A stretch of DNA of 64,000 nucleotides from Dethiosulfovibrio peptidovorans (GTDB lineage: Bacteria; Synergistota; Synergistia; Synergistales; Dethiosulfovibrionaceae). The position numbers and the translations under genes were made by a program. Below the pieces are notes generated by a model that made no database searches, was not told the origin of the DNA, and saw only the letters and a program-made list of their open reading frames with translations. The stretch is taken from positions 94,356 through 158,355 of the forward strand of contig PDTB01000021.1 in assembly GCA_002748665.1 (NCBI GenBank). The letters are read 5' to 3'. Of this stretch, positions 1 through 64,000 are shown one piece after another (positions within the stretch are counted from its first letter, which is position 1; each line of letters opens with the position of its first letter).

Positions 1-1
1 G

Positions 2-1240
2 CCCCAGCTTCCCGACAGCGCATATGGGTTTTTGCTGGTCTCGGTGACCGATCACAAGGTCATCCCTGCGGTCATGGCACGGGTGGGGCGTTGGATAGCC
101 GACCGGTTTCCTGACGCTGATCCTCGCTTCGAGCGATTCATGAAAGGGCCGGGAACCGGGGCAAAGATCAAACTTCGGATCTTCGGGGACGATTCCGGGG
201 AGCTCCGCCGGCTTTCCCGAGAGGTTCAGGCCATCATGGCTTGGGAGCCATCAGCTATCGATGTCCGGGACGACTGGCGTCAACCAGGCCAGGTCCTCCG
301 GCCTGTCCTGGATCAGGCTCGGGTGAGCCGGTCTGGACTGTCCAGGGCCGAGATTGCCGGCGCTCTGGAGGGGACCTTTGCGGGACGAATCGTCGGGGTG
401 TACCGGGAGGGAGATAGACTCTTACCTATTGTAGTTCGAGCCCCCGAGGACGAGCGTCTCGGGCTGGGGGCCGTGGAGAACGTCCAGGTCTGGAGTCGGG
501 GACTCCGACGGTTTGTCCCTTTGGGGCAGGCCATCTCAGAGGTCCGATTGGTCTGGGAGGACCCGATAATCTGGCGGCGAAATCGGTCCAGGGTTATCAC
601 GCCCCAGTGTAACCCACGCTCAGGAACAGCGGAGGACCTCCGTCGTTGCCTGATTCCTCATATAGAAGCCATCACTCTTCCAACGGGGTACCATCTTGAG
701 TGGGGTGGCGAATACGAGGTCTCCCGGGACTCAAAAGGAAGCCTGGTGGCCCCATTTTGCCTTTCCTTCATCCTTATGATCGTCCTGGTTATGGGTTTGT
801 TCAACGGGTTTCGCCAGCCTCTGGTCGTGTTCCTCTGTCTCCCGCTGGCGGCGGTGGGTGTGACCGTAGGACTGCTGGTAACGGGGCAGAGCTTTGGTTT
901 CATGGCCCTGGTTGGCTATCTTAGTCTGGCCGGGATGCTCATAAAGAACGCTATCGTTTTGCTGGATCAGATCGCGTTGGAACTGGCTCAGGGGACGGCC
1001 CGATTCTCGGCAGTGATCCATGCTTCAACGGGGAGAATTCGACCGGTGATGATGGCTGCGATGACCACGGTGTTGGGAATGGCCCCCTTAGCGTTGGACG
1101 ATTTCTTCGCCTCTATGGCGGTGACCATCATGTTTGGGCTCACCTTCGCCACTGTCTTGACCTTAATCGTGGTTCCGGTGCTGTACTGCATGTTCTATGG
1201 GATCTCCATGGACGAGGTGGACGTTTCGTCTCCCATGTAG
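2..1240 (+). CDS. RND (HAE1/AcrB-type) efflux pump inner-membrane subunit, C-terminal part
   Basis: Proton-driven drug or metabolite exporter of the resistance-nodulation-division superfamily, acting in the inner membrane with a periplasmic adaptor and an outer-membrane channel. The reading frame is open from base 2, so the true start lies outside the window; 412 residues are visible. They cover the end of the periplasmic docking/porter region (to about residue 255), then a cluster of hydrophobic helices that includes the family-typical stretch 'GMLIKNAIVLLDQI' and a last helix ending 'VVPVLYCMFYGI'. The protein stops soon after the last helix with a short acidic tail, as usual for the family. 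A strong hairpin follows directly, so this is probably the last gene of its operon. Substrate cannot be told from this fragment. Confidence 0.9.
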   Translation, partial: PQLPDSAYGFLLVSVTDHKVIPAVMARVGRWIADRFPDADPRFERFMKGPGTGAKIKLRIFGDDSGELRRLSREVQAIMAWEPSAIDVRDDWRQPGQVLRPVLDQARVSRSGLSRAEIAGALEGTFAGRIVGVYREGDRLLPIVVRAPEDERLGLGAVENVQVWSRGLRRFVPLGQAISEVRLVWEDPIIWRRNRSRVITPQCNPRSGTAEDLRRCLIPHIEAITLPTGYHLEWGGEYEVSRDSKGSLVAPFCLSFILMIVLVMGLFNGFRQPLVVFLCLPLAAVGVTVGLLVTGQSFGFMALVGYLSLAGMLIKNAIVLLDQIALELAQGTARFSAVIHASTGRIRPVMMAAMTTVLGMAPLALDDFFASMAVTIMFGLTFATVLTLIVVPVLYCMFYGISMDEVDVSSPM

Positions 1241-1244
1241 ATCA

Positions 1245-1282
1245 TGCACAAAACCCGGGGCATTTGTCCCGGGTTTTGTGCA
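1245..1282 (+). terminator. Perfect 15-bp hairpin after the RND gene
   Basis: TGCACAAAACCCGGG is followed by an 8-base loop and its exact reverse complement CCCGGGTTTTGTGCA. The hairpin begins 4 bases after the stop codon. No uridine run follows the stem, but TTTT lies inside the 3' arm. It probably ends or stabilises the efflux-pump transcript; an intrinsic terminator is likely but not certain. Confidence 0.6.
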
Positions 1283-1611
1283 GCATAGGAGTTGTTGAGG
1301 AAATTCGTGTGACGTCGCAGATTAGGAGGCTCTGCTCTCTTGCTCTGTACCCATAGTATAGTCGGAGAAGTGAGTGTGGGCATCGGTGAAAAACCTACCT
1401 TTTGACTAGGTATAAATACGGATTGATATGGGGCTTCTGTGGTCGATGGTTTCTCGGTCTCCTCTATGATGATGTGTGTGGTGTTGTGGATGAGAATGTC
1501 TGCTTATTGATCAATAAGTCGTAGTATAGTTATTGCGGAAGACCGATCATCGGTCAAAACACCGTTCTCCATCTTAGTCTCAGTGTCTTTGCCGATAGGG
1601 TTTTGATATAT
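1283..1611. other. Intergenic region with two palindromes
   Basis: No coding sequence is supported here. A weak promoter-like pair exists (TTGACT at 1402-1407, 17-base spacer, GATATG at 1425-1430). Two perfect palindromes are present: CTTATTGATCAATAAG at 1503-1518 and GACCGATCATCGGTC at 1541-1555. Together with the foldback repeat that follows, this is the only upstream regulatory space for lplA. Confidence 0.5.
1503..1518. promoter_or_regulatory. 16-bp perfect palindrome, candidate operator
   Basis: CTTATTGATCAATAAG reads the same on both strands. A second perfect palindrome, GACCGATCATCGGTC, lies at 1541-1555. Paired dyads in an intergenic region upstream of a gene suggest binding sites for a dimeric regulator, but no cognate protein can be named. 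Confidence 0.35.
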
Positions 1612-1864
1612 GGGAACCTCTAAAACTCAGAAACTCGCCTCGGGTGGTTTCGACGGAGCCCATTCGAGGTTCGTATTTTTGACCTGCCGCCGTGAAGTAT
1701 CGACTGGGACGAGGTGGATGTCGTCCCAAGCCGGGAGGACACAGGAGGTGCCCTTCGAGGTGACGGTACGGAGCAGGCAGGTCAAAAATACGTTCGGGCG
1801 AGATAGGGCTCTGGCGGAACGACCTGAGGCTGGGAGACCTGGATGCAGGTTTTTAGAGATGCCC
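1612..1864 (+). repeat. Foldback repeat, copy A
   Basis: First of three related copies (others 14839-15095 minus, 50616-50862 plus). It starts GGGAACCTCTAAAA and ends TTTTTAGAGATGCCC, which are imperfect terminal inverted repeats. Inside, CGTATTTTTGACCTGCC (1672-1688) is matched by its exact reverse complement at 1776-1792, so the element can fold as one long imperfect hairpin. The centre holds a partly decayed small stem (GGACAC-AGGAG-GTGCCC). An 86-codon open frame across it is a by-product of the repeat, not a gene. It resembles a non-autonomous miniature transposable element; no transposase is present. Confidence 0.85.
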
Positions 1865-1892
1865 GTATGATCCTTTTCAAGGAGGGGTTCTG

Positions 1893-2894
1893 ATGACGAC
1901 CCATTGCATCGTCCATCGTGATACTGATCCGTTTTTCAACTTAGCAATGGAGGAGGTTCTCTTTGATCGATCCAGCCAAACGGCGGACGGCTATATACTT
2001 CTGTGGCGGAACCGCCCCACCGTGGTGGTCGGGCGGTTTCAGAACACTGTCGGCGAGGTGAACGCTCGTTTTTTGAAAGAACACGGTGTATCGGTCGTTC
2101 GTCGGACTACTGGCGGCGGTGCCGTCTACCACGACCTGGGAAATTTAAACTATACCTTTATACTGCCCGTTCGGGATCGGGATTCCAAGGGACTTGATTT
2201 CGCCCTGTACACCAGGCCACTCCTGGAGTACCTGGAGAGCATTGGGGTTCATGCCGAGCTTACCGGACGAAACGACCTGACCATCGAAGGCAAAAAATTC
2301 TCGGGCAACGCCCAACACGTCAGCCGGGACACCATGCTCCACCACGGTACTATCCTCTTCAATACATGTCTGGAGGACGTGGCGTCGTCCCTGTCGGTGG
2401 ACCCGGAAAAATTTCGGTCCAAGGGCGTTACCTCGGTACGCAGCCGAGTGACGAACGTAGCTCCACATCTCCCCAAGCCCATGAGTATGGAGGACTTTAT
2501 CGATGGCCTCATGGAGTTCTTTGCCGCTCCCTTTGGCGGTTTCATCCGGGGGTTATCCGATGAGGAAACCGAAGTGATTCAGACTCTTCGTGATGAGAAA
2601 TACGCCACCTGGGACTGGGTGTGGGGGAACTCACCGCCCTTCTCTCTCTCGGCAGAGCGCCGCTTCGAAAAGGGCAAAATACAGCTTTATCTGGACGTTC
2701 GAGACGGCATCATCGGTGACGTTGCCATCCGAGGCGATTTCTTCAGTGAAGCAGATCCGCAACAGGTGGAGAAAGCCTTAAAGGGCGTCTCATACCGAAG
2801 GAACTCTGTGGAGAAGGCCCTGGCCTCGGTCGCTGTGAGTCGACATCTGTTGGGAATCTCACCGGAGGACCTGATCGACCTGGTGATGGAGTGA
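1893..2894 (+). CDS. lplA: Lipoate-protein ligase A
   Basis: Activates free lipoate with ATP and attaches it to lysines of lipoyl-domain proteins (glycine cleavage H protein or 2-oxoacid dehydrogenase E2) in the cytoplasm. The 333-residue length fits the two-domain LplA type. The family signature 'RRTTGGGAVYHDLGN' lies at residues 70-84, and the adenylate-binding Lys is in 'GKKFSGNAQH' near residue 133. A C-terminal accessory domain follows from about residue 245. The start ATG is preceded by AAGGAGG with suitable spacing. It overlaps the next gene (TGATG) and seems to lead a small operon with the hydrolase and panC. The upstream region is occupied by foldback repeat copy A, which ends only about 15 bases before the Shine-Dalgarno sequence. 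Confidence 0.93.
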   Translation: MTTHCIVHRDTDPFFNLAMEEVLFDRSSQTADGYILLWRNRPTVVVGRFQNTVGEVNARFLKEHGVSVVRRTTGGGAVYHDLGNLNYTFILPVRDRDSKGLDFALYTRPLLEYLESIGVHAELTGRNDLTIEGKKFSGNAQHVSRDTMLHHGTILFNTCLEDVASSLSVDPEKFRSKGVTSVRSRVTNVAPHLPKPMSMEDFIDGLMEFFAAPFGGFIRGLSDEETEVIQTLRDEKYATWDWVWGNSPPFSLSAERRFEKGKIQLYLDVRDGIIGDVAIRGDFFSEADPQQVEKALKGVSYRRNSVEKALASVAVSRHLLGISPEDLIDLVME

Positions 2895-3727
2895 TGTCTC
2901 ATCCTCCCCGGAGTGTTCTGGTGGACGATGTCTCTCTGGCTTGTTCCGTCTCAGGGGAGGGGCCCCCTCTGCTCTTAATCATGGGCTTTGGGGGTACCAT
3001 GGATATGTGGGGCTTCCCCTTTCTGTCTCGCCTCATGAAGAAATTCACGGTGATTTCCTTCGATCATCGGGGAATGGGAGAAAGCTCCCTGGGAATCCGA
3101 GTGCCCTCTATCGAGAGATTCGCCTCCGACGCGGCCGGACTTCTGGATGGTCTGGGAGTGAAAAAAGCCCACGTTCTGGGGTGGTCCATGGGGGGCTACG
3201 TGGCTCAGGAACTGGCGCTGTGTCGTCCTAACCTGGTGCGGCGTCTTGTTCTCTACGGCACGTGCTGCGACCATCAGACAGCTGTATCGGTCCGTCGCGA
3301 AGCTTTCGATCTGATCACAGACCTGTCGGTATCGGACCGTCGACGGACCGAGATCGCCCTTCATACCCTGTTCCCCGATCGGTGGCTGGAGAAACGTCCT
3401 CGCTTTGCCCGGGCATTTTTATCTCATCCTATGACTGCCTGTTCCAAGTATTCAGACGGGGTTGCCGCCCAGGTTCGGGCTCTGGAGTCCTGGTCAGGGT
3501 GTTGCTCTCGTCTGAGGACGATGGACATACCCACCCTGGTGGTTGCTGGCGAGCAGGACAGGCTTATCCCGCCGGAGCTTGCCCGAGCCACGGCGGCAGT
3601 CCTCCGCCGGGGACGGTATCGTCCTTTCCCTGACGGAGGACATGGACTGGTTTACCAGTATCCTGAGGAACTGGCCCGAGTGGTGGAGGGCTTTCTGACG
3701 GCACCGAGAGGCGTCAACTTCATGTAA
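2894..3727 (+). CDS. Alpha/beta-hydrolase fold enzyme
   Basis: Predicted cytoplasmic serine hydrolase of the alpha/beta fold, 277 residues. The nucleophile elbow 'GWSMGG' puts the catalytic Ser at residue 98. The acid is probably the Asp of 'GEQDRLIPPE' and the His lies in 'DGGHGLVYQY'. An oxyanion-hole-like 'MGFGG' is near residue 30. The overall pattern resembles 3-oxoadipate enol-lactonase and haloperoxidase-like esterases, but the substrate cannot be told. I take the ATG that overlaps the lplA stop codon (TGATG), which implies translational coupling; a GTG three bases earlier is possible. The panC gene follows after 14 bases, so all three are probably co-transcribed. Confidence 0.85.
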   Translation: MSHPPRSVLVDDVSLACSVSGEGPPLLLIMGFGGTMDMWGFPFLSRLMKKFTVISFDHRGMGESSLGIRVPSIERFASDAAGLLDGLGVKKAHVLGWSMGGYVAQELALCRPNLVRRLVLYGTCCDHQTAVSVRREAFDLITDLSVSDRRRTEIALHTLFPDRWLEKRPRFARAFLSHPMTACSKYSDGVAAQVRALESWSGCCSRLRTMDIPTLVVAGEQDRLIPPELARATAAVLRRGRYRPFPDGGHGLVYQYPEELARVVEGFLTAPRGVNFM

Positions 3728-3741
3728 AGGAGAGAGTATTT

Positions 3742-4587
3742 GTGGTGAGAATCGTTCGCTCTATCCAGTCGATGAAGGCTTTTTCGGAGAGCTGCCGTGC
3801 CGACGGACGAAGCGTGGGACTCGTCCCCACGATGGGCTATCTCCACGACGGACACATGTCCCTCGTCCGTGCCAGTCGGGAGGAAAACGACGTCACGGTG
3901 GTGTCCATCTTCGTGAACCCGATCCAGTTCGGCCTTGGAGAGGATCTGGATCGCTATCCCAGGGACGAGGCTCGAGATCTGACTCTTCTGGAGGCGGGGA
4001 GAGTGGATTGCCTGTTCGCGCCGCCGGCAGAGGAGATGTTCCCTTCGGATCATTCGGTCACAGTGGACGAGTCGTCTATCAGTCTTCCCATGTGTGGAGC
4101 CTCTCGCCCTGGTCACTTTCAGGGTGTCTGCACGGTAGTCCTCAAACTGGTCAATGTGGTGAGGCCCCATCGGGTTTACTTCGGCATGAAGGATTATCAG
4201 CAGCTTCAGGTCGTTCGTCGCATGGTTCGTGACCTGAACGTCCCGGTGGAGATCCGCCCATGCCCCCTGCTACGGGAGCTCGATGGGCTGGCGTTGAGCA
4301 GTCGGAACGCCTATCTCTCTCCAGAGGAACGGCGATCAGCCTTGAGCCTGTCCCAGGCTTTGTTCAAGGCCAAAAAAACCTTCGAAGCCGGTGAGCGTTC
4401 TGCCCGGGTTTTGGTCGACTCCTGCCTGGCCGTTTTGGCTCAGGAGGCGTCCCTGCGTCCCGAGTACGTTGAGCTTCGGGACGCTCTGGACCTGTCCCCC
4501 GTGGAACAAATTGATAGTCCGGTGGTCTTGGCCATGGCCGTCCGTGTCGGGACGACCAGACTTATCGACAACGTCGTGTTGGGATGA
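3742..4587 (+). CDS. panC: Pantothenate synthetase
   Basis: Condenses pantoate with beta-alanine using ATP, the last step of pantothenate (coenzyme A precursor) synthesis, in the cytoplasm. 281 residues, the normal length. Motifs seen: '[10 protein letters not shown]' (residues 29-38, nucleotide binding), 'FVNPIQFG', '[13 protein letters not shown]' and '[11 protein letters not shown]'. The start is GTG behind AAAGGAGAG; a second GTG follows directly and could also serve. No panB or panD is nearby. The end overlaps the region where the next acetyltransferase frame is open. Confidence 0.95.
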
Positions 4588-4699
4588 TGATGTCGTGTTC
4601 GATTCAGATGTTGAAATTCGAGCCTTGCAGAAAATCCCTCGTGAATGTCGTCGAGTCAGCGGGACAGGACTGTCTTCCGTGAACGACGATCGACAGGCC

Positions 4700-5380
4700 A
4701 TGATCGACAAGGCGCGGCGACATCGGAACAGAAAGGTCTTTCGCTCCCACGTTCCGGTAATGAAGGGACCGGACCCCGACAGGATTCAGCCTCGAAAGAG
4801 GTATGCTCAGCTGGTCTTCTTGAAAAACGTGATCAAGAGCCCAAATATCGAGGTAGGGGACTACACGTATTACGACGACATCCGGGGGGATAAACCTCTG
4901 GAGTTTGAGAAAAACGTCATCCACTCTATGCAGGAAAAACTCGTCATCGGCAAATTCTGCTCCATAGGAGCGGAGACGGTCTTCATCATGAGCGGGGGAA
5001 ACCACCGTCTGGACAACGTGAGCACCTACCCCTTCGGCCTCATGGGCAGCGGTTGGGAGATCGTTTCCTATGAGCCCGAGCTTCGGGGCGATATCGTCGT
5101 GGGCAACGACGTCTGGATCGGCTTTCGGGCCACGATCCTGGGTGGAGTGACCGTCGGCGACGGTGCTGTGATCGGGGCTGGAGCCGTGGTTACTGCTGAC
5201 GTGCCTCCCTACGCTGTGGTGGTGGGAAACCCCGCCCGGGTTGTGAGGAGGCGCTTCGACGACGAGACCGTGGACATGCTTATCAGGATCAAGTGGTGGG
5301 ACTGGTCTCCCGAGAAGATCACCCAAAACGTCGGGATTCTGGCATCGCCGTCGGTGGAGCGGCTGAGTCGATTTTTGTAA
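4700..5380 (+). CDS. Vat/CatB-type xenobiotic O-acetyltransferase (left-handed beta-helix)
   Basis: Hexapeptide-repeat acetyltransferase of the streptogramin A / chloramphenicol (Vat/XAT) family, which transfers acetyl from acetyl-CoA to a hydroxyl of a small molecule. Family hallmarks are all in order: 'VGDYTYYDD', '[20 protein letters not shown]' with the catalytic His, '[13 protein letters not shown]', 'GNDVWIG', hexapeptide repeats, '[16 protein letters not shown]' and 'KWWDW'. The frame is open well upstream, into panC. I choose ATG 4700 (226 residues); ATG 4760, GTG 4679 and GTG 4595 are alternatives, and none has a good ribosome-binding site, so the start is uncertain. Whether it confers drug resistance cannot be told; many chromosomal homologues have unknown substrates. 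Confidence 0.85.
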
Positions 5381-5412
5381 GCTGTCCGAGAACGACGTAA
5401 GGAGGTGAGTCG

Positions 5413-5850
5413 ATGTACTGCAAAAAAATGGTCGACTTCGCGGCTCCCTCTCTCCGTTAGATGTAGAAAACGCCCCTACGTTCACCTGATGAGTCAACGA
5501 CTATGACGTGACCTGGCATCTGACCCTGGTTCCCATATCCATCTCTGAGACCGTCGAGCGTGATGTGTTGGAAAAACTCTCTCGGGAGTATACCTATGCC
5601 GTCGTCGCTCTGAAGAGCGACCGTCTCCTGGGAATCTGCGGGCATCTGAGTGTGGATCACCTGAAACAGGTGGGGAAGGAGGTCCCTTTCTGGGGGCCAA
5701 GGACGCCTGGGGCCAGGGCTATGGTGCTGAGGCTCTGAGCTTGTTGGTGGACTATGGCTTTCGGGTCCTGAACATCCATAACGCATGCTTCAGGTCCCGT
5801 TCGACAACGAACGGGCCATGATGTACATGGAGCTCATGGCGGACCGTTAG
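5413..5850 (+). pseudogene. Broken GNAT-family N-acetyltransferase
   Basis: A strong ribosome-binding site (AAGGAGGTGA) precedes ATG 5413, but the frame is soon lost. Pieces of a RimJ/RimL-like GNAT domain can be followed across frames: 'LPLSPLDVENAPTFT' then two stop codons, then 'VNDYDVTWHLTLVPI' through 'DRLLGICGHLSVDHL', then a frame change near 5690 into 'AWGQGYGAEALSLLVDYGF' (acetyl-CoA-binding motif A). A second change near 5795 leads into 'VPFDNERAMMYMELM'. At least three lesions show this is a decayed gene, and probably a recent one because the motifs remain clear. Confidence 0.8.
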
Positions 5851-5890
5851 GTGGATTTTGGGCCCAGAACGTTAGGTAGGAGGAGATACC

Positions 5891-6697
5891 ATGGCTGATC
5901 TTTCAAGCGTTTCAAAGACTCTCTACGTTCCTTTGGTCGGGCGGATCTATGCGTCTCATCATCACAGGGATATTCTCTACGATCCCAAAGCTCTGTCCGT
6001 GGAGGACAAATTGCCGCCCCAGGTTTTCGATATGAAAGGGCAAAGTGAGTACACCCTCCTGGCCAGTGCTGTTCGAGCCAGACTCGTGAACGATCGAATC
6101 CAGAACTTCTTGAAAGCCCATCCTGGGGCTACAGTGGTGAACGTGGGATGTGGCCTTGATACATCCTATGATGTGAACGCCAATAACTCGGCCCGGTGGT
6201 TTTCCCTGGATTTGCCCGAGGTGATAGAGCTCAGACGCACCCTTTTCCCCGAAGGAGAGCGGGAGACGTACCTGGCTCGATCCATGTTCGACTACTCATG
6301 GATCGACGATGTCAAGTCTCAGACTGGCTCCCGTCCCGTCCTGGTGACTGCAGCAGGCGTCTTGCACTACTTTCACGAGGATCAGGTGGTGGATTTCCTC
6401 AGGCACCTTGCCGGCTTTGGCCGAAACCAGGTCCTCTTTGATGCTGTCTCTCCCGTCGGGCTCTGGTTTTCACGCCGGTACGTTCGAAAGCTGGGGCATG
6501 GTGATGCCGAGATGTGCTTCTCCGTAGCAAGCGCCCGGGAGTTGGCCGCCAAGGTTTCTACCGGCACCCGGGTTCTGGAGGAGAACGGCCGTTTTTTTCA
6601 GGGGATTCCCTCGAACCTGAAGATGGCGACCAAACTCTCCACGCTCCTCGTCGAAATCTTCGCTATGGCGAAGATTATTCGGATGAGGGTTCGGTGA
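5891..6697 (+). CDS. Class I SAM-dependent methyltransferase of the leucine carboxyl methyltransferase (LCM/TcmP-like) family
   Basis: 268 residues. The SAM-binding motif I is 'VVNVGCGLDTSYD', followed by acidic motif II 'WFSLDLPEVIELRR' (ribose-binding acid). 'VLVTAAGVLHYF' corresponds to motif IV. This arrangement fits the Ppm1/LCMT and polyketide O-methyltransferase (TcmP) group, which in bacteria usually methylate small-molecule carboxyl or hydroxyl groups. The start ATG follows AGGAGGAGA. It stands alone between the acetyltransferase pseudogene and the AT-rich gene. The substrate is unknown. Confidence 0.8.
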   Translation: MADLSSVSKTLYVPLVGRIYASHHHRDILYDPKALSVEDKLPPQVFDMKGQSEYTLLASAVRARLVNDRIQNFLKAHPGATVVNVGCGLDTSYDVNANNSARWFSLDLPEVIELRRTLFPEGERETYLARSMFDYSWIDDVKSQTGSRPVLVTAAGVLHYFHEDQVVDFLRHLAGFGRNQVLFDAVSPVGLWFSRRYVRKLGHGDAEMCFSVASARELAAKVSTGTRVLEENGRFFQGIPSNLKMATKLSTLLVEIFAMAKIIRMRVR

Positions 6698-6801
6698 TGC
6701 TCTGTCCACTACTGTACTCACCTTCTCTCAACTTTTTTGTCTCCCTCTTATAGAAAATGTCTTGACCTCAAACGGCATTGAATTGATCCCCGTAGAAAAT
6801 G

Positions 6802-6816
6802 TTTTTTAGAGATACC
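6802..6816 (+). repeat. Fragment matching a foldback-repeat end
   Basis: TTTTTAGAGATACC (6803-6816) differs at one base from the right end of repeat copy A (TTTTTAGAGATGCC). It lies just upstream of the AT-rich gene at 6884. The match is short, so chance cannot be excluded. Confidence 0.35.
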
Positions 6817-6883
6817 TTTAGGTGGTCAAAAGCGTTATAATTTTAAATTTTATATTTAAAAAGATAACAAAGGAGGAGATGTT

Positions 6884-7939
6884 ATGCGTAAAATAGTATT
6901 TTTAGCCTTGATTATGGTTTTTTTGACAAGTTCTTTGTACGCAGGTATAAAAGATAAGTTGGACAATTGGGAAGAAAAAAGCGGTTGGCCATTTGATGTC
7001 AGTGATAAAGAAATCTCCATGGGGTATCTGAAAGATGCTACGACAACTGATTTAAGTGATGCAGATTTGGACTTTGTAAAATCTATTGGTGAACGATTTT
7101 TAGAGGATCTGGCTATCTGGAAAGCTGCACAAAACGATATCAATTTAAAAAGCCATCAAAAATTTGCTGCACTTGACAGGCAGATAAGGAATTACAATGA
7201 AGCAAGAAAACAGATTGCTGAATATATGGAGTATGATTTTCTTTTGCCTCTGCAAAAAATTAAATTGATTTCCTATAAAGACGGTTCTTTCGCCATAGCA
7301 AAGGGAACTGATGGAAAGTATGTGCGAGAGTTAGGAGAAGCTTATATCAATAAACTTCAGAGATATGCCAAACAGGTAGCTCCGTTTTTTGGCGGAAAAG
7401 ATGACAAGATGGGAAAATCTATAATTGATCAGGTTGCTCTAGTTGTAAAAGCCAATGAATATTCAAAGGATATCATTAGAAAGTCGCAGGAAGAGAAAAA
7501 GATTGAAAATGAAAGAAAGCAAGGGGAGATGGCAAAAACTGAAAAATACGATCCTAAGAAAGTTTCTGTGAAATTTTCAGATGAGTTCATTGGTGAGATA
7601 AAACGGGAATATAAAAAAGCATCAAAGACCGTAGATGGAAAAATTCTTGACATTTCTCCAGTTCAATATAAGGAGTATATGGATTATACAGGCGGAGCTT
7701 TGAACCTTGAGGAATGTATAGCAAAAAAATGTACTTATAAAGAAAAATATGATGTGCAAGGAGTTTTGTTGGTAAAAAATGACGGGAAATATATAAAATA
7801 CACGTTCTCATCCGTAAAAAGTATCAACCATGTACATAATGGAACTGCCTACAGCAATCCTTATACAAGCTTTTATACGAAAGTGGTTAAAAAATGTGAG
7901 GTTCAAGCTGAAAATGTGGCAAATGAATATAGGAAATAA
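6884..7939 (+). CDS. AT-rich gene for a predicted secreted protein of unknown function
   Basis: 351 residues with a clear signal peptide: 'MRKIVFLALIMVFL' followed by a possible cleavage after 'SLYA'. The mature part is Lys/Glu-rich, mostly helical in appearance, with a charged likely coiled-coil stretch around residues 195-225. It ends in a Cys-containing region: two Cys lie around 'NLEECIAKKCTY' and one lies near the C-terminus. No family is recognised. AAAGGAGGAG precedes the ATG, and a TATAAT lies at 6836-6841. Composition is very unlike the neighbours (one sample line 21/60 G+C), and the gene is bracketed by fragments like the ends of the foldback repeat. It has its own terminator, so it is probably a laterally acquired single-gene unit. 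Confidence 0.8.
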   Translation: MRKIVFLALIMVFLTSSLYAGIKDKLDNWEEKSGWPFDVSDKEISMGYLKDATTTDLSDADLDFVKSIGERFLEDLAIWKAAQNDINLKSHQKFAALDRQIRNYNEARKQIAEYMEYDFLLPLQKIKLISYKDGSFAIAKGTDGKYVRELGEAYINKLQRYAKQVAPFFGGKDDKMGKSIIDQVALVVKANEYSKDIIRKSQEEKKIENERKQGEMAKTEKYDPKKVSVKFSDEFIGEIKREYKKASKTVDGKILDISPVQYKEYMDYTGGALNLEECIAKKCTYKEKYDVQGVLLVKNDGKYIKYTFSSVKSINHVHNGTAYSNPYTSFYTKVVKKCEVQAENVANEYRK

Positions 7940-7981
7940 TTGGTACCCTTGACAAAGAGTACCTTAGTTAGAAATTTTTCC

Positions 7982-8021
7982 AAAGAGCTTCTGTGGTTGA
8001 TACGTTACAGAGGCTCTTTTT
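7982..8021 (+). terminator. Intrinsic terminator of the AT-rich gene
   Basis: AAAGAGCTTCTGT pairs with ACAGAGGCTCTTT (one G-U pair) across a 12-base loop, then a T run (8017-8021). It sits about 45 bases after the stop codon. Confidence 0.85.
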
Positions 8022-8034
8022 GTTCTGCTTTTTA

Positions 8035-8682
8035 GGGAACCTCTGGGGTGTGCATATTTTGAAATCTGAGCAGACCCAAAAAGCCATGGACCAGAAAAGA
8101 GGACGAGTCAGGCTAAACAAACGTTAAAGTGAGTTTCCCGCACCATCGACTTCCTATGCAAGAGGACTTGTAGCGTCAACAGAATAGATCGCTTCTGATC
8201 CCATGATCAAGTATTAGAATTGAGTGATGATGGTATAGGCCAGCTTCCGCAGGCACTATTGTAGTGGGGCTCGCACTTTACCAGCCCTTCAAAGTATCAA
8301 GGCTCCTGTATGGTCTTGCCATCAGGGGTGCTTTCTTCCGCAAGGAGGTTTCGTTGTATCAGGAGAGCACTGTAAGAACCCTGGCGTAACCCCGTACACA
8401 TTCGTTCTCCTCGAAATGAAGACCGACAATCTAACTCGTAGCGTCGTCAGCCAATCGAAAGGATAAGCGTCTATCTGAACCAAATCCTCGAAACATCTTC
8501 TTCTTGTCCTGCTGTCATCTCTCCTCGTATAGCCCTGTCGATAACCGTCGCTTTTGTAACTCCCTGTGTGCTCAATAAAATATCTCTCCTCATTCCACTA
8601 TCGTGACACAGGAGAGGTAGTTTCACTGTCCCTCTTAGGGATAACCGTGTCGTTGTCCCGTGACAGGCAACGACATATAAGC
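8035..8682. other. Gene-poor region, probably decayed mobile-element remnant
   Basis: It opens with GGGAACCTCT (8035-8044), identical to the left end of repeat copy A, but the following bases differ. No intact gene is supported in about 640 bases; all frames are broken by stops. A conceptual frame around 8240-8400 has faint transposase-like character, too weak to claim. An inverted repeat TGTCGTTG / CAACGACA lies at 8648-8655 and 8668-8675, just before the promoter of the GntR gene. Confidence 0.4.
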
Positions 8683-8711
8683 TTGACAAAAAATTCTGAG
8701 GATGTAGTATG
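8683..8711 (+). promoter_or_regulatory. Candidate promoter of the GntR gene
   Basis: A perfect TTGACA at 8683-8688 is followed, after 16 bases, by TAGTAT (8705-8710), which matches 4 of 6 consensus positions. It is 70-100 bases upstream of the GntR start. A perfect 12-bp palindrome overlaps the expected transcription start. Confidence 0.5.
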
Positions 8712-8713
8712 TA

Positions 8714-8725
8714 GCCAATATATTG
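8714..8725. promoter_or_regulatory. 12-bp palindrome, candidate GntR operator
   Basis: CCAATATATTGG is a perfect dyad located directly after the candidate -10 element, a position where a dimeric repressor could block its own promoter. Regulators of the FadR (FCD) subfamily bind short palindromes of this size, but this exact sequence is not a site I recognise. Confidence 0.4.
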
Positions 8726-8782
8726 GTTGAATATCGCCCCCTCCACAGCCTGTGAGTTCTCAAGTGATAGGAGCGCGAAAAG

Positions 8783-9430
8783 ATGTCCCAAAAATCTGAT
8801 CAAGCATATGACGTTATAAAGCGGGGAATTCTCTGCGGAACAATTTCCAGTAAAAAACCGATTTCTGTGGGTAGCTTGGCTTCCGAGCTTGGAGTGAGCA
8901 GAACCCCCGTTCGGGATGCCCTCCAACGGTTGCAGACAGAGGGGTTTGTGCAGATTTTTCCTAACCAAGGTGTAATGGTTCAAAATCTTACTTCTGCAGA
9001 AGTAACGCAAATGTATGAATTACGTATCGCCCTTGAGGGGTACCTTTTGCGCCGTAGTATAGGGCTTTTTTCAAAAAAGGACATTGCCTCTCTAAAGGAG
9101 CTGCTAGAGTTGCAACGAGAAGCTATGGAGAGGAATGATTCTTATGCATTTATGCGTTTTGATAATGCACAGCACTTATACATTCATAAGGTTTATTATA
9201 ATCCCTTCATTTTTGACGTCCTTAACCGGATGGCAGATCGGATTTTTTACGGAGGAGTGCAGGCTTTGAAAATGCCCGGACGGATGGAGGCTACTTACAA
9301 GGAGCATGTCAGTATCGTGGAAGCTATTGAAAAAGGTGATGTGGAAGCGATCCTTTTAGCTCTTGAAAATCATTTTACCCATGGACTAAGTTCAACAATC
9401 AGCTCTTTTAATCAAGGTGTTTTAAGTTAG
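8783..9430 (+). CDS. GntR-family transcriptional regulator (FCD/FadR subfamily)
   Basis: 215 residues. The N-terminal winged helix-turn-helix (about residues 1-75) includes 'GSLASELGVSRTPVRDALQR', the classical GntR recognition region. The rest is an all-helical FCD effector domain, where 'RIALEGYLLRR' and the later His ('EHVSIVEAI') are in family position; such domains usually bind a small organic acid, often with a metal. Because the TRAP transporter genes start 47 bases downstream on the same strand, it very probably controls uptake of that transporter's substrate. A palindrome at 8714-8725 suggests autoregulation. Confidence 0.9.
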   Translation: MSQKSDQAYDVIKRGILCGTISSKKPISVGSLASELGVSRTPVRDALQRLQTEGFVQIFPNQGVMVQNLTSAEVTQMYELRIALEGYLLRRSIGLFSKKDIASLKELLELQREAMERNDSYAFMRFDNAQHLYIHKVYYNPFIFDVLNRMADRIFYGGVQALKMPGRMEATYKEHVSIVEAIEKGDVEAILLALENHFTHGLSSTISSFNQGVLS

Positions 9431-9477
9431 GCTGTGGCACATATATTTTCAATTATTAGAGGAGGTGTAACGTAGCA

Positions 9478-10476
9478 ATGTTGAAGAAATGGTTTGTTGT
9501 TTTTGCGGTATTTATGGCAGTTTCTTTTTCTGTGGCTCTTTGTCCTGTCGAGGCTTCTTTTAATAAGAGGTTGAAGTTTGGCGTGGCTGTTTCCAAGAAC
9601 TCCACGTGGTACCAAGGGGCCAAAAAGTTCGCAGAGCTTATTAATGAGAGGACGGAAGGAAGATTTGTCGTAGATATTTTCCCGAGCGACCAGTTGGCGG
9701 CAGGAAATATCATCAAGGGGTTAGAGCTTCTGCGAATGGGGGTGACGGATATCGACATGCGCTCCACCATCATCTATACCACCGTGGACCCCAAATTTAC
9801 GGTCCCTCTCATGCCCTGGATTCTACCTTCCTACGAGAAAGCTGATGAGGCCATGGGGGGCAAGGGTGGAGAAATGCTCTTCAATCTCGTTAGGAAAAAC
9901 GGTATTGAACCTCTTGCCTTTGGAGAATCGGGGTTTCGTCAGATTACGAACAATAAGCACCCTATTGTGGCTCCTGAAGATCTTGCTGGACTCAAGATTC
10001 GAGTTCCTACTATAAAAATGTATATAGCGCTCTTTAAGGCTCTGAAAGCTGATCCCACATCCATTAATTTTGGAGAGCTTTTTGCGGCTTTACAGCAGGG
10101 AACGGTAGATGGGCAGGAGAATCCTCCAGATGTTATTGTCTCTGCAAGGATACAGGAAGTTCAGAGGTACATGACTCTCTGGAATGCATCGTATGATCCC
10201 ATCATCATGAGTGCCAGCAACAAGTTCTGGAAATCCCTCTCTTCGGAAGAGCAGGGCGTATTCTTAAATGCTGCGCAGGAAGCTATGGCGTACCAGCGAG
10301 CACTTGCCCGTGAGAAAAACAAGGAACTCATAAAAACCTTTGCGGAAAAGATGGAAATCACCACTCTTACGCCCGAGCAGATCAATGCTTTTCAAAAGAA
10401 GGCTGCCCCCGTCTATGAGGAATACAAAAAAATTATTGGTACAGAGCTGTTAGAGGCCTTTGGGTATTCTGAGTGA
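9478..10476 (+). CDS. TRAP transporter substrate-binding protein (DctP family)
   Basis: Periplasmic solute-binding protein of a TRAP transporter, delivering an organic anion to the membrane complex. 332 residues with a signal peptide (hydrophobic 'WFVVFAVFMAVSFSVAL', cleavage near 'VEA'). DctP-family features: 'RFVVDIFPSDQLAAG', the conserved Arg in 'LAGLKIRVP' that usually binds the substrate carboxylate, and 'ELFAALQQGTVDGQENP'. The start ATG follows AGGAGGTG. It is first in the order P-Q-M and is separated from the membrane genes by a perfect hairpin, which should raise its expression over theirs. The substrate is unknown, probably a carboxylic or sugar acid. Confidence 0.93.
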   Translation: MLKKWFVVFAVFMAVSFSVALCPVEASFNKRLKFGVAVSKNSTWYQGAKKFAELINERTEGRFVVDIFPSDQLAAGNIIKGLELLRMGVTDIDMRSTIIYTTVDPKFTVPLMPWILPSYEKADEAMGGKGGEMLFNLVRKNGIEPLAFGESGFRQITNNKHPIVAPEDLAGLKIRVPTIKMYIALFKALKADPTSINFGELFAALQQGTVDGQENPPDVIVSARIQEVQRYMTLWNASYDPIIMSASNKFWKSLSSEEQGVFLNAAQEAMAYQRALAREKNKELIKTFAEKMEITTLTPEQINAFQKKAAPVYEEYKKIIGTELLEAFGYSE

Positions 10477-10485
10477 TAATTGAGA

Positions 10486-10517
10486 AAGCTAAGGAGAAGC
10501 TCGCTTCTCCTTAGCTT
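10486..10517 (+). promoter_or_regulatory. Intercistronic hairpin between TRAP binding-protein and permease genes
   Basis: AAGCTAAGGAGAAGC (10486-10500) and its exact reverse complement GCTTCTCCTTAGCTT (10503-10517) form a 15-bp palindromic stem. No T run follows, so it is more likely an mRNA-stabilising or attenuating element than a terminator. The position fits the known way of making more binding protein than permease. Confidence 0.7.
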
Positions 10518-10535
10518 AAAGAGGGAGTGTCCCCT

Positions 10536-11012
10536 GTGAAATGGTTTGACCGCATAGAAGAGGGGCTTCTTGTATGTTCTCTTTCTGTTATGGTTATAAT
10601 TAATTTTGGGAACGTGCTTTCACGGTATATTTTCCACGCCTCATGGTCTTTTTCAGAAGAGTTGCTGGTGATTTTTTTTGTCTATAATAGCTTTTTGGGT
10701 GCTGCGCTTGCTTGTCGTCGGGGAGCTCACATGGGTTTTACGGTTCTTACGAGTGTCTTTCCCGAAAAGCTGAAGAAGAGCTTTGTTGTTTTTTCAACGG
10801 TTATCAGCCTTATCCTAATGGGGGTGCTTGTCCTTTATGGAGCCGAGATGGTCTGTGGGCAGGTGGAGTATGAACAGAGAACACCTGCTTTAGGGCTTCC
10901 CGAAGCTGTGGCAGGTTTTTCCGTTCCTTTCGGAGCTTTGCTAATTGCCATTCGCATGGTTCAGGCCTGCGTTGCGGAGCTTCGTCAAATCCAGAGTTTT
11001 TCCGAGAAATGA
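10536..11012 (+). CDS. TRAP transporter small permease (DctQ family)
   Basis: Small membrane subunit with four predicted helices, about 158 residues, partner of the large permease that follows. It has the DctQ pattern: a helix around 'VMVIINFGNVLSRYIF', then 'WSFSEELLVIFFVY' with the conserved Glu pair, and a late 'PEAVAGFSVPFGALL'. I choose GTG 10536 because AGGGAG (10522-10527) is at the right distance; a GTG at 10527 is also in frame. The stop lies 16 bases before the large permease start. Confidence 0.88.
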   Translation: MKWFDRIEEGLLVCSLSVMVIINFGNVLSRYIFHASWSFSEELLVIFFVYNSFLGAALACRRGAHMGFTVLTSVFPEKLKKSFVVFSTVISLILMGVLVLYGAEMVCGQVEYEQRTPALGLPEAVAGFSVPFGALLIAIRMVQACVAELRQIQSFSEK

Positions 11013-11028
11013 AAATGGGGATAGAGTC

Positions 11029-12318
11029 ATGAGTCTCGGGATCAGCCTTTTTGGAGTTTTTTTTCTTCTCCTTTTTGCAGGAGTACCCATAGCGATCGCT
11101 CTTGGTATGGCGGCAGTGGCATCGTTTTTTTCCCAGGGATTTCCGCTTTCAGTTCTTCCGACGGTAATCTATGCTTCTCTCGGAAAATTCACGCTTCTCG
11201 CTATTCCTTTTTTCATCTTAGCGGGAGTGATTATGGAATATGCGGGAATCTCTAAACGCCTCGTTCGCCTTGCGGATGTTTTCGTAGGACATGTCCGAGG
11301 TGGTTTGGCAGTTATTACTGTGATTGTGGCGTGTTTTTTTGCGGCTATTTCCGGCTCTGGCCCTGCCACTGTTGCAGCTGTGGGTACTATTCTAATCCCT
11401 GCCATGATAAATGCTGGCTACAATAAGGGGTTTGCAGCTTCCCTTATGGCGGCATCGGGCAATGTGGGTATCATTATTCCTCCTAGCATAGCTTTTGTAA
11501 TCTATGGTGTATTGGCAGAAGTTTCCATAGGCCGTCTTTTTATGGCAGGCATCGTCCCGGGAATATTGCTCGGATTCTGTCTTATTGTTGTGAGTCTTCT
11601 GCTTCTCAGAAAGAACAAAGATAATCTTGTATGTCGCGAGGCTTCCACGTGGACAGAAAAATGGCAGGCTTTTCGAGATGCTCTTTGGGGGTTGTTGGCT
11701 CCCGTGATCATCCTCGGAGGAATTTATGGGGGTATCGTAACGCCTACAGAAGCCGCTGGTATTGCTGTAGTCTATGGCCTCTTCGTAGGAGTTTTCGTCT
11801 ATCGGGAAATCCGCCTGAAAGATTTGAGGAGACTCTTGGTAGATGCTTCTATGGGATCTGCGGTGGTCATGTTCATTATTGCTTTTGCTAGTGTTTTTGC
11901 CTGGGTTCTTACAACAAGTCATTTTGCTAGAGATATTTCCGAACATCTTCTCTCCATTACCACGAACAAAGTTCTCCTGTTGCTCATAATAAACGGCATA
12001 TTACTTATAGCAGGATGTTTTATTGACGCGGCTTCGGCATTTTATATCTTTTTGCCTATCATGTTGCCCGTTATTCAGAAAATTGGAGTTGATCCCATCG
12101 TGCTTGGCGTTTTTATGACCATGAACCTTGCGGTGGGAATGACGACACCCCCGGTAGGATTGGATATCTTTATGGCGAGCAATATTTCTGGAGTTTCCCT
12201 GAAGGAAGTCTCGATCAAGGTAATGCCTTTTATGCTGGCAAGCCTTGTGGCGGTTGTCCTTGTCACCTTTTTCCCATGTTTTTCACTTTGGTTGCCGAAC
12301 CTGATGGGAATAAAATAA
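11029..12318 (+). CDS. TRAP transporter large permease (DctM family)
   Basis: 429-residue multi-helix ion-coupled transport subunit (12 or so segments) that uses a sodium or proton gradient to move the substrate handed over by the binding protein. Typical DctM motifs: 'AAISGSGPATVAAVG', 'ASGNVGIIIPPSIAFVIYG', 'GGIYGGIVTPTEAAGIAV' and 'GMTTPPVGLDIFMA'. ATG 11029 gives a start at the first helix; the frame remains open upstream into dctQ, but that part has no homology character. It completes the P-Q-M set beginning at 9478. Confidence 0.93.
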   Translation: MSLGISLFGVFFLLLFAGVPIAIALGMAAVASFFSQGFPLSVLPTVIYASLGKFTLLAIPFFILAGVIMEYAGISKRLVRLADVFVGHVRGGLAVITVIVACFFAAISGSGPATVAAVGTILIPAMINAGYNKGFAASLMAASGNVGIIIPPSIAFVIYGVLAEVSIGRLFMAGIVPGILLGFCLIVVSLLLLRKNKDNLVCREASTWTEKWQAFRDALWGLLAPVIILGGIYGGIVTPTEAAGIAVVYGLFVGVFVYREIRLKDLRRLLVDASMGSAVVMFIIAFASVFAWVLTTSHFARDISEHLLSITTNKVLLLLIINGILLIAGCFIDAASAFYIFLPIMLPVIQKIGVDPIVLGVFMTMNLAVGMTTPPVGLDIFMASNISGVSLKEVSIKVMPFMLASLVAVVLVTFFPCFSLWLPNLMGIK

Positions 12319-12343
12319 ACTTGCAGTTGAGAGGAGAAATCGA

Positions 12344-13159
12344 ATGCGTCTTTCCATCGTAGCGGAAAATTCTACGACCTCCCCTTCTCTTACTCCGGAG
12401 TATGGGTTGAGTATGCATCTTGATCTGGAGGGGCTCTCGATTCTTGTCGATACGGCGCAGGGTATAGGCCTTTTCTCCAATGCTTTCAAAATGGGGATTG
12501 ACTTGAGGCGTTTGGATATGGTGGCCTTGAGTCATGGGCATTTTGATCATGTCGGGGGGTTTGCTTCCCTGTACTCTTATTGTGGATCTATTCCCCTCTG
12601 GGGGCATCCGAAAATCAACTCCTTGCATTGCAGGCTTGAGGGAGAAAAAAAACGTTTTATTGGATTCCATCTAAATAAAGATGCCGTGGATTTTCACCCG
12701 GTGCAGGGATGTGTGGAAATTGCACCACAAATGTGGGCTTTGGAGATCCCCAAAGAGAGACGAAACCCTGACTTCGTACATACGCCACCTCATCTTGTAC
12801 AGGAGATTTCTGGAGGTGAGAGCATTCTGGATCCCTTTGAGGATGATATTTCCTTCGTTGTAGAAGGGAGAAGAGGGTTAAGTGTGCTCCTTGGATGTGC
12901 TCATGCGGGGGTCGTTAATGTCCTTGAAGAGGTGTCTCATTTTTTTGGGACTCGTGAGTTTTTTTCCGTGACGGGGGGAATGCATCTTTCAAGGTTAGAG
13001 GGGGGAGCCCTTGAAAAGATTGTAAAAATACTGGCAAAGAAATTTGTGGTGCGTCATTGGTTCCCATGCCATTGTACAGGATTCTCTGCGGCTTCCATGC
13101 TGGCCGTGCAGGGACAAAATGTGAATTGGGGACATGTGGGAACTGTTGTCGACATTTAA
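12344..13159 (+). CDS. Metallo-beta-lactamase-fold metallohydrolase
   Basis: 271 residues. The metal-binding signature is 'LSHGHFDHVGG' near residue 62, and later ligands are probably in 'LLGCAHAGVVN' and 'VTGGMHL'. The arrangement is that of the group annotated as 7,8-dihydropterin-6-yl-methyl-aminobenzene phosphate synthase-like proteins, whose real function is mostly unproven. It lies 25 bases behind the TRAP permease with a good site (GAGAGGAG), so it should be co-expressed and could act on the imported compound, for example as a lactonase. That role is inference from position only. Confidence 0.82.
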   Translation: MRLSIVAENSTTSPSLTPEYGLSMHLDLEGLSILVDTAQGIGLFSNAFKMGIDLRRLDMVALSHGHFDHVGGFASLYSYCGSIPLWGHPKINSLHCRLEGEKKRFIGFHLNKDAVDFHPVQGCVEIAPQMWALEIPKERRNPDFVHTPPHLVQEISGGESILDPFEDDISFVVEGRRGLSVLLGCAHAGVVNVLEEVSHFFGTREFFSVTGGMHLSRLEGGALEKIVKILAKKFVVRHWFPCHCTGFSAASMLAVQGQNVNWGHVGTVVDI

Positions 13160-14008
13160 GTCGCCTCGTTGGCCTGGTGCTGCAGGACCTTTGGGATAAC
13201 GCAATGAATTTTCAGCTCAGAGAGAGGCTGTTCGTCGGGAGCTTGCTTCTCCTTTCCCTATAAGCAAATGCCCTGATGTCGTGTCATATGATTTTTTCGA
13301 GAGCAACTGTCAAGCTCCCTCTGAATTGAGAGAGTAATCGTTGACTAGGTAGCTTTTGTATCTCAAGTCTGCAAAGGTTTACGGGGGTAGAGATGTCCTT
13401 TTGTCGTCTCAGTGGTCTCTGTGATATTTGTCGTACGTCTGCGGTACTCTTCCTTCGGGATGAGTGTTGGCTTGGTTACTTGAAACGTCCCCCTTGCGTA
13501 GGGTACAGATTAATAAGTACATGTCCGAAAGATTGTGTTCGGCCTCAGAGACGATGCGTCTGTCGTAAGAAGGAGGGATGTGACACTGAACGATTTTCCT
13601 CAAACAACATTTACCGTATACGACTCAACCTGAAGTGTTGTAAAGAGCGCAGATTTTGCGTGAATGCTCTCATTTTGAAGCTCCCTACAGATATGATGCT
13701 TTTTGATGAGCTGAAACGAGAGGAGTACAGGGTGTTGGGGAGCGATACGCAGTTTAGGGAAAGTCCAGCGAAGTCAAACGGAAATAAAGACTTCGCCGGA
13801 TAATGAGCCGCCTATAGAGGACGAGGTATACGCTGATGGTTCTGTGATTTTCCTGATGATGAAACTCAGCAAGGTTCTTCGGGATCTTTTTTGCAGCTTT
13901 TTCAAATATCTTGTGGAGAGTAGAAATGAGGTTTTTATGATTTGTGATGACAAATAAGCCCATTCTCCCCCTCTGCTCGAAAACATCTGAGGTCTCTTCA
14001 TCAGTTTC
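13160..14008. other. Long intergenic region without recognisable genes
   Basis: About 850 bases between the metallohydrolase and the convergent IclR gene. Open frames up to 136 codons exist (13393-13803), but their predicted products are Cys/Arg-rich, lack ribosome-binding sites and resemble no family. On the minus strand, short frames near 13754-13963 look like debris of a lost gene. No tRNA, clear terminator or repeat copy was seen. Confidence 0.4.
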
Positions 14009-14764
14009 TTACTTAGCTTGCTCCCATATGCCTAAGTTCATGGAAATTCTAGAACACGTGTCTTTGAGCTCAGGGATGAGTTCCCGCATCGACTGTTCGT
14101 CGAATCTGACTGTTGGAGCCGCTACGGACAGACAGCCAAAAATCCTGTGGGGGGGTTCGAATATCGGTACTGCTACGGATATAACCCCTTCTTCTCTCTC
14201 CCCATGGCTTAGAGCATATCCGTCTTTTCGAATGGCTGTGAGTTCTTGGAGAAAGGAGTCTCGATCAGTTATGGTCGCTCCGGTTATGGGGTAGGCTTTT
14301 GCGATTTCTCTGAGGGCGTATGCTTCATCCGAATAGGCCAATATACATTTTCCTCCTGCTCCTGCCCACAAGGGGAAACGGTCTCCCACTCTTACGACGC
14401 AAGACATGAAAAGGAGGCTCTCTACATGTTCGTAGCATACTCGATAATCATTCTCAAGCACATAGAGAGTGACGGCCTCCTTTGTTTTGTCCCGTATTTG
14501 TTTCATTAGGGGATAGGCATATTTTACCGCTGAAATATTATCCTTCGCCAGAAAACCATAATGATAGAGCTTAGGCCCCAGATAATAAGACTTGTTTTTT
14601 TTGTCTTTTTTAATAATTTGAAGGGCGAGAAGAGAGTTCAGTAGTCTGGACGTCGTGCTGGTCGAAAGGGCTACCTTCTCGGAGATGTCTTTCAAGGTGA
14701 GATGTGTTGAGTCCAAGGTAAAACAGTCTAAAATTGAAACGGCTCTATCTAAAACTCTTATCAA
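14009..14764 (-). CDS. IclR-family transcriptional regulator
   Basis: 251 residues. The N-terminal helix-turn-helix is 'LTLKDISEKVALSTSTTSRL', followed by the IclR effector domain with 'VGDRFPLWAGAGGKCILAY' and 'GYALSHGEREEGVISVAVP', where a small aromatic or keto acid normally binds. It is divergent from the large catabolic operon starting at 15483, so it is the likely regulator of that operon; many IclR proteins control aromatic, shikimate/quinate or glyoxylate catabolism. The start shown is TTG; the frame stays open upstream past a GGGAGGG, so the true start may be a few codons earlier at a rare codon. Repeat copy B sits in its upstream region. Confidence 0.9.
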   Translation of the reverse strand: MIRVLDRAVSILDCFTLDSTHLTLKDISEKVALSTSTTSRLLNSLLALQIIKKDKKNKSYYLGPKLYHYGFLAKDNISAVKYAYPLMKQIRDKTKEAVTLYVLENDYRVCYEHVESLLFMSCVVRVGDRFPLWAGAGGKCILAYSDEAYALREIAKAYPITGATITDRDSFLQELTAIRKDGYALSHGEREEGVISVAVPIFEPPHRIFGCLSVAAPTVRFDEQSMRELIPELKDTCSRISMNLGIWEQAK

Positions 14765-14838
14765 TTTTTCACTGGTATTTTTGATAGCAAATCCCTCCCA
14801 TGTAACGATATCCCAGATTTTATATAACAGTTGCTACA

Positions 14839-15095
14839 GGGCACCTCTAAAAACCTAACATCCGAGTTTCCCGGCCTCAGGTCGTTCCGCCAAAGCCCTG
14901 TCTCGCCTAAACGTATTCTTTGACCTGCCTGCTTCGTACCGTCGCCTCGAAGGGCACCTCCTGTGCCCTCTCGACTGGGACGACATCCGCCTCGTCCCAG
15001 TCGATACCGTCACGACGGCAGGTCAAAAATACGAACCTCGAATGGGCTCCGTCGAAACGACCTGAGGCGAGTTTCTGCGTTTTTTAGAGGTTCCC
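14839..15095 (-). repeat. Foldback repeat, copy B
   Basis: The best-preserved copy (257 bp), reversed relative to copies A and C. The ends GGGCACCTCTAAAAA and TTTTTAGAGGTTCCC are inverted repeats. The two halves remain alike inward: CCTCAGGTCGTT and AGCCC recur in both arms, and GACCTGCC (plus strand) is mirrored by GGCAGGTC. At the centre CGACTGGGACGA / TCGTCCCAGTCG is a perfect 12-bp stem, next to a second small stem GGGCAC-CTCCT-GTGCCC. It lies between the IclR gene and the catabolic operon, so it may influence either promoter. Confidence 0.85.
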
Positions 15096-15310
15096 TAATA
15101 TTCCTGCCCCAGATTGAACGAGGGGTGAGCCGTATATGGCTTTGCGATAAGAAGCTAGTGATTAATTGTTGGACTTTCTAGAGCTTAGTGACGAGGGAGA
15201 AGGACAACTTCAGAACCAATGTCTTCCCTATCTTTTTTAGGACATAACGATCCTAAACGGTGTTGGCAGAAAGATCAAGCCGATAGTCTCTGATATATTG
15301 TCTGAATTCC
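15096..15310. other. Intergenic region upstream of the catabolic operon promoter
   Basis: No gene is supported. The stretch between repeat copy B and the candidate promoter is AT-rich with short frames only. An IclR operator would be expected here or just downstream, but no unambiguous palindrome stands out; TGGTGGAAC / GTTGCCACA (about 15355-15375) is an imperfect dyad. Confidence 0.35.
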
Positions 15311-15339
15311 TTGACATTAGGGGGGAGTTGATGTATGTT
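15311..15339 (+). promoter_or_regulatory. Candidate promoter of the catabolic operon
   Basis: TTGACA (15311-15316), a 17-base spacer and TATGTT (15334-15339) form a good housekeeping-type promoter, with the same -35/-10 pair as the rpoB promoter at 51756. It would give a leader of about 135 bases before the TPP-enzyme gene. Confidence 0.55.
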
Positions 15340-15482
15340 TTAAATATGTCCCATTTGGTGGAACTTGTTGCCACAGAGTGGTATTTTGGCGTTATAGAGA
15401 ACTATGCTGCTTTGTTAGCTGTTTGGGACGTGACGAAGTTGAGCATGAATAGCAAGGCATCACAACACAGGAGGGAATCTGA

Positions 15483-17258
15483 GTGGACAGAGATTTGGTA
15501 GCCTTTCAGCTGGTTTGTTTTCTTGAGTCCCGTGGGGTAGAAAAAATTTTTGGTTTGTGTGGCCATACGGTGCTTGGCTTTCTTGATGCCTTGAGGGAAA
15601 GCAAGAAAATCGAGTTTATATCAGTTCGGCACGAACAAATAGCTGCCCACGCGGCAGATGGGTATGCCAGGGCTAAAAATAAAGACACCCCTGGAGTCCT
15701 CATGACCCATTTAGGACCTGGTTTGACCAACGCCACGACTGGCATAGCGGAAGCGGGACTGAACTCCATTCCTCTCGTTGTGATCGCTGGCGATGTTCCC
15801 AGCAGCTATTATGGTCGTCATCCTCACCAAGAAGTAAACGTCCACAGCGATGCAGCCCAGTTTGAGATATATAAACCTTTCGTAAAGAGAGCATGGCGTG
15901 TCGACCGTGCTGAGCTTCTACCGGAGATCATGGACAAGGCTTTTCGTCTGGCTGTGACCGGTCGTCCTGGTCCGGTTCTCGTGTCGATTCCCATGGATAT
16001 TTTCTCCGTAGAACTAGACGTTAAATTTTTCAACCGACGTTACGACAACATCCCTGAACTTCCCAAACCCAGTATGGATGTTTCTCAGGCTGAGAAGATA
16101 GCTAGACTCCTCGGCGAGGCAAAAAAACCTATCCTGTATGCTGGTGGGGGCGTTATTTCCAGTGGAGCCTCTCAAGTTTTAACTGGTTTGGCAGAACACC
16201 TCTCGTTACCTGTACTCTACAGTTTGATGGGTAAAGGATCTATATCGGATGAGCACCCTTTGGCTGTAGGTATGACCGGTTTTTGGGGGACAAGTTTTAA
16301 TAATTCGGTGGCGATGCAGGCTGATCTTATGATGGCGATCGGGACTCGCCTTTCTGAGGCAGATTGTAGTTCCTGGTATAGAAACGAGACTTTTAACATT
16401 CCTCCCACAAAACTCATCCATATAGATATAAATCAAGAAGAGATAGGTCGCAATTTCAAGACCGAGATTGGGGTGATCTGTCATGCTAAGAAGGCCCTTG
16501 AGGTAATTCTTGAGGCTGCCAGAAAGATATATCCCAACGGTGTTGAAAGGTCAGGAATAGTGACGTCCATAGCCGAAGCTAAAACTGCCTATCGAACGTC
16601 TCTCTTGGAAGCTCAAAAATCTGATCAGTTCCCTATGAGGCCAGAACGTATCTTGTTTGATTTAAGGGAAGTTCTCCCGAAAGATGGCTATGTCGTTGCT
16701 GATGTGGGCTGGAATAAAAACGGCGTAGGACAACAATTCCCCGTGTATGAGCCGGGAACGTTTGTTGCTCCCGGGGGCCTGTGTACTATGGGATATGGTG
16801 CTTCGGCCGCTCTGGGCGTTAAAGTGGCATGCCCGAATAAAAAAGTGGTCGCGCTTGTCGGTGATGGAGGAATGGGTGCCAATGTCTCTCCTCTTGCTAC
16901 TGCAGCTGAGAAGCACATTGCGGTTGTGTGGGTTGTCATGAATAACTGTGCTTTTGGTACCATTGCTGGTTTGGAATCTCAGCATTATGGGCATTCCTTT
17001 GGCACTCTTTTCGAAAAAGATGGGAAGCCATATTCCCCTGATTTTGCTGCCATAGCGAGGGCTTACGGTATAGGTGGTAAAAAGATCGAGTCAGCTGAGG
17101 ATTTCAAGCCTACCTTGGAAAAAGCGCTCGCTTTGAACGAACCCTATCTTATCGATGTCAGTATGGAGAATACTCCTGTCGTTACGGCAGGGTGCTGGAA
17201 TATAAACGATATATACACTAAGAGAGGGGAGCGTCGTTCAGAGAGGGTATGGGAATGA
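15483..17258 (+). CDS. Thiamine-diphosphate-dependent enzyme (acetolactate-synthase-like superfamily)
   Basis: 591 residues with the three-domain layout of the superfamily. The catalytic Glu is in 'SVRHEQIAAHAADGYARA' near residue 48. 'GPGLTNATTGIAEA' follows, a middle domain ('KPILYAGGGVIS') comes next, and the C-terminal ThDP/Mg motif is 'GDGGMGANVSPL' running to 'VMNNCAFG'. Members make or break C-C bonds next to a carbonyl: carboligases, decarboxylases, and ring-opening diketone hydrolases such as IolD. It lacks an adjacent ilvN-type regulatory subunit and sits in a catabolic operon, so biosynthetic acetolactate synthase is unlikely. I see no sulfoacetaldehyde-acetyltransferase signature. 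The start is GTG after GAGGGAA. It overlaps aroD by the bases ATGA. The reaction is unknown. Confidence 0.85.
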   Translation: MDRDLVAFQLVCFLESRGVEKIFGLCGHTVLGFLDALRESKKIEFISVRHEQIAAHAADGYARAKNKDTPGVLMTHLGPGLTNATTGIAEAGLNSIPLVVIAGDVPSSYYGRHPHQEVNVHSDAAQFEIYKPFVKRAWRVDRAELLPEIMDKAFRLAVTGRPGPVLVSIPMDIFSVELDVKFFNRRYDNIPELPKPSMDVSQAEKIARLLGEAKKPILYAGGGVISSGASQVLTGLAEHLSLPVLYSLMGKGSISDEHPLAVGMTGFWGTSFNNSVAMQADLMMAIGTRLSEADCSSWYRNETFNIPPTKLIHIDINQEEIGRNFKTEIGVICHAKKALEVILEAARKIYPNGVERSGIVTSIAEAKTAYRTSLLEAQKSDQFPMRPERILFDLREVLPKDGYVVADVGWNKNGVGQQFPVYEPGTFVAPGGLCTMGYGASAALGVKVACPNKKVVALVGDGGMGANVSPLATAAEKHIAVVWVVMNNCAFGTIAGLESQHYGHSFGTLFEKDGKPYSPDFAAIARAYGIGGKKIESAEDFKPTLEKALALNEPYLIDVSMENTPVVTAGCWNINDIYTKRGERRSERVWE

Positions 17259-18034
17259 TGGATCGTCCTATGCCCTGCAATCCCTTGAAAATCAGAAATG
17301 CTTTACTAGGTGGACCTGTTCCCCTCATGTGTGTCCCTCTGGTTGGAAGGACAAGAGAAGAGGTCATGGTCGAGGTACAAAATCTCCCGTCTGTAAACCC
17401 AGATATCGTAGAGCTTCGGGTCGATGCATGGGAGAGCATAGAAAACGTGGACGATTCCATATTACTCCTTCGGGAGGTCCGTGGTGCTGTGGGGGAGCTT
17501 CCGATAATACTGACTTGTCGTGGACACTGGGAAGGAGGAATCAAGGCGGTTTCGGAGAGCGTTAAGGACAGTCTCTACTCCTGGGCGATTTCCGAGAGGG
17601 TCGTTGATTTAGTTGACAAGGAATTATCTTACGGCTATGAGAAACTTTCGGAGGTTAAATCCCAGGCGGAGAGTTCCGGGGTAAGACTTATCGTATCCTA
17701 CCATGATTTTTCCAAGACGCCTTCAGTCTCGTCCATCTATTCTCGATTGGCAGGACAGATCTATTGTGGTGCTGACGTGGCAAAAGTTGCTTTTATGCCT
17801 TGCTCCGAAGAGGATGTTCTTAACGTTCTTGAGGCCACTCTGGCAATTCGACGTGATTTTCCTGAAGTGCCTCTTATCGCGATGTCCATGGGAGTTTTGG
17901 GACAGAGCAGCCGTTTGATTGGAGGCCTGTACGGATCAGATCTCACCTTTGCTGTTGGGAGCGTCGAATCCGCTCCTGGGCAGATCCCGGTTGAAAAAAT
18001 GCGTGTTTTTTTTGATCTACTTTATCGTTTGTAA
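17255..18034 (+). CDS. aroD: Type I 3-dehydroquinate dehydratase
   Basis: Interconverts 3-dehydroquinate and 3-dehydroshikimate through a lysine Schiff base; cytoplasmic. About 259 residues, normal for the type I class. Motifs: 'VELRVDAWE' (Glu and Arg binding the substrate), 'SYHDF' (catalytic His), 'AKVAFMP' (Schiff-base Lys), then 'MSMGVLGQSSRL' and 'SVESAPGQIP' (Ser/Gln closing the site). I choose ATG 17255 because GAGAGGG is well placed and it gives an ATGA overlap with the previous stop; ATG 17249 is also in frame. The setting among transporters and catabolic enzymes, with aroE also present, suggests a degradative role instead of chorismate synthesis. Confidence 0.92.
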   Translation: MMDRPMPCNPLKIRNALLGGPVPLMCVPLVGRTREEVMVEVQNLPSVNPDIVELRVDAWESIENVDDSILLLREVRGAVGELPIILTCRGHWEGGIKAVSESVKDSLYSWAISERVVDLVDKELSYGYEKLSEVKSQAESSGVRLIVSYHDFSKTPSVSSIYSRLAGQIYCGADVAKVAFMPCSEEDVLNVLEATLAIRRDFPEVPLIAMSMGVLGQSSRLIGGLYGSDLTFAVGSVESAPGQIPVEKMRVFFDLLYRL

Positions 18035-18046
18035 GGGGGTAATACT

Positions 18047-18874
18047 ATGGCGCGAAGATACTCTCTTGCTCAACTTACCGTTCTTGGATGGGCTCCTCCC
18101 GATATGATTTACAATGCTCATGCTCTGGGTTATGACTGCGTAGGCATAAGATCCATCAGTATGGGTGTCAAGGGAGAACACGACTACAGTATAGATAAAA
18201 ATAAAGAACTGTTTGATCGTACCCGCCTCGCGATGGAAGAGACTGGTGTTGAGATTAACGATATTGAGCTGGCGAAAATAGCCGATGAGGTGGATGTTCG
18301 GATTTATGAGGGGGCTTTCGAAGCAGCAGCTAGTCTTGGAGTTAAGAACGTAATAAGCAGTATCTGGAGCGACAAAAGGGACTTCTATCTGGATCAATTT
18401 GCCTTGCTATGTGATTTGGCTGCTCAATACGACATCACGGTGAATTTGGAGTTTGTCACGTGGGCATCAGTCCGTACCTTGAAGGAAGTTAGGGATGTAT
18501 TGAATGTCGTCAAAAGAAAAAATGCTGGAATCATGGTGGATACCCTCCATTTCTATCGTTCTAAGGTCAGTCCATCGGAATTAGACGACTGCTCCCATGA
18601 TCTCTTCAGTATGGTCCATATTTGTGATGGTCCTGCTGAAATTCCGGACTGGGATGATAAAGAGAGTCTTATACATACAGGAAGGGACGAGCGGTATTAC
18701 GTAGGAGAGGGGGCTATTGATATAGCCAATATCCTGCGCCGTCTCCCTAGCGATATCGTTTTGGCTATAGAGCTTCCCCATCTGCAGAGGGAGAGCCAAT
18801 GGGGGGCCATGGAGCACGCCAAGCGTTGTCTCGTGACGGCTAAGGCATATATGAAAAAGGAAGGTCTTTTTTAG
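18047..18874 (+). CDS. Xylose-isomerase-like TIM-barrel enzyme (isomerase/epimerase or dehydroshikimate-dehydratase-like)
   Basis: 275 residues of the AP-endonuclease-2/xylose-isomerase fold. Likely divalent-metal ligands appear in order: Glu in 'VNLEFVTW', Asp-x-x-His in 'VDTLHFYRS', His in 'VHICDG' and Glu in 'LAIELPHLQ'. The same order occurs in IolE (inosose dehydratase) and AsbF-type 3-dehydroshikimate dehydratase. With aroD directly upstream (12 bases), a dehydratase or isomerase acting on dehydroshikimate or a related cyclic keto acid is attractive, but sequence alone cannot decide between this and a sugar isomerase. Confidence 0.8.
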   Translation: MARRYSLAQLTVLGWAPPDMIYNAHALGYDCVGIRSISMGVKGEHDYSIDKNKELFDRTRLAMEETGVEINDIELAKIADEVDVRIYEGAFEAAASLGVKNVISSIWSDKRDFYLDQFALLCDLAAQYDITVNLEFVTWASVRTLKEVRDVLNVVKRKNAGIMVDTLHFYRSKVSPSELDDCSHDLFSMVHICDGPAEIPDWDDKESLIHTGRDERYYVGEGAIDIANILRRLPSDIVLAIELPHLQRESQWGAMEHAKRCLVTAKAYMKKEGLF

Positions 18875-18907
18875 CATGTATTTTATTGAAAAGAGGGGAC
18901 ATGGAGC

Positions 18908-20329
18908 ATGGCAATGAAAGAAATAACTCCAGAACAGATCCAGGTTCTTGAGGAGTTGATAGAGAGGGCTCGCAGGGTTCAGAGCGTCATAGAGAACTAT
19001 GACCAAGACAAGGTTGATCGTATATGTAGGGCGGTTGCATGGGCTGCCGGTAATCCAGAGGACTTTGACAGGCTTTGTAAAATGGGCGTCGATGAGAGTG
19101 GTGCTGGGGATCGGAATGGGCGTTACGGCAAACGTCATAAGATTCTCGGAGTTCTCCGGGATGCTCTTAGACAGAAAAGTGTAGGTGTCGTAGAGGTCAA
19201 TAGTGAAAAGGGGATTGCGCGGTACGCTAAACCAGCTGGACTGATCACTTCTCTAATCCCCATGACTAATCCAGAGCTCACCCCCATTGTCACTGCCATC
19301 TACGCTTTGAAGGCCCGGGATGTTGTTGTTTTCTCGCCACATCCCAGAACGAAGATGACCACCTTCGAGGTTGTTCGATTGATGCGAGAGGGATTACGGG
19401 GCATTGGCGAACCGGAAGACTTTCTCCAGTGTGTTAAGTTTCCCACCATGGCTATGGTTAATAAGCTTATTTCTATGGGTGATTTAATAATGGCGACAGG
19501 TGGCCCTGCCATGACAAAAGCAGCTCATAGCTCCGGTAAGCCAGCCTACTGTTCTGGTGCAGGGAACGCTACCGTGATTTTTGATGAGACCACAGATATC
19601 GAAATAGCGGCAAAAAATACTAGAATTAGCAAAACATCTGACTTTGGGTCTGGCTGCTCTGCAGACGGAAATCTCGTGATCTACGGCGGGATATACGATG
19701 CCATGATACAAGCTCTGGAAAATGAGGGGGGATACTTGGCCAACGATGATGAGAGAGAAATGCTTAAAAAAGCGATGTGGGACGAAGAGGGGCATCGTAT
19801 TGTTAACACCGTTGCGGTGGCTCCTCAGGAGTTGGCAAGAATTGCCGGTTTTCAGATTCCCAGTGATCGTAAATTCATAATGGTGGTTGGTGATGGTATA
19901 GGCAAAGAATACAACTTTTCAGGAGAGAAACTGACGACCCTTCTTGCGCTTTATCGTTACGAGGGTGACTTTGAGAATGCTCTTAAAATGATAGATGGGA
20001 TCTACAAAGTGGGAGGTAGAGGTCACTCCTGCGGTATCTACAGTCACGATGATGAGCATATTCACCGTCTTGCTCTGAGGGCTCCCGTGACTCGTATAAT
20101 GGTTCGACAACCTCAATCTAAGGCTAATGCAGGAAGTGCCGAGAATGGTATGCCCATGACATCAAGTATGGGATGTGGAATCTGGGGGGGCAACGTGGTC
20201 TCAGAAAACATCGCACTCAAGCATTATATGCAAAGCACCTGGGTGGCTCGCCCTATAATGAGGGATCAACCCGAAGAAGCGGTGCTATTCGGGGAGTTTT
20301 TTGATTCCTCAAAAAAGAGGCTTGTGTAG
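18908..20329 (+). CDS. CoA-acylating aldehyde dehydrogenase (PduP/AdhE-N/SauS-like)
   Basis: 473 residues, NAD(P)-dependent oxidation of an aldehyde with capture as an acyl-CoA. 'MTNPELTPIVTAIYALKAR' and 'FSPHPRTK' are typical of acylating enzymes (PduP, EutE, AdhE N-domain). The catalytic Cys is probably in 'SDFGSGCSADGN'. 'ATGGPAMTKAAHSSGKPA' is the cofactor-side loop. The product would feed substrate-level phosphorylation. The related sulfoacetaldehyde dehydrogenase SauS is a possible relative, but no other sulfonate genes are nearby. ATG 18908 was used, with an AG-rich stretch upstream; it is 33 bases after the TIM-barrel gene. Confidence 0.87.
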   Translation: MAMKEITPEQIQVLEELIERARRVQSVIENYDQDKVDRICRAVAWAAGNPEDFDRLCKMGVDESGAGDRNGRYGKRHKILGVLRDALRQKSVGVVEVNSEKGIARYAKPAGLITSLIPMTNPELTPIVTAIYALKARDVVVFSPHPRTKMTTFEVVRLMREGLRGIGEPEDFLQCVKFPTMAMVNKLISMGDLIMATGGPAMTKAAHSSGKPAYCSGAGNATVIFDETTDIEIAAKNTRISKTSDFGSGCSADGNLVIYGGIYDAMIQALENEGGYLANDDEREMLKKAMWDEEGHRIVNTVAVAPQELARIAGFQIPSDRKFIMVVGDGIGKEYNFSGEKLTTLLALYRYEGDFENALKMIDGIYKVGGRGHSCGIYSHDDEHIHRLALRAPVTRIMVRQPQSKANAGSAENGMPMTSSMGCGIWGGNVVSENIALKHYMQSTWVARPIMRDQPEEAVLFGEFFDSSKKRLV

Positions 20330-20434
20330 GCTTTTAAAACTATTTTTAATGAGAGGCGTTTGGATCTACCTCTTTTATATTTGGTAGTTCGACTCTTAGA
20401 ATCGAAGAGCCGGCGTAGTGAGGAGGTCTTTTAC

Positions 20435-21442
20435 ATGAAGCGACTAATCCCTGTTTTAAGTGTTTTCCTCTTTTTGGGACTTTTAGTTGCTGCTCCTGTC
20501 TCTGCTAAGTATCCAGATAAAAATATTAACGGTTACATTTCTTGGGGGGCTGGTGGTGGAACGGACAACGCGTCCAGAGCCTTAACTCCTCTGGTGGAAA
20601 AGATTATAGGCGGTAAAATTGTTTTGCAAAACAAGCCAGGGGCTGCTGGGGCTCTAGCCACTACGATGGTGGCTAATTTACCTGCTGATGGTTACTCCAT
20701 TCTTTATAATGCCGAAGGTCCAGCACTTTACAAAGTCCTTGGATTGGGTACATACGATTACAATGATTTTGAAACGCTGTGTCTCATGGTTTTTGGTGTT
20801 GACGTAATATGTGTCAATCCGAAAACTCCGTACAAAACTCTTCATGAGCTTGCGGATGCGGCCAAGGAGAATGCCGGAAAGATTAGGATGGCGTCTACCG
20901 GAATCGGAGGTATCCCCTTTGTTATAGCCTCTATGCTCAAGAGTATGAAAGGCATAGAGTTCAACTTGGTCGGATTTGATGGTGACGGTTCAGGTATGGC
21001 AGCTCTTCTTGGCGGGCACGTGGAGGTCATGCCAATAAGTATGATGGGTGCTGGTACTGTGGATTTGATCAAGAGTGGGAAGCTTCGGCCCTTAGCGGTC
21101 GTCAGCGATAAGAGAGTCGAACAGCTTCCTGATGTGCCCTCCATCGTTGAGATTTATCCTGAATTTTCCCAATACCTCCCTATTGGTCACTTCTATGGGG
21201 CTTTTGTCAAAAAAGGAACTCCGCAGTCTATAGTTGATACGCTGAAGGTCGCTTATATGCAGGCTGTTAAAGACCCCTCATTTGTTGATTTTATTAAAAG
21301 ATTAAATGGTATTCAGCTGGCTATTTCGGGAGCGGAGGCAGATGCCTTCTTGAAGAAAAATCAATCTAACGTAACGTGGTTACTAGAGGAAGCTGGTGTC
21401 ACTAAAATTTCACCGGCTGAACTTGGAATTCCCAAACCTTAG
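20435..21442 (+). CDS. tctC: TTT transporter substrate-binding protein (TctC/Bug family), first copy
   Basis: Periplasmic binding protein of a tripartite tricarboxylate transporter, 335 residues. Signal peptide 'MKRLIPVLSVFLFLGLLVA' with cleavage after 'VSA', then 'KYPDKNINGYISWGAGGGTD', the canonical TctC N-terminus. 'NKPGAAGALATTMVANLPAD' is the second family motif and binds carboxylates. ATG 20435 is chosen for the signal peptide and the GAGGAGG upstream; the frame is open 25 codons earlier. Genes for TctB and TctA follow, behind a hairpin. A close paralogue lies at 29711. Confidence 0.93.
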   Translation: MKRLIPVLSVFLFLGLLVAAPVSAKYPDKNINGYISWGAGGGTDNASRALTPLVEKIIGGKIVLQNKPGAAGALATTMVANLPADGYSILYNAEGPALYKVLGLGTYDYNDFETLCLMVFGVDVICVNPKTPYKTLHELADAAKENAGKIRMASTGIGGIPFVIASMLKSMKGIEFNLVGFDGDGSGMAALLGGHVEVMPISMMGAGTVDLIKSGKLRPLAVVSDKRVEQLPDVPSIVEIYPEFSQYLPIGHFYGAFVKKGTPQSIVDTLKVAYMQAVKDPSFVDFIKRLNGIQLAISGAEADAFLKKNQSNVTWLLEEAGVTKISPAELGIPKP

Positions 21443-21451
21443 ACCCCATGT

Positions 21452-21486
21452 AAGGGAGGTACCCTCTCAAAGGAGGGGCCTCCCTT
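21452..21486 (+). promoter_or_regulatory. Intercistronic hairpin between tctC and tctB
   Basis: AAGGGAGG (21452-21459) pairs with CCTCCCTT (21479-21486), and inside it CCCTC pairs with GAGGG. The stem is about 13 bp with small internal bulges. No T run follows. It sits in the same binding-protein/permease position as the hairpin at 10486. Confidence 0.6.
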
Positions 21487-21506
21487 GGAAAGGAGCTTTG
21501 AATTCC

Positions 21507-21971
21507 ATGCCTCAAAAAACGAGTCAAATCAAAAGAAACCCAGGAGAAGTGTGTTTCGCTGCTTTATTTGTCCTTTTTGGTGTATTGGGATATTACTTTG
21601 CTTTGGATATGACCAGCGGTAGCTACTCGTCACCGTCGGTTGCGCCTAAGATAGCCTCTTCAGTCATTATATTCATGGGGTTTATAGAACTTCGAAAAAG
21701 TATAAAAAAACTTAGGAAAAACTTTAAATCCGAGGGGCTTTTTGTCTTTCTTTTTACTAGGGAAGTCTTCTTTGTGCTTGTGTTGCTGGGGTTATATTCT
21801 ATCTTTCTACCGGTTCTTCATTTTCCTTTGGGATCATTTCTTTTCCTTTTGTTTTCTCTTCTTTTTCTCCATCGTTGGAAGGAAATTGGCCTTTGTTTTG
21901 CTATATCAGTAGGTACAGTAACAACGCTCGTTGGAATATTTAAGTATGTTTTTCAAGTGGTTCTTCCATGA
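21507..21971 (+). CDS. tctB: TTT transporter small membrane subunit (TctB family)
   Basis: 154-residue membrane protein with four predicted helices ('FAALFVLFGVLGYYFAL', 'SSVIIFMGFIEL', 'FVLVLLGLYSIFLPVL', 'VGTVTTLVGIFKYVF'). Small size and place between TctC and TctA identify it; TctB sequences are poorly conserved. ATG 21507 follows GGAAAGGAG. The frame is open further upstream into tctC, but that region contains the hairpin and is not TctB-like. Confidence 0.85.
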   Translation: MPQKTSQIKRNPGEVCFAALFVLFGVLGYYFALDMTSGSYSSPSVAPKIASSVIIFMGFIELRKSIKKLRKNFKSEGLFVFLFTREVFFVLVLLGLYSIFLPVLHFPLGSFLFLLFSLLFLHRWKEIGLCFAISVGTVTTLVGIFKYVFQVVLP

Positions 21972-22009
21972 TTTTAGTTTTTAGATAAGAATGAAAGGGA
22001 GAAAAACAG

Positions 22010-23512
22010 ATGGAGCAGCTACACGGTTTTATAGCACCGTTGCTGAATCCCCAGATGATAGCTCTAGTATGGCTAGGAGTGGTAGCTGGCGTTTGGGTTG
22101 GAGCAGTTCCTGGGCTGTCGGTTACCATGGCTAGTGCCCTATTGATTTCTTTTACTTTTTCGTGGCAGCTTAACAACGCTTTGGCGTTGATATGTGGCGT
22201 TTTTGTAGGGGGTGTGTATGGAGGAGCGATTACGTCAATCCTTCTCAACATCCCCGGAGCTCCTGCTGCTATCGCTGCTGGATTTGACGGGTATCCTCTG
22301 GCTAAAAAGGGAGAGGCGGGCAGAGCCATTGGATTAGTGACAACAGTATCCATCTTTGGTGGGCTGCTTGGTATAGCTGTCCTGGCGGTTGCTGCTCCTA
22401 TCGTCGCGAACTTTGCTTTAAAAGTGGCCCCTAGGGATTATTTCCTTCTTGCTTTGATGGGACTTCTTCTTATTGGAAGTATCGGTAGCGATGATCCAGC
22501 CAAAGGGGTACTTGCCGGTGCGGTTGGAGTTCTTCTCAGTATGGTGGGTATGGATCCTTCGACCGGGGAGCTTCGATATACGTTTGGCAACGTGTATCTG
22601 ATGGCCGGAATTAATTTTATAACAGCGATGATTGGGCTTTTTGGACTCTCGGAAGTTCTTTTTCAGTTAAGGGATCCCTACAAGGCAGCTGTCAAACAGA
22701 AACTGAACAAAGTTGTTCCAGATTTGAAAACGTTTTTTAAACACCTTCCTCTTACGCTTCGGTCTAGTTTGTTGGGGGTTTGGATAGGGGCCCTTCCAGG
22801 AACAGGAGGAGATGTAGCTGCTTTGTTGGCCTACGATCAAGCGAAACGTTCAGTTGCTCATCCAGAATGTCCTTTTGGGGAGGGAGCAATCGAGGGAGTC
22901 ATAGCCCCCGAGTCGGCAAATAAGGGCGCTATAGGAGGTGCTTTTATTCCCATGCTGACTCTGGGTATTCCAGGTGACGCTGTTACAGCAATCATCATTG
23001 GAGCTCTGTTTATTCACGGTCTTAAACCGGGGCCCATGTTGATGATCGAAAATCCTGATATTTTTTGGATGGTTATTTCCTTGCTTCTTATGGGAAATAT
23101 CGCTCTTCTTACTATTGGGCTCTTGAGTGTCAGAATTTTTAGTAAAATAATAGAGATCCCTAAAAAAATCATTCTTCCTGTTGTAGTCATTTTATCAATT
23201 ATTGGAACCTATTCAATTCAAAATAGCCTTATGGATGTGTTTTGGATGATAGGTTTTGGTGTCTTAGGATATTTCATGAAAATCTATGGCTATAGTACTG
23301 CTCCTATGGTTCTAGGTATCATCCTTGGGCCATTACTCGATTCCAATTACCGCAGAGCAATGCAGTCCGTTGGAGAGTGTTTTTTACCGTTTATTTTGGA
23401 TTTTATTAGAAATCCATTATCTCTTTTTCTGACTTTATGTATCGTGTATTTGGTGATTTCTCAGAGCTCTTGGTGGATAGCTTGGCGTCAACAAAAAAGT
23501 TGTGCTAAGTAA
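22010..23512 (+). CDS. tctA: TTT transporter large membrane subunit (TctA family)
   Basis: 500-residue polytopic protein that forms the translocation path of the tripartite tricarboxylate transporter. Duplicated TctA signature: 'GAVPGLSVTMASALLISFTF' near the N-terminus and 'IGALPGTGGDVAALLAYDQ' near residue 260, plus 'GGVYGGAITSILLNIPGAP' and 'APESANKGAIGGAFIPMLTL'. AAAGGGAG precedes the ATG. It completes the C-B-A set and lies just before aroE, whose true start is about 55 bases downstream. Confidence 0.94.
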   Translation: MEQLHGFIAPLLNPQMIALVWLGVVAGVWVGAVPGLSVTMASALLISFTFSWQLNNALALICGVFVGGVYGGAITSILLNIPGAPAAIAAGFDGYPLAKKGEAGRAIGLVTTVSIFGGLLGIAVLAVAAPIVANFALKVAPRDYFLLALMGLLLIGSIGSDDPAKGVLAGAVGVLLSMVGMDPSTGELRYTFGNVYLMAGINFITAMIGLFGLSEVLFQLRDPYKAAVKQKLNKVVPDLKTFFKHLPLTLRSSLLGVWIGALPGTGGDVAALLAYDQAKRSVAHPECPFGEGAIEGVIAPESANKGAIGGAFIPMLTLGIPGDAVTAIIIGALFIHGLKPGPMLMIENPDIFWMVISLLLMGNIALLTIGLLSVRIFSKIIEIPKKIILPVVVILSIIGTYSIQNSLMDVFWMIGFGVLGYFMKIYGYSTAPMVLGIILGPLLDSNYRRAMQSVGECFLPFILDFIRNPLSLFLTLCIVYLVISQSSWWIAWRQQKSCAK

Positions 23513-23567
23513 TTATAAATTTATTCTGAATATTAGGGGTTTTATAAAAATAATTTGGAGGATTGTC

Positions 23568-24458
23568 GTGATTAAGAATAAGACTTTTTGGGCTGATACA
23601 GAATTTTTTGGCCTTCTTGGTCACCCTGTAAGGAAATCGATCTCTCCGGCCATTCATAACGCCAATTTTAAGTCTCTGGGGCTGAATGCGATCTACACTC
23701 CATACGAAACTACAGTTAAAACCCTCCCCAAGGTTATGGATGCTTTGGAGTCTATGCGTTTTAAAGGACTGAACGTGACCATGCCTCTCAAGCAAGAAAT
23801 CATACAATACCTTGATGAGTTGGATGAGCTAGCCTCTCTTTGTGATTCCGTCAACACAATTTACTGGAGGAATGGGAAAGTTTGTGGTTCAAACACTGAC
23901 GGAATTGGTTTTGTTCATGCTCTGAAGACGCAGGGCGAGTTTGATCCTGTAGGGAAACACTGTCTTCTCTTTGGGGCTGGAGGGGCAGCGAGAGGTGTCG
24001 CTTTTGCTTTATGTGGTGCAGGACTAAAATCCATTTCTCTTTGGGGAAGAAGAGCTGATTACGACATGATTCAAAGATTAGCCAGTGACCTGAATGCGTA
24101 TCGTTCGGATGTTTGTAAGGTCCAATCCACTGAACCTGGATATATTCCGCGACTCCTTAAAGAAAATGAATTGGTCATAAATGCAACTCCCGTGGGTATG
24201 GCACCCAGCATTGATAATGTCATATTTGATACCTCGTATTTAGAGAGGCAGCACATGGTTTGCGATTTAGTCTATGTACCCCACGATACACAATTGATAC
24301 GTGAAGCTGAGGCCAGAGGGGCGAGGACTCTCATGGGCTATTGGATGACTATTTGGCAGGGGGTAGAGTCTTTTCGTTGCTGGACTGGGGGCAAGGAGCC
24401 TGACGTAGAGGTCATGACTAAGACCATGCTGGAGTACTTGAAGAGAAAAGAGGAGTAG
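23568..24458 (+). CDS. aroE: Shikimate/quinate dehydrogenase
   Basis: NAD(P)-dependent reduction of 3-dehydroshikimate to shikimate, or the reverse, and possibly quinate oxidation as in YdiB. 296 residues. Substrate-binding motif 'GHPVRKSISPAIHN' with the SxS pair, catalytic Lys in 'NVTMPLKQEI', Asp in 'GSNTDGIGF', and the dinucleotide motif 'GAGGAARGVAFAL'. I use GTG 23568, which has TTGGAGGA ahead of it; the frame extends 22 codons upstream without domain character. Its place between tctA and an HMG-CoA-lyase-like gene argues for a catabolic role. Cofactor preference is unknown. Confidence 0.9.
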   Translation: MIKNKTFWADTEFFGLLGHPVRKSISPAIHNANFKSLGLNAIYTPYETTVKTLPKVMDALESMRFKGLNVTMPLKQEIIQYLDELDELASLCDSVNTIYWRNGKVCGSNTDGIGFVHALKTQGEFDPVGKHCLLFGAGGAARGVAFALCGAGLKSISLWGRRADYDMIQRLASDLNAYRSDVCKVQSTEPGYIPRLLKENELVINATPVGMAPSIDNVIFDTSYLERQHMVCDLVYVPHDTQLIREAEARGARTLMGYWMTIWQGVESFRCWTGGKEPDVEVMTKTMLEYLKRKEE

Positions 24459-24460
24459 TC

Positions 24461-25369
24461 GTGTTGTTTAGCGCTCTGCCTGATGAGGTCATTATATGCG
24501 AGGTCGGGCCAAGGGATGGTTTGCAGAATGAAAAGATGCTCCTTTCCGTGGAACAGAAGGTTTCCCTTATAGAAGGCATTGTTGATGCTGGAGCCCAGTG
24601 TGTAGAGATTGGGGCCTTTGTCCATCCTAAGGTAGTACCCTCAATGGCTGATAGTGACGAGGTTGTGAAGAGGCTTGGTGAAGAACCGTATGGTGTGGAA
24701 TATAGAGGTTTAGCGCTTAATCTTAGAGGTGTTGAAAGGGCATATGAGGCTGGCCTCACTAGAGTCAAAGTATCTGTTTCTGCTAGTCCAACGCATTCGA
24801 GGCAAAACAGCAATGCCAGTCCTGAAGAGGTGATGGTTGGTTTTGAAAGATGTGTTGCTTTTTGCCTTGAAAAGGGCGTCGGCCTGAGTGGGGCGATCTC
24901 GACGGCTTTTGGCTACTCTGTGGAAGGAGTTATTCCTCTAGATTCTATCTATCCTATCGTCGATGCCTATCTCAATCTGGGAGTAAGTGAAATATCCATG
25001 TCGGATACCACGGGAATGGCCCATCCTAAGCAGGTTTACCAATATATGAGTGCACTCATCAATCGTTATCCCTCTGTTACTTGGACGGCCCATTTTCATA
25101 ATACGAGAGGAATGGCGTTGGCCAACATATATGCTGCTTTGAACGCTGGAGTGTCTCATTTTGATTCCTCTTTCGCTGGACTGGGGGGATGTCCTTTCGC
25201 TCCTGGAGCATCAGGTAACGTAGCCACTGAGGATGTTGTCAACATGTTGGAAACTATGGGGGTCAAGACTGGATTCAATATCGATAAAGTTCTTGCCGTG
25301 GCCAGAATGGTTGAGGGCTATGTTGGACACCCTGGGGATAGCTTCATGCTGAAGGTTTGTCAACGCTAA
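24461..25369 (+). CDS. HMG-CoA-lyase-like aldolase
   Basis: 302-residue TIM-barrel lyase of the HMGL/pyruvate-carboxyltransferase superfamily. Strong HMG-CoA lyase signatures: 'EVGPRDGLQNEK', 'MSDTTGMAHPKQ', 'AHFHNTRGMALAN' (metal-binding His pair) and 'GLGGCPFAPGASGNVATED' with the conserved Cys. The family splits 3-hydroxy-3-methylglutaryl-CoA or related 3-hydroxyacyl-CoA compounds to acetyl-CoA and a keto acid. In this operon it probably cleaves a branched acyl-CoA produced from the imported substrate. GTG start, AGAGGAG upstream, 2 bases after the aroE stop. Confidence 0.9.
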   Translation: MLFSALPDEVIICEVGPRDGLQNEKMLLSVEQKVSLIEGIVDAGAQCVEIGAFVHPKVVPSMADSDEVVKRLGEEPYGVEYRGLALNLRGVERAYEAGLTRVKVSVSASPTHSRQNSNASPEEVMVGFERCVAFCLEKGVGLSGAISTAFGYSVEGVIPLDSIYPIVDAYLNLGVSEISMSDTTGMAHPKQVYQYMSALINRYPSVTWTAHFHNTRGMALANIYAALNAGVSHFDSSFAGLGGCPFAPGASGNVATEDVVNMLETMGVKTGFNIDKVLAVARMVEGYVGHPGDSFMLKVCQR

Positions 25370-25418
25370 TATGAACATGAATGTTATTTGTCAGTTATGA
25401 ATGAAGGGCGGCTTGACG

Positions 25419-26591
25419 ATGAAACAAATCTCGATAGGTATCATTGGGAGCGGTTTTGCATCTCATCTTCACTGTAAATATATGTCTCAGGTTGCTGGGG
25501 TATCTCTTCGGATGAAATCTATAGCAGATATTGATCTCGAAAAGGCTAAGAATGTCGCGGATCTGTATGGATTTGATTCCTACTACGAGGATTACAGGCG
25601 TATGTTGGATGATCCAGACATAGATGTTATCCACATTTGTACGCCACCTTTTTTGCACTCTTCCATGGTTTCGGAGGTCTTGTCGTCTGGTAAACACGTG
25701 ATCTGTGAAAAACCTCTGACCGGTTATTTTGGAAAAGGAGAAGATTGTTCTCTCATTGGCGATACGGTGCCTAAATCGGTGATGTTTGAAGAGGTACAGA
25801 AGGAACTTGCCGAGATTGAGGAATCTGTGCGTTTAAGCGATAAGATATTCATGTATTCTGAGAATTATGTTTACTCGCCTAATGTTCAAAAAGCAGCTGA
25901 AATACTCCATGCTAAAAAGAGTAAAATATTATTTATGAAAGGAGAGGAGAGTTTAAAGGGATCAACATCTCCTGTTGCTGGCTCTTGGGCTAAGACTGGC
26001 GGAGGCTCTCTTATCCGTGTGGGATGTCACCCTCTTGGAGGAATCTTGTGGCTGAAGAAAGAACAGGCCAAGGCCAGAGCCGAGGTGATCGGGGTGAAAA
26101 GTGTATTATGTGACACGGCAAGGCTTACCCCGTTTCTTAGTGATTATGAACATAGGCATATCGAAGTTAGACCTGAGGACGTGGAGGATTTTGCCTCTTT
26201 GATCGTTACTTTTACGGATGGCACTAAAGCTTTGATCATAGCAGGAGACGTAATGCTTGGAGGTACAAAGAACTATGTTGAAATATATTCAAACGATTCT
26301 GTTTTGAATTGCAAGATAACTCCTTCAAATAATTTGAATAGTTACATACTAGATGAAGATGGTCTTGAGGGGGTGTACATATCGGAGTTATTGCCCTCAA
26401 AGATCGGTTGGCAAAGGCCTTTTGTTGCGGAGGGTGTTCTCCGGGGGTACGTTGGTCAGTTTCAGGATTTCATGGAGTGTGTTGCTACGGGAAGAAAGCC
26501 CCTTTCTGATTTTGACTTGGCAAGACAAGTTACGGAAGTGATATATGCTGGATACCTCTCAGCTGAAGAGGGCAGGTCGGTAGAGATCTGA
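25419..26591 (+). CDS. Gfo/Idh/MocA-family oxidoreductase
   Basis: 390 residues. N-terminal Rossmann domain 'ISIGIIGSGFASHLHCKY', then 'DVIHICTPPFLHSSM' and the family-typical 'GKHVICEKPLT' with the catalytic Lys. The C-terminal alpha/beta domain carries 'IRVGCHPLGGILWL', whose His is in catalytic position. These enzymes oxidise or reduce a hydroxyl group of sugars, inositols or cyclitols with NAD(P). ATG 25419 is preferred over ATG 25401. Within this operon it is a good candidate for the first oxidation of a cyclic polyhydroxy acid. Confidence 0.88.
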   Translation: MKQISIGIIGSGFASHLHCKYMSQVAGVSLRMKSIADIDLEKAKNVADLYGFDSYYEDYRRMLDDPDIDVIHICTPPFLHSSMVSEVLSSGKHVICEKPLTGYFGKGEDCSLIGDTVPKSVMFEEVQKELAEIEESVRLSDKIFMYSENYVYSPNVQKAAEILHAKKSKILFMKGEESLKGSTSPVAGSWAKTGGGSLIRVGCHPLGGILWLKKEQAKARAEVIGVKSVLCDTARLTPFLSDYEHRHIEVRPEDVEDFASLIVTFTDGTKALIIAGDVMLGGTKNYVEIYSNDSVLNCKITPSNNLNSYILDEDGLEGVYISELLPSKIGWQRPFVAEGVLRGYVGQFQDFMECVATGRKPLSDFDLARQVTEVIYAGYLSAEEGRSVEI

Positions 26592-26725
26592 AAAGTTGCC
26601 TGCTCCACGGTGACTGATAAAAGACGTTATGTTGAAGCAATGATTATTTTAATTTTGGTCTTTGTGTCTGCTGAGAGGTCGCTGGGCTGTCAGTGCCGTT
26701 TAACAGCTTTTCGGAGGTGATGTTC
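26592..26725. other. Short intergenic gap before the second TRAP set
   Basis: About 130 bases with no gene, hairpin with T run, or clear promoter. The operon could continue through it, because all flanking genes point the same way. Confidence 0.35.
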
Positions 26726-27220
26726 GTGAGGATTTTGATATGGCTGGACGACCACCTTGAGGAGTATGTATTGAGCGGCCTTCTCGTGATGATGGCTAGT
26801 ATTGTGATTCTCCAGGTATTCATGAGATATGTATTTAACAACTCACTATCATGGGCTGAGGAGGCTTCTCGGTATGCTTTTGTTTGGTCTGCCTTAGTTA
26901 GCATAGGTTATAGCATTAAACAGAAAAACATATTGAGTGTGGAGACGTTGATTGATTTGCTCCCCGTAACTCTCGGGAGGTCTTTAGTAAGGCTGAACAA
27001 TTGTATTGTGTTCTTTTTCTTCAGTTATATGTTTATTGCCTCGACACCGGTGTTGCAGAAGATTATCAGAAGTAACCAAACAAGTCCGGCTTTAAAAATC
27101 CCTATGGGTTGGGTCTATCTGTCTGCGTCGGTAGGTTTCCTTCTCGCTACTTTACGAGCGGGGCAGCGTTTACAGGTTTATTTTAGACAATCAAACAAAG
27201 AGGGGAGGAATGAAGGGTGA
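26726..27220 (+). CDS. TRAP transporter small permease (DctQ family), second set
   Basis: 164 residues with four predicted helices: 'YVLSGLLVMMASIVILQVFM', a middle segment holding 'SWAEEASRYAFVWSALVSIG' (conserved Glu pair), then 'FFFFSYMFIAST' and 'GWVYLSASVGFLLATL'. GTG 26726 is 8 bases from TCGGAGG and is preferred; ATG 26720 is too close to that site. It overlaps dctM by the bases GTGA. Confidence 0.88.
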   Translation: MRILIWLDDHLEEYVLSGLLVMMASIVILQVFMRYVFNNSLSWAEEASRYAFVWSALVSIGYSIKQKNILSVETLIDLLPVTLGRSLVRLNNCIVFFFFSYMFIASTPVLQKIIRSNQTSPALKIPMGWVYLSASVGFLLATLRAGQRLQVYFRQSNKEGRNEG

Positions 27221-28506
27221 TTTTGTCGATGCTGATTATTCTCCTCTTTGGTCTCATTTTAGGGGTGCCTATCGTTGTGGCACTAGGTTTTGCCACGATC
27301 CTTCCGTCATTGTTTGATCCGTCTTTTACCGCCAACATACAGTACGTTATACGTTCTATAGTCAGTTCGTTGGACAGTACTCCGATGCTTGCAATCCCTC
27401 TTTTTATTCTTTCGGGAAATATCATGACTAGGGGAAAAATTTCCGAAAAACTTTTTAATTTTTTTGCCTATTTTATAGGAGATCGCACGGCTGGGCTTCC
27501 TATAACCACCATAGTTACCTGCCTCTTTTATGGAGCTATCTCCGGGTCAGGGGTTGCCACTACTGCGGCGGTGGGAGGTATGGCTATACCTTTTTTGATA
27601 TCTCTCGGTTACGACAAAGTTTATTGTGCTGCTTTGATAGCTACTGCAGGTAGTCTAGGTGTCATCATCCCCCCGAGCATACCGTTCGTAACCTATGGTG
27701 TCGTTACTGGTGTATCTATCGGTAGCCTTTTCGTGGCTGGTATTATCCCGGGCATCGTTATAGGGGTGAGTCTCATGGTTTATGCCTATATCTATGCTAG
27801 GCTCCATGGCGAAGACAAGGAGAGAATAGCTAAGAAAGTTCAGGAGCTGAGAGCCTGTGAGTTTATAGTTTTGCTGAAGCAAAGTTCTTGGGCACTCTTT
27901 GCTCCGGTCATTATTCTTGGGGGAATCTATGGAGGCATAGTAACCCCTACGGAGGCTGCGGCAGTTTCCGTTTTTTATGCGTTGTTTGTCTGTCTCGTAA
28001 TTTATAAAAGCCTCTCCTTCAAGGAACTCGGCGCGGTATTGGTAGAAACGGTAAGATCGTACTCTCCCATAGTTGTCCTCTTGGCCTTAGCGATTGTCTT
28101 TGGTCGTATTCTGGCCTTGCTTCAGGCTCCAGTAATGTTGAAGAATTTTGTACTCTCAAACTTTGCAGAAAATAAGTACGTTTTTCTTTTGGCTATTGAT
28201 GTCATTCTTCTTATATTGGGTATGTTCATGGATGTTGGACCGGCCATAGCTGTCCTTGCGCCTATGCTCCTGGCCTCTGCAGTCGCCCTAGGCATAGATC
28301 CTATACACTTGGGTATCATTATGGTGGTTACCTTAGCTGTAGGCATGGCAACGCCTCCCTTTGGAGTGGACCTTTTTGTGGCCGCTCCTTTAATAAAAGA
28401 GCCGGTTATCAAAGTAGGGATGAAGGCTGTCCCTTTCATTATGGCTTTTATTGTTGCCTTGCTTATTATCACATATGCTCCTAGCATGAGTCTGTTTTTT
28501 TTGTAG
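27217..28506 (+). CDS. TRAP transporter large permease (DctM family), second set
   Basis: 429-residue polytopic membrane subunit. Motifs: 'GAISGSGVATTAAVGGMAIP', 'ATAGSLGVIIPPSIPFVTYG', 'GGIYGGIVTPTEAAAVSVFY' and 'GMATPPFGVDLFVA'. The GTG start overlaps the dctQ stop (GTGA), with AGGGGAGG upstream. Gene order here is Q-M-P, unlike P-Q-M in the first TRAP set at 9478, so the two systems are not a simple duplication. Confidence 0.93.
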   Translation: MILSMLIILLFGLILGVPIVVALGFATILPSLFDPSFTANIQYVIRSIVSSLDSTPMLAIPLFILSGNIMTRGKISEKLFNFFAYFIGDRTAGLPITTIVTCLFYGAISGSGVATTAAVGGMAIPFLISLGYDKVYCAALIATAGSLGVIIPPSIPFVTYGVVTGVSIGSLFVAGIIPGIVIGVSLMVYAYIYARLHGEDKERIAKKVQELRACEFIVLLKQSSWALFAPVIILGGIYGGIVTPTEAAAVSVFYALFVCLVIYKSLSFKELGAVLVETVRSYSPIVVLLALAIVFGRILALLQAPVMLKNFVLSNFAENKYVFLLAIDVILLILGMFMDVGPAIAVLAPMLLASAVALGIDPIHLGIIMVVTLAVGMATPPFGVDLFVAAPLIKEPVIKVGMKAVPFIMAFIVALLIITYAPSMSLFFL

Positions 28507-28615
28507 TTTAAATTTTGTTTTTAAGGGAGGTAGTTCAAGCTTCATTGACCTCAGATTGTTTCTGGAGATCTGCAGAAGGTCTTGGGGGCCATAAAATAAA
28601 AGGAGGGTGATTTAG

Positions 28616-29638
28616 ATGTGCAGTAATATTTTTAAGCCTTTGTTTGTGCTGTTGATGGTTGTATTGATCGTCAGCTTTGGATTGTCTGGAGACAGTCTGG
28701 CTGCTCCTAAATATACGCTGCAGCTGGCGGGAGCGTATCCGTCTACAGGGGGTACACCAAGGGCTTTAGCCACGGAAAAGATCAAGGAGCTTATCGAAAC
28801 CAAGTCGGGTGGTAATATCACGGTTAACATATATCTCGATAACCAGCTTGGTGGGGATAGGGAAATTCTTGAGTCATGCCAGTTTGGAGATATTGCTATG
28901 GTCTCTCAAACTACAGCTCCTCAAGTCGCTTTTATCCCTGAACTAGCGATTTTTGATATTCCTATGCTTTTTGACGATTTGTATATTGCGAAAAAAGCTT
29001 TATCTGGGGCTCTACGGCAAGAGCTGAACAGGTGGTATGAAAAAGCGGGGTTTAAATTGCTTCTTTTTGAACCGATTTACTACCGCGAAACGACGAGCAG
29101 AAAATCCCTCAAGCGAGTCGAAGATTTTAAAGGTTTGAAAATACGTACAATGGAGAATGAATATCACCTGGCCTTCTGGGAAGCTCTTGGTGCCAATCCC
29201 ACACCGCTTAATTTTGCGGAACTCTACGTTGCGTTGCAGCAAGGTCTCGTGGATGCTCAAGAAAATCCGTACGAGGTTATCTGGGCTGCAAAATTCTATG
29301 AGGTACAGAAAAAACTCGTGAATACTCATCACATTGCGTTCATCCTAAGCATTGTTATGAACAAGGATAAGTATGATGAGATGCCCAAGGCCTATAAGAC
29401 GACAATTGATGAGAGTATGGAGGAGGTCGCCGATTTCCTGTTTTCTCTCGCGAAGTCCCAAAATGACGGAATGCTTGTTGAGCTTGAAAAGGTCGGTATG
29501 GGTGTTGAGACCCCAGATGCAGAATTGAAAGAGGAGTTGCAAAAAGCTGCTGCTGTCGTTGAAAAAATGATCCGAAAGAAGGTCGGCAACGCTGCGGTGG
29601 ATTCTCTTATGCGGTCCGTTGAAGAAGCAAAGAAATAG
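28616..29638 (+). CDS. TRAP transporter substrate-binding protein (DctP family), second set
   Basis: 340 residues, exported. Signal peptide with hydrophobic 'PLFVLLMVVLIVSFGL' and cleavage near 'SLAA'. DctP features: 'GNITVNIYLDNQLGGDREIL', 'FKGLKIRTMENEYHLAFW' (substrate-carboxylate Arg) and 'ELYVALQQGLVDAQENPYEV'. AAAGGAGGGTG precedes the ATG. The substrate is unknown; by position it should be an intermediate or alternative substrate of the same pathway as the TTT system. Confidence 0.92.
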   Translation: MCSNIFKPLFVLLMVVLIVSFGLSGDSLAAPKYTLQLAGAYPSTGGTPRALATEKIKELIETKSGGNITVNIYLDNQLGGDREILESCQFGDIAMVSQTTAPQVAFIPELAIFDIPMLFDDLYIAKKALSGALRQELNRWYEKAGFKLLLFEPIYYRETTSRKSLKRVEDFKGLKIRTMENEYHLAFWEALGANPTPLNFAELYVALQQGLVDAQENPYEVIWAAKFYEVQKKLVNTHHIAFILSIVMNKDKYDEMPKAYKTTIDESMEEVADFLFSLAKSQNDGMLVELEKVGMGVETPDAELKEELQKAAAVVEKMIRKKVGNAAVDSLMRSVEEAKK

Positions 29639-29710
29639 TTTTGTGCAAATTATGACGTTATGTTGGGTTTGTTGAAAATATTTTTCATAAAACCTTAAGG
29701 GGGGAGCAGG

Positions 29711-30706
29711 ATGAGGAAGTTTTTTGTTTCGATTTGTTTTTTGCTTATTAGCGTAAATCTTTGTTTTGCTGCATATCCTGATAAGAACTTGCATGGTTAC
29801 ATAATGTGGGGGGCTGGCGGAGCTATGGATAACGTGGCCCGTGCTATTACGCCCCTAGTAGAAGAGTATCTGAACAGAAAAATCATATTGCAAAATCGAA
29901 CTGGTGCTACAGGAGCTGTAGCTACGACTTTTGTTGCAAATCAACCTTCAGATGGATATACGATCCTTTTTGGAGCGGAAAATCCTAATCTGTATAAAGT
30001 GACGGGTTTGTCTCAAATTGATTATGATCAATTCGACCCCGTGTTGTTGATGATGGCTAATGTCGGTGTTGTCATGGTTGGCAAAGAATCTCCTTATAAA
30101 AATTACAAAGATCTTATAGACGCTGCCAAATCTGGAAAAATCATAAAGATGGGCTCTACCGGCCCTGGTGGGTTACCCTTTGTGGCGAATACAATGATAG
30201 AGAAAATTCATGGTATAGGCTCTTTCAGCAAAGTCCGTTTTGACGGCGAAGGTCCTTGTATCACTGCCTTGATGGGAGGGCATATTGATGCGGTTGTTGT
30301 CGGGGTGCTTGCTGGAGAGAGCTTTATAAAATCCAGAGCGCTGAAAGGGTTAGCTGTCCTTTCTACCAAAAGGCTACCGGAGATGGATATGGTCCCCGCT
30401 GTGACAGAATTTTTCGATGCCTATAAAGACTATCTTCCTTGGGGAGCCTTTTTTGGAGCTTTTGTTAAGAAGGGGACTGCGGAAGATAGATTAGCTGTAC
30501 TTCGAAGTGCTTTTGTGAAAGCATATGAAGATCCTAGATTTGATGAACTGGCTAAAAACATGGGAGGTGTAAAGCTTGGATTAACAGGTATAGAGGCTAG
30601 AAAGTATATAGAACAAAATAAATCCGTGAGTGCGTGGCTTCTTTATGATGCTGGAGGAGCTAAATTTTCTCCTGATTCTTTTGGGATAAAAAGGCTTGAG
30701 GATTAG
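29711..30706 (+). CDS. tctC: TTT transporter substrate-binding protein (TctC family), orphan second copy
   Basis: 331 residues, exported (signal 'FFVSICFLLISVNLCFA'). It starts 'YPDKNLHGYIMWGAGGAMD' and carries 'NRTGATGAVATTFVANQPSD', closely resembling the TctC at 20435, which suggests duplication. No second tctA or tctB is present, so it may share the membrane complex at 21507-23512 with a different substrate range. It is the last gene of the run; a bidirectional hairpin follows. GGGGGGAGCAGG precedes the ATG. Confidence 0.9.
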   Translation: MRKFFVSICFLLISVNLCFAAYPDKNLHGYIMWGAGGAMDNVARAITPLVEEYLNRKIILQNRTGATGAVATTFVANQPSDGYTILFGAENPNLYKVTGLSQIDYDQFDPVLLMMANVGVVMVGKESPYKNYKDLIDAAKSGKIIKMGSTGPGGLPFVANTMIEKIHGIGSFSKVRFDGEGPCITALMGGHIDAVVVGVLAGESFIKSRALKGLAVLSTKRLPEMDMVPAVTEFFDAYKDYLPWGAFFGAFVKKGTAEDRLAVLRSAFVKAYEDPRFDELAKNMGGVKLGLTGIEARKYIEQNKSVSAWLLYDAGGAKFSPDSFGIKRLED

Positions 30707-30752
30707 TCATTAGTATAGTTTTGTGTTCATAGAGTGCATTAAATATCTTAGT

Positions 30753-30792
30753 TTTTCTGCCACCGGGATTCAGTCGATCCGGTGGCAGAAAA
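30753..30792. terminator. Bidirectional terminator between convergent operons
   Basis: TTTTCTGCCACCGG and CCGGTGGCAGAAAA form a perfect 14-bp stem with a 12-base loop. A/T runs on both sides allow termination in either direction. The stem overlaps the last codons of the minus-strand ABC ATPase. Confidence 0.75.
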
Positions 30793-31765
30793 CCATGTGG
30801 CCTGGTTCGATCTCTCTTGGAATTGGTACGGAGTCGGCACACAGAGGAAGGGCGCGAGGGCAGCGGGTTCGGAAGCGGCATCCAGAAGGGGGATCCATGG
30901 CGCTTGGGACTTCCCCCTCCAGGGGCGAAGCGTTCAGAATATGGCCGCCCGAAAGCTTGGGAACGGCTGAAAAAAGGGCCTCTGTGTAGGGATGGCAGGG
31001 ATTGGCAAAAATTTGTGTCGTATCGCCTGTTTCGGCGATACGCCCTAGATACATGATGGCTACCCGGTCACTGATGTGACGTACCACTGACAGGTCGTGA
31101 GCGATAAAAAGGCACGAAAAGCCGTACTCCTCTCGAAGGTCCATGAGCAGATTCAGGATCTGGGCCTGGATGGAGACATCCAGGGCTGAGACCGGCTCAT
31201 CCGCGACGATGAGCTCAGGCTCTACGGCCAGAGCCCGGGCAATTCCGATCCTCTGGCGTTGTCCACCACTGAACTGATGAGGGTATCGACCGGCTTGTTC
31301 GGGTCGGATGCCCACCCGTTGCAGAAGGGCCAGGGCACGTTTATCTGCTTCCGCAGCGGTGCTCGCAGTTCCATGGAACAGCATGGGTTCGGTCAGGATC
31401 TCCCGTACCGGCTGGCGAGGGTTCAAAGAGGCGTAGGGGTCCTGAAAGATCATCTGAATATGTTTTCTGAGCGGGAGCATCTGATGTTTCGTGTATGCCG
31501 TTATGTCGGTTCCGTTGTAGAGTATTTTGCCCCCCTTGGGAGGCAGCAGCTTGATGACCGTACGGGCTACCGTGGACTTGCCGCAGCCCGATTCTCCCAC
31601 CAGGCTGAAGACCTGTCCTCTGTCGATTTCGAAGCTGACTCCGTCAACGGCACTGACGACACGGGGCCGGCGGATCAGACGCCCTCCCTCGAAGCGAAGA
31701 GTCCCGAGCATCCCTGTATCAAGTTCGAAGGCCTGCACCAGGTTGTGAACCTCCACCAAGGCCAT
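30770..31765 (-). CDS. dppF: Di/oligopeptide ABC transporter ATP-binding protein (DppF/OppF type)
   Basis: 331 residues. Walker A 'GESGCGKSTVART', Q-loop 'MIFQDPYASLNPRQ', ABC signature 'FSGGQRQRIGIARAL', Walker B 'LIVADEPVSALD', then the C-terminal oligopeptide extension with the Cys-rich cluster 'GCRFRTRCPRALPLC', which in this family binds a cluster or metal. One base separates it from dppD upstream. It energises peptide import with its DppD partner on the inner face of the membrane. Symbol given by family order, not by proven substrate. Confidence 0.93.
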   Translation of the reverse strand: MALVEVHNLVQAFELDTGMLGTLRFEGGRLIRRPRVVSAVDGVSFEIDRGQVFSLVGESGCGKSTVARTVIKLLPPKGGKILYNGTDITAYTKHQMLPLRKHIQMIFQDPYASLNPRQPVREILTEPMLFHGTASTAAEADKRALALLQRVGIRPEQAGRYPHQFSGGQRQRIGIARALAVEPELIVADEPVSALDVSIQAQILNLLMDLREEYGFSCLFIAHDLSVVRHISDRVAIMYLGRIAETGDTTQIFANPCHPYTEALFSAVPKLSGGHILNASPLEGEVPSAMDPPSGCRFRTRCPRALPLCADSVPIPREIEPGHMVFCHRID

Positions 31766-31766
31766 T

Positions 31767-32825
31767 TCAATAGACCTCCTTTGGTTCGTATGTACTCAAT
31801 TCTTGGAGAGGAAAGTGGCAGCTTATTACGTGTCCTCGTTGTCTTTCGATGGTAGGGGGCTCATGAGTTTGGCAGATATCTCGTGCCTTGGGGCAGCGAG
31901 GAGCGAAATTACAGCCCTTCGGAAGATCGAACATGTTTGGCACGATTCCCGGGATTGTCTCAAGCCGGTGGTTGGCTGCCGCCATATCGGGAATGGACTG
32001 GAGGAGCCCCCTGGTATATGGATGAGCGTTTTTGTCGATGATGGTTCTCGTATCGCCCGATTCCACGATTTTGCCACAGTACATGACGTTGACCCTATCC
32101 GCGACCTCGGCGACTACGGCCAGATCGTGGGTAATTAGGATTAAAGAACGCTCTTTCTCCCGAACCAAGCGGACCATGAGGCGGAGAATCTGAGCTTGAA
32201 TCGTCACGTCCAAAGCCGTTGTCGGTTCGTCGGCGATGATGAGTCGGGGGTCGGCTGCCAAGGCAATGGCGATGACTACCCGCTGTCTCATGCCACCACT
32301 GAACTGATGGGGGTAGTTGTTCAGACGACTTTCCGGGTTCGAAATCCCCACTGCCCGGAGCTGTTCCACGCAGGCTAGTCGTCGTTCCTTTCGGTTCATG
32401 GAGGTGTGGAGTCGGAAAGATTCCTCCAGCTGCTGTCCCACGGTATATACGGGGTTCAGGGATGTCATAGGATCCTGGAAGATCATGGCCATCTCCTTTC
32501 CCCTCAGCTGATTCATGTCTCTCTCTGAAAGATTCATCAGATCTTTGCCGTCGAAGAAAATCTCTCCAGACTCTATTCTCCCGGGCTCATCGATGAGCCG
32601 AATGACGGAAAAGCCCGTGACGGATTTTCCCCCTCCTGATTCGCCCACCACTGCTAAGACCTCACCCTTTTTGACGTCGAACGAGACGCCGTCCACGGCC
32701 CGTACCACGCCCTTAAAGGTGTGGAAGTAGGTTCGGAGGTCGCGAACCGTAACGAGAGCCTCCCTCTCTCGTTTTGCTTCTCCGTTTGCAGAGCTTTCTG
32801 TTTTTTGTCTGTGCCTGAGATCCAT
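31767..32825 (-). CDS. dppD: Di/oligopeptide ABC transporter ATP-binding protein (DppD/OppD type)
   Basis: 352 residues. Walker A 'GESGGGKSVTGFS', Q-loop 'IFQDPMTSLNPVY', signature 'FSGGMRQRVVIAIALA', Walker B 'LIIADEPTTALD', and the C-terminal peptide-transporter extension with 'GCNFAPRCPKARDIC'. ATG 32825 is chosen because GAGGTGATT lies just ahead; the frame is open upstream within dppC but in the wrong context. Linker residues at the N-terminus are unusually polar and long (about 25 residues before the ATPase core). Confidence 0.92.
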   Translation of the reverse strand: MDLRHRQKTESSANGEAKREREALVTVRDLRTYFHTFKGVVRAVDGVSFDVKKGEVLAVVGESGGGKSVTGFSVIRLIDEPGRIESGEIFFDGKDLMNLSERDMNQLRGKEMAMIFQDPMTSLNPVYTVGQQLEESFRLHTSMNRKERRLACVEQLRAVGISNPESRLNNYPHQFSGGMRQRVVIAIALAADPRLIIADEPTTALDVTIQAQILRLMVRLVREKERSLILITHDLAVVAEVADRVNVMYCGKIVESGDTRTIIDKNAHPYTRGLLQSIPDMAAANHRLETIPGIVPNMFDLPKGCNFAPRCPKARDICQTHEPPTIERQRGHVISCHFPLQELSTYEPKEVY

Positions 32826-32830
32826 CGCAA

Positions 32831-33730
32831 TCACCTCAGTTTGGGGTTCATTTCGTCCCGCAGGAAATCCCCCAGCAGGTTGATCCCGAAGACGATGATC
32901 ATGATGTAAAGCCCCGGCAGGATGGAGACCCACCACAAGCCACTGTAGAGAACGGTGAAGCCCTCGTTGCAGAGCATACCTAAAGATGGACGAGTGACGG
33001 GAACGCCCAGGCCCAGAAAACTCAAGCTGGCCTCGGTTAAGATGAAGGAGCCGACCTGGATTGTGGACAAAACGATGACCGACGCGAAGACGTTGGGAAG
33101 GACGTGACGGCGAAGAACCCGTCCGTCCGGCAGTCCAATCACCTGCGTTGCCTCAATGTACTCGTTTTTCTTGACGGAGAGGGTCTCTCCTCGAACCGTT
33201 CGGGCGTAGCGAACCCAGCCAACCAGGGTGAGGGCGAGAAGAATATTCATGACGCCTCGTCCTAAAACGGACATAAGAAACAGGGCGATGAGCATGGATG
33301 GAAACGAGAGCTGGATGTCGGCGATGCGCATGATGAACCCGTCGATCCGACCTCCGTAGTATCCGGCGATTAGCCCCAGGGTGATTCCGAGAACACTCGC
33401 CATAAGCGTTCCCATTATGCCGATGAAAAGCGAGACTTGGCTGCCGTAGACGATAGCACTCAGTATGTCTCGTCCCTGCTGGTCCGTCCCGAGCACGAAG
33501 GGCATGGAGCCCCCGTTCGACCAGATTGGTGGTTTGTAGGCGTCACCCAGTTGAAGGGCCGAGAGATCGTAGGGGTTTTGGACGGTGAGTAAAGGGCCCA
33601 CAATAGCGACGAGCGTGACAAAGATGACGATGACTGCTCCTATCATTGCCAATCTGGAATGGGTAAAGCGAGACCAGCCCTCGGATTCTTTCAAGAGGCG
33701 CCATGGGTTTTTTTGTCGTACAGGAGTCAT
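32831..33730 (-). CDS. dppC: Di/oligopeptide ABC transporter permease (DppC type)
   Basis: 299 residues, six predicted helices. The N-terminal cytoplasmic segment, first helix 'LAMIGAVIVIFVTLVAIVGP' and 'LGTDQQGRDILSAIVYGSQV' are hallmarks of DppC/OppC. The EAA loop for coupling to the ATPases is seen around 'EYIEATQVIGLPDGRVLRRH'. It starts 12 bases after dppB with GGGAGGG ahead of the ATG. Confidence 0.93.
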   Translation of the reverse strand: MTPVRQKNPWRLLKESEGWSRFTHSRLAMIGAVIVIFVTLVAIVGPLLTVQNPYDLSALQLGDAYKPPIWSNGGSMPFVLGTDQQGRDILSAIVYGSQVSLFIGIMGTLMASVLGITLGLIAGYYGGRIDGFIMRIADIQLSFPSMLIALFLMSVLGRGVMNILLALTLVGWVRYARTVRGETLSVKKNEYIEATQVIGLPDGRVLRRHVLPNVFASVIVLSTIQVGSFILTEASLSFLGLGVPVTRPSLGMLCNEGFTVLYSGLWWVSILPGLYIMIIVFGINLLGDFLRDEMNPKLR

Positions 33731-33742
33731 GATAAGCCCTCC

Positions 33743-34708
33743 CTAGCGTAGGTCGATCCGAGGATCGATGAAGACATACAGGATGTCAACCATGAAGTTT
33801 ATGAGCACGAAGAGAATCGCCACGAACAGTATGTAGGCCGCCACTATGGGACGATCAGCGCTATAGATGGCGTCCACCAGCAGCTTGCCCATTCCAGGCC
33901 ACGCGAAGATGGTCTCCGTGATGGTGGTAAAGGCGATTAGCCCTCCCAGCTGGAGACCGAAAATCGTTACAACGGGGATCAGCGTGTTCTTGAGGGCGTG
34001 TCCGAAGAGCAGGGAACGTCGGGAGACTCCTTTGGATCGGGCAAACTTGATGTAGTCCTGTTTCATGGTTTCCTGCATCCCGGCTCTTGTGAGACGCATG
34101 ACCGTGGCGATGTTCCCCAGTGCCAGAGTGACTGCTGGTAACAAAATGTGAGACCAACCGTTTGCCGTGGCCAAACTGGTTCGAATGCCCAGGATGGTGC
34201 CCACATCCCCCCGTCCCGACACGGGGAGTATACCCAAGTGGAGGCTGAAGAAATAGATCATCACCATCCCTGCCCAGAAGGACGGCATGGATATACCGGC
34301 AATGGAGAAGCTCATGACGGTCTTACTGAAAAGTGACCGGGGATAGGCTCCGGCCAGGACACCGCAGGGAATGCCAACAACGGCGGAGAGCAGAACAGCA
34401 GTCAATACCAGTTCAAGGGTGGCGGGCAAGCGCTCTACGATCAGGGCCAGGGCGGGCAGATGATACATGTAGGATTTGCCGAAGTTACCGCTTAAGGTGT
34501 TTTTTATGAAGATCCCGTACTGGACTGGCAAGGGCTTATCCAGTCCCAGAGCCTGGGTAGCTGCCTGAATCTCCTCTGGGGTGGCGCTCTCACGAAGCAT
34601 CAGGTATACGGGGTTTCCCATGACGCTGGTGAGGACGAAGACGATCAGCGAGACGACGAACAGAACGATGATAAGCTGAATCAAGCGTTTTACGATGAAC
34701 TGAATCAC
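33743..34708 (-). CDS. dppB: Di/oligopeptide ABC transporter permease (DppB type)
   Basis: 321 residues, six helices. 'FIVKRLIQLIIVLFVVSLIV' is the standard first helix, and the EAA coupling loop is around 'QDYIKFARSKGVSRRSLLFG'. GTG start behind GGAGGTGA. It is separated from dppA by a hairpin with a short T run on the coding strand, so permease expression may be lower than that of the binding protein. Confidence 0.93.
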   Translation of the reverse strand: MIQFIVKRLIQLIIVLFVVSLIVFVLTSVMGNPVYLMLRESATPEEIQAATQALGLDKPLPVQYGIFIKNTLSGNFGKSYMYHLPALALIVERLPATLELVLTAVLLSAVVGIPCGVLAGAYPRSLFSKTVMSFSIAGISMPSFWAGMVMIYFFSLHLGILPVSGRGDVGTILGIRTSLATANGWSHILLPAVTLALGNIATVMRLTRAGMQETMKQDYIKFARSKGVSRRSLLFGHALKNTLIPVVTIFGLQLGGLIAFTTITETIFAWPGMGKLLVDAIYSADRPIVAAYILFVAILFVLINFMVDILYVFIDPRIDLR

Positions 34709-34740
34709 GCAGTCACCTCCGTGGATTTGATACGTAGAAA

Positions 34741-34771
34741 AGACCCCGTCGACGAGAAGTCGACGAGGTCT
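34741..34771 (-). terminator. Hairpin between dppA and dppB
   Basis: On the minus strand AGACCTCGTCGAC and GTCGACGGGGTCT pair around a 5-base loop with one mismatch, followed by TTTTC. It looks like a partial (read-through) intrinsic terminator between the binding-protein gene and the permease genes, comparable in place to the hairpins at 10486 and 21452. Confidence 0.65.
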
Positions 34772-34808
34772 GTAGTGTAAGGTTTAGGATGTTCTGTATC
34801 CCCGCCGT

Positions 34809-36434
34809 CTATTTGAACTCAATGTCCCATGCGTAGATGAACTTATCCTTCCGAGGATGGTAAACGATACGTTTCCCGTAGGCGTAGATGTCCTCCTGGA
34901 AATGAAGCGGGATGTACGAGACGTCGTCAGCTGCCATTTTCCAGACCTTTTTCATGATCTCGTCTCGCTCGTCAATGCTCTTTGAGGCCAAAGCTTTGTC
35001 GATCATGGCGTCAATCTTGGGGTTGAGGTAGAAGCCTCGATTGACGCCTCCAAACCCCTTCTTGACCGCTGTGCCGTCCTGATTGAAGCTGTAGAGCAGA
35101 TCCTTGGCGAGAAGAACGCTCTCCCCTACCGAATCGGCCCATCCTGTCATGCAGAGATGGGTATTATCGCCCTCTCTGTTTGATGTGCTGATGTAGGTGA
35201 AGAAAATGGATCGTGACATGAGGTTAGGGTTAACCTTTATGCCCACCTTCTCCAGATATCCTGCGATGGCACCGGCTATGGCAGCGTCATTGACGTAACG
35301 ATCGTTGGGGGCATCAAGGGTCAACTCGAAACGGTAGCCGTCCTTCTGGCGTGGATATCCTGCCGCATCCAGGAGTTTTTCCGCCAACTTGGGGTCGTAT
35401 GCAAGGCGCTTGATATCTGGGTTGTAGCCGTTCAGCCCCTTCGGAACATAGGATGCTGTCAGCGTGGCGTATCCGTTCATGATCTTGGCGACGATCTCAT
35501 CCTCGTTGATCGCTCTGTAGATGGCCTCCCGGACTTCCCGCTTCTTCAGCGGATTAGAGCCGTCAGGGGCTTTTATAGGCATGGTCGCATTGGGGGATGG
35601 GGTGTCAGTCCAGCCGGCAAGGTTCAGGTAGATGACTCTCAGACTGGGTTCTGAGACCACGGTAACGTTTTTGTTGGCCTTCAGCATGTCCACGTTGCGA
35701 ACAGGCACGTCGGAGATGAGATCCACCGCTCCAGAGATCATGTTGGCCGTTCGGGTTCCCTCGTTGGTGATGGGTTTGAATGTCACCGTTTCAACTTCAG
35801 GAATATCTCCCCAGAAGGCGTCGTTGCGCTTCAGAACGAGTCGATCACCCCGTACATGTTCCTCCACCGTATAGCGTCCCGTCCCGACGGGGTGCAGTGC
35901 GATCCAGTCGTCGTCGTGGGATTGGCAGGTCTCTGCGTCGAGCATGACCAAGTCCTTGAGGTGAGAGAGAAGAAGAGTATTGGGAGAAGAACAGACAATC
36001 TTCACCGTGTGGTCGTCGACCTTCTCGTAGCTTTTTACGCCAGCGAGGCAATAGGTAAAAGCGGACTTCCCCTGACGACGAGATCGGTCAAACGTAAAAA
36101 GAACATCATCTGCAGTGAAGTCGTTGCCGTTGTGGAACTTTACGCCCTTTCGCAGATGGAGCGTCCAGACGGTAGAGTCCTCTGATAGTTCCCAACTCTG
36201 GGCCAATGCTGGAACGAGCTGAAGGTCCTTGTTGGGCATCATAAGACGATCGAAGATATGGTCGTTGATGGCGTTGGTTATGGTCTCGTTCAATACGTAG
36301 GGATCCAGGGAATGGACGTCCCCCGTGAGTCCGATTACCACGCCCTTGCTTGCTGCTGATGCGCTCAGGGCAAAAACGAACATGAAAAACAGAGAACAGA
36401 ACACCCTTTCGCGTAGCCTTCTTCTTTTTGTCAT
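34809..36434 (-). CDS. dppA: Di/oligopeptide ABC transporter substrate-binding protein (DppA type)
   Basis: 541 residues with a signal peptide (positively charged start, hydrophobic '[17 protein letters not shown]'). Family features: '[16 protein letters not shown]', '[20 protein letters not shown]' (the SBP family 5 signature), '[12 protein letters not shown]' and '[18 protein letters not shown]'. It is first in the operon A-B-C-D-F and probably anchored or free in the periplasm. ATG 36434 is supported by the AGG-rich stretch upstream and by the signal peptide; the frame is open a further 38 codons without one. A perfect TATAAT lies on the minus strand at 36506-36501. Confidence 0.92.
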
Positions 36435-36794
36435 CCTGACAACCCCTTTCCGGTTTTTTGGGGCCATGCCCCTCTCGTCGTTGAAGTGCAAAACATTACT
36501 ATTATAGCGCATCTTCCATGGATTTTGGTCGTTTTTGTACAGAGACATTGTAGTGAGTGACGTTTTTTGTATCGCTTCAGTTCCTTTTGTGTTGGGATCA
36601 TCACTTGACTCTATCCCCTCCGAGCGGAATAAAAAATCGAAGCTTCAAGGTTAGGTTAAAATGCTTTGCTGGCTTGTGTGGGGAGGCTGTAGAGCATATG
36701 GTGTACATTATGGGATATAATAAACGCGGTGTTTCCCCCAAGAAATGTGTGGGGGGGATGCCCGAACTGATCACCAGAAGGAGAGATCGAGAGT
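36435..36794. other. Divergent promoter region of dppA and the nucleoside-kinase gene
   Basis: No gene is supported. The minus strand carries TATAAT (36506-36501) for dppA and the plus strand carries TATAAT (36716-36721) for the kinase gene; neither has a convincing -35 box. A C5/G5 hairpin (36735-36757) lies in the kinase leader. Confidence 0.45.
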
Positions 36795-38435
36795 ATGTCG
36801 TTTACCGTACGAATAAAAGGCGTTCCCGATATGCGCTGTGAGATGCCACTCTCCGGCCAGGGGGTTTTGGCGTCCAGTGGGCTGTATAAAAACCGCAATA
36901 TTGTGGCTTGGCGGGTGAATAACTACCTTCGCCCTCTGGAATGGACCGTCGACAGCGATGCGTCCGTGGAGTTTGTGGATACGTATTCTTTTGAGGGAAC
37001 CACAATTTACAGAAGCTCTCTGAGTTTTCTCCTTCTTCTGGCCGCTCGAAAAGCTTTGGGCCGGCGTTTGTTTATACGCCATTCCATCTCGGAGGGGCAT
37101 TTCTGGGAGTGTGCTGACGGGGAGGTCTCCGAGGACGATCTGGCCGCCATCGTCGAGACTATGAGAGATTTGGTCTCCATGGATATCCCAATAACCCGCG
37201 AGGTAATTTCCCTGGACAAGGCCTGCCGCATTTTCGAGCGTCAGGGCAATCCCGAGAAGGGGCGATTGTTCTCACGAGCCTATGCCGATCCCATCGAGGT
37301 GTATCGGTGTCTGGATATGTACGGCTTTTTTTATTGTCCCCTGGTGCCTTCTACGGGCTACTTAAAAAACTGGGATTTGAAGCTTCTGCCGCCTGGTATG
37401 GTCCTTCAGTTTCCGACAGTGTCTTATCCAACCTCTCTTCCGCCTTTCCAGGCGTCGGTGCAGCTCTCTGGGGTTTTCCTGGAGTATGCCAACTGGTTGC
37501 GGACCATGGGAATCAGTACTATGGTCAATTTGCACGATGCTATAGCCGCTGGACGAGGCCAGGAGCTTATGCTTATCTCCGAGGCTTTCCATGCTCAGAG
37601 GCTCAGTCAGCTGGCTGATGCCGTTGTGCAGCGCGAGGCCCGGGTTGTCTGTATCGCCGGGCCGTCGGCCTCTGGAAAGACCACTCTCTCGAAGAGGCTC
37701 AAGATTCAGCTTCAGGTCTGCGGAAAGCGGCCGGTTACCTTGTCTCTGGACGATTATTTTGTCGATAGGGATAAAACTCCTCTGGATGAAAAAGGCGAGT
37801 ATGATTTTGAGGCTCTGGAGGCCTTGGATCTGGAGCTTCTCAATATCCAGCTCAAGGACCTGTTGGAGGGTAAGGAGGTTCAGCTCCCTCGCTTTGATTT
37901 CATCATGGGATCTCGAAAGGAAGGACCTGTCCTTCAGCTTGAGCCCGACGATGTGTTGATCATCGAGGGGATTCACGGTTTGAATGATCGGGTAACTCAG
38001 GCGGTTGATAAAGGGGAGAAGTTCCGAATTTTTGTCTCCCCCCTGACCGGTGTCAACCTGGATCGCCAGAATCGGACGAGTACGACGGATAACCGCCTGT
38101 TTCGTCGGATGATCCGGGATCATCGAACGAGAGGACACAGCCCTGAGGAGACTCTGAAACGGTGGCCGTCGGTGATTCGAGGTGCTCAAAAATACATCTT
38201 TCCATATCAAAAACACTCGGATGCGATGTTCAATTCGGCGCTTCTCTACGAGCTGCCTGTTCTCAAGGGCTATCTTGAGCCCCTGCTGCAGACTGTCCCC
38301 GAGATGTCGTCGGTCTTTGGTGAGGCTCGGCGACTTTTGTCCCTGATGCGATTCGTTCCTCCCTTGCCTTCGGACACTGTTCCGAACGAGTCCATTCTGC
38401 GGGAGTTCATAGGGGGAACTCTTTTCGAGGATTGA
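36795..38435 (+). CDS. Uridine-kinase-like nucleoside kinase with threonyl-tRNA-synthetase-like N-terminal domain
   Basis: 546 residues. The N-terminal half resembles the TGS/SAD editing-associated part of threonyl-tRNA synthetase ('LSFLLLLAARKALGRRLFIR' and 'SISEGHFWECADGEVSEDDL', in which the HxxxH metal motif is only partly present). The C-terminal half is a uridine-kinase P-loop domain: 'CIAGPSASGKTTLSKRL', 'LSLDDYFVDRDKTPLDEKGE' and 'DVLIIEGIHGLND'. This two-domain architecture is known in Thermotoga and many anaerobes. The natural substrate is uncertain (uridine/cytidine suggested by homology). GGAGAG precedes the ATG. It stands as a single-gene unit. Confidence 0.85.
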   Translation: MSFTVRIKGVPDMRCEMPLSGQGVLASSGLYKNRNIVAWRVNNYLRPLEWTVDSDASVEFVDTYSFEGTTIYRSSLSFLLLLAARKALGRRLFIRHSISEGHFWECADGEVSEDDLAAIVETMRDLVSMDIPITREVISLDKACRIFERQGNPEKGRLFSRAYADPIEVYRCLDMYGFFYCPLVPSTGYLKNWDLKLLPPGMVLQFPTVSYPTSLPPFQASVQLSGVFLEYANWLRTMGISTMVNLHDAIAAGRGQELMLISEAFHAQRLSQLADAVVQREARVVCIAGPSASGKTTLSKRLKIQLQVCGKRPVTLSLDDYFVDRDKTPLDEKGEYDFEALEALDLELLNIQLKDLLEGKEVQLPRFDFIMGSRKEGPVLQLEPDDVLIIEGIHGLNDRVTQAVDKGEKFRIFVSPLTGVNLDRQNRTSTTDNRLFRRMIRDHRTRGHSPEETLKRWPSVIRGAQKYIFPYQKHSDAMFNSALLYELPVLKGYLEPLLQTVPEMSSVFGEARRLLSLMRFVPPLPSDTVPNESILREFIGGTLFED

Positions 38436-38559
38436 GTCTACGAACCTCTGTGTTCATGTACTCTTCATGCTGGATGATGACGCTCGAACCATAATCAAGG
38501 TGGAGCTCGGTGGCGACGGAGAGGTTTTCGGGTACGGACTGTAGCTCATCCATTGAACC

Positions 38560-38580
38560 GGTATCGGGAAACACGATGCC
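38560..38580. promoter_or_regulatory. Imperfect dyad upstream of the LacI-type gene
   Basis: GGTATCG and CGATGCC (one mismatch) flank a 7-base centre. Its size and place, about 40 bases before the regulator start, fit a LacI-type operator used for autoregulation. The evidence is weak. Confidence 0.3.
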
Positions 38581-38621
38581 CGAACATCCTGTTTTGTGGT
38601 TTCCTAGGGGGGGGTGAGGCC

Positions 38622-39284
38622 ATGGTCAAGGTCACCATGGCGGATGTGGCCCGGGAGGCTAAGGTCAACAAAGCCACGGTCAGCCGGGCTCTTAAGGGAG
38701 ATCCCCGGATCTCCCCAGTCACTCGTGAGAAGGTCTGGTCTGCTGCCAAGCGCCTGGGGTATCGGGTTGATGCTCTGGCTCGGGGGCTCTCCAGTCGACG
38801 GACAGATGTGATAGGTGTCCTGATTCAGGACCTTACTTGTTCATGGGTGGGGCCCTTCTTCGCCGGTGTCGAGCGGGTCCTCAGTCGTCATAGGCTTGAG
38901 ATGATGATCAAGGAAGCCGATGGAGTTGATGCCTCGACTCTCTCGGCGTTTCAACGTCTTTTGGATCGTAAGGTGGATGGGGTGATCTGGTTTTCGCAGG
39001 ATCGGATACCGGATGTCGATATCCCTATGGTGGCTGTTGGAGCAGCCTATGGGAAGCCCCAAATGAGAGTCCTTCTTGAAGAGGAGAACGCTCAAAGACT
39101 GGGGGGCCTTTTTGAGAGTCCCATCGCTTCGTGGGTTGCTTTGGAGTTGGGACGGCTAAGTGCTCGTGGAATGGTCAACATCATAAAAAAGAGAGGAGTC
39201 CGCCCCAGGGAAGTTCGAGTCTCACCGGAACTGACCATGTCGTGTCCTGGAGACGGCCCCTCACCGTGGAAGGAGTCTGAATGA
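38622..39284 (+). CDS. Miniature LacI-family regulator with a shortened effector domain
   Basis: 220 residues against about 330-340 for normal LacI proteins. The N-terminal domain is intact: 'TMADVAREAKVNKATVSRAL' helix-turn-helix, then the hinge 'ALARGLSSRRTDVIGVLIQD'. The ligand domain follows the family up to 'VGAAYGKPQMRVLLEEEN' and then jumps directly to its normal end ('ALELGRLSARGMVNIIKKRG' and 'REVRVSPELTMSCP'). About 110 residues of the middle, including most of the second subdomain, are missing in frame. Start ATG 38622 has a G-rich site ahead. It overlaps mrp by ATGA, so the two are translationally coupled. It may bind DNA without an inducer or respond to something else. Confidence 0.82.
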   Translation: MVKVTMADVAREAKVNKATVSRALKGDPRISPVTREKVWSAAKRLGYRVDALARGLSSRRTDVIGVLIQDLTCSWVGPFFAGVERVLSRHRLEMMIKEADGVDASTLSAFQRLLDRKVDGVIWFSQDRIPDVDIPMVAVGAAYGKPQMRVLLEEENAQRLGGLFESPIASWVALELGRLSARGMVNIIKKRGVRPREVRVSPELTMSCPGDGPSPWKESE

Positions 39285-40129
39285 GTATGGTTCAGGATGA
39301 AAACCGAAGTTGCCAAGGGTGTCCCAGCGCAGGAGAGTGTTCTGGTTCATCTGGGGATACGTGTTCAGGTGCCCCCAGTCCCATGAAAAAGGGCATCAAG
39401 CGGGTGATCGCGGTGGGGAGCGGTAAAGGGGGCGTTGGAAAAAGTTCTGTTGCGGCTCTTCTCGCTGTAGGTTTAGCCAAGAGAGGTTTTTCCGTCGGGA
39501 TTCTGGACTCGGACATCACCGGTCCATCTATTCCTCAGCTCTTTGGTTTGAGCGGTCGTCTCTCCGCAGGGCCTTCAGGGAAAATCCTGCCCCTTCGCTC
39601 AGGAGCCTTGGGGATTGCTGTCGTATCGATGAATCTCCTGTTGGAGAATCCTCAGGACCCCGTGGTTTGGAGGGGACCTCTTATCGGAGAGGTCGTCCAG
39701 CAGTTCTGGAACGATGTGATGTGGGATGGCCTGGACTGGTTAGTGGTGGACCTGCCCCCTGGAACGGCTGATGCCCCTTTGACGGTGATGCAGACAGTGG
39801 CTCTGGACGGCATGCTGATCGTCACTACACCCCAGGAACTTTCATCTCTCATCGTCGGGAAGCAGGCTCGATTGGCCGAGATGATGAAGATCCCCCTCGT
39901 GGGGATGGTGGAGAACATGGCTGTAGCCAGATGTCCTCACTGTGGTCAGGAATTCCCCGTGTTTGGCCCTAGTCATGCAGAAGAAATCCAAAAAAAATTT
40001 GGGATTCCGACAGTCGTCAGGATCCCGATCAACTCTGATCTGGCTCTGCTGGGCGATCAAGGGGCTATAGAAACTTTTGATGATGTCGCTCTTTTACGTG
40101 CCTTGGTCGACAGTGCCTGCTGTGATTGA
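39281..40129 (+). CDS. mrp: Mrp/NBP35-family P-loop ATPase, Fe-S cluster carrier
   Basis: 282 residues. The deviant Walker A is 'GSGKGGVGKSS', then 'DSDITGPSIPQLFG' and 'VDLPPGTADAPLTVMQT' as in Mrp/ApbC proteins. A Cys-rich N-terminus ('SCQGCPSAGECSGSSGDTC') and a CPHC pair near residue 223 are cluster-binding positions as in eukaryote-like NBP35. It assembles and transfers [4Fe-4S] clusters in the cytoplasm. The start overlaps the preceding regulator (ATGA); the 3' end overlaps the convergent gene at 40094 by 36 bases. Confidence 0.92.
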   Translation: MSMVQDENRSCQGCPSAGECSGSSGDTCSGAPSPMKKGIKRVIAVGSGKGGVGKSSVAALLAVGLAKRGFSVGILDSDITGPSIPQLFGLSGRLSAGPSGKILPLRSGALGIAVVSMNLLLENPQDPVVWRGPLIGEVVQQFWNDVMWDGLDWLVVDLPPGTADAPLTVMQTVALDGMLIVTTPQELSSLIVGKQARLAEMMKIPLVGMVENMAVARCPHCGQEFPVFGPSHAEEIQKKFGIPTVVRIPINSDLALLGDQGAIETFDDVALLRALVDSACCD

Positions 40130-41284
40130 TGCTTCCACTGGTATAAACGCTTCATCCTCGAGTAGTGAGTCTTCCAGGGTTTTCATGAGCGTGGCGTAGT
40201 CGGTATCCTCGGTTCCCGTACAGTCATACACGCTGCTGGCTACGGTGACGGATGTCTGGGGTCTCTTCTCCAGCTCCTCCCGAACTTCGTCAGGGAGCTT
40301 TTTCAGCTTGGCGACCGCTGCCTTGCCTCCAGAAAGGGGCGTTTCGGGGAGGAGGACTATGTACGAGCCTCCGCCCATGAAAAAACCCATGTCACACTCT
40401 CTGATCTGTCTTTTAACAGATGCTCCATAAAGATCGTAGATGCTCGACTCCCAATCTGTATCTGGTACAACTGACGGATCGTATCGAAGAGAAATTCGAA
40501 TAAGGAGGATGGAGAGCCAGCGACGGTATCGGAGCGAGCGCTTGATCTCGGCTGGGATCATGGCGTTCGCCGACAGTCTCGAGTAGAGCTCCGAGCCCTT
40601 GTGGAACATGTTGTCCGCCGGAGAACTTGTTTTGTCGAGAGAGGGGGGCTCCTCAATGAGACATATCAGCTGGGAGCCGTCGCTCGTGGGACGTCGCAAG
40701 ATACACCATCCCTTTCCCTGAATATCAGCTCGATCCATTCCCTCGGGGAATAGAAGAGACGCTGGTTCTCCCAGCAGCAGAGATTCCTCAATGTTCAGCA
40801 GGTCTACCAAGTCTTGATTAACTTCCGATATGGATCCGTCAGAGGCTATGTTTGCCAATGGCAAAGGGACCTCGCGAAGATGATGTGTCTGGGAGGCCTC
40901 TTTACGTGGCGTTTCCTGAACACTCTTCAAAACCGACAGGAATCGCTGTATCAAGAGGATACTTCCTATGCTTGTAAGCCCTAAACCGATCCAGGACAAT
41001 CCACGGGGGGCTCCAAAACCGAAGGGCAGAGCCAGAAGGACAACCCCTTGTGTCAGAAGCTGCAGGGGCAGCAAAGCCTCGTGGGGGCCACTGTTCAGGC
41101 ATAAAACGTAGCTCGTGGACAGAACCAGGTAGACCAGAATGATGAACAGCCAAAAGCTTGCTCCTATGTGCACCCTCGCTCTCAAATCCATGGTGGGAAA
41201 CAGCCCCAGAGCGATGCACAGAGTAATGATCGGAGGTGCCTGGAACCAGGATCCTCGTTTTTGGGGTTTTGACTGTCCGCTCAT
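40094..41284 (-). CDS. Membrane protein with PAS-like and degenerate GGDEF-like domains
   Basis: 396 residues. The N-terminal third has four predicted membrane helices ('FWLFIILVYLVLSTSYVLCL', 'LLTQGVVLLALPFGFG', 'WIGLGLTSIGSILLI'). It is followed by a PAS-like segment (about residues 130-190, 'IASDGSISEVNQDLVDLLNI') and a C-terminal domain resembling a diguanylate cyclase. In the latter the GGDEF loop is replaced by 'GGGSY' within 'CDMGFFMGGGSYIVLLPETP', so catalytic acids appear lost. It is probably a non-enzymatic sensor or protein-interaction module. No strong ribosome-binding site is seen before ATG 41284. The domain calls are by eye and moderate in certainty. Confidence 0.65.
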   Translation of the reverse strand: MSGQSKPQKRGSWFQAPPIITLCIALGLFPTMDLRARVHIGASFWLFIILVYLVLSTSYVLCLNSGPHEALLPLQLLTQGVVLLALPFGFGAPRGLSWIGLGLTSIGSILLIQRFLSVLKSVQETPRKEASQTHHLREVPLPLANIASDGSISEVNQDLVDLLNIEESLLLGEPASLLFPEGMDRADIQGKGWCILRRPTSDGSQLICLIEEPPSLDKTSSPADNMFHKGSELYSRLSANAMIPAEIKRSLRYRRWLSILLIRISLRYDPSVVPDTDWESSIYDLYGASVKRQIRECDMGFFMGGGSYIVLLPETPLSGGKAAVAKLKKLPDEVREELEKRPQTSVTVASSVYDCTGTEDTDYATLMKTLEDSLLEDEAFIPVEASITAGTVDQGT

Positions 41285-41404
41285 CGATCTTGGAGAAAAA
41301 ACATAATAAGCAATCCGTTCAAGCGGTGGTTTTGACGAATTGCTCCGTAAGGGGTAAGGGGAAAAGTCATGAGTTGCTCTCTCCTTTTTTAATCTCTTGT
41401 CTTG

Positions 41405-42937
41405 TTAGTCAAAGAATAAAATGCGTTTATCCGATGGATATCGAATTTCATAGAGTACCGTAATGGTTTTCGATTCCCTGGGATTGACGGGCAGCTCCCA
41501 GGTGAGTATTCCCGTCTTGTCGTCTGTGGACGATGGTTGGGGAGCTAGTGTCTTCGTGTGAATTGAGATGGCGCCGTTCACCGATACGGGGATGCGGTCT
41601 TTCACGGTCACCTTCTTCTCTGTGGCCGTCCCGTTTGTAATCGTTATGCTGTAGCCCTGGCGGAGTAGCCCTTTGCCGGTCCATGTCTCGTCATTTTCCG
41701 TCAACATGTCCTTCCGTTCCACCTGAATGGAGGGAACCGCACCGAAAGAGACGGCGAAACTCTGTCCTCGGACCAGCTTGGGCAGGCCACCGTTCCCCAC
41801 AAAGTGGCCGTGAGCGTACAGCTGGACTGATGCACCGAGAGCGGGCAGAGGAGCGTGCTTGCATCGGGCCATGAGGACCGCTTGGGGGGAGAGGTAAGGC
41901 ACGGTCTCAATAGACGTGGTTACGTCGGCGGACCATGTTTCCAACGTGACCGTCACGGGGATCCCGTCGCCCCTAACCGATGAATCTACGGTAAAGATCC
42001 GGTCTGACAAGGTCTCCTCAACGACTGGCAGCGCAGAATTCTTTTTGTTCAAAGTCCTGGATACGGTCGTTGGCATGGAATCTGCAAGCATTTTCATGGT
42101 ACCTTGTTCTGTGGCGCGGGTCTTCCTGTCGCTTCTTATATCCACTGCCAGAGGCGACGGCTCTGCAGGAAAGGTAGTGGCCGTGGACGATACTGACGTG
42201 TGGAGGTCTATCGGTCCCTGAAACGGAATTCCGGTCTTTTGAACTATGGTTCCCTGGAGCTTGGCGGTCAGGATATTTGAGTCTGTATCGAGGTCCAGCC
42301 TGTACGAAGGGTGCCATCGGGCATGGGGTGTGCGACAGCGAATGGCCAAGGCTCCGCTTCCTGACGTCGTCGCTGTGACGACCGATACCCAATTTCTTTG
42401 TTTCGGAAGTCGGTCCTTCAGGATATGCTGGATCGTGACGAGCTCTTTCTTGAACTCATCGACCTCACGTTGTTTCGAGAGCCGCTGAGAGGCCAACTTG
42501 GACCGTTCCTTTACGAAAGAGCTCAGATAGTCCGAGAGAGCTGACGGTGCCATCTTGGGCTTAAAGAGAGAGGGATCGTCTAGCATAGCGATGGCTGACG
42601 TTAGAGTGTCGATTTTCGCCTGATCGGAGGCGATCCTCGTCTTCAGGTCCTCCGCCTGTCGGAACAGGGGAGTGAGCTCGGAAGGGAGCCAACCGTGGTG
42701 AGGTGCCCTCTCCACAGAGGACGAGAGGATCCGTCGGGTACCCGATGTCTCGAGTCTGATACTCTCTGGGTCGAAGGTGGGAGGGAGCTCCTGACGGATC
42801 GTGTCCTGAGCTTCTATGGGGAAGACCAGATCTGCCCCGTCTTTGTACATCTGCGGGTGGGGAGCCTCAGTAGCGGTTCCTGCAGATGCCGTTGTGATCC
42901 ATAAAATAATGGCCGTGCATACGAGTTTTTGGTGCAT
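41405..42937 (-). CDS. DUF4139 (MuiA-like) exported protein
   Basis: 510 residues with a signal peptide ('MHQKLVCTAIILWITTASAG'). It is followed by a DUF4140-like N-terminal part, a helical likely coiled-coil segment (about residues 90-180, many Lys/Glu/Gln), and a beta-rich DUF4139 domain ('RCRTPHARWHPSYRLDLD', then 'YSITITNGTATEKKVTVKDR' and 'LTWELPVNPRESKTI'). Members are called mucoidy-inhibitor-like, but a molecular function is not established. AAGGAGGG precedes the ATG on the minus strand. It is alone and divergent from ychF. Confidence 0.8.
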   Translation of the reverse strand: MHQKLVCTAIILWITTASAGTATEAPHPQMYKDGADLVFPIEAQDTIRQELPPTFDPESIRLETSGTRRILSSSVERAPHHGWLPSELTPLFRQAEDLKTRIASDQAKIDTLTSAIAMLDDPSLFKPKMAPSALSDYLSSFVKERSKLASQRLSKQREVDEFKKELVTIQHILKDRLPKQRNWVSVVTATTSGSGALAIRCRTPHARWHPSYRLDLDTDSNILTAKLQGTIVQKTGIPFQGPIDLHTSVSSTATTFPAEPSPLAVDIRSDRKTRATEQGTMKMLADSMPTTVSRTLNKKNSALPVVEETLSDRIFTVDSSVRGDGIPVTVTLETWSADVTTSIETVPYLSPQAVLMARCKHAPLPALGASVQLYAHGHFVGNGGLPKLVRGQSFAVSFGAVPSIQVERKDMLTENDETWTGKGLLRQGYSITITNGTATEKKVTVKDRIPVSVNGAISIHTKTLAPQPSSTDDKTGILTWELPVNPRESKTITVLYEIRYPSDKRILFFD

Positions 42938-43078
42938 GGAAATCCCTCCTTAAGGGTGGTTGTACTAAAGAAATAGCATTCATAGAATACCATATATCAG
43001 AGTCTGGTAATTTGGGAGATCTCGGGTACAATGAACCGAGCTATTTGAGGAAAAAGACCGAGGAAAGTAGGGACCGTA

Positions 43079-44170
43079 ATGAAACTGGGAATTGTGGGGC
43101 TCCCCAACGTGGGGAAGAGCACTCTTTTTAATGCCATAACATCTGCTGGTGCGGAAGCATCGAACTACCCGTTCTGTACCATCGAGCCCAATATAGGAGT
43201 GGTTTCTGTGCCGGATTGCCGTCTGGATGTCCTGTCCGGTATGTTTTCATCGGCCAAGATAACTCCAGCTGTCGTGGAGTTTTTTGACATCGCCGGACTT
43301 GTCAGAGGTGCCAGTCAGGGCGAGGGCCTGGGCAACACGTTCCTCTCTCATATCAGGGAGGTGAACGCCATCGTCCACGTGGTTCGCTGTTTCGATGACG
43401 AGAATATCGTCCACGTGGATGGAGTGGTGGAGCCTCTTCGAGATGTCGAGACCATCGAGCTTGAGCTGATTTTGTCCGACCTGGAGATGATCGAGCGCCA
43501 TCGGTCCAAGATCGAGCGGAATGCCAGAAACGACAAGAGTCTCCGTCCCTACCTTGAACTCATCGATAGGGTTCGTGAGGCTCTTGAAGCTGAGAAGATG
43601 GTTCGGACGATGGAGCTCTCGGATGAGCAGCGGAAGAAGCTTAAGGGTTTGGGGCTTCTCACCGATAAACCCGTGATTTACGTGGCCAATGTCTCTGAAG
43701 ACCAGATCACTGCTTTGGATGACTCTCCCCATGTGCGGGTGGTTCGGGAGCATGCCGACGCAAACGGTTGTGAGATGGTCGTCGTTTGTGCCAACGTTGA
43801 GGCAGAGATAGCCGAGCTCTCCCCCGATGAAAAAGAGGATTTTCTTACCGAGATGGGATTGGCTGAGTCTGGGCTTGATCGGCTTGTCCAGGCGGGGTAT
43901 CGTCTACTGGGACTTATCTCCTTTCTGACAGCTGGCGAGAAGGAGGCCCGAGCATGGACCATCCCCCGGGGAAGTAAGGCGCCTCAGGCTGCGGGGACCA
44001 TCCACACTGACTTTGAACGGGGCTTCATCAAAGCACAGGTGGTTTCCTACGAGGATCTGGTAGCCTGTGGAAGTCTTGCTGATGCCAAGGCCAAGGGACT
44101 CGTCCGAATGGAGGGTAAGGAGTATGTCATGAGGGATGGCGACGTGGTGGAGTTCCGGTTTAACGTGTAG
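43079..44170 (+). CDS. ychF: YchF/OLA1-family nucleotide-binding translational ATPase
   Basis: 363 residues, normal length. G1 '[15 protein letters not shown]', G2/G3 region 'YPFCTIEPN' and '[19 protein letters not shown]', and a G4 that reads 'NVSED' where GTPases have NKxD, as expected for the ATP-preferring YchF group. A helical insert and a C-terminal TGS domain ('[17 protein letters not shown]' to the end) complete it. The protein associates with ribosomes and stress responses. ATG 43079 directly follows a weakly purine-rich leader; a TACAAT -10-like box lies at 43027-43032. Confidence 0.95.
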
Positions 44171-44233
44171 CTTCTCATCTTTAGTCATATAACCATAATA
44201 ATATAGCCATAATAACGGAAGGAATGATTACGT

Positions 44234-44662
44234 ATGCAGCAGATCAGTCTTGATGAAATTCTCTCGGTGCTTCTCGCTCGGGTCGACGGTTTGACGGCCT
44301 CGGCAGAGAACGTAAAAAACAAATTTAACATTTTAGGGCGAGCCCTGTACCGAAAAGGGCTTTTGAGCGATCAGGATGTGACGGACGCCATTAAAGAGGA
44401 ATATAAACTCCTCTTCGAGATCGGGGCCCTTAAAGAAGAGGCCGATCAGGAGATGGTACACGTCATGGCCGATAGCCTGCTTCAGTGGCTTAAGGGAGAT
44501 GTCCATGCCATCAAGGAAGGTATGAAGGCCTATGAGGAAAAGATGCGTCAGGCCATCGCCAAGGAGGAGAGCAGGCCTAAAATCGACGTGGCCCCGTCCT
44601 CGGTCCTCCGTCAGCTTGACCAGATGAGTGGAGGCAACAAGGGTAGCAAACTCATTCTCTGA
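44234..44662 (+). CDS. Uncharacterised small helical protein
   Basis: 142 residues, predicted cytoplasmic and largely helical, with heptad-like charged stretches (residues 5-60 and 85-115). The start 'MQQISLDEILSVLLARVDGL' and the end 'GNKGSKLIL' have no recognised motif. GGAAGGA precedes the ATG. It sits 8 bases before the CapD-like epimerase gene and 63 bases after ychF, so it is probably co-transcribed with the epimerase. I do not recognise a family. Confidence 0.7.
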   Translation: MQQISLDEILSVLLARVDGLTASAENVKNKFNILGRALYRKGLLSDQDVTDAIKEEYKLLFEIGALKEEADQEMVHVMADSLLQWLKGDVHAIKEGMKAYEEKMRQAIAKEESRPKIDVAPSSVLRQLDQMSGGNKGSKLIL

Positions 44663-44670
44663 GAGTTTTC

Positions 44671-46515
44671 ATGGCTAACGATCTGCCCCAGAGGCTTCTG
44701 AATCGGTGGTTGGAGCTTGGAGTGAGGAATCGGTACATGTTCCTCCTGGACATCTTCTTCTTTCTCTTGTCCACCTGGTTGGGTTTTGCTCTCCGCCTCT
44801 CGGTGTTTATGGACCAATTCTACGGGGACATGTTCGTCGCCGGGGTCGTCTCTGCTGGGGTCAACACGGCGTCGTTCTTGGTCGGGGGGGTCTATCGAAT
44901 CTACTGGCCTCAAGCCAGCTTAGAGGAGTTTGTCCTGCTTTTTCGGTGCTACCTCGTCTCGTCGCTGGTTTTTCTCCTTGTTTATATGGCTGTGCCCTTT
45001 CTGTTTGTTCCACGCTCCTCTCTGGCGATCATGTTCCTGGGAGGGTTGTTCCTCTCGTCGGTCTACAGGGCTTCGTGGCGCTTCTTCATTGCAGCACGGA
45101 ACAATTCCCGATCTTGTGTTCGAACCGTCATCGTCGGTGCTGGAAACGCCGGGACTTCCTTGGCCAGGGAGCTCCTTCGTAGCGGTGATGAGCTTTTGCC
45201 CGTGGGCTTTTTGGACGACGATCCGCAGAAAAAAGGTAAGCGAATCGCCGCTCTCCCTGTTCTCGGAGGCCTTGACGATCTTGAAAATGTCGTGGATCGA
45301 GAGCGGGTTTCGGTTGTTTTAGTGGCTATTCCCTCGGCATCCAGGCAAACCGTGAGCACAATGCTTCGGCGCCTCTCCCTTGTGGGAGTGGAGACTCGCG
45401 TCCTTCCCAGTCTCAGGGAAATTGCCGGAGGGGTTGTCTCTACCACGTTGCTTCGCAACGTTCATCTGGAAGACCTGCTGGCCCGCGAGCCCGTGGAGCT
45501 CAACGGTCAGGAGATCTCGATGGCTGTAAGCCGGAGGGTTGTTCTGGTTACAGGGGCCGGGGGGTCCATCGGCAGCGAGATCGTCCGACAGCTGAGTGCC
45601 TATGGTCCATCCAGGCTTTTGCTTTTGGGGCACGGGGAACACTCGATCTACACCCTCTGTGAGGAGCTCAGGGACAAGAAGATCTCCATCCCTTTCGAGC
45701 CCATCATCGCTGACGTCGCTCATCGGACGGCCATGGAAGAGGTTTTTCGGCGTTGGAAACCGTCGGTGGTCTTCCATGCGGGGGCTCACAAACATGTCCC
45801 CCTCATGGAGGCCAATCCTCAAGAGGCTCTTCGGGTCAATGGCTTGGGAAGCTGGACCTTGGCCGACCTTGCTGGGACGTACGGGGCGGAGCGCATGATC
45901 ATGGTCTCAACCGACAAGGCGGTGAACCCCACCAGCGTTATGGGGGCGACTAAACGAGTCGCTGAGATTCTGATTCGTGAGGCTCAGTCCCGGTATCCTC
46001 GTACCCGGTACATGGCAGTCAGATTTGGTAACGTTTTAGGGAGTCGAGGAAGTGTGGTGCCCAAATTTGAGCGTCAGATCAAGGCAGGGGGCCCCTTGAC
46101 GGTGACTCATAGAGACATGAAGCGGTATTTCATGCTTATCCCTGAAGCAGCGGGTCTTGTCCTTCAAGCTGGGGCTCTGGGGGATGGCGGTGAGATCTTT
46201 GTTTTGGATATGGGAGACCCCGTCAGGATCGTTGATCTGGCTGAGACCCTGATCCGGCTTCACGGCTATCGTCCTGGGGTGGATATCTCCGTGGAGTTCT
46301 CTGGGATCAGGCCTGGAGAAAAACTCTTTGAGGAGCTGTTTTATGATCCTCAATGTGTGGATCACACTGCCCACCCAAAGATCTTTCGAAGTCGTCTCAC
46401 AGACACTCCAGATTCGAGGGAGAGCGGGCTTCGTCTTATGGAACGGTGTCTTAAGGGAGATGATCCGGTGATTGCGGCTTTGAAGGACTACCTCCCTGAG
46501 TTCGACCATCCATGA
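44671..46515 (+). CDS. Membrane-bound NDP-sugar dehydratase/epimerase (CapD/WbpM/PglF type)
   Basis: 614 residues: four N-terminal membrane helices (to about residue 120), a CoA-binding-like Rossmann fold ('TVIVGAGNAGTSLARELL'), then an SDR domain. The SDR part has 'VTGAGGSIGSEIVRQL' for NAD(P) and the active site 'MVSTDKAVNPTSVMGATKR', in which Met replaces the usual Tyr (SMK type), typical of UDP-GlcNAc 4,6-dehydratases of the FlaA1/PglF/WbpM group. 'FGNVLGSRGSVVPKF' follows. It should make an activated 4-keto-6-deoxy sugar for surface glycan or protein glycosylation. The short leader has a modest site. It ends before a shared terminator. Confidence 0.9.
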   Translation: MANDLPQRLLNRWLELGVRNRYMFLLDIFFFLLSTWLGFALRLSVFMDQFYGDMFVAGVVSAGVNTASFLVGGVYRIYWPQASLEEFVLLFRCYLVSSLVFLLVYMAVPFLFVPRSSLAIMFLGGLFLSSVYRASWRFFIAARNNSRSCVRTVIVGAGNAGTSLARELLRSGDELLPVGFLDDDPQKKGKRIAALPVLGGLDDLENVVDRERVSVVLVAIPSASRQTVSTMLRRLSLVGVETRVLPSLREIAGGVVSTTLLRNVHLEDLLAREPVELNGQEISMAVSRRVVLVTGAGGSIGSEIVRQLSAYGPSRLLLLGHGEHSIYTLCEELRDKKISIPFEPIIADVAHRTAMEEVFRRWKPSVVFHAGAHKHVPLMEANPQEALRVNGLGSWTLADLAGTYGAERMIMVSTDKAVNPTSVMGATKRVAEILIREAQSRYPRTRYMAVRFGNVLGSRGSVVPKFERQIKAGGPLTVTHRDMKRYFMLIPEAAGLVLQAGALGDGGEIFVLDMGDPVRIVDLAETLIRLHGYRPGVDISVEFSGIRPGEKLFEELFYDPQCVDHTAHPKIFRSRLTDTPDSRESGLRLMERCLKGDDPVIAALKDYLPEFDHP

Positions 46516-46539
46516 TCACGATGATAAAAAATGATGAAA

Positions 46540-46567
46540 GACGGACGGTGTACCTTCACCGTCCGTC
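46540..46567. terminator. Bidirectional terminator between convergent genes
   Basis: GACGGACGGTG and CACCGTCCGTC form a perfect 11-bp stem with a 6-base loop. A T-rich run follows on the plus strand and an A-rich run precedes, so both the epimerase and the SYLF gene can terminate here. Confidence 0.85.
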
Positions 46568-46573
46568 CTTTAT

Positions 46574-47272
46574 TCATTTTTTACGTCCCTTGGCGATGAT
46601 GTCGTTTAACAGAGTGATCAGAGGCGCGATTTTTTTCGATTGGGCTCGGCGATTCAAGAGATCGGCCGGTGAGATCTTCCTTCCCCAGTACAATTTATTG
46701 GCACTCGGGTCGTGGTTGATGGAGGCGCCGTCCAGGGAGATTCCTGCGAACAGTCCCTTGCTCATGGAATAGCTGTAGATAGGGGTGTTCATGTTGATGT
46801 CGGTGGCTGCCGAGGTTCGTCGACCTACAGGCCCCGCCGCTACGGCTACGTCGGCTCCAAGGGTGAAGTTGTCGCCTCGGAATCCCTTGAGTCCCTTCTC
46901 ATTCGTGACAGCCAAGACCAGTGCGGTGGATTGAACACCGATTTGAAGTCCAACAGAGCCTCCTGTCACGTTATAGAACGATGGTCCGTACCACTGGCCC
47001 GTTCTGGTGTCACGTCGGAGGAGAAGCCCTTCCCCATGCTGTCCTCCGACAACCAGACCGGCTTTTATGACCGACGGAAAGATGGCTACGGCCACTCCCT
47101 TGCTCATAACCTCGCCCATGGTTCCCGCGTCGTCTTCTTGGGTCATGGCCTTGATGACGTCTATGGCCTGTGCTATACGTCTCTCCGGTTTTGTTCCAGC
47201 CCAGGCTATGCTTGTTACCGAAAGGGCAAAGGTGATAGCTACGATGGCTAAAAGTCCTTTCCATTGTCTCAC
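46574..47272 (-). CDS. SYLF/Ysc84-domain exported protein
   Basis: 232 residues with a signal peptide ('WKGLLAIVAITFALSVTSIA' then cleavage near 'AWA'). The SYLF domain pattern is clear: 'KGVAVAIFPSVIKAGLVVGG', 'GEGLLLRRDTRTGQWYGPSF', 'GGSVGLQIGVQSTALVLAV' and 'TPIYSYSMSKGLFAGISLDG'. Related domains bind lipids, and in bacteria the protein is probably in the periplasm or at the outer membrane. GTG start after AAAGGAGGGA. No operon partners. Confidence 0.9.
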   Translation of the reverse strand: MRQWKGLLAIVAITFALSVTSIAWAGTKPERRIAQAIDVIKAMTQEDDAGTMGEVMSKGVAVAIFPSVIKAGLVVGGQHGEGLLLRRDTRTGQWYGPSFYNVTGGSVGLQIGVQSTALVLAVTNEKGLKGFRGDNFTLGADVAVAAGPVGRRTSAATDINMNTPIYSYSMSKGLFAGISLDGASINHDPSANKLYWGRKISPADLLNRRAQSKKIAPLITLLNDIIAKGRKK

Positions 47273-47375
47273 GGTGTATCCCTCCTTTTTTTCTGTTTCC
47301 CTGTCTTGGCCCTTTTCAGGGTGTAAAATTATTATAGGCTTTGTTGTCGAAAAAGACCACGGCCTCCCATCTGTG

Positions 47376-47384
47376 TGATATAAT
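47376..47384 (+). promoter_or_regulatory. Extended -10 promoter of the small RNA
   Basis: TGATATAAT has the TGn extension and a perfect TATAAT. No convincing -35 box is seen at 17 bases, which extended -10 promoters do not require. Transcription would begin near 47391. Confidence 0.6.
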
Positions 47385-47390
47385 GCGGCC

Positions 47391-47528
47391 GGAAATGAGG
47401 ACTCCTGCGGTGTGCGTGATCATGTCCTACGTCTTGAGCCAACACTCGAGCCATACAAGGCTGAGTCCGAACCGGTCGATGAGGTGGCTGTATTACTTCT
47501 GACGCTCAGGCTCGGCAAGCCTTTTTTT
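47391..47528 (+). ncRNA. ssrS: Structured small RNA, probably 6S RNA
   Basis: The region has its own strong promoter and ends in GGCT-cggca-AGCC followed by seven T, with no coding frame. CCTG and GCGT near the 5' end pair with ACGC and CAGG near the 3' end, and short internal hairpins lie between (CTTGAG-CCAACA-CTCGAG). The stretches CCTGCGGTGTGCGT and GTCCTACGTCTTGAGCC resemble 6S RNA, the RNA-polymerase-binding regulator. At about 139 bases it is short for 6S (usually 180-200), unless transcription reads on to the next hairpin at 47585. The identity is therefore tentative; that it is a transcribed structured RNA is more secure. Confidence 0.45.
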
Positions 47529-47584
47529 AGGTAGGATCGGGTCAAGACAATCATGACACGGCACTGCGGGGCTACGTAATAAAC

Positions 47585-47612
47585 GGCGCCGAGCTTGCTC
47601 GGCGCCCTTTTT
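47585..47612 (+). terminator. Strong intrinsic terminator upstream of the HAD gene
   Basis: GGCGCCGAGC and GCTCGGCGCC form a perfect 10-bp G/C-rich stem with a two-base spacer, followed by CTTTTTG. It is 23 bases before the HAD start and probably ends transcription from the small-RNA promoter. Confidence 0.85.
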
Positions 47613-47634
47613 GTAGCGGGAGGGCGGTGAGTGC

Positions 47635-48609
47635 ATGGCAGCAGTGCCCCAGTGGCATCCCTTGAAAAGCTCGGGTTTTATCTTCGATTGGGATGGCGTA
47701 CTGGCCCGGACTAACCTGGACTTCTCGAAGATATATGCCAAATACTTCGACGGTCGCTTTGTGGAGATTCTGGCTGAGATGCCGCTGCTGGCGCCTGAGA
47801 AACAGCGGTCTCTGAGCCAGGATATCCGTGATCTGGAGATGGCTGCTGCGGCCCAGGCTACGGCAGTTCGAGGGTGCATGGATGTTCTCCATATATTGGC
47901 GGATCGATCCATTCCCTGGGCGGTCGTCTCTCGAAATTGTCGTGAAGCCATGGAGCTTGCTGCACGATCCATGGGTTTTACTCTTCCTGATGCGACGTTT
48001 CACCGCGACAGCGGCCCAGTCAAGCCTGATCCCGAGGCCCTCTGGATGGCCTCACGGTCTATTGGAGCGGATCCTGCAGGCTGTGTCGTAGTGGGTGATT
48101 TCGTCTATGATCTGCTTGGGGCCCGAAGAGCTGGTATGAGAGGCCTTTTGGTGGAACATCCCGCAGCTAAGTGGGATCATTGGGCGGATGCTCGATTTGA
48201 TCGGATGCTCGATTTGGCGGCCTGTTTGGAGAGAGATGCTCCCTTGATTCCCTGGGAATATCACGCTGTGGTTCGGGAGAAGGGGAATTCGTGGTTATCG
48301 GCTTCGTGGGCTCTCTCTGTTTGTCTCCCCTCTCCTCTGTCCGCAGAGGGCCTTTCGTTGGCTCTGAAGTTGGCAGCCCTGGGAGTTGGCCGCTTCACTG
48401 CATCGCCGGAGCCCCTCCCCTTGGCTGCTTGGCACTCTATAGGATGGCTGGACGCTGCGAATTTGGATCAACCGCAGTTTCAGGTTTTGGACTCGGTCCT
48501 CAGGCGTCGTTTCCCTTTGGTTTTTGTTGAAGCGTGGGATGGGAAAGGTATTCCTCTGGCGTCCTTTGGAAATGATCTCGTTCGGGGGATGGAGGCACGA
48601 TTCGTATGA
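47635..48609 (+). CDS. HAD-family phosphatase-like protein with C-terminal extension
   Basis: 324 residues. HAD motif I 'FIFDWDGVLART' is at about residue 15, motif II is probably 'AVVSRNCREAME', motif III the Lys of 'GPVKPDPEAL', and motif IV 'VVVGDFVYDLLGAR'. The HAD core ends near residue 205; the remaining 115 or so residues (Trp- and Leu-rich, 'SASWALSVCLPSPLS', 'PLAAWHSIGWLDAANLD') have no recognised domain. GGAGGGCGGTG precedes the ATG. Its stop overlaps the rarA start, so the two genes are coupled. The substrate is unknown. Confidence 0.82.
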   Translation: MAAVPQWHPLKSSGFIFDWDGVLARTNLDFSKIYAKYFDGRFVEILAEMPLLAPEKQRSLSQDIRDLEMAAAAQATAVRGCMDVLHILADRSIPWAVVSRNCREAMELAARSMGFTLPDATFHRDSGPVKPDPEALWMASRSIGADPAGCVVVGDFVYDLLGARRAGMRGLLVEHPAAKWDHWADARFDRMLDLAACLERDAPLIPWEYHAVVREKGNSWLSASWALSVCLPSPLSAEGLSLALKLAALGVGRFTASPEPLPLAAWHSIGWLDAANLDQPQFQVLDSVLRRRFPLVFVEAWDGKGIPLASFGNDLVRGMEARFV

Positions 48610-49874
48610 CCTGTTGGGAAATCCCTCTAGCGGAGAGAATGCGGCCGGTCTCTTTGGATCAGTATCAAGGTCACCTGTCCATTTTAGGGCCGGGAGCCTC
48701 TCTTCGTGCGATGCTCAAGGAGGGCGTGGTCCCCTCGTGTATTCTCTACGGTCCTCCTGGGATTGGCAAAACGGCCCTGGTTCGTCTCATGGCCTCCGTT
48801 ACGGAACGGGATCTTTTGGAGATCAACGCGGTCTCGGCCAATGTCTCTCAGCTCAGGGCGCTGGTGGAACGTGGGGCTCAGTTCAAGGCCATGACTGGCC
48901 GTGGTGCGATTGCTTTCGTTGACGAGATATACCACCTCAACAAAGGACAACAAAACGCCCTTCTTCCTGCGGTGGAGAGGGGCGATGTCGTTTTGGTGGG
49001 GGCCACCACCGAGAATCCCTGGTTCGAGATCAACAAAACCCTGCTCTCTCGGCTGCTGGTATTTTCCCTGGCCCCTCTGAATAATGTTGATTTGGTAAAC
49101 ATAATGCAGGCAGCCCTTGCAGACCGGGATCGGGGATTAGGGGAACTCGAGCTTACTTGGGACGATGAAGTGCTCATGGCTATAGCTCAGGGAACAGGGG
49201 GCGATGCTCGTCAGGCTCTAACCAGATTGGAATATCTGGCCCGAGCTGTCTCCGTCTCCGGTGGATCAAAACTCACGGTGGAGCGAGCCCGTCGGGAGCT
49301 TCCCAAGTCCTCTCTTCGGCATGACCGAGAGGGGGACGACCACTATCAAGTTATCTCGGCCTTTATCAAGAGCATCAGGGGTTCCGATCCTGACGCCACG
49401 GTATATTGGCTTGCTCGATTGCTGAGAGCCGGGGAGGACATTCGGTTTGTGGCGAGGCGGATGGTTATCTCAGCGGCAGAAGATGTTGGGTTGGCCGATC
49501 CTATGGCGCTGGTAATTGCCTCGGCAGCCGCTCATGGCGCCGAGATGACCGGTATGCCTGAGGCTCGGATCATTCTCTCGGAGGCTGCCATCTATTTGGC
49601 GGCAGCCCCCAAAAGTAATCGAGCGTACGATGCGATGAACTGCGCTATGGCGGCAGTGGATGCAGGCGATCTTCAGGCCGTGCCCCCGCATCTGATCAAC
49701 GGAAATCCGGGGTATGTCTATCCCCACGACGACCCAAGGCACTGGGTCCCCCAGGCCTATTTGGAGGAACCTCGTCGGTTTTACCGGCCCTCCGATGTGG
49801 GATACGAGACCAAGATCAGTCGGATTTTACGGCGATACTGGCGACGGTTTAGGGAGAACTCTCAGGAAGACTGA
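48606..49874 (+). CDS. rarA: Replication-associated recombination protein A (AAA+ ATPase, MgsA/WHIP family)
   Basis: 422 residues. Walker A 'LYGPPGIGKTALVR', Walker B/sensor 'IAFVDEIYHLNKGQQNALLP', the family-specific 'VGATTENPWFEINK' and a C-terminal tetramerisation region ('SNRAYDAMNCAMAAV', 'DDPRHWVPQAYL'). RarA acts at stalled replication forks with SSB. The typical DEIHR sequence is DEIYH here. The start overlaps the HAD gene; the 3' end overlaps the convergent GntR gene by 13 bases. Confidence 0.94.
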   Translation: MTCWEIPLAERMRPVSLDQYQGHLSILGPGASLRAMLKEGVVPSCILYGPPGIGKTALVRLMASVTERDLLEINAVSANVSQLRALVERGAQFKAMTGRGAIAFVDEIYHLNKGQQNALLPAVERGDVVLVGATTENPWFEINKTLLSRLLVFSLAPLNNVDLVNIMQAALADRDRGLGELELTWDDEVLMAIAQGTGGDARQALTRLEYLARAVSVSGGSKLTVERARRELPKSSLRHDREGDDHYQVISAFIKSIRGSDPDATVYWLARLLRAGEDIRFVARRMVISAAEDVGLADPMALVIASAAAHGAEMTGMPEARIILSEAAIYLAAAPKSNRAYDAMNCAMAAVDAGDLQAVPPHLINGNPGYVYPHDDPRHWVPQAYLEEPRRFYRPSDVGYETKISRILRRYWRRFRENSQED

Positions 49875-50551
49875 GGTTTTATGGCTCCTGGATGGCTTTT
49901 CAGAAAATTCTCGACGCTGCTTTTGGTCAGACCAATATGTTCGCTCATTTCCTGCCTGGCCCTTTCTGCATTCCGATCTAATATGGCATTTATGACAGCC
50001 ACATGACCATCGGACAGGGCCTTAAGATAGCTGGGCTCTGCCAAGGAATAAGGGCGATAGAGGTTAATCATGTCCTGTATATCCAACAGGACTCCACAGA
50101 GGAAACGATTTCCTGAGGCTCGATAGAGCAGGTTGTGAAATGCTCTATCCTGGATGAGGTATTCATCCGGGTCGCTGTTGTTGTCCATGGCCTCGAATGT
50201 GGCGCGGAACTTTCGGAGTTCCTCTTCCGGTGGTGATTGAGCCACCAGCGTGACCGCAAACAGCTCCAGAGTCGCTCGAAGCTCGTACAGTGCTGCGGCG
50301 TCCTCCAGGGTTGGAACCGTGACGAAGGCCCCTTTTCGTGGTGTCAGTGAGACGAGCCCCGTCTTTGCCAGCTGGCGAATAGCCTCTCGGACCGGAGTTC
50401 GGGAGACGGCCATCTTGTTCGCCAGATCGACCTCCGAGAGTTTCGCTCCTGGTTTAATAATCCCTTGAACGATAGCCTCTTTTATCTTTTCGTAAACGAT
50501 TTGCCTCAGATCGACGCTTTTTGCCGGCATCAGGGGGTTTTTCCTGGTCAT
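49862..50551 (-). CDS. GntR-family transcriptional regulator (FCD/FadR subfamily)
   Basis: 229 residues. Winged helix-turn-helix 'LSEVDLANKMAVSRTPVREA', then an FCD domain with 'ALYELRATLELFAVTLVAQ', 'DRAFHNLLYRASGNRFL' and the late His of 'SDGHVAVINAI'. The FCD metal/ligand residues (Asp/His pattern) seem kept, so it should sense a small organic acid. ATG 50551 is chosen because GGGAGGAGTG precedes it. No obvious target gene is adjacent; foldback repeat copy C covers most of the upstream region between it and the adenosyltransferase gene. Confidence 0.9.
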   Translation of the reverse strand: MTRKNPLMPAKSVDLRQIVYEKIKEAIVQGIIKPGAKLSEVDLANKMAVSRTPVREAIRQLAKTGLVSLTPRKGAFVTVPTLEDAAALYELRATLELFAVTLVAQSPPEEELRKFRATFEAMDNNSDPDEYLIQDRAFHNLLYRASGNRFLCGVLLDIQDMINLYRPYSLAEPSYLKALSDGHVAVINAILDRNAERARQEMSEHIGLTKSSVENFLKSHPGAIKPQSS

Positions 50552-50615
50552 GAACACTCCTCCCAAAAAATCAGGTGCAGCGTTCATTATACAAAAAACT
50601 ATGAGAAAGAGAAAA

Positions 50616-50862
50616 GGGGGCCTCTAAAAACTCGGAAACTCGCATCAGGTCGTTTCGACGAGGCCCATTCGAGGTTTCGTGTTTTTGACCTGCCGTCGTG
50701 AAGTATCGACTGGGGCGAGGTGGACATAGTCCCAGGCCGGGAGGGCACCTCCTGTGCCCTTCGGGGCGACGGTGCGGAGCGGGCAGGTCAAAGTTGCTTT
50801 TGGGTGAGACAGGGCTCTGGCGGAATGACCTGAGGCTGGGAGACTCGGATGTAGAGGTACCC
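50616..50862 (+). repeat. Foldback repeat, copy C
   Basis: Starts GGGGGCCTCTAAAAA and ends TAGAGGTACCC; relative to copy A it lacks about 8 bases near the right end, where the T run should be. The central hairpin reads GGGCAC-CTCCT-GTGCCC, so its 5-base loop is the reverse complement of that in copies A and B (AGGAG when read in the same orientation). The right end lies 8 bases from the stop codon of the adenosyltransferase gene, so the fold could serve as its transcription end. Confidence 0.85.
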
Positions 50863-50869
50863 GAAAGCT

Positions 50870-51391
50870 TTATCTCTCTTTGGAAGGGGTTTTCTCTTTT
50901 TGGTACCAGAGGATCAGAGCATATAGTCCGTCGGACAATCTGTTGACATAGGAGAAGACCTCTGGGGGAATTGCCCCTGCCCGAAAGAGTGAAACAACCT
51001 GACGTTCTGCCCGTCGGGCTACAGTTCGAGCCAAATGGAGAGCTGCGCAAACTTGGCATTCGCCCGGGCGTATAAACTGAAAGTCCGTATCAGTGAACAT
51101 GGATGACACCTGACGGATCATCTCCTCCAGCCGGTCAAGTTTTGGTGGCTCCAGTCCATCACAGAGCGCCAGATATCCCATGAGAACGTACAGGTCATCC
51201 TCCAGCTGTCTCAGGTGTTCGTTCACTGGTTCAAAATCGCATATGGACCGAGCAAGGCCAATGGTGGCTTGGCATTCATCCACGATTCCATAGGCCTCGA
51301 CCCTGGGATCATCCTTTGGGACTCGCTTGCCGGAGCAGAGGCTGGTGTTCCCCTTGTCGCCACCTTTGGTGGTGATTGTGAGATTTTGCAT
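50870..51391 (-). CDS. Cob(I)alamin adenosyltransferase, PduO type
   Basis: Transfers the adenosyl group of ATP to corrinoid, giving coenzyme B12. 173 residues, the usual length of the N-terminal-domain-only form. 'TTKGGDKGNTSLCSGKRV' is the ATP-binding signature, followed by 'DPRVEAYGIVDECQATIGLA' and 'AALHLARTVARRAERQVV', then the cobalamin-side helix 'FSYVNRLSDGLYALILWY'. AAGGAGGA precedes the ATG. No B12-dependent enzyme or cobalamin riboswitch is seen next to it. Confidence 0.92.
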   Translation of the reverse strand: MQNLTITTKGGDKGNTSLCSGKRVPKDDPRVEAYGIVDECQATIGLARSICDFEPVNEHLRQLEDDLYVLMGYLALCDGLEPPKLDRLEEMIRQVSSMFTDTDFQFIRPGECQVCAALHLARTVARRAERQVVSLFRAGAIPPEVFSYVNRLSDGLYALILWYQKEKTPSKER

Positions 51392-51576
51392 GGCGTATCC
51401 TCCTTTTTTGTTCGTGCTCCTCGACTTTCTTTTGCAACAAAAACGTTCTCTACTTGAACGCAGTCTGAGTAAAGAAGCGTATGTTGGTATTTTATCGCTT
51501 TTTTCGAATGTTTTTCAGGCGAAAACTCTTGTCAAGGACCGTGTGTACTGATAGAATACGTCTCGTTCTCGATTGA
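51392..51576. other. Divergent promoter region of the adenosyltransferase gene and tRNA-Leu
   Basis: It holds the tRNA promoter on the plus strand (TTGTCA at 51529, TAGAAT at 51552). No clear minus-strand promoter or riboswitch fold was found in the rest. Confidence 0.4.
51529..51557 (+). promoter_or_regulatory. Promoter of tRNA-Leu
   Basis: TTGTCA (51529-51534), a 17-base spacer and TAGAAT (51552-51557) are both one base from consensus, placed 20 bases before the tRNA. Confidence 0.75.
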
Positions 51577-51664
51577 GCCCGGGTGGCGGAATTGGTAGAC
51601 GCGCTAGATTCAGGTTCTAGTGGGCATACTGCCTGTAGGAGTTCGAGTCTCCTCCCGGGCACCA
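51577..51664 (+). tRNA. tRNA-Leu(CAG)
   Basis: Cloverleaf parts are complete: acceptor stem GCCCGGG / CCCGGGC, D-arm GGCGGAATTGGTAGACGCGC, anticodon stem CTAGA/TCTAG with loop TTCAGGT (anticodon CAG at 51611-51613), a long class II variable arm, the T-loop GTTCGAGTC, discriminator A and an encoded CCA. The long variable arm and anticodon identify leucine. It lies between the adenosyltransferase gene and rpoB, where many bacteria have rplKAJL. Confidence 0.97.
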
Positions 51665-51738
51665 GAGTTGTAATTGTTATTGGCATGCGTGGGTGGCCTT
51701 TGTGACGGACTAATCCGTGACAAAAGGTCTTTTGTTTT

Positions 51739-51776
51739 TGGTCGCATCGTGATCGTTGACACGGTACGACCTTTTT
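51739..51776 (+). terminator. Hairpin with T run between tRNA-Leu and rpoB
   Basis: GGTCG, CGTG / CACG and CGACC pair as a two-part stem, then TTTTT (51772-51776). It could end the tRNA transcript. The 3' half overlaps the candidate rpoB -35 box, so terminator and promoter share sequence. Confidence 0.6.
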
Positions 51777-51784
51777 GTTATGTT
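51756..51784 (+). promoter_or_regulatory. Candidate rpoB promoter
   Basis: A perfect TTGACA (51756-51761), a 17-base spacer and TATGTT (51779-51784). This lies 64 bases before the rpoB ATG and overlaps the preceding hairpin. Confidence 0.65.
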
Positions 51785-51847
51785 TACTGTTCGTCAGTAT
51801 AGAAATTTTTCTCCTCATCTTTGAGACACAGGGAGGTTGTCAGCCTG

Positions 51848-54800
51848 ATGGCCGAATTCGTACCCGTAGGCAAAAAGCGCAGCCGACTCACCTTTGGTCG
51901 TGCCCGGGATCTGGTGGAGATTCCCGACATGGTTGAGGTGCAGCGAGATTCATATCGAAACTTCTTCCAGGAAGAGCAGGATCCTGATAACCGAGGCAAC
52001 TTTGGGCTTCAGGAACTTCTTGAGGAGATATTCCCCATCGAAAACTATGATGGTTCCTTTGCGCTGGAATTTGTTCGGTACTTTTTGGATGATTCGACAA
52101 CGACTCAGGATGAGGCTCAGCAGAAAGACTGTACCTGGCATCGTCCCGTCAGGGCGACGATCCGCCTTATCAGCAGAAAAACAATGGAGATTAAGGAAGA
52201 AGAGATATACCTCGGTGATTTTCCCATGATGACCGAGCGGGGAACCTTCATCATAAATGGTACCGAACGAGTCGTGGTCAACCAGCTGGCTCGGTCGGCT
52301 GGCGTGTATTTTAAGGTGGATTATTCAGCTCCTGTCGCTGAGACTTTCACGGCCAAGATTATCCCTGAACGGGGGGCATGGCTTGAGTTCGCAATGGGCA
52401 GTGGCGATGCCCTCTATGTCAACATCGACAACAAAAAAAAGCTCCCGGGGACCTTGCTTCTAAAAGCTTTTGGTGTTTCCTCCAACGAGGAGCTCCTCCG
52501 CATTTTCGGTGGCGAGATCACGGAGGTCGACCTGGTTGAAGATGAAGTCCTTGGCCGTCTTTTAGCCGAGACCATCGTGAACGAAAGCGGTGTCGAGGTC
52601 ATTCGCCGAGAGGAGCGCCTGAATCGAGAGCATCTGGAACAATTATGGCAGATGGGCAGGACCCGGATCAATGTCTGGGATGTGAGCCCCGTCTTTGCGG
52701 CTACTTTGGAAAAGGATGTCACCAATACTCCCGAGGAAGCGATGTTGGAGATATTCAGACGTCTTCGTCCCAACGAGCCCGCTCGCATTGAAAACGCCAG
52801 GGAATATTTTGAGGGCTTGTTTTTTGACGTTCGGCGCTATACCCTGGGGCGCGTCGGTCGCTACAAGCTGAACAGACGGCTCCGTTTGGACATCCCCATA
52901 TCCCATAGGCTTCTGACAGTCGAGGACCTGGTTCGGATCGTCAAGGGAGTCGTCGTTCTACGGGATACGGAGGAGCAGCGAGATGAGCGTTCCTTCGCTG
53001 ACCTGCATGAGGAATACCCTGACGATATCGATCATCTGGGCAATCGTCGGGTTCGTTCCGTGGGAGAGCTTCTCCAGAACCAGGTTCGTATTGGTCTGCT
53101 TCGCATGGAGCGGATCGCCAAGGAGCGAATGACGACCATTCCCGATCTGACCAAGGCCATGGCGCGGGATCTGATCAACGTTCGTCCTATCTCAGCGGCT
53201 CTCAGGGAGTTTTTCGGATCAGGGCAGCTCTCTCAGTATATGGATCAGAACAACCCCCTGTCGGAGCTCACTCACCGCCGTCGTCTTTCGGCCTTGGGGC
53301 CCGGTGGACTCAGTCGAGAGCGAGCTGGATTCGAGGCTCGAGACGTTCACTACACCCACTACGGGCGTATCTGTCCCATAGAGACTCCAGAGGGGCCTAA
53401 TATCGGTCTTGTAACCTCTCTGTCTACGTATTCTAAGGTCAATGACTACGGATTTTTGGTCACACCACGGCGTCCGGTCCATGATGGCGTCGTATCTATG
53501 GATCCTGGTGATGTCGTCTATCTGGCGGCAGACGATGAGGATGAGGTCTACGTGGGGCGGGCCAACACGCCTTACGATGAGAAAACCGGTCGTCTTTCGG
53601 AGGAGCTTTGCTACGCTCGATACAGGGGGAAAATTGTGGAGGTTCCCCCCGAGAGGGTAGATTATCTGGACATCTCCCCGAAACAAATCGTCTCGGCCTC
53701 TACAGCTCTGATCCCTTTTCTGGAGCATGACGATGCGAACCGAGCTCTCATGGGCTCCAATATGCAGCGTCAGGCTGTGCCCCTTCTGCTGCCGGCGGCT
53801 CCGCGTGTAGGGACCGGTATGGAGGCTCGTATCGCCAAAGACTCGGGGTCCTGTGTGATCTCCCCTGTGGCTGGTCATGTCTCTTACGTAGACGCTGATA
53901 AGGTCGAGATAAAATCCCCCTCTGGTGATTATAGAACCTTTGCCTTCCAGAAATTCAAAAGATCCAACCAGGGAACCATCATCCATCAGCGTCCGATCGT
54001 GGCGAAGGGGGATCTGGTCTCTGTGGGGCAGGTCCTGGCCGATGGTCAGTCGGTAGATCAGGGCGAGCTCGCTCTGGGGCGGAATGTCCTTATCGCCTTT
54101 ATCCCGTGGGAGGGGTATAACTACGAAGATGCTATCCTCCTGAGCGAGCGTCTTGTCAAAGAGGATTACTTCACGTCGATCCATATTGAGGAGTACGAAA
54201 TGGAGGCTCGGGACACAAAACTTGGTCCTGAGGAGATCACCAGGGATATCCCCAACGTGGGCGAAGATGCTCTGAAGGATCTTGATGAGTGGGGAGTTGT
54301 TCGAGTTGGGGCCGAGGTTGTCGCCGGCGACATCCTCGTGGGTAAGGTCACCCCTAAGGGAGAATCTGACCAGTCTCCTGAGGAAAAACTCCTGCGGGCC
54401 ATCTTCGGCGAGAAGGCTCGGGAGGTGAGGGACATGTCGCTGCACGTCCCTCATGGTGCCAGAGGAAAGGTTGTCGCTGTTAAGAAGCTGAACAAGGAAG
54501 AGAACAGCGACTCTCTGAGTCCCGGAGTCAACGAGGTGGTCAAGGTTTATGTGGCTCAGCTACGTAAGATCACCGTGGGGGATAAGATGTCCGGGCGACA
54601 CGGGAACAAGGGGGTTGTCTCCAGAATATTGCCGGTGGAGGACATGCCCTACATGCCCGATGGAACACCGGTGGATGTCTGCCTTAACCCTCTTGGGGTG
54701 CCGAGCCGGATGAATCTGGGACAGGTGCTTGAGACCATCCTGGCGACTGTGGCGGTGGCCAACGGTTGGCACGTGGCTACACCTGTCTTCGAGGGAGCTC

Positions 54801-55510
54801 GGGAGCAGGAAATTTACGATCTACTGGATAAACTGAGTAAGGAGAACCCCGACTATTCAACCCTCACCTCAGGGGGCACCATGCAGCTCATAGATGGTCG
54901 GACGGGGGAGCCCATGGATTACAAGACCACAGTAGGGTACATGTACATGCTCAAATTGAACCACCTCGTAGATGACAAGCTTCACGCCCGGTCCATCGGA
55001 CCCTATAGTCTTATCACCCAACAGCCATTGGGTGGTAAAGCTCAGTTTGGGGGGCAGCGCTTTGGTGAGATGGAGGTCTGGGCTCTGCAAGGGTATGGTG
55101 CAGCCCATATTCTTCAGGAAATGCTCACGGTTAAGTCCGACGACATTCGGGGGCGTCTCAAGACCTACGAAAAAATTGTCAAGGGGCAGAATCTCACCAG
55201 TCCTGGAGTTCCCGAGAGCTTCAAAGTCCTTGTTAAGGAGCTTGAGGGTTTAGGTTTGGGAGTCGATATCGAGTACAGCGACGGGACGATAGGGCCTTTG
55301 TTGCCTGACGATGACGAGGAACAGCCCCAAAAGGCTTCCCTGTCCATGCCTTTTGCTGGCGACGCGAGGATCGTCTCGCCGGAATCCGTTCCCGCTCCTA
55401 CGTCGTTAGAGATGGAGGCCATGATTTTTGGTGACGGTAAAAAATCGGGGAGCGAGAATAGTCCCACCAATGACCAGGAAGCCGATGAGGCGAAAGGAGT
55501 TGACCGCTAA
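51848..55510 (+). CDS. rpoB: RNA polymerase subunit beta
   Basis: 1220 residues, catalytic beta subunit of RNA polymerase. The rifampicin pocket is intact: '[15 protein letters not shown]' begins at residue 455, with Gln463, Asp466, His476 and Ser481 in the positions of E. coli 513, 516, 526 and 531, so the wild-type (sensitive-type) residues are present. Other conserved blocks: '[20 protein letters not shown]', '[20 protein letters not shown]', '[15 protein letters not shown]' and '[19 protein letters not shown]'. ATG 51848 with GGGAGG is chosen; an upstream TTG is in frame. The acidic C-terminal tail after residue 1150 is longer than usual. rpoC follows after 2 bases. Confidence 0.97.
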
Positions 55511-55512
55511 CG

Positions 55513-58500
55513 ATGACTCGCCGTGAGATCGTCGGGGTTAGGGTGCGTCTCGCCAGTCCAGGAGATATTCGAGCCCTGTCTGCCGGAGAAGTAAAAAAAC
55601 CCGAGACCATCAACTACCGCACTCTTCGTCCCGAGAAGGATGGCCTGTTCTGTGAGCGTATTTTCGGTCCGACAAAGAGCTTCGAGTGTGCCTGCGGCAA
55701 GTATAAAAAGAGTGGCCCTAAGTTTAAAGGGGTTATCTGTGACAGATGTGGTGTGGAGGTAACTGACAACCGCGTTCGCAGGGAACGCATGGGACACATT
55801 GAGTTAGCGGCTCCAGTGGTCCATATTTGGTATCTTCGGGGAATTCCCAGTCGACTCAGCCTCCTGCTGGGGACTGCCACAAAGATGTTGGAAAAGGTCG
55901 TCTATTTTGCCCCGATCCGTAAGAGAGAACCAGCCTTCAAGGTCGTTATGGAGGGGAAGCGGAGTGATCTGGCCCGGCGGGGCGATGTCATCTCCGAGAG
56001 TGAGGTACGGCTTCACGACCACTACGACACTAAGTTCAAGGCAGAGGAAGCCTATCGAGTTGTCTCGGTGGACGATATCCCTCTGTCTGAGGGGGACGTT
56101 ATTTCCTCATCCCAAATGGGTCGTTTCAAGGCAGATTACGGTGATGATGTCTTCTCCGCTGAGCCGGCTTTTCTGGTTGAAGACTGTCCTGAAGACGGGC
56201 CACTAACTCAGGGAGACGTTATCTCCGCTCAGCGCCGAGATGACCTTCTTGCCGCAGAAATTGATTTCACGGTCACGCGGGCGAAGGTCGGTAGTCACGA
56301 GGGATTTCTGGTCACGTCCGTAGCCAAGCTCCCCTTTGCCAAGGGAGACGTCATATCTACTAGCGAATATGTTCTTTTCCAGGAGCGTTACCCTGAGAGG
56401 TTTTCGGCTCAGCTTGAGACCATCGTTGTGGAGGATCCTTGTTTCCTCGTCGTCAACGGCAGCGAGTCGCCTTTCAATGAAGGGGACGTCATTCTTGATC
56501 GGGAACAATACCTTTGTCGTCATTACGACAAGCGTTTTAGGGCTGGCATCGGTGCTGAGGGTGTCCGTGAGATGTTGGATGCCTTGGATATGAACCACCT
56601 GGCTCAGGAGCTTCGAGAGGAGCTCTCGGAGACCACGGGACAGAAGCGGCGTAAGCTGGTTAAACGACTTCAGGTCGTAGAGGACTTTCGTAAGGGCTAC
56701 TGTACCCCTCAATCTATGGTCTTGGAGGTCCTGCCCGTTATTCCGCCGGATCTTCGCCCCATGGTTCAGCTAGATGGTGGGCGCTTTGCCACCTCTGATC
56801 TGAATGACCTGTATCGTCGAGTCATCAATCGGAATAACCGTCTGAAGAAGCTTCAGGAGCTTCGGGCTCCTGAGATCATCGTCCGAAATGAGAAGCGAAT
56901 GCTTCAGGAATCGGTGGATGCCCTGATCGACAACGGTCGTATGGGTAAGGCAGTGCTTGGGGCGGGCAACCGACCGCTTAAGAGTCTTACCGATTTGCTT
57001 CGGGGTAAGAAGGGGCGATTCCGTCAGAACCTCCTGGGCAAACGCGTGGATTACTCGGGGCGTTCGGTCATCACGATCGGCCCCAACCTGAAGATCTACC
57101 AGTGTGGTCTTCCGAAGCAGATGGCCCTTGAGCTCTTTAAACCCTTTGTTATCCAGCGTTTGGTGGATATGGATATTGCCCCTAATGTCAAAAGCGGCAA
57201 ACGCATGATCGAGAGAGGGCGAGAGGAGATCTGGGGTATCCTGGAGGATATTATTCGGGATCATCCAGTTATGCTTAATCGAGCTCCGACCTTGCATCGT
57301 CTTGGGATTCAGGCATTCGAACCTGTGCTTATGGAGGGCAAGGCTATCCGCTTACATCCTTTGGTCTGTACGGCCTTTAACGCTGACTTTGACGGAGACC
57401 AGATGGCGGTTCACGTCCCTCTGTCGGTAGAGGCCCAGGCCGAGGCTCGGATGCTGATGCTTGCGGCAAACAACATCCTCTCTCCCGCCAGTGGTAAGCC
57501 TATCGTAGCTCCGACCCAGGACATGGTCTTGGGCATCTACTATCTTACCGACCTTCGGCCAGGTATGACAGGTGAAGGGCTGCTCTTCGACAGCTTTAAC
57601 GACGTTTTGGTGGCATTGGATCATGGCATCGTTCACGTCAACGCCAAGATTCGTCTTCGATGGAATTCCCAGTGGGGCAACTGGGGCGATACCGAGCCTC
57701 AGTGGGGAGTCTCCTTCATTGACGAGAATCACAAATGGTTTGAGACCTCGCCAGGGCGGGTGCTGTTCAACAGCCATCTTCCTCAGGCACTCCGATTCCT
57801 GGATGGACAGCTTGGCAAAAAAGATCTGAGCAAGCTTCTTGATCTCGGCTATGATAGGGTCTCTCGTCAGGAGATGGTTCAAATATTAGATGCCATCAAG
57901 GTCCTGGGATACCATTGGGCCACCCTGAGCGGGATCAGTTTCTGTGTCACTGACGTGGTTATACCCGAGGAAAAAGGCGAAGTGGTTCGTCAAACTCTGG
58001 TGGAAGATGACCAGATTCGAGATCAGTACGAGATGGGAATTCTCACCGAGGACGAATATCTCTTGCAGAAGGAGACTCTCTGGTCCCATGCTGCGGGTGA
58101 GGTCGGCGACGCTATCCTGAGGCACATGGGAAGCGAGAATCCCATTCGAATGATGGTGGATTCGGGCTCTCGAGGAAGCCGGGGACAGCTTGCTCAGATG
58201 GCTGGTATCCGGGGGCTCATGGCCGACCCGACCGGTCGGATTATCGATTACCCTATCACGACCAACTTCCGGGAAGGCATGAACATGTTAGAGTATTTCA
58301 TCTCCACTCACGGAGCTCGAAAAGGGTTGGCTGACACGGCCCTTCGAACGGCTAAGTCGGGGTATCTAACGCGACGGCTGGTGGATGTGGCTCAGGATGT
58401 CATCATTACCGAGAAGGATTGTGGGACTGATCGTGGCGTCAAGATCCAGCCTCTTGAGAGTGATGGCAAGACAGTGATCCCCATAGCGGAGCGTCTAGCT

Positions 58501-60495
58501 GGTAGAACCGCTCTGCATGACCTAGTTGATCCGGCAAGTGGACAGGTTTTGGTCCTTGCTGGGGAGATTATAACGCCTGAGTCCGCTCGAAAAATAGATC
58601 AAGCGGGCTTTCGTGAGGTCTGGGTTCGCAGCCCCATGACCTGTACGACCCGTCATGGCATTTGTCAGAGGTGCTACGGTATCGACCTGAGCACCCGATC
58701 CTTAGTGGACATCGGTGAGGCTGTAGGGGTTGTCGCCGCTCAGTCCATCGGTGAGCCTGGAACTCAGCTGACGATGAGAACCTTCCACACCGGTGGTGTT
58801 CGGATCACCGGTGAGGATATCACACAGGGGCTTCCCCGGATTGAACAACTATTTGAGGCCCGTCGCCCCAAGAAGGTAGCTGTTCTTGCTGGTTTGGACG
58901 GCAACGTTGTGGAGATCCGGGAAATGGAAGGGAAGAGAAAGGTCATTATCGTTTCTGACGACCCCGAAAACGAACAAAAGGTGATCCATACAATTCCGGC
59001 CAATCAAAACCTCTTGGTGGAAGAGGGCGATGCGGTTATTCGCTCCCAGAAGCTCACGGAAGGATACGTCGATCCTCAGCAACTTTTGGAGGTCATGGGG
59101 CAGGAAGAGGTTCAAAAATACCTGGTGGACAGCATTCAGGAGGTGTATCGCTCTCAGGGTGTGTCCATCAACAACAAACATATCGAGGTGATCCTTCGGA
59201 AAGTAGCCCCGGTCAACAGAGTGCGGGTCATGGACGAAGGGGATACGGCCTTGGTCGCAGGAGACCTGGTTTGGGCTGATGATGTGGAGCTTGAGGAAGC
59301 CGCTATCGCTGCGGAAAATGAGCGGAACATCGCTGAGGCCGTCGCCACTTTCTCAGGTTCTCTCTTCGATTCTGTAGTGGGTTCATCTAAGCTCGATAGC
59401 AGTAAATATAAGGGGCAGCCTCTGGATGAACCTCTTCTCCGATCCATTCTGGCGCCTGGAGCGTCGGCGAGTGAGATTCTGATTACCGATGAAGAGGGAC
59501 TCCTGAAGATCATCGTTGGGGAGGCCTCGTTCAGGAAAGAGCTCAAGGGATTCGAGCTCATCGAACCTTTCGACGGAGAGGGAGGCAAGGTGGTGGAGGT
59601 TGCTCAGCCTCTGACTCTGGGGCAGCTATCAGTTATTACCTCCAGCGCTCCTCGTCCGATTTATGTCCGAGATGTTGAGGCAGTGGAGAAACTCGTAGAT
59701 GCGGCGTATCTGGCCGAGGATGTGGTTGTGGACGATACGGTCCTCGTCGAGAGAGACCATCGAGTGACTGAGGATATCGCTGTTCTTCTCCGGACTCACG
59801 AGATCGCTGTTGTGAAAGTATGGCGGGGTGTGGAGCGAGTGTCTCTGGCTGACGCCATGCAGGAACGGCTTCTGTCAAGAATATGGGGTAAGCCGTTGAA
59901 ACAGGCTATCGATGACCAAGGTAACGCCGTGACGAACAAGCCTCAACTTGTGGACGGAAGCGTGGTTCGGGGCCTTATAGAGGGAGGGCTCACCGCCATC
60001 TCCATAGGGGAGGAGATCGTCTCTCGAGAGGGTGTCTTAAAAGAAGTTATCGCTGATCGGTGTTACGGGAAAATCCTATTGGATTCCGTCGAATTTGATG
60101 GAGATGTTGTGGCCGAGGCCGGTCAGGAAGTCAATCAGGAGCTGGTGGAGGTCTTAGTTCATGCCGATCCAGAGGAGCTCGTTCTTCGGCCGTCTTCTTG
60201 CCCGAGCGACCTCCGTCATCTCATCTCTAGGGTGGCCTTCGTTCGAAAGCTTCGCCAGAGCCCAGAATGCCGAAAATTCATCCATGGAATCACCAAGGCC
60301 GCATTGGCGACGGAGAGTTTTTTGAGCGCAGCCTCGTTCCAGCAGACTGCCCAAGTATTGGCCGGCGCTGCTGTCCGATGTCAGCTCGACAGCTTGGTGG
60401 GGCTTAAAGAGAACGTTATTATTGGTCACCTTATCCCGGCAGGGACTGGTGTTGAGGATTTTCAGAAACTTTCGGTCACCGAAAAAAGATGCTAG
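55513..60495 (+). CDS. rpoC: RNA polymerase subunit beta prime, with two large insertions
   Basis: 1660 residues, longer than usual. Zinc-binding '[20 protein letters not shown]', active-site 'NADFDGDQM' (residues 623-631), bridge-helix and trigger-loop blocks ('[19 protein letters not shown]' without the E. coli SI3 insert) and C-terminal '[20 protein letters not shown]' and '[17 protein letters not shown]' are present. Insertion 1 (about residues 140-345) holds five copies of a GDVI(S/L)-centred module (at 157, 194, 234, 278, 324), like sandwich-barrel hybrid repeats. Insertion 2 (about 1270-1585) separates the usual 'AGDLVW' segment from 'GITKA'. The start ATG is 2 bases after the rpoB stop. 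Confidence 0.96.
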
Positions 60496-60545
60496 CCTGC
60501 GTATATTTTTTCAAAACGCTATCGATTCGTCCTGAAGCTGGTTTC

Positions 60546-60574
60546 TTGACATTGCTCTGGGGCGTTGATATCAT
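60546..60574 (+). promoter_or_regulatory. Promoter of the L7Ae-rpsL-rpsG-fusA-tuf operon
   Basis: Perfect TTGACA (60546-60551), 17-base spacer, TATCAT (60569-60574, one mismatch). It lies 31 bases before the L7Ae-like gene and suggests transcription separate from rpoBC. Confidence 0.75.
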
Positions 60575-60604
60575 TACCCGGTGTCTATGCTCGGGGGGTG
60601 TGTC

Positions 60605-60862
60605 ATGCCTGTGGGAGAACTTGCATCGGGACGGCGAATCGTCGGATTGAACCAGGTCCGACGGGCGTTGTTGCGAGAGGGGGTTCAGAAAGTCTTCCTC
60701 GCAGATGATGCCGATTCCCAGATCATCTCGGAGATCCTCCGTCTCGCCGAAGAGCGGGGCGTCCCCGTCGAGCGCGGATACTCCAAGGCCCATCTTGGTC
60801 GGGCCTGTGCTATTTCCCGCAGTGCGGCTACAGCTGCTGTACAGCGAGAAGATCGCTGTTAA
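60605..60862 (+). CDS. L7Ae/L30e-family ribosome-associated RNA-binding protein (YbxF-like)
   Basis: 85 residues. The L7Ae core is clear: '[20 protein letters not shown]' followed by '[18 protein letters not shown]' and '[15 protein letters not shown]'. Small members of this family bind K-turn RNA and in many Firmicutes sit exactly here, between rpoC and rpsL. GGGGGGTG precedes ATG 60605; an earlier GTG at 60581 is in frame. rpsL follows after 34 bases. Confidence 0.85.
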
Positions 60863-60896
60863 CGAAGATACAGAATATCTGGAAGGAGGGAATGCA

Positions 60897-61271
60897 GTGC
60901 CAACGATCAACCAGCTCGTTCGGAAGGGGCGGACTGAAAAAGCCAAGAAATCCGACTCTCCCGCGTTGCAGAACTGTCCGGCACGAAGAGGGGTGTGTAC
61001 CCGTGTGTATACTGTCACGCCCAAAAAACCCAACTCGGCGCTTCGAAAGGTCGCTCGTGTTCGGTTGACCAATGGAATTGAGGTCACCTCGTATATTCCC
61101 GGGGTGGGGCATAATCTACAGGAGCACTCGGTGGTTCTTGTTCGAGGCGGTCGTGTTAAGGACCTCCCCGGTGTTCGCTATCACATCGTCCGGGGTACTC
61201 TTGACTGTGGCGGTGTTGAGGGGCGTCGTAGGAGTCGCTCTAAATACGGGGCCCGTCGCCCTAAGTCGTAA
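60897..61271 (+). CDS. rpsL: 30S ribosomal protein S12
   Basis: 124 residues, starting '[18 protein letters not shown]' from a GTG codon behind GGAAGGAGGG. '[20 protein letters not shown]' keeps the Lys residues at which streptomycin resistance usually arises, and '[20 protein letters not shown]' is the second hallmark. Part of the decoding centre of the small subunit. The frame is open upstream, but no homology begins before this start. Confidence 0.97.
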
Positions 61272-61290
61272 ATCGTAAGGAGGGAATGCC

Positions 61291-61761
61291 ATGCCGCGCA
61301 AAGGGCATGTGAGAAAACGGGAGCCCCAGCTGGACACCCGGTTTGAAAATATCGTCATGACAAAGTTTATTAACAAGGTCATGCTCGATGGAAAGAAAAG
61401 CGTTGCCGAAAGGATCGTTTACGATGCTTTGGATAAGGCTGGAGAGAAGCTGGGTGTTGAGCCCCTTGAGGTCTTCAACAAGGCTATGGAAAATGTCAAG
61501 CCTCTGGTCGAGGTCCGTTCCCGACGCGTGGGGGGCGCTACCTACCAGGTCCCTGTGGAGGTCGCTCCCGCCAGGGCTCAGGCTCTGGCCATTCGCTGGA
61601 TCATAAACTACTCTCGGGCGAAGAAGGGGATGCCCATGAGCGAACGCCTCTGCCGGGAGTTTATAGATGCCTACAAGGGCGAGGGGAGTTCCATTAAAAA
61701 GAGGGAAGATACCCATAAGATGGCGGAAGCCAACCGGGCCTTTGCTCATTATCGTTGGTAG
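61291..61761 (+). CDS. rpsG: 30S ribosomal protein S7
   Basis: 156 residues, standard bacterial length. '[15 protein letters not shown]' and '[20 protein letters not shown]' at the N-terminus, '[19 protein letters not shown]' in the middle and '[12 protein letters not shown]' at the end. It nucleates assembly of the small-subunit head. 19 bases after rpsL with GTAAGGAGGG ahead of the ATG. Confidence 0.97.
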
Positions 61762-61810
61762 CACTTGGCGAGCTTCTCGTCGGTCGATTCACGTGTTTTA
61801 GGTGATGATT

Positions 61811-63877
61811 ATGACTGAAATAAATCTTAATAAAATTAGGAATATAGGTATTGCCGCTCATATTGATGCGGGAAAGACGACGACTACCGAGCGGATCCTG
61901 TTCTACACCGGTCGGAACTACAAGATTGGTGAGGTTCACGAGGGTGCGGCCACCATGGACTGGATGGAACAGGAGCGAGAGAGGGGCATTACCATCACTT
62001 CCGCCGCTACCACCTGTCAGTGGAAGGGTCATAACATCAATATAATTGATACGCCCGGGCACGTGGACTTTACCGTCGAGGTGGAGCGCTCCATGCGGGT
62101 GCTGGATGGGGCCGTCTCCGTCTTCTGTGCTGTTGGCGGCGTTGAGCCTCAGTCCGAAACTGTGTGGCGTCAGGCCGACAAGTATGGTGTGCCCCGCATA
62201 GCTTTTGTCAACAAGATGGACCGGGTTGGGGCCAATTTTCTCAATGTGGTAAGCCAGGTCAGGGAGCGTCTTGGTGCTGTCGCCGTGCCTCTCCAGATTC
62301 CTATCGGGGCTGAGGAAAATTTTCAGGGTGTGGTCGATCTCATTGAGATGAAGGCCGTTGTCTTCTCGGACGTTATGGGGGCCGAGCCCGTGGTTCAGGA
62401 AATCCCGTCCGAGCTTGTTGACGAGGCTGGGATGTATCGGGAGTCTATGATTGAGGCTTTGGCCGATTTTGACGAGGACATCATGGCTCTTTTTCTGGAA
62501 GGGGAACCCGTATCCAGCGATATGATCCGTGCTGCGATCCGAAAGAGTACCATTGCTCTTGAGATCGTGCCAGCGATGTGCGGCACTGCCTTTAAGAACA
62601 AAGGGGTTCAGCCTCTTCTCGACGCTGTGGTCTCCTATCTTCCCAGCCCTCTGGATTTGCCGGCTGTGTTGGGCGAGAACCCTGACGATGGGGCTGAGGT
62701 TAGCAGGGCGGCTGATGCCGTAGCGCCTGTGTCGGCCTTGGCCTTTAAGGTCGCTGTCGATCCTTTCGTGGGGAAATTGACCTTCTGTCGAATTTACTCT
62801 GGGACCATTAAATCAGGCATGACTCTGTATAATCCCTCAAGCCGAAAGAAGGAGCGTATCGGTCGAATTCTACAGATGCATGCCAACAAGAGAACCGATA
62901 TCGACGAGGCAGGCGCAGGAATGATTATCGCTTTGCCAGGTCTCAAGGCCACCAGGACTGGCGACACCCTTTGTGACGAGAAGTACCCCGTAGTTCTGGA
63001 GACTCTCGAATTCCCCGAACCTGTTATCTCCTTGGCCGTGGAACCTATGACTCAGAGCGATAAGGACAAGCTCTCGAAGGGGCTTATCGCTCTGGCTGAG
63101 GAGGATCCCACGTTCGTGGTCAGAAACGATGAGGAGACTGGGCAGACTGTTATCTCAGGGATGGGAGAGCTTCATCTCGACATCATTGTCGATCGGCTTA
63201 AGAGGGAGTTCAAAGTCGGCGTCAACGTCGGTCGTCCCCAAGTCTCTTACAGAGAGGCTATTACCAAGGCTGTTACTGAGGTTCAGGGGAAATTTGTCCG
63301 CCAGAGCGGTGGTCGGGGGCAGTACGGCGATGTCGTCATCAACATGGAGCCTCTTGAGGAGGGCAAGGGTTTTGTGTTCGAGGACAAGATCGTCGGTGGG
63401 GTTATCCCCAGGGAGTACATCCCCGCCGTGCAGAAGGGGTTGGATGAGGCCATTACCAACGGCATCTTGGGAGGCTTCCCCGTGATCGGTGTCAAGATTG
63501 AGCTGGTTTACGGTAGTTATCATGACGTGGACAGCTCGGAAATGGCCTTCAAAATTGCAGCTTCTATGGCCTTCAAGGAAGCGATGCGCAAAGCCGGTCC
63601 TGCTCTCATGGAGCCTGTCATGTTCGTCGAGGTGGTCACGCCTGAGGAGTACGTAGGCGATGTCATGGGCGATCTGTCCTCTCGCCGGGGACGGGTCGAG
63701 GGTATGGATGTTCGTGGGAATGCCAGGGCTATCAAGGCCTTTGTGCCCCTGGGCGAGATGTTTGGGTACGCCACGGATGTTCGGAGCAAGACCTCTGGCC
63801 GGGCGACCTATACCATGCAGTTCGATCATTATGAGGCCGTCCCGGCGGGTGTCGCCGAGGACATCCTCAAAAAATAA
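61811..63877 (+). CDS. fusA: Elongation factor G
   Basis: 688 residues. GTPase motifs '[20 protein letters not shown]', '[20 protein letters not shown]' and '[12 protein letters not shown]'. Domain IV tip region is around '[16 protein letters not shown]', and domain V is near the end ('[16 protein letters not shown]'). It drives translocation on the ribosome. I choose ATG 61811, which has AGGTGAT ahead; GTG 61802 and ATG 61805 are in frame. Upstream it follows rpsG after 49 bases; tuf follows after 26 bases. Confidence 0.96.
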
Positions 63878-63903
63878 CGTTTCTGACGTAGGAGGGAATA
63901 TCC

Positions 63904-64000
63904 ATGGCAAAAGAGAAGTTTGAGAGGACAAAGCCGCACCTGAACATTGGTACGATAGGTCACATTGACCACGGCAAGACGACGCTGACGGCGGCGATAT
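63904..64000 (+). CDS. tuf: Elongation factor Tu, N-terminal part
   Basis: The first 32 codons are present before the window ends. '[20 protein letters not shown]' and '[11 protein letters not shown]' are the standard EF-Tu start and P-loop. GTAGGAGGGAA precedes the ATG. It follows fusA in the usual str-operon order. Confidence 0.96.

Follow-up and report, generated by a model that had tools for sequence, protein, structure and literature searches.

A candidate operon of Dethiosulfovibrio peptidovorans for fermentation of quinate and shikimate without an aromatic intermediate

Plants and diets commonly contain quinate, shikimate and their esters, and cultures that ferment quinate and shikimate without aromatic intermediates were reportedly described by Brune and Schink in 1992. 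To our knowledge, no genes have been assigned to this metabolism. A locus of Dethiosulfovibrio peptidovorans raises the question of what substrate is served by a gene cluster that places AroD and AroE beside a thiamine diphosphate (ThDP)-dependent enzyme, an acylating dehydrogenase and a lyase. The window, the whole stretch of 64,000 nucleotides analysed here, covers positions 94,356-158,355 of the forward strand of contig PDTB01000021.1 (assembly GCA_002748665.1). The answer proposed below is based on genes, conserved catalytic residues, linkage and missing chorismate pathway genes: the cluster probably acts on a hydroaromatic compound of the quinate/shikimate class and does so without an aromatic intermediate. 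This substrate class is fairly well supported, while we infer all of the reactions and their order.

The initial annotation read the locus as an IclR gene and 14 same-strand genes, and both the open frames and the profile matches of their products bear this out (Table 1). The IclR gene lies on the minus strand, divergent from 14 plus-strand genes at 15483-30706. Gaps within the run are short or negative, with overlaps between the ThDP and AroD genes and between TRAP Q and M and only 2 nt between AroE and the HMG-CoA-lyase-like (HMGL) gene, and the order from IclR to the second TctC is retained in congener locus L087. The run is taken here as a predicted operon. Promoter-like and terminator-like counts are not above those of shuffled sequence. 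The small membrane subunit TctB scores 39.2 against a profile cut-off of 29.1.

Table 1. Predicted genes and sites of the candidate operon, in window coordinates
Feature	Position	Strand	Basis and remarks
IclR-family regulator	14009..14764	-	profile match; divergent arrangement also in congener loci L087, L089
ThDP-dependent enzyme, proposed 1,2-dione ring-opening hydrolase	15483..17258	+	profiles; E51, H28, H76
Type I 3-dehydroquinate dehydratase AroD	17249..18034	+	profiles, catalytic residues; proposed 3-dehydroshikimate-3-dehydroquinate link
Xylose-isomerase-like TIM barrel, proposed 3-dehydroquinate 4,5-dehydratase	18047..18874	+	profiles, conserved residues
CoA-acylating aldehyde dehydrogenase (SauS/AdhE-like)	18908..20329	+	profile match, Cys250
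TctC substrate-binding protein 1	20435..21442	+	profile match
TctB small membrane subunit	21507..21971	+	profile match; start codon chosen by the analyst
TctA large membrane subunit	22010..23512	+	profile match
AroE-family dehydrogenase, proposed shikimate dehydrogenase	23568..24458	+	profiles, residues; start codon chosen by the analyst
HMG-CoA-lyase-like enzyme, proposed homocitryl-CoA lyase	24461..25369	+	profiles, residues
Gfo/Idh-family dehydrogenase, proposed quinate dehydrogenase	25401..26591	+	profiles
TRAP transporter Q subunit DctQ	26720..27220	+	profile match
TRAP transporter M subunit DctM	27217..28506	+	profile match
TRAP transporter P binding protein DctP	28616..29638	+	profile match
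TctC substrate-binding protein 2	29711..30706	+	profile match
Best promoter-like match 5' of operon, TTGACA-17-TATGTT	15311..15339	+	consensus match only; such sites no commoner than chance

Three of the enzymes fall within their families by score and by residues, each counted in the window protein and its full-length relatives. The active site of type I 3-dehydroquinate dehydratases consists of Glu, His and a Schiff-base Lys; AroD is a predicted member (TIGR01093, 187.9 bits against a cut-off of 139.3), with E95, H152 and K179 in 18/18. AroE likewise classes with the shikimate dehydrogenases (TIGR00507, 231.6 against 200.2), and the catalytic Lys and Asp of that family correspond to K75 and D111, present in 40/40. 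HMG-CoA lyases use an Arg, an Asp, two His, a Cys and an Asn; the HMGL-like protein, placed in that subfamily by its profile (311 bits, cut-off 246), has R18, D19, H211, H213, C244 and N253 in all 28 sequences. The aldehyde dehydrogenase (ALDH) is closest to acylating SauS and its Cys250 occurs in 52/52, but it was rejected as the sulfoacetaldehyde enzyme itself (425.9 bits, below the equivalog cut-off of 600). The ThDP enzyme has three TPP domains in a profile search, and E51, H28 and H76 are invariant in 31/31 aligned sequences; it falls short of acetolactate synthase (TIGR00118, 423.1 bits, equivalog cut-off 538.35). Finally, the Gfo/Idh dehydrogenase, encoded in 15/82 related loci, is not inositol dehydrogenase IolG by score (73.2 bits, equivalog cut-off 355).

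A search across genomes shows how far these genes travel together. Profiles were run on 82 loci with a related ThDP enzyme, 40 of which extend 5 kb or more to each side of the ThDP gene, and in most of these 40 the enzyme is linked with ALDH (30), TIM barrel (28), AroE (28) and a lyase (31: HMGL in 24, citryl-CoA lyase in 8, both in only 1). AroD occurs in 11, AroQ in 5 and QuiC in 3; at least one of these or AroE is found in 31/40. The ThDP, ALDH, TIM and a lyase gene together with an aro or QuiC gene are all present in 24 of the 82. In five loci AroQ stands in for AroD, separated from the ThDP gene by 8.6-9.6 kb, and none of the five has both. This conserved linkage supports the earlier reading, in which the substrate is hydroaromatic, the ThDP enzyme opens the ring and the products are acyl-CoA. 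The nine well-flanked loci without AroD, AroE, AroQ or QuiC count against it: the ThDP gene stands alone in two (L053, L067), with only ALDH in four (L054, L058, L075, L078), with ALDH and citryl-CoA lyase in L050, with ALDH and TIM in L069, and with the whole core in L028. Among ten stretches from other genomes of the phylum, L090 combines AroD, ThDP, ALDH and Gfo but lacks TIM and lyase, whereas in L094 only AroD is present, with contig ends nearby. Record titles include the cultured genera Acidaminococcus, Oscillibacter, Lutispora, Anoxynatronum and Castellaniella.

The exchange of lyases is informative about the chemistry. Citryl-CoA lyase takes the place of HMGL in nine loci, where the gap to the ThDP gene ranges from -6 to 3746 nt; the three relatives tested all score above the curated cut-off, and the ThDP tree requires at least two changes of lyase type. 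Both types act on a common substrate class, 3-hydroxyacyl-CoA with a tertiary carbon, and their swaps point to a 3-hydroxy-3-carboxyacyl-CoA intermediate. Breaking 3-dehydroquinate between C3 and C4, which opens the ring, would give a lyase substrate of this type. In Azoarcus and Castellaniella loci a CoA transferase stands in place of the acylating dehydrogenase; there the route would need a further step to the free acid, a point against the proposal.

In the proposed pathway, quinate and shikimate would be imported by the operon's transporters and fermented. Quinate would be oxidized to 3-dehydroquinate, here perhaps by the Gfo/Idh enzyme and in relatives by AroE-like enzymes, and shikimate would be converted by AroE to 3-dehydroshikimate, which AroD would hydrate to 3-dehydroquinate. 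This use of shikimate requires AroD to run opposite to its usual direction, a point against the proposal. The metal-dependent TIM barrel may then remove the C5 hydroxyl, with chemistry as in IolE and 3-dehydroshikimate dehydratase, to form 1-hydroxy-3,4-dioxocyclohexane-1-carboxylate, a non-aromatic 1,2-dione that would be unable to aromatize because C1 retains its hydroxyl. Hydrolysis of the dione by the ThDP enzyme would yield homocitrate semialdehyde, the acylating dehydrogenase would convert this to homocitryl-CoA, and the HMGL-like enzyme, a homologue of homocitrate synthase, would release acetyl-CoA and 2-oxoglutarate. Carbon balances, as do electrons (quinate 28 = acetate 8 + 2-oxoglutarate 16 + 2 NADH 4), and the genome has two matches to methylmalonyl-CoA mutase. 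The roles proposed for the lyase and for the TIM barrel as a dione-making dehydratase are new relative to the initial annotation. It seems reasonably probable that a retro-Claisen step yields acetyl-CoA and a 2-oxo acid; the full version through the dione, homocitryl-CoA and 2-oxoglutarate has an even chance. Slightly short of even is the broader claim that the complete pathway, in which the homocitryl-CoA lyases belong to two unrelated families, one HMGL-like and the other resembling citrate synthase, occurs in Synergistota, Clostridia, Acidaminococcus and some Proteobacteria. It was not found in the literature searched, nor were homocitryl-CoA, homocitrate lyase or homocitrate semialdehyde.

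The same substrates and retro-Claisen end could be reached differently, if the TIM barrel were an IolI-like isomerase or an epimerase and the ThDP enzyme cleaved a hydroxyketone by a retro-acyloin reaction; the products would be acetyl-CoA and a C5 2-oxo acid with the 4-hydroxyl retained. The TIM barrel (PF01261, 57.7 bits, cut-off 31.1) has IolI, which we take to be an isomerase, as its best profile match in the PDB (E 1.4e-20), ahead of QuiC1 (8.5e-11), with AsbF also matched. The ThDP active site, too, is unlike that of cyclohexane-1,2-dione hydrolase (CDH). CDH membership was judged on H28, H31, H76 and N484, of which H28 and N484 are known as CDH variants and H31 and H76 are presumably active-site residues; H28 aligns with H28 and the catalytic Glu is aligned, but H31 and N484 are not conserved, CDH H76 does not align with the family's H76, and identity is 26%, so the enzyme was rejected as a CDH by sequence. 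This difference and the IolI match count against the preferred pathway as well. Against this route, KDPG/KHG aldolase is unmatched in the genome (controls match in 8/14), leaving 4-hydroxy-2-oxoglutarate without an obvious outlet, and no aldolase was recognized on inspecting the neighbourhoods, where a minority of the neighbouring frames were compared with a family library. We consider it unlikely.

Less likely again is that AroD and AroE are biosynthetic and lie by chance within an operon whose substrate is some other acid, cyclic or branched. The whole-genome search found a single AroD and a single AroE, both the operon copies, a situation that the initial annotation had said would mark them as the biosynthetic ones. 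The first part holds and the second does not, as the remaining chorismate pathway genes searched for are missing as well: aroB, chorismate synthase and AroQ are unmatched in the window genome (controls match in 13/14, 14/14 and 7/14, respectively), and chorismate biosynthesis was therefore rejected as the role of these copies, which strengthens the hydroaromatic reading, as does the AroQ replacement. Genomes G050 and G064 likewise lack matches to all three, and their AroD lies next to the ThDP gene or 5 kb away from it. In the 81 phylum genomes without chorismate synthase, the ThDP enzyme occurs in 19/21 with AroD versus 23/60 without, as raw counts that ignore kinship. Five loci with AroQ and three with QuiC also speak against chance. 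The window AroE has both motif Ser residues (S24, S26); the second is Ala in 25/40 locus AroE proteins and N69 is altered in all 25, a form from which biosynthetic AroE differs. Other observations favour biosynthesis. Both aroB and chorismate synthase occur in each of the five congeners examined; in four (G039, G041, G053, G081) the sole AroD adjoins the ThDP gene and AroQ is absent, which makes an additional biosynthetic role of AroD probable in them, while G052 has an aroE-aroD pair outside any such operon. PDB matches of TRAP-P and TctC2 name no ligand for the window's proteins. Five of the 82 loci (L020, L024, L028, L049, L066) keep ALDH, TIM, ThDP and a lyase without AroD, AroE, AroQ or QuiC in the stretch examined, only L028 reaching 5 kb or more on each side and the other four being short-flanked. 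Such an aro-free version had been set beforehand as refuting, and it does weaken the hydroaromatic link, yet it is expected if the core begins at 3-dehydroquinate. In a change from the initial annotation, AroD and AroE seem to be entry steps and not part of the core.

The least probable reading is the classical route, in which the TIM barrel acts as 3-dehydroshikimate dehydratase and makes protocatechuate downstream of the classical enzymes AroD and AroE, and the ThDP enzyme, dehydrogenase and lyase have other roles. The active site of that dehydratase (QuiC/QsuB) comprises R64, E134, D165, H168, Q191, R210 and E239 (PMC7442255). The TIM barrel shares the metal site, H168 and R216 with QuiC1 (E135, D165, E242, R216 and H168 matching E134, D165, E239, R210 and H168). 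E135, D165 and E242 with R213 and R216 are present in 46/46 sequences, H168 is found in 35 and Tyr in 11, and the position of QuiC1 Q191 holds His (H191) in 42 and Gln in 4. The NCBIfam QuiC model matches weakly (24.4 bits, cut-off 1200), though it covers a two-domain protein, and the QuiC homologues adjoining the ThDP gene in L032 and L017 have seemingly lost the metal ligands of their dehydratase domain, so that in L032 a window-type TIM barrel could stand in. This route nonetheless leaves the commonest neighbours (ThDP, ALDH, lyase) without explanation, the alignment gives QuiC1 R64 no counterpart, which also counts against the preferred dehydratase role, and a genome search confined to PF06050, a family that presumably holds benzoyl-CoA reductase subunits, gave no match (controls match in 2/14).

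The preferred pathway is a balanced, stepwise hypothesis that names its genes, and these occur in cultured genera; its steps are therefore open to assay one by one. If true, it would add two enzyme activities, dehydroquinate 4,5-dehydratase and homocitryl-CoA lyase, and a single hydroxyl would settle an aromatic or non-aromatic fate. Compared with the hydroaromatic pathway from quinate and shikimate to protocatechuate (QuiC/QsuB/AsbF), the operon shares enzymes of the AroE and AroD types and a TIM barrel that depends on metal and whose metal site matches; it differs by the addition of a ThDP enzyme, a CoA-acylating dehydrogenase and a lyase of the retro-Claisen type, and its TIM barrel scores far under the QuiC cut-off. 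CDH is alike in the proposed opening of a 1,2-dione ring and differs in the residues and identity given above. The lyases keep the catalytic residues of HMG-CoA lyase or, in relatives, pass the citryl-CoA lyase cut-off, and differ in their proposed substrate. Inositol catabolism proceeds through IolG, IolE/IolI, IolD and an acylating dehydrogenase. Its order of enzyme classes is alike, from Gfo/Idh dehydrogenase and TIM barrel to ring-opening ThDP enzyme and CoA-acylating dehydrogenase; the operon's Gfo, however, is far under the IolG cut-off, and AroD, AroE and the lyases are foreign to the inositol route.

The operon was recovered as the initial annotation had described it, an IclR gene and 14 plus-strand genes, from open frames and from profile searches with Pfam and NCBIfam. 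The two libraries confirm the gene families, and Pfam also identifies the transporter subunits. Residue counts in alignments show that the catalytic residues of AroD, AroE, the CoA-acylating aldehyde dehydrogenase (ALDH) and the HMG-CoA-lyase-like enzyme (HMGL) are intact and kept among relatives, and the whole gene order recurs in L087, a locus of a same-genus relative (congener). PDB matches of TRAP-P and the second TctC are not diagnostic of ligand, and scans for promoters and terminators near the operon gave counts no higher than in shuffles.

Features in and around the operon (window positions)
Feature	Position	Strand	Basis or identity
IclR gene	14009-14764	minus	open frame
14-gene run	15483-30706	plus	open frames
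260-bp MITE-like repeat, between IclR and ThDP genes	14836-15100
Further repeat copy	1612-1864		89.5% identity
Further repeat copy	50615-50852		84% identity
Genes directly upstream of operon	8783-13159

The repeat between the IclR and ThDP genes has 16-nt terminal inverted repeats that are 94% complementary. The genes directly upstream encode a GntR-type regulator, a second TRAP transporter and a metallo-beta-lactamase-fold protein, family libraries having been run on the last alone, and possibly form a separate unit. Between about 6800 and 30706, G+C is 45.2% in the operon and 43.8% in the upstream part, with flanks at 56.7% and 54.1%; the same operon has 53.1% in L087 and 51.7% in L089, also a congener locus. 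The contrast suggests that it was acquired separately.

The D. peptidovorans genome (2.06 Mb in 48 contigs, listed as 100% complete) holds a single AroD and a single AroE, both inside the operon by genome-wide search. The initial annotation had held that the absence of any other aroD or aroE would make these the biosynthetic copies. The absence was borne out; the biosynthetic role was rejected, because aroB, chorismate synthase and AroQ have no match anywhere in this genome. The same searches matched chorismate synthase in 14, aroB in 13 and AroQ in 7 of 14 control genomes. Likewise, two phylum genomes (G050 and G064) give no match for any of the three and keep AroD beside the ThDP gene or 5 kb from it. 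In each of the five congeners that were searched, both aroB and chorismate synthase are present. Since congeners G039, G041, G053 and G081 combine chorismate synthase with a sole AroD that adjoins the ThDP gene, and show no match for AroQ, their AroD probably serves both biosynthesis and breakdown. In congener G052 an aroE-aroD pair stands apart from any operon of this type.

The association extends across the phylum. Among 149 genomes, a set that overlaps the GTDB loci described below (the nearest named of those loci are Synergistaceae, and some contigs are common to both by coordinates), the ThDP enzyme, scored at E 1e-100, occurs in 54, AroD in 47 and chorismate synthase in 68. Where chorismate synthase is missing (81 genomes), the ThDP enzyme is found in 19 of 21 genomes with AroD versus 23 of 60 without (p 3e-5, kinship ignored); where it is present, the figures are 11 of 26 versus 1 of 42 (p 5e-5, kinship likewise ignored). 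Thirty genomes hold both AroD and the ThDP enzyme, and in 13 of them the two genes are no more than 1 kb apart.

With the ThDP protein as query, a GTDB contig search supplied the best 80 of 133 loci, which with two plasmid loci made 82 whose neighbouring genes were counted by tblastn. These 82 loci contain ALDH (63), the xylose-isomerase-like TIM barrel (49), HMGL (39), citryl-CoA lyase (9), AroE (39), AroD (17), AroQ (5), QuiC (3) and Gfo (15). The co-occurrence that the initial annotation proposed to check was counted at the 40 loci whose ThDP gene is flanked by 5 kb or more on each side: ALDH is present in 30, the TIM barrel in 28, HMGL in 24 and citryl-CoA lyase in 8, a lyase of either type in 31 (both in one, L084), and any of AroD, AroE, AroQ or QuiC in 31. 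The nine lacking all four of the latter are L028, L050, L053, L054, L058, L067, L069, L075 and L078. L053 and L067 have the ThDP gene alone, and L028 keeps the whole core, which weakens the proposed link to hydroaromatics. Two of ten stretches fetched from phylum genomes (L090 and L094) have AroD without TIM barrel and lyase. In G013, a genome with no match for chorismate synthase, the module lies on two contigs, AroE-TIM-AroD-HMGL-TRAP (L092) and ThDP-ALDH with TctA/TctC (L093). Named carriers among the best 80 of 133 loci include Synergistaceae, Clostridia, Acidaminococcus, Castellaniella and Amylibacter. Lutispora thermophila, Oscillibacter valericigenes and Castellaniella defragrans are carriers available in culture. 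A methylisocitrate-lyase-like gene of the PrpB family, found in 4 of the 82 loci, stands between ThDP and HMGL in Acidaminococcus (L079:11936-12796; L070 from 11924). No gene set of this kind was found in the literature searched, which included few subscription journals; PMC10054779 predicts a quinate-to-chorismate route in a rumen bacterium.

Individual parts of the module are exchanged between loci. Azoarcus KH32C has the order split QuiC, CoA transferase, citryl-CoA lyase, ThDP, AroE, AroD, and a TIM gene of the window's type lies some 13 kb away. In Castellaniella, genes for a CoA transferase, a citryl-CoA lyase and the ThDP enzyme stand together, with AroQ 8.7-9.6 kb off on the opposite strand. 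L032 contains QuiC, citryl-CoA lyase, TIM barrel, ALDH and ThDP, and L015 citryl-CoA lyase, AroD and ThDP. A ThDP tree of 84 rows, built by a quick method with 24 of its 81 inner branches open, implies two or more changes for each of three traits: the type of lyase, of activation and of DHQase. HMGL-like enzymes and citryl-CoA lyases both cleave tertiary 3-hydroxyacyl-CoA to acetyl-CoA and a keto acid, so their exchange suggests that this cleavage is the lyase step. AroE varies as well: 15 of 40 proteins at the loci, the window's included, keep the second motif Ser, and the other 25 have Ala, with N69 changed in all 25. The Ala type is read from these residues as putative quinate dehydrogenases. 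The AroE of L046 has a shikimate dehydrogenase as its best PDB match, and YdiB and quinate/shikimate dehydrogenases rank lower, an order that does not single out quinate as the substrate.

The proposed mechanism is inferred from family chemistry. The TIM barrel would first remove the C5 hydroxyl from 3-dehydroquinate, giving a 1,2-dione unable to aromatise; removal of this type is the chemistry of IolE and 3-dehydroshikimate dehydratases. Opening of the dione would yield homocitrate semialdehyde, to be converted to homocitryl-CoA and cleaved to acetyl-CoA and 2-oxoglutarate. With the ring of 3-dehydroquinate cleaved between C3 and C4, the new acyl group would stand beta to C1, which bears the tertiary hydroxyl and the carboxyl; this is the substrate type of HMGL-like enzymes and citryl-CoA lyases. 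3-Dehydroshikimate is without the C1 hydroxyl. The electron balance of the route closes (28 = 8 + 16 + 4). Because KDPG/KHG aldolase (PF01081) has no match in the window's genome, 2-oxoglutarate fits better than a hydroxylated lyase product, and a route through 4-hydroxy-2-oxoglutarate and KHG aldolase is disfavoured. For a 2-hydroxyglutaryl-CoA route from 2-oxoglutarate, PF06050 has no match in the genome; methylmalonyl-CoA mutase was found instead.

It is improbable that the TIM barrel is instead a 3-dehydroshikimate dehydratase forming protocatechuate, although room is left for this by the QuiC homologues near the ThDP gene (L017:11805-13697 and L032:5016-6779), which seemingly have lost metal ligands of the dehydratase domain and keep the HPPD-like domain. 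The best PDB match of the TIM barrel profile is IolI (1.4e-20), followed by 2g0w and QuiC1 (8.5e-11), with AsbF (2.1e-7) lower. Of the QuiC1 active-site residues listed in PMC7442255, counterparts are E135, D165, H168, H191, R216 and E242, with His at position 191 in place of Gln; sequence comparison found none for QuiC1 R64. For the ThDP enzyme, which in the preferred route through 3-dehydroquinate would open the dione, the known system is cyclohexane-1,2-dione hydrolase, whose H28 and N484 variants are described in PMC12247030. H31 and N484 of that hydrolase are not matched in the window's enzyme, and H28 and the catalytic Glu are common to both.
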